From positions 126,570,708-126,634,707 of the forward strand of contig NC_080064.1 in NCBI RefSeq assembly GCF_949987535.1: a DNA stretch of 64,000 bases, written 5' to 3'. This DNA is from Balaenoptera acutorostrata. Its lineage: Eukaryota > Chordata > Mammalia > Artiodactyla > Balaenopteridae. The translations under genes were made by a program, and so were the position numbers. This document shows, piece by piece, positions 1 to 64,000 of this stretch; within the stretch, counting starts at the first letter, position 1; every line of letters starts with the position of its first letter. A model generated the notes under the pieces. It was not told the DNA's origin. It worked only from the letters and a program-made list of their open reading frames with translations, and did not search any database.

Positions 1-487
1 AGTGTAAGGAATTATTAGCCACATGCCTATCCAACCTCCAAAAAGGTTTCAGCTCACACAGGTCAAATGGCCATCAGCAAAAAGTCCACAAACTATAAAT
101 GCAGAAGGGGTTTTAGAGAACTCTGTACCTCCTAGCTCTGGTGGGATCTAAAGTGGTAACAGCACTAACAAAAACGGAATGGAGCTGCTTTACAAGGTAA
201 AAACTGAGCTACCATATGATGCGACAGGGCACCTTTTGAGCCTATTAACTAAGACCACCAGAATCGGAAAGACAGAGGCAGGCAAATGTGCACTGCAGCA
301 ATATTGAAATAGCCAAGACATGGAAGCAAAAAAAAGGTCCATAAACAGATGAATGGACAAAGACGAAGTGGTATACGTACCAAATGGAATAGAAGCCTCG
401 GGAACAAAATGAACAATGCCGTTTTCAGGACTACAGTTGAGCCTAGAAATAATCATATAAGGTTAAGTAAGTCAAAAGGGTATGACA
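1..487 (+). mobile_element. Decayed L1 3' end within C unit, part before SINE
   Basis: The ORF2-derived part of the L1 segment up to the SINE insertion point. Where A and B read 'aaattcaaattcaaaaagg', C reads 'cctatccaacctccaaaaagg', so C is distinct even outside the SINE. Confidence 0.8.
474..487 (+). repeat. Target-site duplication, left copy
   Basis: 'aaaagggtatgaca' directly before the SINE. It is identical to 795-808 and matches the empty-site sequence in B units (for example 3276-3289), which confirms the insertion point. Confidence 0.95.
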
Positions 488-500
488 GGGGCTTCCCTGG

Positions 501-511
501 TGGCGCAGTGA
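501..511 (+). promoter_or_regulatory. RNA polymerase III A-box-like element in SINE
   Basis: 'tggcgcagtga' sits where tRNA-derived SINEs carry the internal A box and resembles the tRNA consensus TGGCNNAGTGG. It recurs in all SINE copies. Whether it still drives transcription cannot be judged from sequence. Confidence 0.7.
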
Positions 512-543
512 TAGAGAATCTGCCTGCTAATGCAGGGGACGCG

Positions 544-554
544 GGTTCGAGCCC
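544..554 (+). promoter_or_regulatory. RNA polymerase III B-box-like element in SINE
   Basis: 'ggttcgagccc' contains GTTCGAGCC, which fits the B-box consensus GWTCRANNC completely. It lies 33 bp after the A box, the normal tRNA spacing. Thirteen copies read this; the copy at 45257 reads 'ggttcgatccc'. Confidence 0.8.
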
Positions 555-570
555 TGGTCTGGGAGGATCC

Positions 571-576
571 CACGTG
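571..576. promoter_or_regulatory. CACGTG palindromic E-box in SINE
   Basis: A perfect CACGTG, the core recognised by MYC/MAX, USF and related bHLH factors. I remember the CHR consensus as CACATG here, so the G may be a change specific to this element; that is memory, not measurement. It is present in each copy of the SINE. Confidence 0.6.
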
Positions 577-794
577 CCACAGAGCAACTGGGACCGTGAG
601 CCACAACTGCTGAGCCTGCGCATCTGGAGCCTGTGCCCCGCAACGGAAGGGGCCACGATAGTGAGAGGCCCGCGCACCGCAATGAAGAGTGGCCCCCGCT
701 TGCCGCAACTAGAGAAAGCCCTCGCACGAAACGAAGACCCAACACAGCTAAATAAATAGATAAATAAATAAATAAAGTAGCTATTAATTAAAAA

Positions 795-808
795 AAAAGG
801 GTATGACA
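795..808 (+). repeat. Target-site duplication, right copy
   Basis: Second copy of the 14-bp target site, merging on its left with the SINE A-tail, as expected for L1-driven integration. Confidence 0.93.
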
Positions 809-1200
809 AATATCCTATGATATCATTTATACATGTTATCCTAAGATTGCTACCAATGAACATATTTCCACAAAAAAAGACACTCACAGACTTATCAAAT
901 AAACTAATGGTTAGCCAAAATGAAAGGTCGGAGGATGGGTAAATTAGGACTATGGTGTTTACATACATATACTAATGTATGTTAAATGTATATAAACATA
1001 TAACAGAAAAACTATATGAATTATATAATCACCAATACCTTTAAAATATATATTGTGTAATCACATACATGCTAACAGGATCCGAAGATGAACAGACATA
1101 TGTATGAAACATTGAGCAGATTCTGTACAGCCAGACAATCAAAACACTCTAATCAAATTTACTCCGATAAGAAATAGAAATTAAATTGAAAAAACAAACA
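809..1200 (+). mobile_element. Decayed L1 3' end within C unit, part after SINE
   Basis: The continuation after the SINE: end of the ORF2 remnant, 3' UTR and A-rich tail ('aaattgaaaaaacaaac'). An AT-rich block from about 950 to 1060 holds no recognisable gene signal. Confidence 0.8.
961..982. repeat. Short inverted repeat in AT-rich block
   Basis: ACATACAT and ATGTATGT form a perfect 8-bp inverted repeat around a 6-base spacer. It is intact in B and C units. In A units the right arm reads ATGTTTGT, which breaks it. No function is evident. Confidence 0.7.
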
Positions 1201-1289
1201 GAAGTAAGGAGACATGAAGTTCTGGGGGCTTGTCCCAGCACATTCCACTCTAGTTTACAACCTTGGAACACTACCTCCAGGAAGACTCT

Positions 1290-1303
1290 GTTGCCCTAGT
1301 AAC
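1290..1303. promoter_or_regulatory. RFX-type X-box motif
   Basis: GTTGCC-CT-AGTAAC fits the RFX-family X-box consensus GTNRCC-N(0-3)-RGYAAC at every defined position. It lies in the non-L1 part of the unit. The same motif is at 2528-2541 in the first A unit, 3770-3783 in the first B and 8730-8743 in a pre-C form, and I saw no altered copy in the window. RFX proteins control ciliary, spermatogenic and MHC class II genes and include factors that bind methylated DNA. Binding here is inference only. Confidence 0.6.
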
Positions 1304-1325
1304 AAGAGTTGAGAACGTAATAATG

Positions 1326-1339
1326 CTGCCGCCTTGTGG
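1326..1339 (-). promoter_or_regulatory. CTCF-like motif (imperfect)
   Basis: On the minus strand this reads CCACAAGGCGGCAG, matching 12 of 14 positions of the CTCF core CCASYAGRKGGCRS. The two mismatches are at positions 5 and 9. It is repeated at 3806-3819. In A-type segments (for example 2564-2577) the CpG is lost to TpG, which weakens the match. Occupancy is uncertain. Confidence 0.35.
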
Positions 1340-1551
1340 CTGTTTCCCACAACAGCAGCTTTATACCCAGTGCCAATTGTTGCTTAATAGTCACAAGGAC
1401 TGCAGGGCTCTAAATGACACCTGCCCTCAAAAAATGCCCTGCGGTAGGGAATAGGCAAGAAAATTCAAGACATGAGAAAATTTTCAAGAAGTCAATAAGA
1501 GGAAGGAAGTTGTACTCACGCTTTAAAAAAAAGGAAAAGAAAAAAAAGGAC

Positions 1552-2073
1552 ATGCCTAAAGCTCAGTATAAGGAATTATTAGCCATAGGCAAATTCAAAT
1601 TCAAAAAGGTTTCAGCTCACACCAGTCATGACCATCAGCAAAAAGTCTACAAACTATAAATGCTGAAGGGGTTTTAGAGAACTGTGTACCTTCTAGCTGC
1701 TGGTGGGATGTAAAGTGGTAACAGCACTAACGCAAACTGAATCGAGCTGCTTTACAAGGTAAAACCTGAGCTACCATATGATGCGGCAGGGCACCTTTTG
1801 GGCCTATAACCTAAGACCACCAGAATCGGAAAGACAGAGGCAGGCAAATGTGCACTGCAGCAATATTGAAATAGCCAAGAAATGGAAGCAAAAAAAGATC
1901 CATAAACAGATGAATGGACAAAAAGAAGAGGTATATGGACAGCATGGAATAGTAGCCTCGGAAAAAAAATAAACAATGCCGTGTTCAGGACTACAGTTGA
2001 GCCTAGAAATAATCATATAAGGTTAAGTAAGTCAAAAAGGTATGACAAATATCCTATGATATCATTTATACAT
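1552..2073 (+). pseudogene. Remnant of L1 ORF2 C-terminal coding sequence
   Basis: Read in the old ORF2 frame around 1660-1720, residues such as the Cys-Trp-Trp of the C-terminal cysteine-rich segment remain. Other Cys/His positions of the CX3CX7HX4C motif are gone, and a stop (taa in 'tggtaacagc') follows. Farther on, the lysine/tyrosine-rich tail (reading YDKY-PMIS) is still recognisable. The reverse transcriptase and endonuclease domains are absent: only about the last 170 codons of a protein of roughly 1,275 residues are represented. It cannot encode a functional product. Confidence 0.75.
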
Positions 2074-2438
2074 GTTATCCTAAGATTGCTACCAATGAAC
2101 ATATTTCCACAAAAAAAGACACTCACAGACTTATCAAATAAACTAATTGTTAGCCAAAATGAAAGGTGGGAGGATGGGTAAATTAGGACTATGGGGTTAA
2201 CATACATATAGTAATGTTTGTTAAATGTATATAAACAAAAAACATACAAACTATATAAATTATATAATCACAATACCTTTAAAATATACATTCTGTAATT
2301 CCATACATGCTAACATGATCCGAAGAGGAACAGACATATGTGTGAATCATTGAGTAGATTCTGTACAGCCAGACAATCAAAACACTCTAATCAAATTTAC
2401 TCCGATAAGAAATAGAAATTAAATTTAAAAAACAAACA
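1552..2438 (+). mobile_element. Decayed L1 3' end within A unit
   Basis: This stretch resembles the 3' end of a mammalian L1. Recognisable pieces in order are: 'gctcag...aattattagcc...atgcaaattcaa', 'tcagctcacaccagtcatg', 'accatcagcaaaaagtctac', 'ctgctggtgggatgtaaag', 'gagctaccatatgatg', 'agccaagaaatggaagcaa', 'cataaacagatgaatggac' and 'ttaagtaagtcaaaa'. Next comes the 3' UTR with 'cactcacagacttatc' and 'aggtgggaggatgg'. It ends in 'ctgtacagcc...atttactccgataag...aaatttaaaaaac'. The order and orientation match L1 throughout, which makes chance similarity unlikely. The L1 AATAAA expected near 2403 now reads 'gataag'. The same segment recurs at the same offset in every A and B unit and, split by the SINE, in every C unit. 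Confidence 0.85.
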
Positions 2439-2808
2439 TAAGTAAGGAGACATGAAGTTCTGGGGGCTTGTCCCAGCACATTCCACTCTAGTTTACAACC
2501 TCGGAACACTACCTCCAGGAAGACTCTGTTGCCCTAGTAACAAGAGTTGAGAATGTAATAATGCTGCTGCCTTGTGGCTGTTTCCCACAACAGCAGCTTT
2601 AAACACACTGCTAATGGTTGCTTCATAGTCACAAGGATTGCAGGGCTCTAAATGACACCTGCCCTCAAGAAATGCCCTGGAGTGGGGAATAGGCAAGAAA
2701 ATTCAACACATGAGAAATTTTTCAAGAAGTCAATATGAAGAGGGAAGTTGTACTCACTCTTTATCAAAAAAAGGAAAAGAAAAAAAAGGACATGCTTAAA
2801 GCTCAGTA
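1569..2808 (+). repeat. A unit 1 (reference A)
   Basis: Used here as the reference A unit. A-specific marks include 'gtcaaaaaggtatgac' (B and C have 'aaaaggg'), 'aactaattgttagcc', 'tataaacaaaaaacatac', 'catgatccgaagagg', 'tgagtagattc' and 'aatgctgctgcc'. These marks are used to recognise hybrid units elsewhere in the window. Confidence 0.95.
2439..2790 (+). repeat. Unrecognised ~350-bp non-L1 segment (pre-B form)
   Basis: The form that precedes B units: 'gctgctgcc', 'aaacacactgctaatggttg', 'ccctggagtgggg', 'gaagagggaag'. It keeps the X-box intact but has lost the CpG of the CTCF-like motif. Confidence 0.6.
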
Positions 2809-3680
2809 TAAGGAATTATTAGCCACATGCAAATTCAAATTCAAAAAGGTTTCAGCTCACACCAGTCATGACCATCAGCAAAAAGACTACAAACTATAAA
2901 TGCTTAAGGGGTTTGAGAAAAATGTGTACCTTCTAGCTGCTCGTGGGATGTAAAGTGGTAACAGCACTAACGAAAACTGAATGGAGCTGCTACAAAGGTA
3001 AAAATTGAGCTACCATATGATGCGGCAGGGCACCTTTTGGGCCTATAACCTAAGACCACCAGAATCGGAAAGACAGAGGCAGGCAAATGTGAACTGCAAC
3101 AACATTGATATAGCCAAGACATGGAAGCAAAAAAAAGGTCCATAAACAGATGAATGGACAAAGACGAAGTGGTATACGTACCAAATGGAATAGAAGCCTC
3201 GGGAACAAAATGAACAATGCCGTTTTCAGGACTACAGTTGAGCCTAGAAATAATCATATAAGGTTAAGTAAGTCAAAAGGGTATGACAAATATCCTATGA
3301 TATCATTTATACATGTTATCCTAAGATTGCTACCAATGAACATATTTCCACAAAAAAAGACACTCACAGACTTATCAAATAAACTAATGGTTAGCCAAAC
3401 TGAAAGGTGGGAGGATGGGTAAATTAGGACTATGGCGTTTACATACATATACTAATGTATGTTAAATGTATGTAAACATATAACAGATAAACTATATGAA
3501 TTATATAATCACCAATACCTTTAAAATATATATTGTGTAATCACATACATGCTAACAGGATCCGAAGATGAACAGACATATGTATGAATCATTGAGCAGA
3601 TTCTGTACAGCCAGACAATCAAAACACTCTAATCAAATTTACTCCGATAAGAAATAGAAATTAAATTGAAAAAACAAACA
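2793..3680 (+). mobile_element. Decayed L1 3' end within B unit
   Basis: The same L1 segment as in the A unit, with B-specific substitutions. The uninterrupted empty target site of the SINE is at 3276-3289, showing the pre-insertion state. Confidence 0.83.
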
Positions 3681-4048
3681 GAAGTAAGGAGACATGAAGT
3701 TCTGGGGGCTTGTCCCAGCACATTCCACTCTAGTTTACAACCTCGGAACACTACCTCCAGGAAGACTCTGTTGCCCTAGTAACAAGAGTTGAGAACGTAA
3801 TAATGCTGCCGCCTTGTGGCTGTTTCCCACAACAGCAGCTTTATACCCAGTGCCAATTGTTGCTTAATAGTCACAAGGACTGCAGGGCTCTAAATGACAC
3901 CTGCCCTCAAAAAATGCCCTGCGGTAGGGAATAGGCAAGAAAATTCAAGACATGAGAAAATTTTCAAGAAGTCAATAAGAGGAAGGAAGTTGTACTCACG
4001 CTTTAAAAAAAAGGAAAAGAAAAAAAAGGACATGCCTAAAGCTCAGTA
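2809..4048 (+). repeat. B unit 1, followed by A
   Basis: B-specific marks are 'ctgcaacaacattgatatag', 'gctgctcgtggg', 'tagccaaactg' and 'aacagataaac'. The L1 3' end here is C-like ('caatcaaaac', 'aaattgaaaaaac'), and the last ~350 bp are the form that always precedes an A unit ('gaagttctggggg'). Confidence 0.95.
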
Positions 4049-5288
4049 TAAGGAATTATTAGCCATAGGCAAATTCAAATTCAAAAAGGTTTCAGCTCAC
4101 ACCAGTCATGACCATCAGCAAAAAGTCTACAAACTATAAATGCTGAAGGGGTTTTAGAGAACTGTGTACCTTCTAGCTGCTGGTGGGATGTAAAGTGGTA
4201 ACAGCACTAACGCAAACTGAATCGAGCTGCTTTACAAGGTAAAACCTGAGCTACCATATGATGCGGCAGGGCACCTTTTGGGCCTATAACCTAAGACCAC
4301 CAGAATCGGAAAGACAGAGGCAGGCAAATGTGCACTGCAGCAATATTGAAATAGCCAAGAAATGGAAGCAAAAAAAGATCCATAAACAGATGAATGGACA
4401 AAAAGAAGAGGTATATGGACAGCATGGAATAGTAGCCTCGGAAAAAAAATAAACAATGCCGTGTTCAGGACTACAGTTGAGCCTAGAAATAATCATATAA
4501 GGTTAAGTAAGTCAAAAAGGTATGACAAATATCCTATGATATCATTTATACATGTTATCCTAAGATTGCTACCAATGAACATATTTCCACAAAAAAAGAC
4601 ACTCACAGACTTATCAAATAAACTAATTGTTAGCCAAAATGAAAGGTGGGAGGATGGGTAAATTAGGACTATGGGGTTAACATACATATAGTAATGTTTG
4701 TTAAATGTATATAAACAAAAAACATACAAACTATATAAATTATATAATCACAATACCTTTAAAATATACATTCTGTAATTCCATACATGCTAACATGATC
4801 CGAAGAGGAACAGACATATGTGTGAATCATTGAGTAGATTCTGTACAGCCAGACAATCAAAACACTCTAATCAAATTTACTCCGATAAGAAATAGAAATT
4901 AAATTTAAAAAACAAACATAAGTAAGGAGACATGAAGTTCTGGGGGCTTGTCCCAGCACATTCCACTCTAGTTTACAACCTCGGAACACTACCTCCAGGA
5001 AGACTCTGTTGCCCTAGTAACAAGAGTTGAGAATGTAATAATGCTGCTGCCTTGTGGCTGTTTCCCACAACAGCAGCTTTAAACACACTGCTAATGGTTG
5101 CTTCATAGTCACAAGGATTGCAGGGCTCTAAATGACACCTGCCCTCAAGAAATGCCCTGGAGTGGGGAATAGGCAAGAAAATTCAACACATGAGAAATTT
5201 TTCAAGAAGTCAATATGAAGAGGGAAGTTGTACTCACTCTTTATCAAAAAAAGGAAAAGAAAAAAAAGGACATGCTTAAAGCTCAGTA
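4049..5288 (+). repeat. A unit 2
   Basis: No difference from A unit 1 noticed by eye. It forms the second A-B dimer of a run of three. Confidence 0.95.
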
Positions 5289-6528
5289 TAAGGAATTATT
5301 AGCCACATGCAAATTCAAATTCAAAAAGGTTTCAGCTCACACCAGTCATGACCATCAGCAAAAAGACTACAAACTATAAATGCTTAAGGGGTTTGAGAAA
5401 AATGTGTACCTTCTAGCTGCTCGTGGGATGTAAAGTGGTAACAGCACTAACGAAAACTGAATGGAGCTGCTACAAAGGTAAAAATTGAGCTACCATATGA
5501 TGCGGCAGGGCACCTTTTGGGCCTATAACCTAAGACCACCAGAATCGGAAAGACAGAGGCAGGCAAATGTGAACTGCAACAACATTGATATAGCCAAGAC
5601 ATGGAAGCAAAAAAAAGGTCCATAAACAGATGAATGGACAAAGACGAAGTGGTATACGTACCAAATGGAATAGAAGCCTCGGGAACAAAATGAACAATGC
5701 CGTTTTCAGGACTACAGTTGAGCCTAGAAATAATCATATAAGGTTAAGTAAGTCAAAAGGGTATGACAAATATCCTATGATATCATTTATACATGTTATC
5801 CTAAGATTGCTACCAATGAACATATTTCCACAAAAAAAGACACTCACAGACTTATCAAATAAACTAATGGTTAGCCAAACTGAAAGGTGGGAGGATGGGT
5901 AAATTAGGACTATGGCGTTTACATACATATACTAATGTATGTTAAATGTATGTAAACATATAACAGATAAACTATATGAATTATATAATCACCAATACCT
6001 TTAAAATATATATTGTGTAATCACATACATGCTAACAGGATCCGAAGATGAACAGACATATGTATGAATCATTGAGCAGATTCTGTACAGCCAGACAATG
6101 AAAACACTCTAATCAAATTTACTCCGATAAGAAATAGAAATTAAATTTAAAAAACAAACAGAAGTAAGGAGACATGAAGTTCTGGGGGCTTGTCCCAGCA
6201 CATTCCACTCTAGTTTACAACCTCGGAACACTACCTCCAGGAAGACTCTGTTGCCCTAGTAACAAGAGTTGAGAACGTAATAATGCTGCCGCCTTGTGGC
6301 TGTTTCCCACAACAGCAGCTTTATACCCAGTGCCAATTGTTGCTTAATAGTCACAAGGACTGCAGGGCTCTAAATGACACCTGCCCTCAAAAAATGCCCT
6401 GCGGTAGGGAATAGGCAAGAAAATTCAAGACATGAGAAAATTTTCAAGAAGTCAATAAGAGGAAGGAAGTTGTACTCACGCTTTAAAAAAAAGGAAAAGA
6501 AAAAAAAGGACATGCCTAAAGCTCAGTA
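5289..6528 (+). repeat. B unit 2, followed by A
   Basis: It has the usual B L1 3' end ('caatgaaaac', 'aaatttaaaaaac'), unlike B unit 1, but still switches to the pre-A form after 'gagacat'. Confidence 0.95.
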
Positions 6529-7768
6529 TAAGGAATTATTAGCCATAGGCAAATTCAAATTCAAAAAGGTTTCAGCTCACACCAGTCATGACCATCAGCA
6601 AAAAGTCTACAAACTATAAATGCTGAAGGGGTTTTAGAGAACTGTGTACCTTCTAGCTGCTGGTGGGATGTAAAGTGGTAACAGCACTAACGCAAACTGA
6701 ATCGAGCTGCTTTACAAGGTAAAACCTGAGCTACCATATGATGCGGCAGGGCACCTTTTGGGCCTATAACCTAAGACCACCAGAATCGGAAAGACAGAGG
6801 CAGGCAAATGTGCACTGCAGCAATATTGAAATAGCCAAGAAATGGAAGCAAAAAAAGATCCATAAACAGATGAATGGACAAAAAGAAGAGGTATATGGAC
6901 AGCATGGAATAGTAGCCTCGGAAAAAAAATAAACAATGCCGTGTTCAGGACTACAGTTGAGCCTAGAAATAATCATATAAGGTTAAGTAAGTCAAAAAGG
7001 TATGACAAATATCCTATGATATCATTTATACATGTTATCCTAAGATTGCTACCAATGAACATATTTCCACAAAAAAAGACACTCACAGACTTATCAAATA
7101 AACTAATTGTTAGCCAAAATGAAAGGTGGGAGGATGGGTAAATTAGGACTATGGGGTTAACATACATATAGTAATGTTTGTTAAATGTATATAAACAAAA
7201 AACATACAAACTATATAAATTATATAATCACAATACCTTTAAAATATACATTCTGTAATTCCATACATGCTAACATGATCCGAAGAGGAACAGACATATG
7301 TGTGAATCATTGAGTAGATTCTGTACAGCCAGACAATCAAAACACTCTAATCAAATTTACTCCGATAAGAAATAGAAATTAAATTTAAAAAACAAACATA
7401 AGTAAGGAGACATGAAGTTCTGGGGGCTTGTCCCAGCACATTCCACTCTAGTTTACAACCTCGGAACACTACCTCCAGGAAGACTCTGTTGCCCTAGTAA
7501 CAAGAGTTGAGAATGTAATAATGCTGCTGCCTTGTGGCTGTTTCCCACAACAGCAGCTTTAAACACACTGCTAATGGTTGCTTCATAGTCACAAGGATTG
7601 CAGGGCTCTAAATGACACCTGCCCTCAAGAAATGCCCTGGAGTGGGGAATAGGCAAGAAAATTCAACACATGAGAAATTTTTCAAGAAGTCAATATGAAG
7701 AGGGAAGTTGTACTCACTCTTTATCAAAAAAAGGAAAAGAAAAAAAAGGACATGCTTAAAGCTCAGTA
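6529..7768 (+). repeat. A unit 3
   Basis: No difference from A unit 1 noticed by eye. Confidence 0.95.
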
Positions 7769-9010
7769 TAAGGAATTATTAGCCACATGCAAATTCAAAT
7801 TCAAAAAGGTTTCAGCTCACACCAGTCATGACCATCAGCAAAAAGACTACAAACTATAAATGCTTAAGGGGTTTGAGAAAAATGTGTACCTTCTAGCTGC
7901 TCGTGGGATGTAAAGTGGTAACAGCACTAACGAAAACTGAATGGAGCTGCCACAAAGGTAAAAATTGAGCTACCATATGATGCGGCAGGGCACCTTTTGG
8001 GCCTATAACCTAAGACCACCAGAATCGGAAAGACAGAGGCAGGCAAATGTGAACTGCAACAACATTGATATAGCCAAGACATGGAAGCAAAAAAAAGGTC
8101 CATAAACAGATGAATGGACAAAGACGAAGTGGTATACGTACCAAATGGAATAGAAGCCTCGGGAACAAAATGAACAATGCCGTTTTCAGGACTACAGTTG
8201 AGCCTAGAAATAATCATATAAGGTTAAGTAAGTCAAAAGGGTATGACAAATATCCTATGATATCATTTATACATGTTATCCTAAGATTGCTACCAATGAA
8301 CATATTTCCACAAAAAAAGACACTCACAGACTTATCAAATAAACTAATGGTTAGCCAAACTGAAAGGTGGGAGGATGGGTAAATTAGGACTATGGCGTTT
8401 ACATACATATACTAATGTATGTTAAATGTATGTAAACATATAACAGATAAACTATATGAATTATATAATCACCAATACCTTTAAAATATATATTGTGTAA
8501 TCACATACATGCTAACAGGATCCGAAGATGAACAGACATATGTATGAATCATTGAGCAGATTCTGTACAGCCAGACAATGAAAACACTCTAATCAAATTT
8601 ACTCCGATAAGAAATAGAAATTAAATTTAAAAAACAAACAGAAGTAAGGAGACATAAACTTCTCGGGGCTTCTCCCAGCACATTCCACTCTAACTCACAA
8701 CCTCGGAACACTACCTAGAGGAAGACTCTGTTGCCCTAGTAACAAGAGTTGAGAACGTAATAATGCTGCCGCCTTGTGGCTGTTTCCCACAACAGCAGCT
8801 TTATACCCAGTGCCTATTGTTGCTTAATAGTCACAAGGACTGCAGGGCAGTAAATGACACCTGCCTTCAAAAAAGGCCCTGGGGTAGGGAATAGGCAAGA
8901 AAATTCAACACATGAGAAATTTTTCAGGAAGTCAATATGAAGAGGGAAGTTGTACTCACTCTTTAACAAAAAAAGGAAAAGAAGAAAAAGGGGATGCCTA
9001 AAGCTCAGTG
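7769..9010 (+). repeat. B unit 3, followed by C
   Basis: The last ~350 bp are the pre-C form: 'aaacttctcggggcttctcc', 'ctacctagagg', 'gtgcctattg', 'ggccctgggg', 'agaagaaaaaggggatg'. Private changes are T to C at 7951 and C to G at 8850. Confidence 0.95.
8656..8992 (+). repeat. Unrecognised ~340-bp non-L1 segment (pre-C form)
   Basis: The form that precedes C units, with 'cttctcggggcttctccc' and 'ctcacaacctcgg'. It diverges from the pre-A form abruptly after 'ggagacat', next to the L1 A-rich tail, so the natural C block is 1,566 bp (8656-10221). Confidence 0.65.
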
Positions 9011-10574
9011 TAAGGAATTATTAGCCACATGCCTATCCAACCTCCAAAAAGGTTTCAGCTCACACAGGTCAAATGGCCATCAGCAAAAAGTCCACAAACT
9101 ATAAATGCAGAAGGGGTTTTAGAGAACTCTGTACCTCCTAGCTCTGGTGGGATCTAAAGTGGTAACAGCACTAACAAAAACGGAATGGAGCTGCTTTACA
9201 AGGTAAAAACTGAGCTACCATATGATGCGACAGGGCACCTTTTGAGCCTATTAACTAAGACCACCAGAATCGGAAAGACAGAGGCAGGCAAATGTGCACT
9301 GCAGCAATATTGAAATAGCCAAGACATGGAAGCAAAAAAAAGGTCCATAAACAGATGAATGGACAAAGACGAAGTGGTATACGTACCAAATGGAATAGAA
9401 GCCTCGGGAACAAAATGAACAATGCCGTTTTCAGGACTACAGTTGAGCCTAGAAATAATCATATAAGGTTAAGTAAGTCAAAAGGGTATGACAGGGGCTT
9501 CCCTGGTGGCGCAGTGATAGAGAATCTGCCTGCTAATGCAGGGGACGCGGGTTCGAGCCCTGGTCTGGGAGGATCCCACGTGCCACAGAGCAACTGGGAC
9601 CGTGAGCCACAACTGCTGAGCCTGCGCATCTGGAGCCTGTGCCCCGCAACGGAAGGGGCCACGATAGTGAGAGGCCCGCGCACCGCAATGAAGAGTGGCC
9701 CCCGCTTGCCGCAACTAGAGAAAGCCCTCGCACGAAACGAAGACCCAACACAGCTAAATAAATAGATAAATAAATAAATAAAGTAGCTATTAATTAAAAA
9801 AAAAGGGTATGACAAATATCCTATGATATCATTTATACATGTTATCCTAAGATTGCTACCAATGAACATATTTCCACAAAAAAAGACACTCACAGACTTA
9901 TCAAATAAACTAATGGTTAGCCAAAATGAAAGGTCGGAGGATGGGTAAATTAGAACTATGGTGTTTACATACATATACTAATGTATGTTAAATGTATATA
10001 AACATATAACAGAAAAACTATATGAATTATATAATCACCAATACCTTTAAAATATATATTGTGTAATCACATACATGCTAACAGGATCCGAAGATGAACA
10101 GACATATGTATGAAACATTGAGCAGATTCTGTACAGCCAGACAATCAAAACACTCTAATCAAATTTACTCCGATAAGAAATAGAAATTAAATTGAAACAA
10201 CAAACAGAAGTAAGGAGACATGAAGTTCTGGGGGCTTGTCCCAGCACATTCCACTCTAGTTTACAACCTCGGAACACTACCTCCAGGAAGACTCTGTTGC
10301 CCTAGTAACAAGAGTTGAGAACGTAATAATGCTGCCGCCTTGTGGCTGTTTCCCACAACAGCAGCTTTATACCCAGTGCCAATTGTTGCTTAATAGTCAC
10401 AAGGACTGCAGGGCTCTAAATGACACCTGCCCTCAAAAAATGCCCTGCGGTAGGGAATAGGCAAGAAAATTCAAGACATGAGAAAATTTTCAAGAAGTCA
10501 ATAAGAGGAAGGAAGTTGTACTCACGCTTTAAAAAAAAGGAAAAGAAAAAAAAGGACATGCCTAAAGCTCAGTA
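9011..10574 (+). repeat. C unit 2 (SINE-bearing)
   Basis: Private changes: G to A at 9954 ('tagaactatg') and A to C at 10198 inside the old A-rich tail. It shares 'gaaacattg' with C unit 1. Confidence 0.95.
9494..9800 (+). mobile_element. CHR-like SINE, copy 2
   Basis: Same length and target site (9480-9493, 9801-9814) as copy 1; no difference noticed. Confidence 0.9.
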
Positions 10575-11814
10575 TAAGGAATTATTAGCCATAGGCAAAT
10601 TCAAATTCAAAAAGGTTTCAGCTCACACCAGTCATGACCATCAGCAAAAAGTCTACAAACTATAAATGCTGAAGGGGTTTTAGAGAACTGTGTACCTTCT
10701 AGCTGCTGGTGGGATGTAAAGTGGTAACAGCACTAACGCAAACTGAATCGAGCTGCTTTACAAGGTAAAACCTGAGCTACCATATGATGCGGCAGGGCAC
10801 CTTTTGGGCCTATAACCTAAGACCACCAGAATCGGAAAGACAGAGGCAGGCAAATGTGCACTGCAGCAATATTGAAATAGCCAAGAAATGGAAGCAAAAA
10901 AAGATCCATAAACAGATGAATGGACAAAAAGAAGAGGTATATGGACAGCATGGAATAGTAGCCTCGGAAAAAAAATAAACAATGCCGTGTTCAGGACTAC
11001 AGTTGAGCCTAGAAATAATCATATAAGGTTAAGTAAGTCAAAAAGGTATGACAAATATCCTATGATATCATTTATACATGTTATCCTAAGATTGCTACCA
11101 ATGAACATATTTCCACAAAAAAAGACACTCACAGACTTATCAAATAAACTAATTGTTAGCCAAAATGAAAGGTGGGAGGATGGGTAAATTAGGACTATGG
11201 GGTTAACATACATATAGTAATGTTTGTTAAATGTATATAAACAAAAAACATACAAACTATATAAATTATATAATCACAATACCTTTAAAATATACATTCT
11301 GTAATTCCATACATGCTAACATGATCCGAAGAGGAACAGACATATGTGTGAATCATTGAGTAGATTCTGTACAGCCAGACAATCAAAACACTCTAATCAA
11401 ATTTACTCCGATAAGAAATAGAAATTAAATTTAAAAAACAAACATAAGTAAGGAGACATGAAGTTCTGGGGGCTTGTCCCAGCACATTCCACTCTAGTTT
11501 ACAACCTCGGAACACTACCTCCAGGAAGACTCTGTTGCCCTAGTAACAAGAGTTGAGAATGTAATAATGCTGCTGCCTTGTGGCTGTTTCCCACAACAGC
11601 AGCTTTAAACACACTGCTAATGGTTGCTTCATAGTCACAAGGATTGCAGGGCTCTAAATGACACCTGCCCTCAAGAAATGCCCTGGAGTGGGGAATAGGC
11701 AAGAAAATTCAACACATGAGAAATTTTTCAAGAAGTCAATATGAAGAGGGAAGTTGTACTCACTCTTTATCAAAAAAAGGAAAAGAAAAAAAAGGACATG
11801 CTTAAAGCTCAGTA
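10575..11814 (+). repeat. A unit 4
   Basis: No difference from the reference A noticed by eye. Confidence 0.95.
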
Positions 11815-13056
11815 TAAGGAATTATTAGCCACATGCAAATTCAAATTCAAAAAGGTTTCAGCTCACACCAGTCATGACCATCAGCAAAAAGACTACAAAC
11901 TATAAATGCTTAAGGGGTTTGAGAAAAATGTGTACCTTCTAGCTGCTCGTGGGATGTAAAGTGGTAACAGCACTAACGAAAACTGAATGGAGCTGCTACA
12001 AAGGTAAAAATTGAGCTACCATATGATGCGGCAGGGCACCTTTTGGGCCTATAACCTAAGACCACCAGAATCGGAAAGACAGAGGCAGGCAAATGTGAAC
12101 TGCAACAACATTGATATAGCCAAGACATGGAAGCAAAAAAAAGGTCCATAAACAGATGAATGGACAAAGACGAAGTGGTATACGTACCAAATGGAATAGA
12201 AGCCTCGGGAACAAAATGAACAATGCCGTTTTCAGGACTACAGTTGAGCCTAGAAATAATCATATAAGGTTAAGTAAGTCAAAAGGGTATGACAAATATC
12301 CTATGATATCATTTATACATGTTATCCTAAGATTGCTACCAATGAACATATTTCCACAAAAAAAGACACTCACAGACTTATCAAATAAACTAATGGTTAG
12401 CCAAACTGAAAGGTGGGAGGATGGGTAAATTAGGACTATGGCGTTTACATACATATACTAATGTATGTTAAATGTATGTAAACATATAACAGATAAACTA
12501 TATGAATTATATAATCACCAATACCTTTAAAATATATATTGTGTAATCACATACATGCTAACAGGATCCGAAGATGAACAGACATATGTATGAATCATTG
12601 AGCAGATTCTGTACAGCCAGACAATGAAAACACTCTAATCAAATTTACTCCGATAAGAAATAGAAATTAAATTTAAAAAACAAACAGAAGTAAGGAGACA
12701 TAAACTTCTCGGGGCTTCTCCCAGCACATTCCACTCTAACTCACAACCTCGGAACACTACCTAGAGGAAGACTCTGTTGCCCTAGTAACAAGAGTTGAGA
12801 ACGTAATAATGCTGCCGCCTTGTGGCTGTTTCCCACAACAGCAGCTTTATACCCAGTGCCTATTGTTGCTTAATAGTCACAAGGACTGCAGGGCACTAAA
12901 TGACACCTGCCTTCAAAAAAGGCCCTGGGGTAGGGAATAGGCAAGAAAATTCAACACATGAGAAATTTTTCAGGAAGTCAATATGAAGAGGGAAGTTGTA
13001 CTCACTCTTTAACAAAAAAAGGAAAAGAAGAAAAAGGGGATGCCTAAAGCTCAGTG
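11815..13056 (+). repeat. B unit 4, followed by C
   Basis: Standard B with the pre-C ending; it has 'gggcactaaatg', where B unit 3 has 'gggcagtaaatg'. Confidence 0.95.
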
Positions 13057-14620
13057 TAAGGAATTATTAGCCACATGCCTATCCAACCTCCAAAAAGGTT
13101 TCAGCTCACACAGGTCAAATGGCCATCAGCAAAAAGTCCACAAACTATAAATGCAGAAGGGGTTTTAGAGAACTCTGTACCTCCTAGCTCTGGTGGGATC
13201 TAAAGTGGTAACAGCACTAACAAAAACGGAATGGAGCTGCTTTACAAGGTAAAAACTGAGCTACCATATGATGCGACAGGGCACCTTTTGAGCCTATTAA
13301 CTAAGACCACCAGAATCGGAAAGACAGAGGCAGGCAAATGTGCACTGCAGCAATATTGAAATAGCCAAGACATGGAAGCAAAAAAAAGGTCCATAAACAG
13401 ATGAATGGACAAAGACGAAGTGGTATACGTACCAAATGGAATAGAAGCCTCGGGAACAAAATGAACAATGCCGTTTTCAGGACTACAGTTGAGCCTAGAA
13501 ATAATCATATAAGGTTAAGTAAGTCAAAAGGGTATGACAGGGGCTTCCCTGGTGGCGCAGTGATAGAGAATCTGCCTGCTAATGCAGGGGACGCGGGTTC
13601 GAGCCCTGGTCTGGGAGGATCCCACGTGCCACAGAGCAACTGGGACCGTGAGCCACAACTGCTGAGCCTGCGCATCTGGAGCCTGTGCCCCGCAACGGAA
13701 GGGGCCACGATAGTGAGAGGCCCGCGCACCGCAATGAAGAGTGGCCCCCGCTTGCCGCAACTAGAGAAAGCCCTCGCACGAAACGAAGACCCAACACAGC
13801 TAAATAAATAGATAAATAAATAAATAAAGTAGCTATTAATTAAAAAAAAAGGGTATGACAAATATCCTATGATATCATTTATACATGTTATCCTAAGATT
13901 GCTACCAATGAACATATTTCCACAAAAAAAGACACTCACAGACTTATCAAATAAACTAATGGTTAGCCAAAATGAAAGGTCGGAGGATGGGTAAATTAGG
14001 ACTATGGTGTTTACATACATATACTAATGTATGTTAAATGTATATAAACATATAACAGAAAAACTATATGAATTATATAATCACCAATACCTTTAAAATA
14101 TATATTGTGTAATCACATACATGCTAACAGGATCCGAAGATGAACAGACATATGTATGAATCATTGAGCAGATTCTGTACAGCCAGACAATCAAAACACT
14201 CTAATCAAATTTACTCCGATAAGAAATAGAAATTAAATTGAAAAAACAAACAGAAGTAAGGAGACATGAAGTTCTGGGGGCTTGTCCCAGCACATTCCAC
14301 TCTAGTTTACAACCTCGGAACACTACCTCCAGGAAGACTCTGTTGCCCTAGTAACAAGAGTTGAGAACGTAATAATGCTGCCGGCTTGTGGCTGTTTCCC
14401 ACAACAGCAGCTTTATACCCAGTGCCAATTGTTGCTTAATAGTCACAAGGACTGCAGGGCTCTAAATGACACCTGCCCTCAAAAAATGCCCTGCGGTAGG
14501 GAATAGGCAAGAAAATTCAAGACATGAGAAAATTTTCAAGAAGTCAATAAGAGGAAGGAAGTTGTACTCACGCTTTAAAAAAAAGGAAAAGAAAAAAAAG
14601 GACATGCCTAAAGCTCAGTA
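13057..14620 (+). repeat. C unit 3 (SINE-bearing)
   Basis: It carries 'gctgccggcttg' near 14383 (others 'gctgccgccttg'), shared only with C unit 4, so these two neighbours are probably recent copies of one another. Confidence 0.95.
13540..13846 (+). mobile_element. CHR-like SINE, copy 3
   Basis: No difference from copy 1 noticed. Confidence 0.9.
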
Positions 14621-15860
14621 TAAGGAATTATTAGCCATAGGCAAATTCAAATTCAAAAAGGTTTCAGCTCACACCAGTCATGACCATCAGCAAAAAGTCT
14701 ACAAACTATAAATGCTGAAGGGGTTTTAGAGAACTGTGTACCTTCTAGCTGCTGGTGGGATGTAAAGTGGTAACAGCACTAACGCAAACTGAATCGAGCT
14801 GCTTTACAAGGTAAAACCTGAGCTACCATATGATGCGGCAGGGCACCTTTTGGGCCTATAACCTAAGACCACCAGAATCGGAAAGACAGAGGCAGGCAAA
14901 TGTGCACTGCAGCAATATTGAAATAGCCAAGAAATGGAAGCAAAAAAAGATCCATAAACAGATGAATGGACAAAAAGAAGAGGTATATGGACAGCATGGA
15001 ATAGTAGCCTCGGAAAAAAAATAAACAATGCCGTGTTCAGGACTACAGTTGAGCCTAGAAATAATCATATAAGGTTAAGTAAGTCAAAAAGGTATGACAA
15101 ATATCCTATGATATCATTTATACATGTTATCCTAAGATTGCTACCAATGAACATATTTCCACAAAAAAAGACACTCACAGACTTATCAAATAAACTAATT
15201 GTTAGCCAAAATGAAAGGTGGGAGGATGGGTAAATTAGGACTATGGGGTTAACATACATATAGTAATGTTTGTTAAATGTATATAAACAAAAAACATACA
15301 AACTATATAAATTATATAATCACAATACCTTTAAAATATACATTCTGTAATTCCATACATGCTAACATGATCCGAAGAGGAACAGACATATGTGTGAATC
15401 ATTGAGTAGATTCTGTACAGCCAGACAATCAAAACACTCTAATCAAATTTACTCCGATAAGAAATAGAAATTAAATTTAAAAAACAAACATAAGTAAGGA
15501 GACATGAAGTTCTGGGGGCTTGTCCCAGCACATTCCACTCTAGTTTACAACCTCGGAACACTACCTCCAGGAAGACTCTGTTGCCCTAGTAACAAGAGTT
15601 GAGAATGTAATAATGCTGCTGCCTTGTGGCTGTTTCCCACAACAGCAGCTTTAAACACACTGCTAATGGTTGCTTCATAGTCACAAGGATTGCAGGGCTC
15701 TAAATGACACCTGCCCTCAAGAAATGCCCTGGAGTGGGGAATAGGCAAGAAAATTCAACACATGAGAAATTTTTCAAGAAGTCAATATGAAGAGGGAAGT
15801 TGTACTCACTCTTTATCAAAAAAAGGAAAAGAAAAAAAAGGACATGCTTAAAGCTCAGTA
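14621..15860 (+). repeat. A unit 5
   Basis: No difference from the reference A noticed by eye. Confidence 0.95.
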
Positions 15861-17102
15861 TAAGGAATTATTAGCCACATGCAAATTCAAATTCAAAAAG
15901 GTTTCAGCTCACACCAGTCATGACCATCAGCAAAAAGACTACAAACTATAAATGCTTAAGGGGTTTGAGAAAAATGTGTACCTTCTAGCTGCTCGTGGGA
16001 TGTAAAGTGGTAACAGCACTAACGAAAACTGAATGGAGCTGCTACAAAGGTAAAAATTGAGCTACCATATGATGCGGCAGGGCACCTTTTGGGCCTATAA
16101 CCTAAGACCACCAGAATCGGAAAGACAGAGGCAGGCAAATGTGAACTGCAACAACATTGATATAGCCAAGACATGGAAGCAAAAAAAAGGTCCATAAACA
16201 GATGAATGGACAAAGACGAAGTGGTATACGTACCAAATGGAATAGAAGCCTCGGGAACAAAATGAACAATGCCGTTTTCAGGACTACAGTTGAGCCTAGA
16301 AATAATCATATAAGGTTAAGTAAGTCAAAAGGGTATGACAAATATCCTATGATATCATTTATACATGTTATCCTAAGATTGCTACCAATGAACATATTTC
16401 CACAAAAAAAGACACTCACAGACTTATCAAATAAACTAATGGTTAGCCAAACTGAAAGGTGGGAGGATGGGTAAATTAGGACTATGGCGTTTACATACAT
16501 ATACTAATGTATGTTAAATGTATGTAAACATATAACAGATAAACTATATGAATTATATAATCACCAATACCTTTAAAATATATATTGTGTAATCACATAC
16601 ATGCTAACAGGATCCGAAGATGAACAGACATATGTATGAATCATTGAGCAGATTCTGTACAGCCAGACAATGAAAACACTCTAATCAAATTTACTCCGAT
16701 AAGAAATAGAAATTAAATTTAAAAAACAAACAGAAGTAAGGAGACATAAACTTCTCGGGGCTTCTCCCAGCACATTCCACTCTAACTCACAACCTCGGAA
16801 CACTACCTAGAGGAAGACTCTGTTGCCCTAGTAACAAGAGTTGAGAACGTAATAATGCTGCCGCCTTGTGGCTGTTTCCCACAACAGCAGCTTTATACCC
16901 AGTGCCTATTGTTGCTTAATAGTCACAAGGACTGCAGGGCACTAAATGACACCTGCCTTCAAAAAAGGCCCTGGGGTAGGGAATAGGCAAGAAAATTCAA
17001 CACATGAGAAATTTTTCAGGAAGTCAATATGAAGAGGGAAGTTGTACTCACTCTTTAACAAAAAAAGGAAAAGAAGAAAAAGGGGATGCCTAAAGCTCAG
17101 TG
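15861..17102 (+). repeat. B unit 5, followed by C
   Basis: Standard B with the pre-C ending; no private change noticed. Confidence 0.95.
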
Positions 17103-18666
17103 TAAGGAATTATTAGCCACATGCCTATCCAACCTCCAAAAAGGTTTCAGCTCACACAGGTCAAATGGCCATCAGCAAAAAGTCCACAAACTATAAATGC
17201 AGAAGGGGTTTTAGAGAACTCTGTACCTCCTAGCTCTGGTGGGATCTAAAGTGGTAACAGCACTAACAAAAACGGAATGGAGCTGCTTTACAAGGTAAAA
17301 ACTGAGCTACCATATGATGCGACAGGGCACCTTTTGAGCCTATTAACTAAGACCACCAGAATCGGAAAGACAGAGGCAGGCAAATGTGCACTGCAGCAAT
17401 ATTGAAATAGCCAAGACATGGAAGCAAAAAAAAGGTCCATAAACAGATGAATGGACAAAGACGAAGTGGTATACGTACCAAATGGAATAGAAGCCTCGGG
17501 AACAAAATGAACAATGCCGTTTTCAGGACTACAGTTGAGCCTAGAAATAATCATATAAGGTTAAGTAAGTCAAAAGGGTATGACAGGGGCTTCCCTGGTG
17601 GCGCAGTGATAGAGAATCTGCCTGCTAATGCAGGGGACGCGGGTTCGAGCCCTGGTCTGGGAGGATCCCACGTGCCACAGAGCAACTGGGACCGTGAGCC
17701 ACAACTGCTGAGCCTGCGCATCTGGAGCCTGTGCCCCGCAACGGAAGGGGCCACGATAGTGAGAGGCCCGCGCACCGCAATGAAGAGTGGCCCCCGCTTG
17801 CCGCAACTAGAGAAAGCCCTCGCACGAAACGAAGACCCAACACAGCTAAATAAATAGATAAATAAATAAATAAAGTAGCTATTAATTAAAAAAAAAGGGT
17901 ATGACAAATATCCTATGATATCATTTATACATGTTATCCTAAGATTGCTACCAATGAACATATTTCCACAAAAAAAGACACTCACAGACTTATCAAATAA
18001 ACTAATGGTTAGCCAAAATGAAAGGTCGGAGGATGGGTAAATTAGGACTATGGTGTTTACATACATATACTAATGTATGTTAAATGTATATAAACATATA
18101 ACAGAAAAACTATATGAATTATATAATCACCAATACCTTTAAAATATATATTGTGTAATCACATACATGCTAACAGGATCCGAAGATGAACAGACATATG
18201 TATGAATCATTGAGCAGATTCTGTACAGCCAGACAATCAAAACACTCTAATCAAATTTACTCCGATAAGAAATAGAAATTAAATTGAAAAAACAAACAGA
18301 AGTAAGGAGACATGAAGTTCTGGGGGCTTGTCCCAGCACATTCCACTCTAGTTTACAACCTCGGAACACTACCTCCAGGAAGACTCTGTTGCCCTAGTAA
18401 CAAGAGTTGAGAACGTAATAATGCTGCCGGCTTGTGGCTGTTTCCCACAACAGCAGCTTTATACCCAGTGCCAATTGTTGCTTAATAGTCACAAGGACTG
18501 CAGGGCTCTAAATGACACCTGCCCTCAAAAAATGCCCTGCGGTAGGGAATAGGCAAGAAAATTCAAGACATGAGAAAATTTTCAAGAAGTCAATAAGAGG
18601 AAGGAAGTTGTACTCACGCTTTAAAAAAAAGGAAAAGAAAAAAAAGGACATGCCTAAAGCTCAGTA
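17103..18666 (+). repeat. C unit 4 (SINE-bearing)
   Basis: It shares the 'gctgccggcttg' variant (near 18428) with C unit 3. It has 'gaatcattg', so it differs from C units 1 and 2. Confidence 0.95.
17586..17892 (+). mobile_element. CHR-like SINE, copy 4
   Basis: No difference from copy 1 noticed. Confidence 0.9.
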
Positions 18667-19906
18667 TAAGGAATTATTAGCCATAGGCAAATTCAAATTC
18701 AAAAAGGTTTCAGCTCACACCAGTCATGACCATCAGCAAAAAGTCTACAAACTATAAATGCTGAAGGGGTTTTAGAGAACTGTGTACCTTCTAGCTGCTG
18801 GTGGGATGTAAAGTGGTAACAGCACTAACGCAAACTGAATCGAGCTGCTTTACAAGGTAAAACCTGAGCTACCATATGATGCGGCAGGGCACCTTTTGGG
18901 CCTATAACCTAAGACCACCAGAATCGGAAAGACAGAGGCAGGCAAATGTGCACTGCAGCAATATTGAAATAGCCAAGAAATGGAAGCAAAAAAAGATCCA
19001 TAAACAGATGAATGGACAAAAAGAAGAGGTATATGGACAGCATGGAATAGTAGCCTCGGAAAAAAAATAAACAATGCCGTGTTCAGGACTACAGTTGAGC
19101 CTAGAAATAATCATATAAGGTTAAGTAAGTCAAAAAGGTATGACAAATATCCTATGATATCATTTATACATGTTATCCTAAGATTGCTACCAATGAACAT
19201 ATTTCCACAAAAAAAGACACTCACAGACTTATCAAATAAACTAATTGTTAGCCAAAATGAAAGGTGGGAGGATGGGTAAATTAGGACTATGGGGTTAACA
19301 TACATATAGTAATGTTTGTTAAATGTATATAAACAAAAAACATACAAACTATATAAATTATATAATCACAATACCTTTAAAATATACATTCTGTAATTCC
19401 ATACATGCTAACATGATCCGAAGAGGAACAGACATATGTGTGAATCATTGAGTAGATTCTGTACAGCCAGACAATCAAAACACTCTAATCAAATTTACTC
19501 CGATAAGAAATAGAAATTAAATTTAAAAAACAAACATAAGTAAGGAGACATGAAGTTCTGGGGGCTTGTCCCAGCACATTCCACTCTAGTTTACAACCTC
19601 GGAACACTACCTCCAGGAAGACTCTGTTGCCCTAGTAACAAGAGTTGAGAATGTAATAATGCTGCTGCCTTGTGGCTGTTTCCCACAACAGCAGCTTTAA
19701 ACACACTGCTAATGGTTGCTTCATAGTCACAAGGATTGCAGGGCTCTAAATGACACCTGCCCTCAAGAAATGCCCTGGAGTGGGGAATAGGCAAGAAAAT
19801 TCAACACATGAGAAATTTTTCAAGAAGTCAATATGAAGAGGGAAGTTGTACTCACTCTTTATCAAAAAAAGGAAAAGAAAAAAAAGGACATGCTTAAAGC
19901 TCAGTA
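18667..19906 (+). repeat. A unit 6
   Basis: First A of the second A-B triplet; no private change noticed. Confidence 0.95.
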
Positions 19907-21146
19907 TAAGGAATTATTAGCCACATGCAAATTCAAATTCAAAAAGGTTTCAGCTCACACCAGTCATGACCATCAGCAAAAAGACTACAAACTATAAATG
20001 CTTAAGGGGTTTGAGAAAAATGTGTACCTTCTAGCTGCTCGTGGGATGTAAAGTGGTAACAGCACTAACGAAAACTGAATGGAGCTGCTACAAAGGTAAA
20101 AATTGAGCTACCATATGATGCGGCAGGGCACCTTTTGGGCCTATAACCTAAGACCACCAGAATCGGAAAGACAGAGGCAGGCAAATGTGAACTGCAACAA
20201 CATTGATATAGCCAAGACATGGAAGCAAAAAAAAGGTCCATAAACAGATGAATGGACAAAGACGAAGTGGTATACGTACCAAATGGAATAGAAGCCTCGG
20301 GAACAAAATGAACAATGCCGTTTTCAGGACTACAGTTGAGCCTAGAAATAATCATATAAGGTTAAGTAAGTCAAAAGGGTATGACAAATATCCTATGATA
20401 TCATTTATACATGTTATCCTAAGATTGCTACCAATGAACATATTTCCACAAAAAAAGACACTCACAGACTTATCAAATAAACTAATGGTTAGCCAAACTG
20501 AAAGGTGGGAGGATGGGTAAATTAGGACTATGGCGTTTACATACATATACTAATGTATGTTAAATGTATGTAAACATATAACAGAAAAACTATATGAATT
20601 ATATAATCACCAATACCTTTAAAATATATATTGTGTAATCACATACATGCTAACAGGATCCGAAGATGAACAGACATATGTATGAATCATTGAGCAGATT
20701 CTGTACAGCCAGACAATCAAAACACTCTAATCAAATTTACTCCGATAAGAAATAGAAATTAAATTGAAAAAACAAACAGAAGTAAGGAGACATGAAGTTC
20801 TGGGGGCTTGTCCCAGCACATTCCACTCTAGTTTACAACCTCGGAACACTACCTCCAGGAAGACTCTGTTGCCCTAGTAACAAGAGTTGAGTACGTAATA
20901 ATGCTGCCGCCTTGTGGCTGTTTCCCACAACAGCAGCTTTATACCCAGTGCCAATTGTTGCTTAATAGTCACAAGGACTGCAGGGCTCTAAATGACACCT
21001 GCCCTCAAAAAATGCCCTGCGGTAGGGAATAGGCAAGAAAATTCAAGACATGAGAAAATTTTCAAGAAGTCAATAAGAGGAAGGAAGTTGTACTCACGCT
21101 TTAAAAAAAAGGAAAAGAAAAAAAAGGACATGCCTAAAGCTCAGTA
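19907..21146 (+). repeat. B unit 6, followed by A
   Basis: It carries three marks shared only with the next B: 'aacagaaaaac' near 20581, a C-like L1 3' end ('caatcaaaac', 'aaattgaaaaaac'), and 'gagtacgtaat' near 20890 where the others have 'gagaacgtaat'. Confidence 0.95.
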
Positions 21147-22386
21147 TAAGGAATTATTAGCCATAGGCAAATTCAAATTCAAAAAGGTTTCAGCTCACAC
21201 CAGTCATGACCATCAGCAAAAAGTCTACAAACTATAAATGCTGAAGGGGTTTTAGAGAACTGTGTACCTTCTAGCTGCTGGTGGGATGTAAAGTGGTAAC
21301 AGCACTAACGCAAACTGAATCGAGCTGCTTTACAAGGTAAAACCTGAGCTACCATATGATGCGGCAGGGCACCTTTTGGGCCTATAACCTAAGACCACCA
21401 GAATCGGAAAGACAGAGGCAGGCAAATGTGCACTGCAGCAATATTGAAATAGCCAAGAAATGGAAGCAAAAAAAGATCCATAAACAGATGAATGGACAAA
21501 AAGAAGAGGTATATGGACAGCATGGAATAGTAGCCTCGGAAAAAAAATAAACAATGCCGTGTTCAGGACTACAGTTGAGCCTAGAAATAATCATATAAGG
21601 TTAAGTAAGTCAAAAAGGTATGACAAATATCCTATGATATCATTTATACATGTTATCCTAAGATTGCTACCAATGAACATATTTCCACAAAAAAAGACAC
21701 TCACAGACTTATCAAATAAACTAATTGTTAGCCAAAATGAAAGGTGGGAGGATGGGTAAATTAGGACTATGGGGTTAACATACATATAGTAATGTTTGTT
21801 AAATGTATATAAACAAAAAACATACAAACTATATAAATTATATAATCACAATACCTTTAAAATATACATTCTGTAATTCCATACATGCTAACATGATCCG
21901 AAGAGGAACAGACATATGTGTGAATCATTGAGTAGATTCTGTACAGCCAGACAATCAAAACACTCTAATCAAATTTACTCCGATAAGAAATAGAAATTAA
22001 ATTTAAAAAACAAACATAAGTAAGGAGACATGAAGTTCTGGGGGCTTGTCCCAGCACATTCCACTCTAGTTTACAACCTCGGAACACTACCTCCAGGAAG
22101 ACTCTGTTGCCCTAGTAACAAGAGTTGAGAATGTAATAATGCTGCTGCCTTGTGGCTGTTTCCCACAACAGCAGCTTTAAACACACTGCTAATGGTTGCT
22201 TCATAGTCACAAGGATTGCAGGGCTCTAAATGACACCTGCCCTCAAGAAATGCCCTGGAGTGGGGAATAGGCAAGAAAATTCAACACATGAGAAATTTTT
22301 CAAGAAGTCAATATGAAGAGGGAAGTTGTACTCACTCTTTATCAAAAAAAGGAAAAGAAAAAAAAGGACATGCTTAAAGCTCAGTA
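21147..22386 (+). repeat. A unit 7
   Basis: No difference from the reference A noticed by eye. Confidence 0.95.
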
Positions 22387-23626
22387 TAAGGAATTATTAG
22401 CCACATGCAAATTCAAATTCAAAAAGGTTTCAGCTCACACCAGTCATGACCATCAGCAAAAAGACTACAAACTATAAATGCTTAAGGGGTTTGAGAAAAA
22501 TGTGTACCTTCTAGCTGCTCGTGGGATGTAAAGTGGTAACAGCACTAACGAAAACTGAATGGAGCTGCTACAAAGGTAAAAATTGAGCTACCATATGATG
22601 CGGCAGGGCACCTTTTGGGCCTATAACCTAAGACCACCAGAATCGGAAAGACAGAGGCAGGCAAATGTGAACTGCAACAACATTGATATAGCCAAGACAT
22701 GGAAGCAAAAAAAAGGTCCATAAACAGATGAATGGACAAAGACGAAGTGGTATACGTACCAAATGGAATAGAAGCCTCGGGAACAAAATGAACAATGCCG
22801 TTTTCAGGACTACAGTTGAGCCTAGAAATAATCATATAAGGTTAAGTAAGTCAAAAGGGTATGACAAATATCCTATGATATCATTTATACATGTTATCCT
22901 AAGATTGCTACCAATGAACATATTTCCACAAAAAAAGACACTCACAGACTTATCAAATAAACTAATGGTTAGCCAAACTGAAAGGTGGGAGGATGGGTAA
23001 ATTAGGACTATGGCGTTTACATACATATACTAATGTATGTTAAATGTATGTAAACATATAACAGAAAAACTATATGAATTATATAATCACCAATACCTTT
23101 AAAATATATATTGTGTAATCACATACATGCTAACAGGATCCGAAGATGAACAGACATATGTATGAATCATTGAGCAGATTCTGTACAGCCAGACAATCAA
23201 AACACTCTAATCAAATTTACTCCGATAAGAAATAGAAATTAAATTGAAAAAACAAACAGAAGTAAGGAGACATGAAGTTCTGGGGGCTTGTCCCAGCACA
23301 TTCCACTCTAGTTTACAACCTCGGAACACTACCTCCAGGAAGACTCTGTTGCCCTAGTAACAAGAGTTGAGTACGTAATAATGCTGCCGCCTTGTGGCTG
23401 TTTCCCACAACAGCAGCTTTATACCCAGTGCCAATTGTTGCTTAATAGTCACAAGGACTGCAGGGCTCTAAATGACACCTGCCCTCAAAAAATGCCCTGC
23501 GGTAGGGAATAGGCAAGAAAATTCAAGACATGAGAAAATTTTCAAGAAGTCAATAAGAGGAAGGAAGTTGTACTCACGCTTTAAAAAAAAGGAAAAGAAA
23601 AAAAAGGACATGCCTAAAGCTCAGTA
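22387..23626 (+). repeat. B unit 7, followed by A
   Basis: It repeats all three marks of B unit 6 exactly 2,480 bp later, including 'gagtacgtaat' near 23370. Confidence 0.95.
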
Positions 23627-24866
23627 TAAGGAATTATTAGCCATAGGCAAATTCAAATTCAAAAAGGTTTCAGCTCACACCAGTCATGACCATCAGCAAA
23701 AAGTCTACAAACTATAAATGCTGAAGGGGTTTTAGAGAACTGTGTACCTTCTAGCTGCTGGTGGGATGTAAAGTGGTAACAGCACTAACGCAAACTGAAT
23801 CGAGCTGCTTTACAAGGTAAAACCTGAGCTACCATATGATGCGGCAGGGCACCTTTTGGGCCTATAACCTAAGACCACCAGAATCGGAAAGACAGAGGCA
23901 GGCAAATGTGCACTGCAGCAATATTGAAATAGCCAAGAAATGGAAGCAAAAAAAGATCCATAAACAGATGAATGGACAAAAAGAAGAGGTATATGGACAG
24001 CATGGAATAGTAGCCTCGGAAAAAAAATAAACAATGCCGTGTTCAGGACTACAGTTGAGCCTAGAAATAATCATATAAGGTTAAGTAAGTCAAAAAGGTA
24101 TGACAAATATCCTATGATATCATTTATACATGTTATCCTAAGATTGCTACCAATGAACATATTTCCACAAAAAAAGACACTCACAGACTTATCAAATAAA
24201 CTAATTGTTAGCCAAAATGAAAGGTGGGAGGATGGGTAAATTAGGACTATGGGGTTAACATACATATAGTAATGTTTGTTAAATGTATATAAACAAAAAA
24301 CATACAAACTATATAAATTATATAATCACAATACCTTTAAAATATACATTCTGTAATTCCATACATGCTAACATGATCCGAAGAGGAACAGACATATGTG
24401 TGAATCATTGAGTAGATTCTGTACAGCCAGACAATCAAAACACTCTAATCAAATTTACTCCGATAAGAAATAGAAATTAAATTTAAAAAACAAACATAAG
24501 TAAGGAGACATGAAGTTCTGGGGGCTTGTCCCAGCACATTCCACTCTAGTTTACAACCTCGGAACACTACCTCCAGGAAGACTCTGTTGCCCTAGTAACA
24601 AGAGTTGAGAATGTAATAATGCTGCTGCCTTGTGGCTGTTTCCCACAACAGCAGCTTTAAACACACTGCTAATGGTTGCTTCATAGTCACAAGGATTGCA
24701 GGGCTCTAAATGACACCTGCCCTCAAGAAATGCCCTGGAGTGGGGAATAGGCAAGAAAATTCAACACATGAGAAATTTTTCAAGAAGTCAATATGAAGAG
24801 GGAAGTTGTACTCACTCTTTATCAAAAAAAGGAAAAGAAAAAAAAGGACATGCTTAAAGCTCAGTA
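23627..24866 (+). repeat. A unit 8
   Basis: No difference from the reference A noticed by eye. Confidence 0.95.
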
Positions 24867-26108
24867 TAAGGAATTATTAGCCACATGCAAATTCAAATTC
24901 AAAAAGGTTTCAGCTCACACCAGTCATGACCATCAGCAAAAAGACTACAAACTATAAATGCTTAAGGGGTTTGAGAAAAATGTGTACCTTCTAGCTGCTC
25001 GTGGGATGTAAAGTGGTAACAGCACTAACGAAAACTGAATGGAGCTGCTACAAAGGTAAAAATTGAGCTACCATATGATGCGGCAGGGCACCTTTTGGGC
25101 CTATAACCTAAGACCACCAGAATCGGAAAGACAGAGGCAGGCAAATGTGAACTGCAACAACATTGATATAGCCAAGACATGGAAGCAAAAAAAAGGTCCA
25201 TAAACAGATGAATGGACAAAGACGAAGTGGTATACGTACCAAATGGAATAGAAGCCTCGGGAACAAAATGAACAATGCCGTTTTCAGGACTACAGTTGAG
25301 CCTAGAAATAATCATATAAGGTTAAGTAAGTCAAAAGGGTATGACAAATATCCTATGATATCATTTATACATGTTATCCTAAGATTGCTACCAATGAACA
25401 TATTTCCACAAAAAAAGACACTCACAGACTTATCAAATAAACTAATGGTTAGCCAAACTGAAAGGTGGGAGGATGGGTAAATTAGGACTATGGCGTTTAC
25501 ATACATATACTAATGTATGTTAAATGTATGTAAACATATAACAGATAAACTATATGAATTATATAATCACCAATACCTTTAAAATATATATTGTGTAATC
25601 ACATACATGCTAACAGGATCCGAAGATGAACAGACATATGTATGAATCATTGAGCAGATTCTGTACAGCCAGACAATGAAAACACTCTAATCAAATTTAC
25701 TCCGATAAGAAATAGAAATTAAATTTAAAAAACAAACAGAAGTAAGGAGACATAAACTTCTCGGGGCTTCTCCCAGCACATTCCACTCTAACTCACAACC
25801 TCGGAACACTACCTAGAGGAAGACTCTGTTGCCCTAGTAACAAGAGTTGAGAACGTAATAATGCTGCCGCCTTGTGGCTGTTTCCCACAACAGCAGCTTT
25901 ATACCCAGTGCCTATTGTTGCTTAATAGTCACAAGGACTGCAGGGCACTAAATGACACCTGCCTTCAAAAAAGGCCCTGGGGTAGGGAATAGGCAAGAAA
26001 ATTCAACACATGAGAAATTTTTCAGGAAGTCAATATGAAGAGGGAAGTTGTACTCACTCTTTAACAAAAAAAGGAAAAGAAGAAAAAGGGGATGCCTAAA
26101 GCTCAGTG
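24867..26108 (+). repeat. B unit 8, followed by C
   Basis: It returns to standard B ('aacagataaac', 'caatgaaaac') with the pre-C ending, so the variants of B units 6 and 7 stop here. Confidence 0.95.
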
Positions 26109-27672
26109 TAAGGAATTATTAGCCACATGCCTATCCAACCTCCAAAAAGGTTTCAGCTCACACAGGTCAAATGGCCATCAGCAAAAAGTCCACAAACTAT
26201 AAATGCAGAAGGGGTTTTAGAGAACTCTGTACCTCCTAGCTCTGGTGGGATCTAAAGTGGTAACAGCACTAACAAAAACGGAATGGAGCTGCTTTACAAG
26301 GTAAAAACTGAGCTACCATATGATGCAACAGGGCACCTTTTGAGCCTATTAACTAAGACCACCAGAATCGGAAAGACAGAGGCAGGCAAATGTGCACTGC
26401 AGCAATATTGAAATAGCCAAGACATGGAAGCAAAAAAAAGGTCCATAAACAGATGAATGGACAAAGACGAAGTGGTATACGTACCAAATGGAATAGAAGC
26501 CTCGGGAACAAAATGAACAATGCCGTTTTCAGGACTACAGTTGAGCCTAGAAATAATCATATAAGGTTAAGTAAGTCAAAAGGGTATGACAGGGGCTTCC
26601 CTGGTGGCGCAGTGATAGAGAATCTGCCTGCTAATGCAGGGGACGCGGGTTCGAGCCCTGGTCTGGGAGGATCCCACGTGCCACAGAGCAACTGGGACCG
26701 TGAGCCACAACTGCTGAGCCTGCGCATCTGGAGCCTGTGCCCCGCAACGGAAGGGGCCACGATAGTGAGAGGCCCGCGCACCGCAATGAAGAGTGGCCCC
26801 CGCTTGCCGCAACTAGAGAAAGCCCTCGCACGAAACGAAGACCCAACACAGCTAAATAAATAGATAAATAAATAAATAAAGTAGCTATTAATTAAAAAAA
26901 AAGGGTATGACAAATATCCTATGATATCATTTATACATGTTATCCTAAGATTGCTACCAATGAACATATTTCCACAAAAAAAGACACTCACAGACTTATC
27001 AAATAAACTAATGGTTAGCCAAAATGAAAGGTCGGAGGATGGGTAAATTAGGACTATGGTGTTTACATACATATACTAATGTATGTTAAATGTATATAAA
27101 CATATAACAGAAAAACTATATGAATTATATAATCACCAATACCTTTAAAATATATATTGTGTAATCACATACATGCTAACAGGATCCGAAGATGAACAGA
27201 CATATGTATGAATCATTGAGCAGATTCTGTACAGCCAGACAATCAAAACACTCTAATCAAATTTACTCCGATAAGAAATAGAAATTAAATTGAAAAAACA
27301 AACAGAAGTAAGGAGACATGAAGTTCTGGGGGCTTGTCCCAGCACATTCCACTCTAGTTTACAACCTCGGAACACTACCTCCAGGAAGACTCTGTTGCCC
27401 TAGTAACAAGAGTTGAGAACGTAATAATGCTGCCGCCTTGTGGCTGTTTCCCACAACAGCAGCTTTATACCCAGTGCCAATTGTTGCTTAATAGTCACAA
27501 GGACTGCAGGGCTCTAAATGACACCTGCCCTCAAAAAATGCCCTGCGGTAGGGAATAGGCAAGAAAATTCAAGACATGAGAAAATTTTCAAGAAGTCAAT
27601 AAGAGGAAGGAAGTTGTACTCACGCTTTAAAAAAAAGGAAAAGAAAAAAAAGGACATGCCTAAAGCTCAGTA
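26109..27672 (+). repeat. C unit 5 (SINE-bearing)
   Basis: Private G to A at 26327 ('gatgcaaca'), removing a CpG. Confidence 0.95.
26592..26898 (+). mobile_element. CHR-like SINE, copy 5
   Basis: No difference from copy 1 noticed, although its host unit has a private change upstream. Confidence 0.9.
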
Positions 27673-28912
27673 TAAGGAATTATTAGCCATAGGCAAATTC
27701 AAATTCAAAAAGGTTTCAGCTCACACCAGTCATGACCATCAGCAAAAAGTCTACAAACTATAAATGCTGAAGGGGTTTTAGAGAACTGTGTACCTTCTAG
27801 CTGCTGGTGGGATGTAAAGTGGTAACAGCACTAACGCAAACTGAATCGAGCTGCTTTACAAGGTAAAACCTGAGCTACCATATGATGCGGCAGGGCACCT
27901 TTTGGGCCTATAACCTAAGACCACCAGAATCGGAAAGACAGAGGCAGGCAAATGTGCACTGCAGCAATATTGAAATAGCCAAGAAATGGAAGCAAAAAAA
28001 GATCCATAAACAGATGAATGGACAAAAAGAAGAGGTATATGGACAGCATGGAATAGTAGCCTCGGAAAAAAAATAAACAATGCCGTGTTCAGGACTACAG
28101 TTGAGCCTAGAAATAATCATATAAGGTTAAGTAAGTCAAAAAGGTATGACAAATATCCTATGATATCATTTATACATGTTATCCTAAGATTGCTACCAAT
28201 GAACATATTTCCACAAAAAAAGACACTCACAGACTTATCAAATAAACTAATTGTTAGCCAAAATGAAAGGTGGGAGGATGGGTAAATTAGGACTATGGGG
28301 TTAACATACATATAGTAATGTTTGTTAAATGTATATAAACAAAAAACATACAAACTATATAAATTATATAATCACAATACCTTTAAAATATACATTCTGT
28401 AATTCCATACATGCTAACATGATCCGAAGAGGAACAGACATATGTGTGAATCATTGAGTAGATTCTGTACAGCCAGACAATCAAAACACTCTAATCAAAT
28501 TTACTCCGATAAGAAATAGAAATTAAATTTAAAAAACAAACATAAGTAAGGAGACATGAAGTTCTGGGGGCTTGTCCCAGCACATTCCACTCTAGTTTAC
28601 AACCTCGGAACACTACCTCCAGGAAGACTCTGTTGCCCTAGTAACAAGAGTTGAGAATGTAATAATGCTGCTGCCTTGTGGCTGTTTCCCACAACAGCAG
28701 CTTTAAACACACTGCTAATGGTTGCTTCATAGTCACAAGGATTGCAGGGCTCTAAATGACACCTGCCCTCAAGAAATGCCCTGGAGTGGGGAATAGGCAA
28801 GAAAATTCAACACATGAGAAATTTTTCAAGAAGTCAATATGAAGAGGGAAGTTGTACTCACTCTTTATCAAAAAAAGGAAAAGAAAAAAAAGGACATGCT
28901 TAAAGCTCAGTA
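27673..28912 (+). repeat. A unit 9
   Basis: No difference from the reference A noticed by eye. Confidence 0.95.
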
Positions 28913-30154
28913 TAAGGAATTATTAGCCACATGCAAATTCAAATTCAAAAAGGTTTCAGCTCACACCAGTCATGACCATCAGCAAAAAGACTACAAACTA
29001 TAAATGCTTAAGGGGTTTGAGAAAAATGTGTACCTTCTAGCTGCTCGTGGGATGTAAAGTGGTAACAGCACTAACGAAAACTGAATGGAGCTGCTACAAA
29101 GGTAAAAATTGAGCTACCATATGATGCGGCAGGGCACCTTTTGGGCCTATAACCTAAGACCACCAGAATCGGAAAGACAGAGGCAGGCAAATGTGAACTG
29201 CAACAACATTGATATAGCCAAGACATGGAAGCAAAAAAAAGGTCCATAAACAGATGAATGGACAAAGACGAAGTGGTATACGTACCAAATGGAATAGAAG
29301 CCTCGGGAACAAAATGAACAATGCCGTTTTCAGGACTACAGTTGAGCCTAGAAATAATCATATAAGGTTAAGTAAGTCAAAAGGGTATGACAAATATCCT
29401 ATGATATCATTTATACATGTTATCCTAAGATTGCTACCAATGAACATATTTCCACAAAAAAAGACACTCACAGACTTATCAAATAAACTAATGGTTAGCC
29501 AAACTGAAAGGTGGGAGGATGGGTAAATTAGGACTATGGCGTTTACATACATATACTAATGTATGTTAAATGTATGTAAACATATAACAGATAAACTATA
29601 TGAATTATATAATCACCAATACCTTTAAAATATATATTGTGTAATCACATACATGCTAACAGGATCCGAAGATGAACAGACATATGTATGAATCATTGAG
29701 CAGATTCTGTACAGCCAGACAATCAAAACACTCTAATCAAATTTACTCCGATAAGAAATAGAAATTAAATTTAAAAAACAAACAGAAGTAAGGAGACATA
29801 AACTTCTCGGGGCTTCTCCCAGCACATTCCACTCTAACTCACAACCTCGGAACACTACCTAGAGGAAGACTCTGTTGCCCTAGTAACAAGAGTTGAGAAC
29901 GTAATAATGCTGCCGCCTTGTGGCTGTTTCCCACAACAGCAGCTTTATACCCAGTGCCTATTGTTGCTTAATAGTCACAAGGACTGCAGGGCACTAAATG
30001 ACACCTGCCTTCAAAAAAGGCCCTGGGGTAGGGAATAGGCAAGAAAATTCAACACATGAGAAATTTTTCAGGAAGTCAATATGAAGAGGGAAGTTGTACT
30101 CACTCTTTAACAAAAAAAGGAAAAGAAGAAAAAGGGGATGCCTAAAGCTCAGTG
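28913..30154 (+). repeat. B unit 9, followed by C
   Basis: A mixed L1 3' end: 'caatcaaaac' (C-like) with 'aaatttaaaaaac' (B-like). This fits a very short conversion or a single reversion. Confidence 0.95.
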
Positions 30155-31718
30155 TAAGGAATTATTAGCCACATGCCTATCCAACCTCCAAAAAGGTTTC
30201 AGCTCACACAGGTCAAATGGCCATCAGCAAAAAGTCCACAAACTATAAATGCAGAAGGGGTTTTAGAGAACTCTGTACCTCCTAGCTCTGGTGGGATCTA
30301 AAGTGGTAACAGCACTAACAAAAACGGAATGGAGCTGCTTTACAAGGTAAAAACTGAGCTACCATATGATGCGACAGGGCACCTTTTGAGCCTATTAACT
30401 AAGACCACCAGAATCGGAAAGACAGAGGCAGGCAAATGTGCACTGCAGCAATATTGAAATAGCCAAGACATGGAAGCAAAAAAAAGGTCCATAAACAGAT
30501 GAATGGACAAAGACGAAGTGGTATACGTACCAAATGGAATAGAAGCCTCGGGAACAAAATGAACAATGCCGTTTTCAGGACTACAGTTGAGCCTAGAAAT
30601 AATCATATAAGGTTAAGTAAGTCAAAAGGGTATGACAGGGGCTTCCCTGGTGGCGCAGTGATAGAGAATCTGCCTGCTAATGCAGGGGACGCGGGTTCGA
30701 GCCCTGGTCTGGGAGGATCCCACGTGCCACAGAGCAACTGGGACCGTGAGCCACAACTGCTGAGCCTGCGCATCTGGAGCCTGTGCCCCGCAACGGAAGG
30801 GGCCACGATAGAGAGAGGCCCGCGCACCGCAATGAAGAGTGGCCCCCGCTTGCCGCAACTAGAGAAAGCCCTCGCACGAAACGAAGACCCAACACAGCTA
30901 AATAAATAGATAAATAAATAAATAAAGTAGCTATTAATTTTAAAAAAAGGGTATGACAAATATCCTATGATATCATTTATACATGTTATCCTAAGATTGC
31001 TACCAATGAACATATTTCCACAAAAAAAGACACTCACAGACTTATCAAATAAACTAATGGTTAGCCAAAATGAAAGGTGGGAGGATGGGTAAATTAGGAC
31101 TATGGTGTTTACATACATATACTAATGTATGTTAAATGTATATAAACATATAACAGAAAAACTATATGAATTATATAATCACCAATACCTTTAAAATATA
31201 TATTGTGTAATCACATACATGCTAACAGGATCCGAAGATGAACAGACATATGTATGAAACATTGAGCAGATTCTGTACAGCCAGACAATCAAAACACTCT
31301 AATCAAATTTACTCCGATAAGAAATAGAAATTAAATTGAAAAAACAAACAGAAGTAAGGAGACATGAAGTTCTGGGGGCTTGTCCCAGCACATTCCACTC
31401 TAGTTTACAACCTCGGAACACTACCTCCAGGAAGACTCTGTTGCCCTAGTAACAAGAGTTGAGAACGTAATAATGCTGCCGCCTTGTGGCTGTTTCCCAC
31501 AACAGCAGCTTTATACCCAGTGCCAATTGTTGCTTAATAGTCACAAGGACTGCAGGGCTCTAAATGACACCTGCCCTCAAAAAATGCCCTGCGGTAGGGA
31601 ATAGGCAAGAAAATTCAAGACATGAGAAAATTTTCAAGAAGTCAATAAGAGGAAGGAAGTTGTACTCACGCTTTAAAAAAAAGGAAAAGAAAAAAAAGGA
31701 CATGCCTAAAGCTCAGTA
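30155..31718 (+). repeat. C unit 6 (SINE-bearing)
   Basis: The SINE has 'gatagagagagg' instead of 'gatagtgagagg', and the unit has 'ggtgggagg' and 'gaaacattg'. The same combination recurs only in C unit 8. The SINE tail has a private TTTT. Confidence 0.95.
30638..30944 (+). mobile_element. CHR-like SINE, copy 6
   Basis: T to A gives 'gatagagagagg'. The tail reads 'ttaattttaaaaaaa', creating a TTTT at 30938-30941 that no other copy has. Confidence 0.9.
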
Positions 31719-32958
31719 TAAGGAATTATTAGCCATAGGCAAATTCAAATTCAAAAAGTTTTCAGCTCACACCAGTCATGACCATCAGCAAAAAGTCTAC
31801 AAACTATAAATGCTGAAGGGGTTTTAGAGAACTGTGTACCTTCTAGCTGCTGGTGGGATGTAAAGTGGTAACAGCACTAACGCAAACTGAATCGAGCTGC
31901 TTTACAAGGTAAAACCTGAGCTACCATATGATGCGGCAGGGCACCTTTTGGGCCTATAACCTAAGACCACCAGAATCGGAAAGACAGAGGCAGGCAAATG
32001 TGCACTGCAGCAATATTGAAATAGCCAAGAAATGGAAGCAAAAAAAGATCCATAAACAGATGAATGGACAAAAAGAAGAGGTATATGGACAGCATGGAAT
32101 AGTAGCCTCGGAAAAAAAATAAACAATGCCGTGTTCAGGACTACAGTTGAGCCTAGAAATAATCATATAAGGTTAAGTAAGTCAAAAAGGTATGACAAAT
32201 ATCCTATGATATCATTTATACATGTTATCCTAAGATTGCTACCAATGAACATATTTCCACAAAAAAAGACACTCACAGACTTATCAAATAAACTAATTGT
32301 TAGCCAAAATGAAAGGTGGGAGGATGGGTAAATTAGGACTATGGGGTTAACATACATATAGTAATGTTTGTTAAATGTATATAAACAAAAAACATACAAA
32401 CTATATAAATTATATAATCACAATACCTTTAAAATATACATTCTGTAATTCCATACATGCTAACATGATCCGAAGAGGAACAGACATATGTGTGAATCAT
32501 TGAGTAGATTCTGTACAGCCAGACAATCAAAACACTCTAATCAAATTTACTCCGATAAGAAATAGAAATTAAATTTAAAAAACAAACATAAGTAAGGAGA
32601 CATAAAGTTCTGGGGGCTTGTCCCAGCACATTCCACTCTAGTTTACAACCTCGGAACACTACCTCCAGGAAGACTCTGTTGCCCTAGTAACAAGAATTGA
32701 GAATGTAATAATGCTGCTGCCTTGTGGCTGTTTCCCACAACAGCAGCTTTAAACACACTGCTAATGGTTGCTTCATAGTCACAAGGATTGCAGGGCTCTA
32801 AATGACACCTGCCCTCAAGAAATGCCCTGGAGTGGGGAATAGGCAAGAAAATTCAACACATGAGAAATTTTTCAAGAAGTCAATATGAAGAGGGAAGTTG
32901 TACTCACTCTTTATCAAAAAAAGGAAAAGAAAAAAAAGGACATGCTTAAAGCTCAGTA
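31719..32958 (+). repeat. A unit 10
   Basis: Private G to T at 31759. It carries 'cataaagttctg' and 'aagaattgag', both shared with A unit 12 and later A copies. Confidence 0.95.
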
Positions 32959-34200
32959 TAAGGAATTATTAGCCACATGCAAATTCAAATTCAAAAAGGT
33001 TTCAGCTCACACCAGTCATGACCATCAGCAAAAAGACTACAAACTATAAATGCTTAAGGGGTTTGAGAAAAATGTGTACCTTCTAGCTGCTCGTGGGATG
33101 TAAAGTGGTAACAGCACTAACGAAAACTGAATGGAGCTGCTACAAAGGTAAAAATTGAGCTACCATATGATGCGGCAGGGCACCTTTTGGGCCTATAACC
33201 TAAGACCACCAGAATCGGAAAGACAGAGGCAGGCAAATGTGAACTGCAACAACATTGATATAGCCAAGACATGGAAGCAAAAAAAAGGTCCATAAACAGA
33301 TGAATGGACAAAGACGAAGTGGTATACGTACCAAATGGAATAGAAGCCTCGGGAACAAAATGAACAATGCCGTTTTCAGGACTACAGTTGAGCCTAGAAA
33401 TAATCATATAAGGTTAAGTAAGTCAAAAGGGTATGACAAATATCCTATGATATCATTTATACATGTTATCCTAAGATTGCTACCAATGAACATATTTCCA
33501 CAATAAAAGACACTCACAGACTTATCAAATAAACTAATGGTTAGCCAAACTGAAAGGTGGGAGGATGGGTAAATTAGGACTATGGCGTTTACATACATAT
33601 ACTAATGTATGTTAAATGTATGTAAACATATAACAGATAAACTATATGAATTATATAATCACCAATACCTTTAAAATATATATTGTGTAATCACATACAT
33701 GCTAACAGGATCCGAAGATGAACAGACATATGTATGAATCATTGAGCAGATTCTGTACAGCCAGACAATGAAAACACTCTAATCAAATTTACTCCGATAA
33801 GAAATAGAAATTAAATTTAAAAAACAAACAGAAGTAAGGAGACATAAACTTCTCGGGGCTTCTCCCAGCACATTCCACTCTAACTCACAACCTCGGAACA
33901 CTACCTAGAGGAAGACTCTGTTGCCCTAGTAACAAGAGTTGAGAACGTAATAATGCTGCCGCCTTGTGGCTGTTTCCCACAACAGCAGCTTTATACCCAG
34001 TGCCTATTGTTGCTTAATAGTCACAAGGACTGCAGGGCACTAAATGACACCTGCCTTCAAAAAAGGCCCTGGGGTAGGGAATAGGCAAGAAAATTCAACA
34101 CATGAGAAATTTTTCAGGAAGTCAATATGAAGAGGGAAGTTGTACTCACTCTTTAACAAAAAAAGGAAAAGAAGAAAAAGGGGATGCCTAAAGCTCAGTG
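32959..34200 (+). repeat. B unit 10, followed by C
   Basis: Private A to T at 33504 interrupts the usual A7 run. Confidence 0.95.
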
Positions 34201-35764
34201 TAAGGAATTATTAGCCACATGCCTATCCAACCTCCAAAAAGGTTTCAGCTCACACAGGTCAAATGGCCATCAGCAAAAAGTCCACAAACTATAAATGCAG
34301 AAGGGGTTTTAGAGAACTCTGTACCTCCTAGCTCTGGTGGGATCTAAAGTGGTAACAGCACTAACAAAAACGGAATGGAGCTGCTTTACAAGGTAAAAAC
34401 TGAGCTACCATATGATGCGACAGGGCACCTTTTGAGCCTATTAACTAAGACCACCAGAATCGGAAAGACAGAGGCAGGCAAATGTGCACTGCAGCAATAT
34501 TGAAATAGCCAAGACATGGAAGCAAAAAAAAGGTCCATAAACAGATGAATGGACAAAGACGAAGTGGTATACGTACCAAATGGAATAGAAGCCTCGGGAA
34601 CAAAATGAACAATGCCGTTTTCAGGACTACAGTTGAGCCTAGAAATAATCATATAAGGTTAAGTAAGTCAAAAGGGTATGACAGGGGCTTCCCTGGTGGC
34701 GCAGTGATAGAGAATCTGCCTGCTAATGCAGGGGACGCGGGTTCGAGCCCTGGTCTGGGAGGATCCCACGTGCCACAGAGCAACTGGGACCGTGAGCCAC
34801 AACTGCTGAGCCTGCGCATCTGGAGCCTGTGCCCCGCAACGGAAGGGGCCACGATAGTGAGAGGCCCGCGCACCGCAATGAAGAGTGGCCCCCGCTTGCC
34901 GCAACTAGAGAAAGCCCTCGCACGAAACGAAGACCCAACACAGCTAAATAAATAGATAAATAAATAAATAAAGTAGCTATTAATTTAAAAAAAAGGGTAT
35001 GACAAATATCCTATGATATCATTTATACATGTTATCCTAAGATTGCTACCAATGAACATATTTCCACAAAAAAAGACACTCACAGACTTATCAAATAAAC
35101 TAATGGTTAGCCAAAATGAAAGGTGGGAGGATGGGTAAATTAGGACTATGGTGTTTACATACATATACTAATGTATGTTAAATGTATATAAACATATAAC
35201 AGAAAAACTATATGAATTATATAATCACCAATACCTTTAAAATATATATTGTGTAATCACATACATGCTAACAGGATCCGAAGATGAACAGACATATGTA
35301 TGAATCATTGAGCAGATTCTGTACAGCCAGACAATCAAAACACTCTAATCAAATTTACTCCGATAAGAAATAGAAATTAAATTGAAAAAACAAACAGAAG
35401 TAAGGAGACATGAAGTTCTGGGGGCTTGTCCCAGCACATTCCACTCTAGTTTACAACCTCGGAACACTACCTCCAGGAAGACTCTGTTGCCCTAGTAACA
35501 AGAGTTGAGAACGTAATAATGCTGCCGCCTTGTGGCTGTTTCCCACAACAGCAGCTTTATACCCAGTGCCTATTGTTGCTTAATAGTCACAAGGACTGCA
35601 GGGCTCTAAATGACACCTGCCCTCAAAAAATGCCCTGCGGTAGGGAATAGGCAAGAAAATTCAAGACATGAGAAAATTTTCAAGAAGTCAATAAGAGGAA
35701 GGAAGTTGTACTCACGCTTTAAAAAAAAGGAAAAGAAAAAAAAGGACATGCCTAAAGCTCAGTA
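34201..35764 (+). repeat. C unit 7 (SINE-bearing)
   Basis: It has 'gtgcctattg' at about 35567-35576, where C units normally read 'gtgccaattg'. The same 'cctatt' appears at the B-to-A junction near 42.1 kb. Confidence 0.95.
34684..34990 (+). mobile_element. CHR-like SINE, copy 7
   Basis: The tail reads 'taatttaaaa' (one A to T), as in copies 8 and 14. The body is as copy 1. Confidence 0.9.
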
Positions 35765-37004
35765 TAAGGAATTATTAGCCATAGGCAAATTCAAATTCAA
35801 AAAGGTTTCAGCTCACACCAGTCATGACCATCAGCAAAAAGTCTACAAACTATAAATGCTGAAGGGGTTTTAGAGAACTGTGTACCTTCTAGCTGCTGGT
35901 GGGATGTAAAGTGGTAACAGCACTAACGCAAACTGAATCGAGCTGCTTTACAAGGTAAAACCTGAGCTACCATATGATGCGGCAGGGCACCTTTTGGGCC
36001 TATAACCTAAGACCACCAGAATCGGAAAGACAGAGGCAGGCAAATGTGCACTGCAGCAATATTGAAATAGCCAAGAAATGGAAGCAAAAAAAGATCCATA
36101 AACAGATGAATGGACAAAAAGAAGAGGTATATGGACAGCATGGAATAGTAGCCTCGGAAAAAAAATAAACAATGCCGTGTTCAGGACTACAGTTGAGCCT
36201 AGAAATAATCATATAAGGTTAAGTAAGTCAAAAAGGTATGACAAATATCCTATGATATCATTTATACATGTTATCCTAAGATTGCTACCAATGAACATAT
36301 TTCCACAAAAAAAGACACTCACAGACTTATCAAATAAACTAATTGTTAGCCAAAATGAAAGGTGGGAGGATGGGTAAATTAGGACTATGGGGTTAACATA
36401 CATATAGTAATGTTTGTTAAATGTATATAAACAAAAAACATACAAACTATATAAATTATATAATCACAATACCTTTAAAATATACATTCTGTAATTCCAT
36501 ACATGCTAACATGATCCGAAGAGGAACAGACATATGTGTGAATCATTGAGTAGATTCTGTACAGCCAGACAATCAAAACACTCTAATCAAATTTACTCCG
36601 ATAAGAAATAGAAATTAAATTTAAAAAACAAACATAAGTAAGGAGACATGAAGTTCTGGGGGCTTGTCCCAGCACATTACACTCTAGTTTACAACCTCGG
36701 AACACTACCTCCAGGAAGACTCTGTTGCCCTAGTAACAAGAGTTGAGAATGTAATAATGCTGCTGCCTTGTGGCTGTTTCCCACAACAGCAGCTTTAAAC
36801 ACACTGCTAATGGTTGCTTCATAGTCACAAGGATTGCAGGGCTCTAAATGACACCTGCCCTCAAGAAATGCCCTGGAGTGGGGAATAGGCAAGAAAATTC
36901 AACACATGAGAAATTTTTCAAGAAGTCAATATGAAGAGGGAAGTTGTACTCACTCTTTATCAAAAAAAGGAAAAGAAAAAAAAGGACATGCTTAAAGCTC
37001 AGTA
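35765..37004 (+). repeat. A unit 11
   Basis: Private C to A at 36679. It lacks the 'cataaag' and 'aagaattgag' marks of A units 10 and 12. Confidence 0.95.
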
Positions 37005-38246
37005 TAAGGAATTATTAGCCACATGCAAATTCAAATTCAAAAAGGTTTCAGCTCACACCAGTCATGACCATCAGCAAAAAGACTACAAACTATAAATGCT
37101 TAAGGGGTTTGAGAAAAATGTGTACCTTCTAGCTGCTCGTGGGATGTAAAGTGGTAACAGCACTAACGAAAACTGAATGGAGCTGCTACAAAGGTAAAAA
37201 TTGAGCTACCATATGATGCGGCAGGGCACCTTTTGGGCCTATAACCTAAGACCACCAGAATCGGAAAGACAGAGGCAGGCAAATGTGAACTGCAACAACA
37301 TTGATATAGCCAAGACATGGAAGCAGAAAAAAGGTCCATAAACAGATGAATGGACAAAGACGAAGTGGTATACGTACCGAATGGAATAGAAGCCTCGGGA
37401 ACAAAATGAACAATGCCGTTTTCAGGACTACAGTTGAGCCTAGAAATAATCATATAAGGTTAAGTAAGTCAAAAGGGTATGACAAATATCCTATGATATC
37501 ATTTATACATGTTATCCTAAGATTGCTACCAATGAACATATTTCCACAAAAAAAGACACTCACAGACTTATCAAATAAACTAATGGTTAGCCAAACTGAA
37601 AGGTGGGAGGATGGGTAAATTAGGACTATGGCGTTTACATACATATACTAATGTATGTTAAATGTATGTAAACATATAACAGATAAACTATATGAATTAT
37701 ATAATCACCAATACCTTTAAAATATATATTGTGTAATCACATACATGCTAACAGGATCCGAAGATGAACAGACATATGTATGAATCATTGAGCAGATTCT
37801 GTACAGCCAGACAATGAAAACACTCTAATCAAATTTACTCCGATAAGAAATAGAAATTAAATTTAAAAAACAAACAGAAGTAAGGAGACATAAACTTCTC
37901 GGGGCTTCTCCCAGCACATTCCACTCTAACTCACAACCTCGGAACACTACCTAGAGGAAGACTCTGTTGCCCTAGTAACAAGAGTTGAGAACGTAATAAT
38001 GCTGCCGCCTTGTGGCTGTTTCCCACAACAGCAGCTTTATACCCAGTGCCTATTGTTGCTTAATAGTCACAAGGACTGCAGGGCACTAAATGACACCTGC
38101 CTTCAAAAAAGGCCCTGGGGTAGGGAATAGGCAAGAAAATTCAACACATGAGAAATTTTTCAGGAAGTCAATATGAAGAGGGAAGTTGTACTCACTCTTT
38201 AACAAAAAAAGGAAAAGAAGAAAAAGGGGATGCCTAAAGCTCAGTG
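37005..38246 (+). repeat. B unit 11, followed by C
   Basis: A to G at 37326 ('agcagaaaaaagg'), shared only with B unit 13. Private A to G at 37379. Confidence 0.95.
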
Positions 38247-39811
38247 TAAGGAATTATTAGCCACATGCCTATCCAACCTCCAAAAAGGTTTCAGCTCACA
38301 CAGGTCAAATGGCCATCAGCAAAAAGTCCACAAACTATAAATGCAGAAGGGGTTTTAGAGAACTCTGTACCTCCTAGCTCTGGTGGGATCTAAAGTGGTA
38401 ACAGCACTAACAAAAACGGAATGGAGCTGCTTTACAAGGTAAAAACTGAGCTACCATATGATGCGACAGGGCACCTTTTGAGCCTATTAACTAAGACCAC
38501 CAGAATCGGAAAGACAGAGGCAGGCAAATGTGCACTGCAGCAATATTGAAATAGCCAAGACATGGAAGCAAAAAAAAGGTCCATAAACAGATGAATGGAC
38601 AAAGACGAAGTGGTATACGTACCAAATGGAATAGAAGCCTCGGGAACAAAATGAACAATGCCGTTTTCAGGACTACAGTTGAGCCTAGAAATAATCATAT
38701 AAGGTTAAGTAAGTCAAAAGGGTATGACAGGGGCTTCCCTGGTGGCGCAGTGATAGAGAATCTGCCTGCTAATGCAGGGGACGCGGGTTCGAGCCCTGGT
38801 CTGGGAGGATCCCACGTGCCACAGAGCAACTGGGACCGTGAGCCACAACTGCTGAGCCTGCGCATCTGGAGCCTGTGCCCCGCAACGGAAGGGGCCACGA
38901 TAGAGAGAGGCCCGCGCACCGCAATGAAGAGTGGCCCCCGCTTGCCGCAACTAGAGAAAGCCCTCGCACGAAACGAAGACCCAACACAGCTAAATAAATA
39001 GATAAATAAATAAATAAAGTAGCTATTAATTTAAAAAAAAAGGGTATGACAAATATCCTATGATATCATTTATACATGTTATCCTAAGATTGCTACCAAT
39101 GAACATATTTCCACAAAAAAAGACACTCACAGACTTATCAAATAAACTAATGGTTAGCCAAAATGAAAGGTGGGAGCATGGGTAAATTAGGACTATGGTG
39201 TTTACATACATATACTAATGTATGTTAAATGTATATAAACATATAACAGAAAAACTATATGAATTATATAATCACCAATACCTTTAAAATATATATTGTG
39301 TAATCACATACATGCTAACAGGATCCGAAGATGAACAGACATATGTATGAAACATTGAGCAGATTCTGTACAGCCAGACAATCAAAACACTCTAATCAAA
39401 TTTACTCCGATAAGAAATAGAAATTAAATTGAAAAAACAAACAGAAGTAAGGAGACATGAAGTTCTGGGGGCTTGTCCCAGCACATTCCACTCTAGTTTA
39501 CAACCTCGGAACACTACCTCCAGGAAGACTCTGTTGCCCTAGTAACAAGAGTTGAGAACGTAATAATGCTGCCGCCTTGTGGCTGTTTCCCACAACAGCA
39601 GCTTTATACCCAGTGCCAATTGTTGCTTAATAGTCACAAGGACTGCAGGGCTCTAAATGACACCTGCCCTCAAAAAATGCCCTGCGGTAGGGAATAGGCA
39701 AGAAAATTCAAGACATGAGAAAATTTTCAAGAAGTCAATAAGAGGAAGGAAGTTGTACTCACGCTTTAAAAAAAAGGAAAAGAAAAAAAAGGACATGCCT
39801 AAAGCTCAGTA
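38247..39811 (+). repeat. C unit 8 (SINE-bearing)
   Basis: It shares 'gatagagagagg' and 'gaaacattg' with C unit 6. One extra A in the SINE tail makes it 1,565 bp. Private G to C at 39177. Confidence 0.95.
38730..39037 (+). mobile_element. CHR-like SINE, copy 8
   Basis: It has 'gatagagagagg' like copy 6 and one additional A in the tail. Confidence 0.9.
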
Positions 39812-41051
39812 TAAGGAATTATTAGCCATAGGCAAATTCAAATTCAAAAAGGTTTCAGCTCACACCAGTCATGACCATCAGCAAAAAGTCTACAAACTAT
39901 AAATGCTGAAGGGGTTTTAGAGAACTGTGTACCTTCTAGCTGCTGGTGGGATGTAAAGTGGTAACAGCACTAACGCAAACTGAATCGAGCTGCTTTACAA
40001 GGTAAAACCTGAGCTACCATATGATGCGGCAGGGCACCTTTTGGGCCTATAACCTAAGACCACCAGAATCGGAAAGACAGAGGCAGGCAAATGTGCACTG
40101 CAGCAATATTGAAATAGCCAAGAAATGGAAGCAAAAAAAGATCCATAAACAGATGAATGGACAAAAAGAAGAGGTATATGGACAGCATGGAATAGTAGCC
40201 TCGGAAAAAAAATAAACAATGCCGTGTTCAGGACTACAGTTGAGCCTAGAAATAATCATATAAGGTTAAGTAAGTCAAAAAGGTATGACAAATATCCTAT
40301 GATATCATTTATACATGTTATCCTAAGATTGCTACCAATGAACATATTTCCACAAAAAAAGACACTCACAGACTTATCAAATAAACTAATTGTTAGCCAA
40401 AATGAAAGGTGGGAGGATGGGTAAATTAGGACTATGGGGTTAACATACATATAGTAATGTTTGTTAAATGTATATAAACAAAAAACATACAAACTATATA
40501 AATTATATAATCACAATACCTTTAAAATATACATTCTGTAATTCCATACATGCTAACATGATCCGAAGAGGAACAGACATATGTGTGAATCATTGAGTAG
40601 ATTCTGTACAGCCAGACAATCAAAACACTCTAATCAAATTTACTCCGATAAGAAATAGAAATTAAATTTAAAAAACAAACATAAGTAAGGAGACATAAAG
40701 TTCTGGGGGCTTGTCCCAGCACATTCCACTCTAGTTTACAACCTCGGAACACTACCTCCAGGAAGACTCTGTTGCCCTAGTAACAAGAATTGAGAATGTA
40801 ATAATGCTGCTGCCTTGTGGCTGTTTCCCACAACAGCAGCTTTAAACACACTGCTAATGGTTGCTTCATAGTCACAAGGATTGCAGGGCTCTAAATGACA
40901 CCTGCCCTCAAGAAATGCCCTGGAGTGGGGAATAGGCAAGAAAATTCAACACATGAGAAATTTTTCAAGAAGTCAATATGAAGAGGGAAGTTGTACTCAC
41001 TCTTTATCAAAAAAAGGAAAAGAAAAAAAAGGACATGCTTAAAGCTCAGTA
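39812..41051 (+). repeat. A unit 12
   Basis: It has 'cataaagttctg' and 'aagaattgag', as A unit 10 does. Confidence 0.95.
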
Positions 41052-42291
41052 TAAGGAATTATTAGCCACATGCAAATTCAAATTCAAAAAGGTTTCAGCT
41101 CACACCAGTCATGACCATCAGCAAAAAGACTACAAACTATAAATGCTTAAGGGGTTTGAGAAAAATGTGTACCTTCTAGCTGCTCGTGGGATGTAAAGTG
41201 GTAACAGCACTAACGAAAACTGAATGGAGCTGCTACAAAGGTAAAAATTGAGCTACCATATGATGCGGCAGGGCACCTTTTGGGCCTATAACCTAAGACC
41301 ACCAGAATCGGAAAGACAGAGGCAGCCAAATGTGAACTGCAACAACATTGATATAGCCAAGACATGGAAGCAAAAAAAAGGTCCATAAACAGATGAATGG
41401 ACAAAGACGAAGTGGTATACGTACCAAATGGAATAGAAGCCTCGGGGACAAAATGAACAATGCCGTTTTCAGGACTACAGTTGAGCCTAGAAATAATCAT
41501 ATAAGGTTAAGTAAGTCAAAAGGGTATGACAAATATCCTATGATATCATTTATACATGTTATCATAAGATTGCTACCAATGAACATATTTCCACAAAAAA
41601 AGACACTCACAGACTTATCAAATAAACTAATGGTTAGCCAAAATGAAAGGTGGGAGGATGGGTAAATTAGGACTATGGCGTTTACATACATATACTAATG
41701 TATGTTAAATGTATGTAAACATATAACAGATAAACTATATGAATTATATAATCACCAATACCTTTAAAATATATATTGTGTAATCACATACATGCTAACA
41801 GGATCCGAAGATGAACAGACATATGTATGAATCATTGAGCAGATTCTGTACAGCCAGACAATGAAAACACTCTAATCAAATTTACTCCGATAAGAAATAG
41901 AAATTAAATTTAAAAAACAAACAGAAGTAAGGAGACATAAACTTCTCGGGGCTTCTCCCAGCACATTCCACTCTAACTCACAACCTCGGAACACTACCTA
42001 GAGGAAGACTCTGTTGCCCTAGTAACAAGAGTTGAGAACGTAATAATGCTGCCGCCTTGTGGCTGTTTCCCACAACAGCAGCTTTATACCCAGTGCCTAT
42101 TGTTGCTTAATAGTCACAAGGACTGCAGGGCTCTAAATGACACCTGCCCTCAAAAAATGCCCTGCGGTAGGGAATAGGCAAGAAAATTCAAGACATGAGA
42201 AAATTTTCAAGAAGTCAATAAGAGGAAGGAAGTTGTACTCACGCTTTAAAAAAAAGGAAAAGAAAAAAAAGGACATGCCTAAAGCTCAGTA
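41052..42291 (+). repeat. B unit 12, recombinant ending, followed by A
   Basis: The most divergent B: G to C at 41326, A to G at 41447, C to A at 41564, and 'gccaaaatg' instead of 'gccaaactg'. Its ending starts in the pre-C form ('cttctcggggcttctccc', 'ctacctagagg') and finishes in the pre-A form ('gggctctaaatg', 'ccctgcggtag'). Confidence 0.95.
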
Positions 42292-43531
42292 TAAGGAATT
42301 ATTAGCCATAGGCAAATTCAAATTCAAAAAGGTTTCAGCTCACACCAGTCATGACCATCAGCAAAAAGTCTACAAACTATAAATGCTGAAGGGGTTTTAG
42401 AGAACTGTGTACCTTCTAGCTGCTGGTGGGATGTAAAGTGGTAACAGCACTAACGCAAACTGAATCGAGCTGCTTTACAAGGTAAAACCTGAGCTACCAT
42501 ATGATGCGGCAGGGCACCTTTTGGGCCTATAACCTAAGACCACCAGAATCGGAAAGACAGAGGCAGGCAAATGTGCACTGCAGCAATATTGAAATAGCCA
42601 AGAAATGGAAGCAAAAAAAGATCCATAAACAGATGAATGGACAAAAAGAAGAGGTATATGGACAGCATGGAATAGTAGCCTCGGAAAAAAAATAAACAAT
42701 GCCGTGTTCAGGACTACAGTTGAGCCTAGAAATAATCATATAAGGTTAAGTAAGTCAAAAAGGTATGACAAATATCCTATGATATCATTTATACATGTTA
42801 TCCTAAGATTGCTACCAATGAACATATTTCCACAAAAAAAGACACTCACAGACTTATCAAATAAACTAATTGTTAGCCGAAATGAAAGGTGGGAGGATGG
42901 GTAAATTAGGACTATGGGGTTAACATACATATAGTAATGTTTGTTAAATGTATATAAACAAAAAACATACAAACTATATAAATTATATAATCACAATACC
43001 TTTAAAATATACATTCTGTAATTCCATACATGCTAACATGATCCGAAGAGGAACAGACATATGTGTGAATCATTGAGTAGATTCTGTACAGCCAGACAAT
43101 CAAAACACTCTAATCAAATTTACTCCGATAAGAAATAGAAATTAAATTTAAAAAACAAACATAAGTAAGGAGACATAAAGTTCTGGGGGCTTGTCCCAGC
43201 ACATTCCACTCTAGTTTACAACCTCGGAACACTACCTCCAGGAAGACTCTGTTGCCCTAGTAACAAGAATTGAGAATGTAATAATGCTGCTGCCTTGTGG
43301 CTGTTTCCCACAACAGCAGCTTTAAACACACTGCTAATGGTTGCTTCATAGTCACAAGGATTGCAGGGCTCTAAATGACACCTGCCCTCAAGAAATGCCC
43401 TGGAGTGGGGAATAGGCAAGAAAATTCAACACATGAGAAATTTTTCAAGAAGTCAATATGAAGAGGGAAGTTGTACTCACTCTTTATCAAAAAAAGGAAA
43501 AGAAAAAAAAGGACATGCTTAAAGCTCAGTA
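42292..43531 (+). repeat. A unit 13
   Basis: First A in the window with 'tagccgaaatg', which recurs in the A units from 53189 on and in the second hybrid. It also has 'cataaag' and 'aagaattgag'. Confidence 0.95.
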
Positions 43532-44773
43532 TAAGGAATTATTAGCCACATGCAAATTCAAATTCAAAAAGGTTTCAGCTCACACCAGTCATGACCATCA
43601 ACAAAAAGACTACAAACTATAAATGCTTAAGGGGTTTGAGAAAAATGTGTACCTTCTAGCTGCTCGTGGGATGTAAAGTGGTAACAGCACTAACGAAAAC
43701 TGAATGGAGCTGCTACAAAGGTAAAAATTGAGCTACCATATGATGCGGCAGGGCACCTTTTGGGCCTATAACCTAAGACCACCAGAATCGGAAAGACAGA
43801 GGCAGGCAAATGTGAACTGCATCAACATTGATATAGCCAAGACATGGAAGCAGAAAAAAGGTCCATAAACAGATGAATGGACAAAGACGAAGTGGTATAC
43901 GTACCAAATGGAATAGAAGCCTCGGGAACAAAATGAACAATGCCGTTTTCAGGACTACAGTTGAGCCTAGAAATAATCATATAAGTTTAAGTAAGTCAAA
44001 AGGGTATGACAAATATCCTATGATATCATTTATACATGTTATCCTAAGATTGCTACCAATGAACATATTTCCACAAAAAAAGACACTCACAGACTTATCA
44101 AATAAACTAATGGTTAGCCAAACTGAAAGGTGGGAGGATGGGTAAATTAGGACTATGGCGTTTACATACATATACTAATGTATGTTAAATGTATGTAAAC
44201 ATATAACAGATAAACTATATGAATTATATAATCACCAATACCTTTAAAATATATATTGTGTAATCACATACATGCTAACAGGATCCGAAGATGAACAGAC
44301 ATATGTATGAATCATTGAGCAGATTCTGTACAGCCAGACAATGAAAACACTCTAATCAAATTTACTCCGATAAGAAATAGAAATTAAATTTAAAAAACAA
44401 ACAGAAGTAAGGAGACATAAACTTCTCGGGGCTTCTCCCAGCACATTCCACTCTAACTCACAACCTCGGAACACTACCTAGAGGAAGACTCTGTTGCCCT
44501 AGTAACAAGAGTTGAGAACGTAATAATGCTGCCGCCTTGTGGCTGTTTCCCACAACAGCAGCTTTATACCCAGTGCCTATTGTTGCTTAATAGTCACAAG
44601 GACTGCAGGGCACTAAATGACACCTGCCTTCAAAAAAGGCCCTGGGGTAGGGAATAGGCAAGAAAATTCAACACATGAGAAATTTTTCAGGAAGTCAATA
44701 TGAAGAGGGAAGTTGTACTCACTCTTTAACAAAAAAAGGAAAAGAAGAAAAAGGGGATGCCTAAAGCTCAGTG
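43532..44773 (+). repeat. B unit 13, followed by C
   Basis: It shares 'agcagaaaaaagg' with B unit 11 and 'ctgcatcaac' (43822) with B unit 14. Private changes are G to A at 43601 and G to T at 43986. Confidence 0.95.
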
Positions 44774-46337
44774 TAAGGAATTATTAGCCACATGCCTATC
44801 CAACCTCCAAAAAGGTTTCAGCTCACACAGGTCAAATGGCCATCAGCAAAAAGTCCACAAACTATAAATGCAGAAGGGGTTTTAGAGAACTCTGTACCTC
44901 CTAGCTCTGGTGGGATCTAAAGTGGTAACAGCACTAACAAAAACGGAATGGAGCTGCTTTACAAGGTAAAAACTGAGCTACCATATGATGCGACAGGGCA
45001 CCTTTTGAGCCTATTAACTAAGACCACCAGAATCGGAAAGACAGAGGCAGGCAAATGTGCACTGCAGCAATATTGAAATAGCCAAGACATGGAAGCAAAA
45101 AAAAGGTCCATAAACAGATGAATGGACAAAGACGAAGTGGTATACGTACCAAATGGAATAGAAGCCTCGGGAACAAAATGAACAATGCCGTTTTCAGGAC
45201 TACAGTTGAGCCTAGAAATAATCATATAAGGTTAAGTAAGTCAAAAGGGTATGACAGGGGCTTCCCTGGTGGCGCAGTGATAGAGAATCTGCCTGCTAAT
45301 GCAGGGGACGCGGGTTCGATCCCTGGTCTGGGAGGATCCCACGTGCCACAGAGCAACTGGGACCGTGAGCCACAACTGCTGAGCCTGCGCATCTGGAGCC
45401 TGTGCCCCGCAACGGAAGGGGCCACGATAGTGAGAGGCCCGCGCACCGCAATGAAGAGTGGCCCCCGCTTGCCGCAACTAGAGAAAGCCCTCGCACGAAA
45501 CGAAGACCCAACACAGCTAAATAAATAGATAAATAAATAAATAAAGTAGCTATTAATTAAAAAAAAAGGGTATGACAAATATCCTATGATATCATTTATA
45601 CATGTTATCCTAAGATTGCTACCAATGAACATATTTCCACAAAAAAAGACACTCACAGACTTATCAAATAAACTAATGGTTAGCCAAAATGAAAGGTGGG
45701 AGGATGGGTAAATTAGGACTATGGTGTTTACATACATATACTAATGTATGTTAAATGTATATAAACATATAACAGAAAAACTATATGAATTATATAATCA
45801 CCAATACCTTTAAAATATATATTGTGTAATCACATACATGCTAACAGGATCCGAAGATGAACAGACATATGTATGAATCATTGAGCAGATTCTGTACAGC
45901 CAGACAATCAAAACACTCTAATCAAATTTACTCCGATAAGAAATAGAAATTAAATTGAAAAAACAAACAGAAGTAAGGAGACATGAAGTTCTGGGGGCTT
46001 GTCCCAGCACATTCCACTCTAGTTTACAACCTCGGAACACTACCTCCAGGAAGACTCTGTTGCCCTAGTAACAAGAGTTGAGAACGTAATAATGCTGCCG
46101 CCTTGTGGCTGTTTCCCACAACAGCAGCTTTATACCCAGTGCCAATTGTTGCTTAATAGTCACAAGGACTGCAGGGCTCTAAATGACACCTGCCCTCAAA
46201 AAATGCCCTGCGGTAGGGAATAGGCAAGAAAATTCAAGACATGAGAAAATTTTCAAGAAGTCAATAAGAGGAAGGAAGTTGTACTCACGCTTTAAAAAAA
46301 AGGAAAAGAAAAAAAAGGACATGCCTAAAGCTCAGTA
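44774..46337 (+). repeat. C unit 9 (SINE-bearing)
   Basis: The SINE has a private G to T at 45320 inside the pol III B-box region. The unit has 'ggtgggagg'. Confidence 0.95.
45257..45563 (+). mobile_element. CHR-like SINE, copy 9
   Basis: G to T at 45320 gives 'ggttcgatccc', the form most common in tRNA genes and, as I remember it, the family consensus. Confidence 0.9.
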
Positions 46338-47577
46338 TAAGGAATTATTAGCCATAGGCAAATTCAAATTCAAAAAGGTTTCAGCTCACACCAGTCATGA
46401 CCATCAGCAAAAAGTCTACAAACTATAAATGCTGAAGGGGTTTTAGAGAACTGTGTACCTTCTAGCTGCTGGTGGGATGTAAAGTGGTAACAGCACTAAC
46501 GCAAACTGAATCGAGCTGCTTTACAAGGTAAAACCTGAGCTACCATATGATGCGGCAGGGCACCTTTTGGGCCTATAACCTAAGACCACCAGAATCGGAA
46601 AGACAGAGGCAGGCAAATGTGCACTGCAGCAATATTGAAATAGCCAAGAAATGGAAGCAAAAAAAGATCCATAAACAGATGAATGGACAAAAAGAAGAGG
46701 TATATGGACAGCATGGAATAGTAGCCTCGGAAAAAAAATAAACAATGCCGTGTTCAGGACTACAGTTGAGCCTAGAAATAATCATATAAGGTTAAGTAAG
46801 TCAAAAAGGTATGACAAATATCCTATGATATCATTTATACATGTTATCCTAAGATTGCTACCAATGAACATATTTCCACAAAAAAAGACACTCACAGACT
46901 TATCAAATAAACTAATTGTTAGCCAAAATGAAAGGTGGGAGGATGGGTAAATTAGGACTATGGGGTTAACATACATATAGTAATGTTTGTTAAATGTATA
47001 TAAACAAAAAACATACAAACTATATAAATTATATAATCACAATACCTTTAAAATATACATTCTGTAATTCCATACATGCTAACATGATCCGAAGAGGAAC
47101 AGACATATGTGTGAATCATTGAGTAGATTCTGTACAGCCAGACAATCAAAACACTCTAATCAAATTTACTCCGATAAGAAATAGAAATTAAATTTAAAAA
47201 ACAAACATAAGTAAGGAGACATGAAGTTCTGGGGGCTTGTCCCAGCACATTCCACTCTAGTTTACAACCTCGGAACACTACCTCCAGGAAGACTCTGTTG
47301 CCCTAGTAACAAGAGTTGAGAATGTAATAATGCTGCTGCCTTGTGGCTGTTTCCCACAACAGCAGCTTTAAACACACTGCTAATGGTTGCTTCATAGTCA
47401 CAAGGATTGCAGGGCTCTAAATGACACCTGCCCTCAAGAAATGCCCTGGAGTGGGGAATAGGCAAGAAAATTCAACACATGAGAAATTTTTCAAGAAGTC
47501 AATATGAAGAGGGAAGTTGTACTCACTCTTTATCAAAAAAAGGAAAAGAAAAAAAAGGACATGCTTAAAGCTCAGTA
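46338..47577 (+). repeat. A unit 14
   Basis: It reverts to the reference A state ('catgaagttc', 'aagagttgag', 'gccaaaatg'), so it is not of the late-A subgroup around it. Confidence 0.95.
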
Positions 47578-48819
47578 TAAGGAATTATTAGCCACATGCA
47601 AATTCAAATTCAAAAAGGTTTCAGCTCACACCAGTCACGACCATCAGCAAAAAGACTACAAACTATAAATGCTTAAGGGGTTTGAGAAAAATGTGTACCT
47701 TCTAGCTGCTGGTGGGATGTAAAGTGGTAACAGCACTAACGAAAACTGAATGGAGCTGCTACAAAGGTAAAAATTGAGCTACCATATGATGCGGCAGGGC
47801 ACCTTTTGGGCCTATAACCTAAGACCACCAGAATCGGAAAGACAGAGGCAGGCAAATGTGAACTGCATCAACATTGATATAGCCAAGACATGGAAGCAAA
47901 AAAAAGGTCCATAAACAGATGAATGGACAAAGACGAAGTGGTATACGTACCAAATGGAATAGAAGCCTCGGGAACAAAATGAACAATGCCGTTTTCAGGA
48001 CTACAGTTGAGCCTAGAAATAATCATATAAGGTTAAGTAAGTCAAAAGGGTATGACAAATATCCTATGATATCATTTATACATGTTATCCTAAGATTGCT
48101 ACCAATGAACATATTTCCACAAAAAAAGACACTCACAGACTTATCAAATAAACTAATGGTTAGCCAAACTGAAAGGTGGGAGGATGGGTAAATTAGGACT
48201 ATGGCGTTTACATACATATACTAATGTATGTTAAATGTATGTAAACATATAACAGATAAACTATATGAATTATATAATCACCAATACCTTTAAAATATAT
48301 ATTGTGTAATCACATACATGCTAACAGGATCCGAAGATGAACAGACATATGTATGAATCATTGAGCAGATTCTGTACAGCCAGACAATGAAAACACTCTA
48401 ATCAAATTTACTCCGATAAGAAATAGAAATTAAATTTAAAAAACAAACAGAAGTAAGGAGACATAAACTTCTCGGGGCTTCTCCCAGCACATTCCACTCT
48501 AACTCACAACCTCGGAACACTACCTAGAGGAAGACTCTGTTGCCCTAGTAACAAGAGTTGAGAACGTAATAATGCTGCCGCCTTGTGGCTGTTTCCCACA
48601 ACAGCAGCTTTATACCCAGTGCCTATTGTTGCTTAATAGTCACAAGGACTGCAGGGCACTAAATGACACCTGCCTTCAAAAAAGGCCCTGGGGTAGGGAA
48701 TAGGCAAGAAAATTCAACACATGAGAAATTTTTCAGGAAGTCAATATGAAGAGGGAAGTTGTACTCACTCTTTAACAAAAAAAGGAAAAGAAGAAAAAGG
48801 GGATGCCTAAAGCTCAGTG
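47578..48819 (+). repeat. B unit 14, followed by C
   Basis: Private T to C at 47638. It has 'gctgctggtggg' at 47711 (the A state) and shares 'ctgcatcaac' with B unit 13. Confidence 0.95.
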
Positions 48820-50385
48820 TAAGGAATTATTAGCCACATGCCTATCCAACCTCCAAAAAGGTTTCAGCTCACACAGGTCAAATGGCCATCAGCAAAAAGT
48901 CCACAAACTATAAATGCAGAAGGGGTTTTAGAGAACTCTGTACCTCCTAGCTCTGGTGGGATCTAAAGTGGTAACAGCACTAACAAAAACGGAATGGAGC
49001 TGCTTTACAAGGTAAAAACTGAGCTACCATATGATGCGACAGGGCACCTTTTGAGCCTATTAACTAAGACCACCAGAATCGGAAAGACAGAGGCAGGCAA
49101 ATGTGCACTGCAGCAATATTGAAATAGCCAAGACATGGAAGCAAAAAAAAGGTCCATAAACAGATGAATGGACAAAGACGAAGTGGTATACGTACCAAAT
49201 GGAATAGAAGCCTCGGGAACAAAATGAACAATGCCGTTTTCAGGACTACAGTTGAGCCTAGAAATAATCATATAAGGTTAAGTAAGTCAAAAGGGTATGA
49301 CAGGGGCTTCCCTGGTGGCGCAGTGATAGAGAATCTGCCTGCTAATGCAGGGGACGCGGGTTCGAGCCCTGGTCTGGGAGGATCCCACGTGCCACAGAGC
49401 AACTGGGACCGTGAGCCACAACTGCTGAGCCTGCGCATCTGGAGCCTGTGCCCCGCAACGGAAGGGGCCACGATAGTGAGAGGCCCGCGCACCGCAATGA
49501 AGAGTGGCCCCCGCTTGCCGCAACTAGAGAAAGCCCTCGCACGAAACGAAGACCCAACACAGCTAAATAAATAGATAAATAAATAAATAAAGTAGCTATT
49601 AATTAAAAAAAAAGGGTATGACAAATATCCTATGATATCATTTATACATGTTATCCTAAGATTGCTACCAATGAACATATTTCCACAAAAAAAGACACTC
49701 ACAGACTTATCAAATAAACTAATGGTTAGCCAAAATGAAAGGTCGGAGGATGGGTAAATTAGGACTATGGTGTTTACATACATATACTAATGTATGTTAA
49801 ATGTATATAAACATATAACAGAAAAACTATATGAAATATATAATCACCAATACCTTTAAAATATATATTGTGTAATCACATACATGCTAACAGGATCCGA
49901 AGATGAACAGACATATGTATGAATCATTGAGCAGATTCTGTACAGCCAGACAATCAAAACACTCTAATCAAATTTACTCCGATAAGAAATAGAAATTAAA
50001 TTGAAAAAACAAACAGAAGTAAGGAGACATGAAGTTCTGGGGGCTTGTCCCAGCACATTCCACTCTAGTTTACAACCTCGGAACACTACCTCCAGGAAGA
50101 CTCTGTTGCCCTAGTAACAAGAATTGAGAATGTAATAATGCTGCTGCCTTGTGGCTGTTTCCCACAACAGCAGCTTTAAACACACTGCTAATGGTTGCTT
50201 CATAGTCACAAGGATTGCAGGGCTCTAAATGACACCTGCCCTCAAGAAATGCCCTGGAGTGGGGAATAGGCAAGAAAATTCAACACATGAGAAATTTTTC
50301 AAGAAGTCAATATGAAGAGGGAAGTTGTACTCACTCTTTATCAAAAAAAGGAAAAGAAAAAAAAGGACATGTTTAAAGCTCAGTA
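48820..50385 (+). repeat. C/A hybrid unit 1 (SINE-bearing)
   Basis: C-type through the SINE and L1 3' end ('ggtgtttacat', 'aaattgaaaaaac', 'acagaag' to 50016), then A-type from 50123 ('aagaattgag', 'gctgctgcc', 'aaacacactgctaatgg'). It is followed directly by B, so a full A unit is missing. Private T to A at 49836 and C to T at 50372. Confidence 0.93.
49303..49609 (+). mobile_element. CHR-like SINE, copy 10
   Basis: As copy 1; it lies in the first C/A hybrid unit. Confidence 0.9.
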
Positions 50386-51627
50386 TAAGGAATTATTAGC
50401 CACATGCAAATTCAAATTCAAAAAGGTTTCAGCTCACACCAGTCATGACCATCAGCAAAAAGACTACAAACTATAAATGCTTAAGGGGTTTGAGAAAAAT
50501 GTGTACCTTCTAGCTGCTCGTGGGATGTAAAGTGGTAACAGCACTAACGAAAACTGAATGGAGCTGCTACAAAGGTAAAAATTGAGCTACCATATGATGC
50601 GGCAGGGCACCTTTTGGGCCTATAACCTAAGACCACCAGAATCGGAAAGACAGAGGCAGGCAAATGTGAACTGCAACAACATTGATATAGCCAAGACATG
50701 GAAGCAAAAAAAAGGTCCATAAACAGATGAATGGACAAAGACGAAGTGGTATACGTACCAAATGGAATAGAAGCCTCGGGAACAAAATGAACAATGCCGT
50801 TTTCAGGACTACAGTTGAGCCTAGAAATAATCATATAAGGTTAAGTAAGTCAAAAGGGTATGACAAATATCCTATGATATCATTTATACATGTTATCCTA
50901 AGATTGCTACCAATGAACATATTTCCACAAAAAAAGACACTCACAGACTTATCAAATAAACTAATGGTTAGCCAAACTGAAAGGTGGGAGGATGGGTAAA
51001 TTAGGACTATGGCGTTTACATACATATACTAATGTATGTTAAATGTATGTAAACATATAACAGATAAACTATATGAATTATATAATCACCAATACCTTTA
51101 AAATATATATTGTGTAATCACATACATGCTAACAGGATCCGAAGATGAACAGACATATGTATGAATCATTGAGCAGATTCTGTACAGCCAGACAATGAAA
51201 ACACTCTAATCAAATTTACTCCGATAAGAAATAGAAATTAAATTTAAAAAACAAACAGAAGTAAGGAGACATAAACTTCTCGGGGCTTCTCCCAGCACAT
51301 TCCACTCTAACTCACAACCTCGGAACACTACCTAGAGGAAGACTCTGTTGCCCTAGTAACAAGAGTTGAGAACGTAATAATGCTGCCGCCTTGTGGCTGT
51401 TTCCCACAACAGCAGCTTTATACCCAGTGCCTATTGTTGCTTAACAGTCACAAGGACTGCAGGGCACTAAATGACACCTGCCTTCAAAAAAGGCCCTGGG
51501 GTAGGGAATAGGCAAGAAAATTCAACACATGAGAAATTTTTCAGGAAGTCAATATGAAGAGGGAAGTTGTACTCACTCTTTAACAAAAAAAGGAAAAGAA
51601 GAAAAAGGGGATGCCTAAAGCTCAGTG
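50386..51627 (+). repeat. B unit 15, followed by C
   Basis: Private T to C at 51445 ('cttaacagtc'). Otherwise standard B. Confidence 0.95.
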
Positions 51628-52110
51628 TAAGGAATTATTAGCCACATGCCTATCCAACCTCCAAAAAGGTTTCAGCTCACACAGGTCAAATGGCCATCAG
51701 CAAAAAGTCCACAAACTATAAATGCAGAAGGGGTTTTAGAGAACTCTGTACCTCCTAGCTCTGGTGGGATCTAAAGTGGTAACAGCACTAACAAAAACGG
51801 AATGGAGCTGCTTTACAAGGTAAAAACTGAGCTACCATATGATGCGACAGGGCACCTTTTGAGCCTATTAACTAAGACCACCAGAATCGGAAAGACAGAG
51901 GCAGGCAAATGTGCACTGCAGCAATATTGAAATAGCCAAGACATGGAAGCAAAAAAAAGGTCCATAAACAGATGAATGGACAAAGACGAAGTGGTATACG
52001 TACCAAATGGAATAGAAGCCTCGGGAACAAAATGAACAATGCCGTTTTCAGGACTACAGTTGAGCCTAGAAATAATCATATAAGGTTAAGTAAGTCAAAA
52101 GGGTATGACA

Positions 52111-52415
52111 GGGGCTTCCCTGGTGGCGCAGTGATAGAGAATCTGCCTGCTAATGCAGGGGACGCGGGTTCGAGCCCTGGTCTGGGAGGATCCCACGTGC
52201 CACAGAGCAACTGGGACCGTGAGCCACAACTGCTGAGCCTGCGCATCTGGAGCCTGTGCCCCGCAACGGAAGGGGCCACGATAGTGAGAGGCCCGCGCAC
52301 CGCAATGAAGAGTGGCCCCCGCTTGCCGCAACTAGAGAAAGCCCTCGCACGAAACGAAGACCCAACACAGCTAAATAAATAGATAAATAAATAAATAAAG
52401 TAGCTATTAATTAAA
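52111..52415 (+). mobile_element. CHR-like SINE, copy 11
   Basis: Two A residues shorter in the tail than copy 1. Confidence 0.9.
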
Positions 52416-52619
52416 AAAAGGGTATGACAAATATCCTATGATATCATTTATACATGTTATCCTAAGATTGCTACCAATGAACATATTTCCACAAAAAAAG
52501 ACACTCACAGACTTATCAAATAAACTAATGGTTAGCCAAAATGAAAGGTGGGAGGATGGGTAAATTAGGACTATGGTGTTTACATACATATACTAATGTA
52601 TGTTAAATGTATATAAACA

Positions 52620-52737
52620 AAAAACATACAAACTATATAAATTATATAATCACAATGCCTTTAAAATATACATTCTGTAATTCCATACATGCTAACATGA
52701 TCTGAAGAGGAACAGACATATGTGTGAATCATTGAGT
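52620..52737 (+). repeat. A-type conversion patch inside a C unit
   Basis: C-type sequence runs to 52618, A-type from 52620 ('aaaaaacatacaaactatat', 'cacaatgcc', 'catgatctgaagagg', 'gtgtgaatc', 'gagtagattc') to 52737, and C-type resumes by 52808 ('aaattgaaaaaac'). Unit length is unchanged by the patch, as expected for gene conversion. Confidence 0.85.
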
Positions 52738-53188
52738 AGATTCTGTACAGCCAGACAATCAAAACACTCTAATCAAATTTACTCCGATAAGAAATAGAAA
52801 TTAAATTGAAAAAACAAACAGAAGTAAGGAGACATGAAGTTCTGGGGGCTTGTCCCAGCACATTCCACTCTAGTTTACAACCTCGGAACACTACCTCCAG
52901 GAAGACTCTGTTGCCCTAGTAACAAGAGTTGAGAACGTAATAATGCTGCCGCCTTGTGGCTGTTTCCCACAACAGCAGCTTTATACCCAGTGCCAATTGT
53001 TGCTTAATAGTCACAAGGACTGCAGGGCTCTAAATGACACCTGCCCTCAAAAAATGCCCTGCGGTAGGGAATAGGCAAGAAAATTCAAGACATGAGAAAA
53101 TTTTCAAGAAGTCAATAAGAGGAAGGAAGTTGTACTCATGCTTTAAAAAAAAGGAAAAGAAAAAAAAGGACATGCCTAAAGCTCAGTA

Positions 53189-54426
53189 TAAGGAATTATT
53201 AGCCATAGGCAAATTCAAATTCAAAAAGGTTTCAGCTCACACCAGTCATGACCATCAGCAAAAAGTCTACAAACTATAAATGCTGAAGGGGTTTTAGAGA
53301 ACTGTGTACCTTCTAGCTGCTGGTGGGATGTAAAGTGGTAACAGCACTAACGCAAACTGAATCGAGCTGCTTTACAAGGTAAAACCTGAGCTACCATATG
53401 ATGCGGCAGGGCACCTTTTGGGCCTATAACCTAAGACCACCAGAATCGGAAAGACAGAGGCAGGCAAATGTGCACTGCAGCAATATTGAAATAGCCAAGA
53501 AATGGAAGCAAAAAAAGATCCATAAACAGATGAATGGACAAAAAGAAGAGGTATATGGACAGCATGGAATAGTAGCCTCGGAAAAAAAAAACAATGCCGT
53601 GTTCAGGACTACAGTTGAGCCTAGAAATAATCATATAAGGTTAAGTAAGTCAAAAAGGTATGACAAATATCCTATGATATCATTTATACATGTTATCCTA
53701 AGATTGCTACCAATGAACATATTTCCACAAAAAAAGACACTCACAGACTTATCAAATAAACTAATTGTTAGCCGAAATGAAAGGTGGGAGGATGGGTAAA
53801 TTAGGACTATGGGGTTAACATACATATAGTAATGTTTGTTAAATGTATATAAACAAAAAACATACAAACTATATAAATTATATAATCACAATACCTTTAA
53901 AATATACATTCTGTAATTCCATACATGCTAACATGATCCGAAGAGGAACAGACATATGTGTGAATCATTGAGTAGATTCTGTACAGCCAGACAATCAAAA
54001 CACTCTAATCAAATTTACTCCGATAAGAAATAGAAATTAAATTTAAAAAACAAACATAAGTAAGGAGACAGAAAGTTCTGGGGGCTTGTCCCAGCACATT
54101 CCACTCTAGTTTACAACCTCGGAACACTACCTCCAGGAAGACTCTGTTGCCCTAGTAACAAGAATTGAGAATGTAATAATGCTGCTGCCTTGTGGCTGTT
54201 TCCCACAACAGCAGCTTTAAACACACTGCTAATGGTTGCTTCATAGTCACAAGGATTGCAGGGCTCTAAATGACACCTGCCCTCAAGAAATGCCCTGGAG
54301 TGGGGAATAGGCAAGAAAATTCAACACATGAGAAATTTTTCAAGAAGTCAATATGAAGAGGGAAGTTGTACTCACTCTTTATCAAAAAAAGGAAAAGAAA
54401 AAAAAGGACATGCTTAAAGCTCAGTA
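53189..54426 (+). repeat. A unit 15 (2-bp deletion)
   Basis: Loss of two bases near 53589 turns 'gaaaaaaaataaac' into 'gaaaaaaaaaac', giving 1,238 bp. It has 'tagccgaaatg', 'aagaattgag' and 'gacagaaagttc'. Confidence 0.95.
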
Positions 54427-55668
54427 TAAGGAATTATTAGCCACATGCAAATTCAAATTCAAAAAGGTTTCAGCTCACACCAGTCATGACCATCAGCAAA
54501 AAGACTACAAACTATAAATGCTTAAGGGGTTTGAGAAAAATGTGTACCTTCTAGCTGCTCGTGGGATGTAAAGTGGTAACAGCACTAACGAAAACTGAAT
54601 GGAGCTGCTACAAAGGTAAAAATTGAGCTACCATATGATGCGGCAGGGCACCTTTTGGGCCTATAACCTAAGACCACCAGAATCGGAAAGACAGAGGCAG
54701 GCAAATGTGAACTGCAACAACATTGATATAGCCAAGACATGGAAGCAAAAAAAAGGTCCATAAACAGATGAATGGACAAAGACGAAGTGGTATACGTACC
54801 AAATGGAATAGAAGCCTCGGGAACAAAATGAACAATGCCGTTTTCAGGACTACAGTTGAGCCTAGAAATAATCATATAAGGTTAAGTAAGTCAAAAGGGT
54901 ATGACAAATATCCTATGATATCATTTATACATGTTATCCTAAGATTGCTACCAATGAACATATTTCCACAAAAAAAGACACTCACAGACTTATCAAATAA
55001 ACTAATGGTTAGCCAAACTGAAAGGTGGGAGGATGGGTAAATTAGGACTATGGCGTTTACATACATATACTAATGTATGTTAAATGTATGTAAACATATA
55101 ACAGATAAACTATATGAATTATATAATCACCAATACCTTTAAAATATATATTGTGTAATCACATACATGCTAACAGGATCCGAAGATGAACAGACATATG
55201 TATGAATCATTGAGCAGATTCTGTACAGCCAGACAATGAAAACACTCTAATCAAATTTACTCCGATAAGAAATAGAAATTAAATTTAAAAAACAAACAGA
55301 AGTAAGGAGACATAAACTTCTCGGGGCTTCTCCCAGCACATTCCACTCTAACTCACAACCTCGGAACACTACCTAGAGGAAGACTCTGTTGCCCTAGTAA
55401 CAAGAGTTGAGAACGTAATAATGCTGCCGCCTTGTGGCTGTTTCCCACAACAGCAGCTTTATACCCAGTGCCTATTGTTGCTTAATAGTCACAAGGACTG
55501 CAGGGCACTAAATGACACCTGCCTTCAAAAAAGGCCCTGGGGTAGGGAATAGGCAAGAAAATTCAACACATGAGAAATTTTTCAGGAAGTCAATATGAAG
55601 AGGGAAGTTGTACTCACTCTTTAACAAAAAAAGGAAAAGAAGAAAAAGGGGATGCCTAAAGCTCAGTG
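54427..55668 (+). repeat. B unit 16, followed by C
   Basis: Standard B with the pre-C ending; no private change noticed. Confidence 0.95.
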
Positions 55669-57231
55669 TAAGGAATTATTAGCCACATGCCTATCCAACC
55701 TCCAAAAAGGTTTCAGCTCACACAGGTCAAATGGCCATCAGCAAAAAGTCCACAAACTATAAATGCAGAAGGGGTTTTAGAGAACTCTGTACCTCCTAGC
55801 TCTGGTGGGATCTAAAGTGGTAACAGCACTAACAAAAACGGAATGGAGCTGCTTTACAAGGTAAAAACTGAGCTACCATATGATGCGACAGGGCACCTTT
55901 TGAGCCTATTAACTAAGACCACCAGAATCGGAAAGACAGAGGCAGGCAAATGTGCACTGCAGCAATATTGAAATAGCCAAGACATGGAAGCAAAAAAAAG
56001 GTCCATAAACAGATGAATGGACAAAGACGAAGTGGTATACGTACCAAATGGAATAGAAGCCTCGGGAACAAAATGAACAATGCCGTTTTCAGGACTACAG
56101 TTGAGCCTAGAAATAATCATATAAGGTTAAGTAAGTCAAAAGGGTATGACAGGGGCTTCCCTGGTGGCGCAGTGATAGAGAATCTGCCTGCTAATGCAGG
56201 GGACGCGGGTTCGAGCCCTGGTCTGGGAGGATCCCACGTGCCACAGAGCAACTGGGACCGTGAGCCACAACTGCTGAGCCTGCGCATCTGGAGCCTGTGC
56301 CCCGCAACGGAAGGGGCCACGATAGTGAGAGGCCCGCGCACCGCAATGAAGAGTGGCCCCCGCTTGCCGCAACTAGAGAAAGCCCTCGCACGAAACGAAG
56401 ACCCAACACAGCTAAATAAATAGATAAATAAATAAATAAAGTAGCTATTAATTAAAAAAAAGGGTATGACAAATATCCTATGATATCATTTATACATGTT
56501 ATCCTAAGATTGCTACCAATGAACATATTTCCACAAAAAAAGACACTCACAGACTTATCAAATAAACTAATGGTTAGCCAAAATGAAAGGTCGGAGGATG
56601 GGTAAATTAGGACTATGGTGTTTACATACATATACTAATGTATGTTAAATGTATATAAACATATAACAGAAAAACTATATGAATTATATAATCACCAATA
56701 CCTTTAAAATATATATTGTGTAATCACATACATGCTAACAGGATCCGAAGATGAACAGACATATGTATGAATCATTGAGCAGATTCTGTACAGCCAGACA
56801 ATCAAAACACTCTAATCAAATTTACTCCGATAAGAAATAGAAATTAAATTGAAAAAACAAACAGAAGTAAGGAGACATGAAGTTCTGGGGGCTTGTCCCA
56901 GCACATTCCACTCTAGTTTACAACCTCGGAACACTACCTCCAGGAAGACTCTGTTGCCCTAGTAACAAGAGTTGAGAACGTAATAATGCTGCCGCCTTGT
57001 GGCTGTTTCCCACAACAGCAGCTTTATACCCAGTGCCAATTGTTGCTTAATAGTCACAAGGACTGCAGGGCTCTAAATGACACCTGCCCTCAAAAAATGC
57101 CCTGCGGTAGGGAATAGGCAAGAAAATTCAAGACATGAGAAAATTTTCAAGAAGTCAATAAGAGGAAGGAAGTTGTACTCACGCTTTAAAAAAAAGGAAA
57201 AGAAAAAAAAGGACATGCCTAAAGCTCAGTA
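55669..57231 (+). repeat. C unit 11 (SINE-bearing)
   Basis: The SINE tail is one A shorter than usual; the unit has 'ggtcggagg'. Confidence 0.95.
56152..56457 (+). mobile_element. CHR-like SINE, copy 12
   Basis: One A shorter in the tail than copy 1. Confidence 0.9.
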
Positions 57232-58471
57232 TAAGGAATTATTAGCCATAGGCAAATTCAAATTCAAAAAGGTTTCAGCTCACACCAGTCATGACCATCA
57301 GCAAAAAGTCTACAAACTATAAATGCTGAAGGGGTTTTAGAGAACTGTGTACCTTCTAGCTGCTGGTGGGATTTAAAGTGGTAACAGCACTAACGCAAAC
57401 TGAATCGAGCTGCTTTACAAGGTAAAACCTGAGCTACCATATGATGCGGCAGGGCACCTTTTGGGCCTATAACCTAAGACCACCAGAATCGGAAAGACAG
57501 AGGCAGGCAAATGTGCACTGCAGCAATATTGAAATAGCCAAGAAATGGAAGCAAAAAAAGATCCATAAACAGATGAATGGACAAAAAGAAGAGGTATATG
57601 GACAGCATGGAATAGTAGCCTCGGAAAAAAAATAAACAATGCCGTGTTCAGGACTACAGTTGAGCCTAGAAATAATCATATAAGGTTAAGTAAGTCAAAA
57701 AGGTATGACAAATATCCTATGATATCATTTATACATGTTATCCTAAGATTGCTACCAATGAACATATTTCCACAAAAAAAGACACTCACAGACTTATCAA
57801 ATAAACTAATTGTTAGCCGAAATGAAAGGTGGGAGGATGGGTAAATTAGGACTATGGGGTTAACATACATATAGTAATGTTTGTTAAATGTATATAAACA
57901 AAAAACATACAAACTATATAAATTATATAATCACAATACCTTTAAAATATACATTCTGTAATTCCATACATGCTAACATGATCCGAAGAGGAACAGACAT
58001 ATGTGTGAATCATTGAGTAGATTCTGTACAGCCAGACAATCAAAACACTCTAATCAAATTTACTCCGATAAGAAATAGAAATTAAATTTAAAAAACAAAC
58101 ATAAGTAAGGAGACAGAAAGTTCTGGGGGCTTGTCCCAGCACATTCCACTCTAGTTTACAACCTCGGAACACTACCTCCAGGAAGACTCTGTTGCCCTAG
58201 TAACAAGAATTGAGAATGTAATAATGCTGCTGCCTTGTGGCTGTTTCCCACAACAGCAGCTTTAAACACACTGCTAATGGTTGCTTCATAGTCACAAGGA
58301 TTGCAGGGCTCTAAATGACACCTGCCCTCAAGAAATGCCCTGGAGTGGGGAATAGGCAAGAAAATTCAACACATGAGAAATTTTTCAAGAAGTCAATATG
58401 AAGAGGGAAGTTGTACTCACTCTTTATCAAAAAAAGGAAAAGAAAAAAAAGGACATGCTTAAAGCTCAGTA
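57232..58471 (+). repeat. A unit 16
   Basis: Private G to T at 57373 ('gggatttaaag'). It shares 'tagccgaaatg', 'gacagaaagttc' and 'aagaattgag' with A unit 15 and hybrid 2. Confidence 0.95.
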
Positions 58472-59713
58472 TAAGGAATTTATAGCCACATGCAAATTCA
58501 AATTCAAAAAGGTTTCAGCTCACACCAGTCATGACCATCAGCAAAAAGACTACAAACTATAAATGCTTAAGGGGTTTGAGAAAAATGTGTACCTTCTAGC
58601 TGCTCGTGGGATGTAAAGTGGTAACAGCACTAACGAAAACTGAATGGAGCTGCTACAAAGGTAAAAATTGAGCTACCATATGATGCGGCAGGGCACCTTT
58701 TGGGCCTATAACCTAAGACCACCAGAATCGGAAAGACAGAGGCAGGCAAATGTGAACTGCAACAACATTGATATAGCCAAGACATGGAAGCAAAAAAAAG
58801 GTCCATAAACAGATGAATGGACAAAGACGAAGTGGTATACGTACCAAATGGAATAGAAGCCTCGGGAACAAAATGAACAATGCCGTTTTCAGGACTACAG
58901 TTGAGCCTAGAAATAATCATATAAGGTTAAGTAAGTCAAAAGGGTATGACAAATATCCTATGATATCATTTATACATGTTATCCTAAGATTGCTACCAAT
59001 GAACATATTTCCACAAAAAAAGACACTCACAGACTTATCAAATAAACTAATGGTTAGCCAAACTGAAAGGTGGGAGGATGGGTAAATTAGGACTATGGCG
59101 TTTACATACATATACTAATGTATGTTAAATGTATGTAAACATATAACAGATAAACTATATGAATTATATAATCACCAATACCTTTAAAATATATATTGTG
59201 TAATCACATACATGCTAACAGGATCCGAAGATGAACAGACATATGTATGAATCATTGAGCAGATTCTGTACAGCCAGACAATGAAAACACTCTAATCAAA
59301 TTTACTCCGATAAGAAATAGAAATTAAATTTAAAAAACAAACAGAAGTAAGGAGACATAAACTTCTCGGGGCTTCTCCCAGCACATTCCACTCTAACTCA
59401 CAACCTCGGAACACTACCTAGAGGAAGACTCTGTTGCCCTAGTAACAAGAGTTGAGAACGTAATAATGCTGCCGCCTTGTGGCTGTTTCCCACAACAGCA
59501 GCTTTATACCCAGTGCCTATTGTTGCTTAATAGTCACAAGGACTGCAGGGCACTAAATGACACCTGCCTTCAAAAAAGGCCCTGGGGTAGGGAATAGGCA
59601 AGAAAATTCAACACATGAGAAATTTTTCAGGAAGTCAATATGAAGAGGGAAGTTGTACTCACTCTTTAACAAAAAAAGGAAAAGAAGAAAAAGGGGATGC
59701 CTAAAGCTCAGTG
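58472..59713 (+). repeat. B unit 17, followed by C
   Basis: 'ggaatttatagcc' near 58478 replaces 'ggaattattagcc', shared only with B unit 18. Confidence 0.95.
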
Positions 59714-61278
59714 TAAGGAATTATTAGCCACATGCCTATCCAACCTCCAAAAAGGTTTCAGCTCACACAGGTCAAATGGCCATCAGCAAAAAGTCCACAA
59801 ACTATAAATGCAGAAGGGGTTTTAGAGAACTCTGTACCTCCTAGCTCTGGTGGGATCTAAAGTGGTAACAGCACTAACAAAAACGGAATGGAGCTGCTTT
59901 ACAAGGTAAAAACTGAGCTACCATATGATGCGACAGGGCACCTTTTGAGCCTATTAACTAAGACCACCAGAATCGGAAAGACAGAGGCAGGCAAATGTGC
60001 ACTGCAGCAATATTGAAATAGCCAAGACATGGAAGCAAAAAAAAGGTCCATAAACAGATGAATGGACAAAGACGAAGTGGTATACGTACCAAATGGAATA
60101 GAAGCCTCGGGAACAAAATGAACAATGCCGTTTTCAGGACTACAGTTGAGCCTAGAAATAATCATATAAGGTTAAGTAAGTCAAAAGGGTATGACAGGGG
60201 CTTCCCTGGTGGCGCAGTGATAGAGAATCTGCCTGCTAATGCAGGGGACGCGGGTTCGAGCCCTGGTCTGGGAGGATCCCACGTGCCACAGAGCAACTGG
60301 GACCGTGAGCCACAACTGCTGAGCCTGCGCATCTGGAGCCTGTGCCCCGCAACGGAAGGGGCCACGATAGTGAGAGGCCCGCGCACCGCAATGAAGAGTG
60401 GCCCCCGCTTGCCGCAACTAGAGAAAGCCCTCGCACGAAACGAAGACCCAACACAGCTAAATAAATAGATAAATAAATAAATAAAGTAGCTATTAATTAA
60501 AAAAAAAGGGTATGACAAATATCCTATGATATCATTTATACATGTTATCCTAAGATTGCTACCAATGAACATATTTCCACAAAAAAAGACACTCACAGAC
60601 TTATCAAATAAACTAATTGTTAGCCGAAATGAAAGGTGGGAGGATGGGTAAATTAGGACTATGGGGTTAACATACATATAGTAATGTTTGTTAAATGTAT
60701 ATAAACAAAAAACATACAAACTATATAAATTATATAATCACAATACCTTTAAAATATACATTCTGTAATTCCATACATGCTAACATGATCCGAAGAGGAA
60801 CAGACATATGTGTGAATCATTGAGTAGATTCTGTACAGCCAGACAATCAAAACACTCTAATCAAATTTACTCCGATAAGAAATAGAAATTAAATTTAAAA
60901 AACAAACATAAGTAAGGAGACAGAAAGTTCTGGGGGCTTGTCCCAGCACATTCCACTCTAGTTTACAACCTCGGAACACTACCTCCAGGAAGACTCTGTT
61001 GCCCTAGTAACAAGAATTGAGAATGTAATAATGCTGCTGCCTTGTGGCTGTTTCCCACAACAGCAGCTTTAAACACACTGCTAATGGTTGCTTCATAGTC
61101 ACAAGGATTGCAGGGCTCTAAATGACACCTGCCCTCAAGAAATGCCCTGGAGTGGGGAATAGGCAAGAAAATTCAACACATGAGAAATTTTTCAAGAAGT
61201 CAATATGAAGAGGGAAGTTGTACTCACTCTTTATCAAAAAAAGGAAAAGAAAAAAAAGGACATGCTTAAAGCTCAGTA
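59714..61278 (+). repeat. C/A hybrid unit 2 (SINE-bearing)
   Basis: C-type through the SINE and its second target-site copy (to 60517), then A-type from 60618 ('aactaattgttagccgaaat') to the end. It lacks one unit length, like hybrid 1, but with a different breakpoint. Confidence 0.93.
60197..60503 (+). mobile_element. CHR-like SINE, copy 13
   Basis: As copy 1; it lies just upstream of the C-to-A switch in the second hybrid unit. Confidence 0.9.
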
Positions 61279-62521
61279 TAAGGAATTTATAGCCACATGC
61301 AAATTCAAATTCAAAAAGGTTTCAGCTCACACCAGTCATGACCATCAGCAAAAAGACTACAAACTATAAATGCTTAAGGGGTTTGAGAAAAATGTGTACC
61401 TTCTAGCTGCTCGTGGGATGTAAAGTGGTAACAGCACTAACGAAAACTGAATGGAGCTGCTACAAAGGTAAAAATTGAGCTACCATATGATGCGGCAGGG
61501 CACCTTTTGGGCCTATAACCTAAGACCACCAGAATCGGAAAGACAGAGGCAGGCAAATGTGAACTGCAACAACATTGATATAGCCAAGACATGGAAGCAA
61601 AAAAAAGGTCCATAAACAGATGAATGGACAAAGACGAAGTGGTATACGTACCAAATGGAATAGAAGCCTCGGGAACAAAATGAACAATGCCGTTTTCAGG
61701 ACTACAGTTGAGCCTAGAAATAATCATATAAGGTTAAGTAAGTCAAAAGGGTATGACAAATATCCTATGATATCATTTATACATGTTATCCTAAGATTGC
61801 TACCAATGAACATATTTCCACAAAAAAAGACACTCACAGACTTATCAAATAAACTAATGGTTAGCCAAACTGAAAGGTGGGAGGATGGGTAAATTAGGAC
61901 TATGGCGTTTACATACATATACTAATGTATGTTAAATGTATGTAAACATATAACAGATAAACTATATGAATTATATAATCACCAATACCTTTAAAATATA
62001 TATTGTGTAATCACATACATGCTAACAGGATCCGAAGATGAACAGACATATGTATGAATCATTGAGCAGATTCTGTACAGCCAGACAATGAAAACACTCT
62101 AATCAAATTTACTCCGATAAGAAATAGAAATTAAATTTAAAAAACAAACAGAAGTAAGGAGACATAAACTTCTCGGGGCTTCTCCCAGCACATTCCACTC
62201 TAACTCACAACCTCGGAACACTACCTAGAGGAAGACTCTGTTGCCCTAGTAACAAGAGTTGAGAACGTAATAATGCTGCCGCCTTGTGGCTGTTTCCCAC
62301 AACAGCAGCTTTATACCCAGTGCCTATTGTTGCTTAATAGTCACAAGGACTGCAGGGCACTAAATGACACCTGCCTTCAAAAAAGGCCCTGGGGTAGGGA
62401 ATAGGCAAGAAAATTCAACACATGAGAAATTTTTCAGGAAGTCAATATGAAGAGGGAAGTTGTACTCACTCTTTAACAAAAAAAAGGAAAAGAAGAAAAA
62501 GGGGATGCCTAAAGCTCAGTG
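61279..62521 (+). repeat. B unit 18, followed by C
   Basis: It shares 'ggaatttatagcc' with B unit 17. One extra A in 'aacaaaaaaaagg' makes it 1,243 bp. Confidence 0.95.
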
Positions 62522-64000
62522 TAAGGAATTATTAGCCACATGCCTATCCAACCTCCAAAAAGGTTTCAGCTCACACAGGTCAAATGGCCATCAGCAAAAA
62601 GTCCACAAACTATAAATGCAGAAGGGGTTTTAGAGAACTCTGTACCTCCTAGCTCTGGTGGGATCTAAAGTGGTAACAGCACTAACAAAAACGGAATGGA
62701 GCTGCTTTACAAGGTAAAAACTGAGCTACCATATGATGCGACAGGGCACCTTTTGAGCCTATTAACTAAGACCACCAGAATCGGAAAGACAGAGGCAGGC
62801 AAATGTGCACTGCAGCAATATTGAAATAGCCAAGACATGGAAGCAAAAAAAAGGTCCATAAACAGATGAATGGACAAAGACGAAGTGGTATACGTACCAA
62901 ATGGAATAGAAGCCTCGGGAACAAAATGAACAATGCCGTTTTCAGGACTACAGTTGAGCCTAGAAATAATCATATAAGGTTAAGTAAGTCAAAAGGGTAT
63001 GACAGGGGCTTCCCTGGTGGCGCAGTGATAGAGAATCTGCCTGCTAATGCAGGGGACGCGGGTTCGAGCCCTGGTCTGGGAGGATCCCACGTGCCACAGA
63101 GCAACTGGGACCGTGAGCCACAACTGCTGAGCCTGCGCATCTGGAGCCTGTGCCCCGCAACGGAAGGGGCCACGATAGTGAGAGGCCCGCGCACCGCAAT
63201 GAAGAGTGGCCCCCGCTTGCCGCAACTAGAGAAAGCCCTCGCACGAAACGAAGACCCAACACAGCTAAATAAATAGATAAATAAATAAATAAAGTAGCTA
63301 TTAATTTAAAAAAAAGGGTATGACAAATATCCTATGATATCATTTATACATGTTATCCTAAGATTGCTACCAATGAACATATTTCCACAAAAAAAGACAC
63401 TCACAGACTTATCAAATAAACTAATGGTTAGCCAAAATGAAAGGTGGGAGGATGGGTAAATTAGGACTATGGTGTTTACATACATATACTAATGTATGTT
63501 AAATGTATATAAACATATAACAGAAAAACTATATGAATTATATAATCACCAATACCTTTAAAATATATATTGTGTAATCACATACATGCTAACAGGATCC
63601 GAAGATGAACAGACATATGTATGAATCATTGAGCAGATTCTGTACAGCCAGACAATCAAAACACTCTAATCAAATTTACTCCGATAAGAAATAGAAATTA
63701 AATTGAAAAAACAAACAGAAGTAAGGAGACATGAAGTTCTGGGGGCTTGTCCCAGCACATTCCACTCTAGTTTACAACCTCGGAACACTACCTCCAGGAA
63801 GACTCTGTTGCCCTAGTAACAAGAGTTGAGAACGTAATAATGCTGCCGCCTCGTGGCTGTTTCCCACAACAGCAGCTTTATACCCAGTGCCAATTGTTGC
63901 TTAATAGTCACAAGGACTGCAGGGCTCTAAATGACACCTGCCCTCAAAAAATGCCCTGCGGTAGGGAATAGGCAAGAAAATTCAAGACATGAGAAAATTT
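62522..64000 (+). repeat. C unit 12, partial at window edge (SINE-bearing)
   Basis: Runs off the window before the unit ends. Private T to C at 63852 ('ccgcctcgtgg'). It has 'ggtgggagg' and 'gaatcattg'. It heads towards a further A unit, since its ending is the pre-A form. Confidence 0.95.
63005..63311 (+). mobile_element. CHR-like SINE, copy 14
   Basis: The tail has 'taatttaaaa', as copy 7. Confidence 0.9.

Follow-up and report, generated by a model that had tools for sequence, protein, structure and literature searches.

An L1-derived satellite array with a SINE-marked higher-order repeat in a 64,000-bp window

What kind of repeat fills this locus, and how did it come to be ordered as it is? 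The 64,000-bp stretch of DNA that we analyzed (the window; all coordinates are on its plus strand) is a single tandem array with a basic unit of ~1.24 kb, head-to-tail and in one orientation (1..64000). As anchor we used an exact 16-mer, which the whole window has 48 times on its plus strand and 0 times on its minus strand; 47 units are complete (149-62665), partial units lie at both ends, and unit 48 is cut off by the window end. Anchor spacings cluster near 1,240, 1,244 and 1,562 bp. An earlier note had claimed a macrosatellite of 48 units in three main types; the one-strand anchors bear out the former, and the three spacing clusters reproduce the latter. Mosaic analysis adds two recombinant types, D- and B+. 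Units without a SINE (34 of 48) measure 1,238-1,245 bp, close to 1,240 bp. Of those with a SINE, 13 are complete and measure 1,559-1,564 bp, with D+ units at about 1,562 bp. Higher-order spacings of 4,046, 2,480 and 2,808 bp are also present, 4,046 bp being the commonest k-mer spacing. Tandem Repeats Finder, run with a longest period of 500 and a score of at least 200, listed no repeat for the window. The inverted repeats detected in 1-14000 pair different unit types over 28 bases, imperfectly.

Each unit contains ~890 bp of the 5'-truncated 3' end of an L1. An example at 1548..2438, bounded by edge markers, holds the end of ORF2, assigned by protein homology, and the putative 3'UTR up to the poly(A), assigned from a presumed reference. 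When residues 1080-1275 of L1 ORF2p (PDB 8sxt) were used as a tblastn query against the window (E up to 1), 96 HSPs were returned, in plus frames only and in colinear order, with a best E of 6e-7. As a control, the reversed window gave 0 HSPs with the same query. Homology in the example piece is clear from about residue 1111-1118 of ORF2p and weak from 1089, and its reading frame is interrupted by stops and shifts. A units match less well, with a best E of 4e-4 for the A stretch examined. Among the 120 L1 proteins listed out of 7,999 scored, with matches counted at E up to 1e-3, all 120 match the C, D- and D+ stretches and 94 match the A stretch, on the plus strand only. No L1 family in Pfam matched eight single-frame window pieces drawn from L1 and non-L1 DNA, and two single-frame pieces found no match in PDB, so the L1 frame is broken; to obtain the L1 match, known L1 proteins have to be compared with the window DNA. 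For the same eight pieces, Pfam gave two weak matches below the cut-off, to unrelated families. We see no sign of coding function in the window.

For the 3'UTR, we used a sequence presumed to represent an artiodactyl-type L1 3' end. Against this presumed reference, the region up to the poly(A) is 76% identical in the A consensus and 77% in the C consensus, with alignment scores of 114 and 117, respectively, whereas 40 shuffles reached at most 39 and 32. Protein reading through into the 3'UTR is not significant on its own, with 142 of 300 shuffles equally good. The units had been claimed to carry an L1 3' end, and we looked for a failure of these segments to align with L1 3' ends; instead they align with ORF2p in tblastn, with the 120 L1 proteins and with the presumed 3'UTR reference. 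The ORF2 end is confirmed by protein homology; the 3'UTR is a putative assignment, given by a strong match to the presumed reference. For the L1 itself, a search found no target-site duplication (2307 of 5000 shuffles were equally good). The 5' truncation may have arisen at insertion or through the duplication.

The remainder of each unit is a non-L1 segment, exemplified by 349 bases at 2439..2787 (placed by edge markers), which ends in an A-rich stretch followed by the next L1 piece. Between fixed edge markers it is 347 bases long in 15 units, 349 in 27 and 350 in one. These 43 of 47 complete units agree with the common ~350-bp flank described previously; units 8, 41, 44 and 46 stand outside the count because a changed left marker blocked an exact parse. 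ORF pieces of the non-L1 DNA have no Pfam match above the cut-off. The junction between non-L1 and L1 sequence recurs in proteins of outside contigs, both sides being present in 11 of 29. Because the junction is common to the units, we infer that a 5'-truncated L1 3' end (~890 bp) and ~350 bp of other DNA were tandemly duplicated and then expanded. This upholds the earlier proposal of a single duplicated locus, with which the common segment length and the 11 of 29 outside proteins also agree. A rival view, in which every unit was retrotransposed on its own as a composite of L1 and flank, can point to four outside proteins (P0255, P0263, P0267 and P0268) that place the segment beside other sequence. 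However, the outside contigs are short and may be chimeric. The units, moreover, adjoin one another in a single orientation, their junctions are fixed and their higher-order arrangement is lawful, which makes separate retrotransposition scarcely credible.

The SINE sets one class of units apart. In the first D+ unit it occupies 307 bp (488..794), with a B-box-like motif, GGTTCGANNCC, and an AAATA-rich tail, between the left (474..487) and right (795..808) copies of a 14-bp target-site duplication, AAAAGGGTATGACA. The SINE is present in 14 of 48 units, and all 14 carry the same duplication in two exact copies. The exact empty site is kept in 18 of the 34 units without a SINE; the remaining 16, all A units, have it with one base changed. 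Thus, the SINE inserted into a D unit, creating the 14-bp duplication. Its identical position and duplication across copies suggest a single insertion event. B-box matches number 14, in the 14 SINE-bearing units, and the A-rich tail was read from the sequence; with target-site duplication, B box and A-rich tail all present, the element is classed by its sequence features as a tRNA-type SINE, presumably CHR-2-like. Its CpG observed/expected ratio is 0.77, compared with 0.24 in one A unit, and ORFs related to it occur in 764 database proteins; the 120 of these that were listed include none with a named taxon. ARAGORN found no tRNA or RNA gene in the whole window, and Rfam found neither a tRNA match nor an RNA gene in positions 1-6000. 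An IMG/VR contig was matched by a 21-mer of the SINE; inspection by eye revealed no SINE around the 21-mer, and we rejected it as a chance match. The SINE in 14 of 48 units is absent from the earlier note's observation.

The basic higher-order repeat is the trimer D+ A C of 4,046 bp (canonical copy at 9155..13200), and such trimers make up 8 of 13 parsed blocks. All 46 neighbor pairs belong to 7 kinds. Five D- units depart from the trimer: u03 (2951..4190), which is C-type on the left and D-type on the right, has no SINE and switches at alignment columns 860-992, and, from the mosaic analysis, u05 (5431-6670), u16 (20049-21288), u18 (22529-23768) and u32 (41194-42433). Two B+ units were recognized from mosaic structure and neighbors. 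The first, u38 (48964..50527), is D+-type with the SINE on the left and A-type on the right and is followed by C; the second is u46 (59858-61420). A switch from C to D or from D to A is found in 7 of 7 D- and B+ units and is clean in 6 of 7, the exception being u32, with one isolated opposite site. The switch points are distinct at four positions among the five D- units and at two among the two B+ units. D- is flanked by A units in 5 of 5 cases, and B+ by C units in 2 of 2. These breakpoints and neighbors fit unequal crossing-over. Some recombinants could instead be long conversion tracts. Diagnostic sites also reveal an internal A-type tract in a D+ unit (u40, 51772..53330), which is A-type at 14 of 14 sites in columns 851-969, with a lone A site at 781 and D-type at the other listed nearby sites. 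We regard this tract as a patch resembling gene conversion.

A sequence of events that would yield this arrangement can be proposed. Once the first units had expanded, types A, C and D would have diverged, a tRNA-type SINE would have entered a D unit, and the block D+ A C, as the higher-order repeat, would then have spread. Where repeats pair out of register by one or more whole units, unequal crossing-over, alongside some gene conversion, would keep copies alike and alter copy number. An exchange between C and D+ would produce a SINE-less D- unit with the gain of a D- A pair, and one between D+ and A would produce a B+ unit with the loss of one unit. Such exchanges probably lie behind the observed recombinants and their neighbors.

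Mean identity within a type is 0.9982 for A, 0.9987 for C and 0.9957 for D+, whereas between types it is 0.920-0.950, types A, C and D differing by 5-8%. High identity within types and lower identity between them point to an old L1 and recent homogenization, as had been suggested. Differences among A units grow with distance from 1.33 to 6.0, owing to the right-hand units; among C units, the difference does not rise with distance. We also considered whether assembly error accounts for part of the repeat order and of the identity among repeats. Nine of 16 A units equal the A consensus and are thus copies of the sort that assemblers collapse or multiply, and assembly could have inflated the number of identical copies. 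However, distinct sequences are found in 10 of 11 D+ units and in 9 of 13 C units, the neighbors of recombinants are lawful, and we consider an artifact of this kind distinctly improbable.

The non-L1 segment contains a 14-bp palindrome, GTTGCCCTAGTAAC (1290..1303 in one copy), that occurs exactly once per unit in 48 of 48 units and presumably resembles an X-box. Such a site appears in 18 of 3,000 simulated A units. Its invariance could indicate a functional centromere, or an array to which the palindrome recruits a protein. Yet the palindrome was noticed post hoc, homogenization itself predicts constancy, and the window has 0 CENP-B-box matches with up to 1 mismatch where 1.9 are expected, leaving this reading very unlikely. 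We read the array as non-coding satellite DNA, probably belonging to cetacean constitutive heterochromatin, where any role would be structural. One study puts heterochromatin at 25-30% of the whale genome (PMC7763226).

Taken as a whole, the window is best explained, and we hold this with high confidence, as an L1-derived satellite formed by duplication, marked by a SINE insertion, spread as D+ A C and reshuffled by unequal crossing-over. The array is a readable record of repeat shuffling by uneven recombination. If long-read assemblies of cetaceans bear out the structure, the SINE and diagnostic sites would be natural markers of turnover, with which unequal crossovers and conversions could be counted and array turnover dated.

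Among known systems, primate alpha-satellite also forms higher-order repeats, from 171-bp monomers without L1 derivation. Its multimeric repeat is held alike by unequal exchange, as proposed here; unlike alpha-satellite, the monomers of this array are L1-derived, and a search allowing 1 mismatch finds no CENP-B box in them. Closer to hand is the common cetacean satellite, with a monomer of about 1.58 kb in delphinids and longer elsewhere, reportedly described by Widegren in 1985, Arnason in 1992, and Kapitonov, Holmquist and Jurka in 1998. Reviews citing Kapitonov et al. 1998 derive it from L1 (PMC9659126, PMC8909793, PMC6947457), and one likens its monomer to the 3'-terminal portion of L1. 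According to these reviews, cetacean heterochromatin was reported in 1998 to contain an L1-derived satellite, and the suggestion of a possibly unrecognized satellite kind is not supported. Common to the present array and that satellite is a long monomer in tandem, described as similar to the mammalian L1 3' end. There is a real prospect, somewhat short of probable, that the array is this satellite itself, with D+ as the published monomer and A and C as SINE-less variants: the 13 complete SINE-bearing units (1,559-1,564 bp) come close to a killer-whale component of 1,579 bp, a figure from the title of a cited paper. Against this identity, the SINE is missing from 34 of 48 units, which measure 1,238-1,245 bp. 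A distinct cetacean family, with an origin of its own in a different L1 3' end and flank, is possible, and we entertain it tentatively. The ~1,240-bp unit and the 4,046-, 2,480- and 2,808-bp spacings match no satellite length in the portions of the literature reviewed; however, D+ is within about 1% of 1,579 bp, a comparison by length alone. We find it rather unlikely that the array is a separate family in which a single SINE insertion marks the higher-order phase and its presence or absence reports crossovers directly. If so, exchange rates in a mammalian satellite could be counted across species. Among the literature matches listed, mostly from journals open to all, no title or opening of an abstract concerns a SINE-marked higher-order L1 satellite of cetaceans. 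Viral contigs scanned for satellite words and L1 words, and prokaryote genomes in two scans, had no match.

Tandem repeats sharing L1 sequence, as this array does, are also mentioned for Phodopus roborovskii (PROsat) and the harbor seal (Pvc 20, cited there to a microsatellite paper) in a passage of one review (PMC9659126). These involve ORF2, of which PROsat has a small region, whereas here the L1 3' end and 350 bp of non-L1 DNA form the whole unit. Compared with the common cetacean satellite as described, the array would differ in its ~1,240-bp base unit, its SINE-marked trimer and its unequal-crossover recombinants. This SINE-marked higher-order structure is what the array adds to the known kind of L1-derived satellite.

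The whole window is a single tandem array: an exact 16-base word occurs 48 times on the plus strand and never on the minus strand, and 47 complete units lie at 149-62665, with partial units at either end of the window. Units measure 1,238-1,245 bp or 1,559-1,564 bp. Alignment sorted the 47 units into three main types, namely A (16 units), C (13), and D+ (11), and two minor ones, D- (5) and B+ (2), where the plus sign marks the presence of a SINE. With gaps left out, mean identity was 0.9982 (A), 0.9987 (C), and 0.9957 (D+) within types and 0.920 (A-C), 0.940 (A-D+), and 0.950 (C-D+) between types. Thirteen blocks account for the order of the 47 units: eight are D+ A C, two are D+ A D- A D- A C, one is D+ A D- A C, and two are B+ C. 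The most frequent k-mer spacings were 4,046, the length of the canonical D+ A C trimer, and 2,480.

Tblastn of L1 ORF2p residues 1080-1275 (PDB 8sxt) against the window returned 96 HSPs, all colinear and on the plus strand (best E = 6e-7), and the same query returned none from the reversed window used as a control. The match was weaker in the A stretch tested (best E = 4e-4). Among the 120 L1 C-terminal proteins listed, from 7,999 scored, all matched the C, D-, and D+ stretches and 94 matched the A stretch. Because stops and frame shifts interrupt the ORF2 match throughout, the L1 copy is decayed, as the earlier note had claimed for the L1 3' end in these units; the broken frame also explains why single-frame pieces of the window found no L1 in Pfam or PDB. 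Over the putative 3'UTR up to the poly(A), the A and C consensus sequences were 76-77% identical to a provisional artiodactyl-type L1 3' end sequence. Scores against this reference were 114 and 117, compared with 18 for the reverse complement and 39 and 32 for the best of 40 shuffles. A read-through protein test of the 3'UTR alone was not significant (142 of 300 shuffles were equally good).

Fifteen units have 347 non-L1 bases between the edge marker at the L1 poly(A) and the marker where the next L1 starts, 27 units have 349, and one has 350; in the other 4 of the 47 complete units the left marker differs and the length was unparsed. The earlier description of a non-L1 segment of about 350 bp thus fits all 43 parsed units. 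ORF pieces from this segment matched no Pfam family above the cut-off. Between A and C, the non-L1 segment (0.085) and the L1 part (0.092 for the ORF2 part and 0.056 for the 3'UTR) have diverged to a similar degree. From C to D+, the values were 0.059 (ORF2 part), 0.066 (non-L1), and 0.019 (3'UTR, the closer region). An ORF over the A-rich junction (1414-1659) matched 30 proteins: P0260, which the listing assigns to the window itself, and 29 from ENA contigs no longer than 2,438 bases. Eleven of the 29 (P0241-P0251) span the junction with sequence from both sides, so the same non-L1/L1 junction exists in other contigs. In six further outside proteins (P0255, P0256, P0263, P0267, P0268, and P0270), the non-L1 segment or L1 start is fused to different sequence, in several cases within or close to the A-rich stretch. 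These junctions could be genuine variants or come from chimeric contigs, and possibly mark a breakage-prone site or array edges.

The SINE, an insert of 305-308 bp that combines a B-box-like motif with an AAATA-rich tail, is present in 14 of 48 units. Two exact copies of AAAAGGGTATGACA flank it in all 14, exactly one copy occupies the corresponding site in the SINE-less C and D- units (18 of the 34 SINE-less units), and all 16 A units carry a site copy differing by one base. SINE copies share a mean identity of 0.995 (minimum, 0.984). The observed/expected CpG ratio is 0.77 in the SINE and 0.24 in one A unit; this better preservation in the SINE fits an insert younger than the surrounding unit. 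The element is putatively CHR-2-like. According to a review (PMC9223172), CHR-1 and CHR-2 are tRNA-Glu-derived SINEs, CHR-1 being from cetaceans, hippos, and ruminants, and one CHR-2 subfamily supports the monophyly of toothed whales. A 172-codon open frame antisense to the SINE and L1 (453-971, minus strand) seems to be fortuitous. Predicted proteins include 764 relatives of a shorter frame antisense to the SINE (472-708). The 21-base word from the SINE head that an IMG/VR contig (L001) contains at 474-494 is apparently a chance match.

In the five D- units, C-type sequence on the left gives way to D-type sequence on the right at one of four distinct switch points: columns 844-860 of the alignment in u16 and u18, 860-992 in u03, 1040-1068 in u05, and 1227-1261 in u32, which has one isolated opposite site. 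The two B+ units pass from D-type on the left to A-type on the right, each at its own switch point. Crossing-over between C and the following trimer's D+ would create a D- unit and insert a D- A pair; one between D+ and A would create a B+ unit with the loss of one unit. The neighbors are those expected from such crossovers, with A units on both sides of D- (5 of 5) and C units on both sides of B+ (2 of 2). Unit u40, a D+ unit, contains an internal A-type tract that is gene-conversion-like. From these footprints, we infer that the array changes by crossover and conversion. Mean differences between A units rise with distance from 1.33 to 6.0 because the right-hand A units diverge from the consensus. 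The last three A units (about 46480-58613) depart from it at 2, 6, and 6 alignment positions and the first nine at 0. Differences between D+ units mostly rise, from 6.5 to 11.4, with 4 in the final bin (one pair) and u40 as an outlier; C units showed no rise with distance.

No sign of coding function was found in the array, and the window contains no CENP-B box with up to one mismatch. The X-box-like palindrome GTTGCCCTAGTAAC lies in the non-L1 segment at 1290-1303 and at the equivalent place once in each unit, invariant in 48 of 48. Such a site was present in 18 of 3,000 simulated units, but the palindrome was noticed post hoc, and homogenization explains its constancy. The array is probably passive heterochromatic satellite DNA.

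Satellites of this kind are known, since an L1-derived cetacean satellite is already in print: PMC9659126, PMC8909793, and PMC6947457 state or tabulate an L1 origin for the common cetacean satellite, with reference to Kapitonov, Holmquist and Jurka 1998. PMC7763226 cites the same work and a killer-whale component of 1,579 bp. Compared by length with the component as cited there, D+ units are about 1% shorter, and the SINE-less units measure about 1,240 bp against its 1,579 bp.
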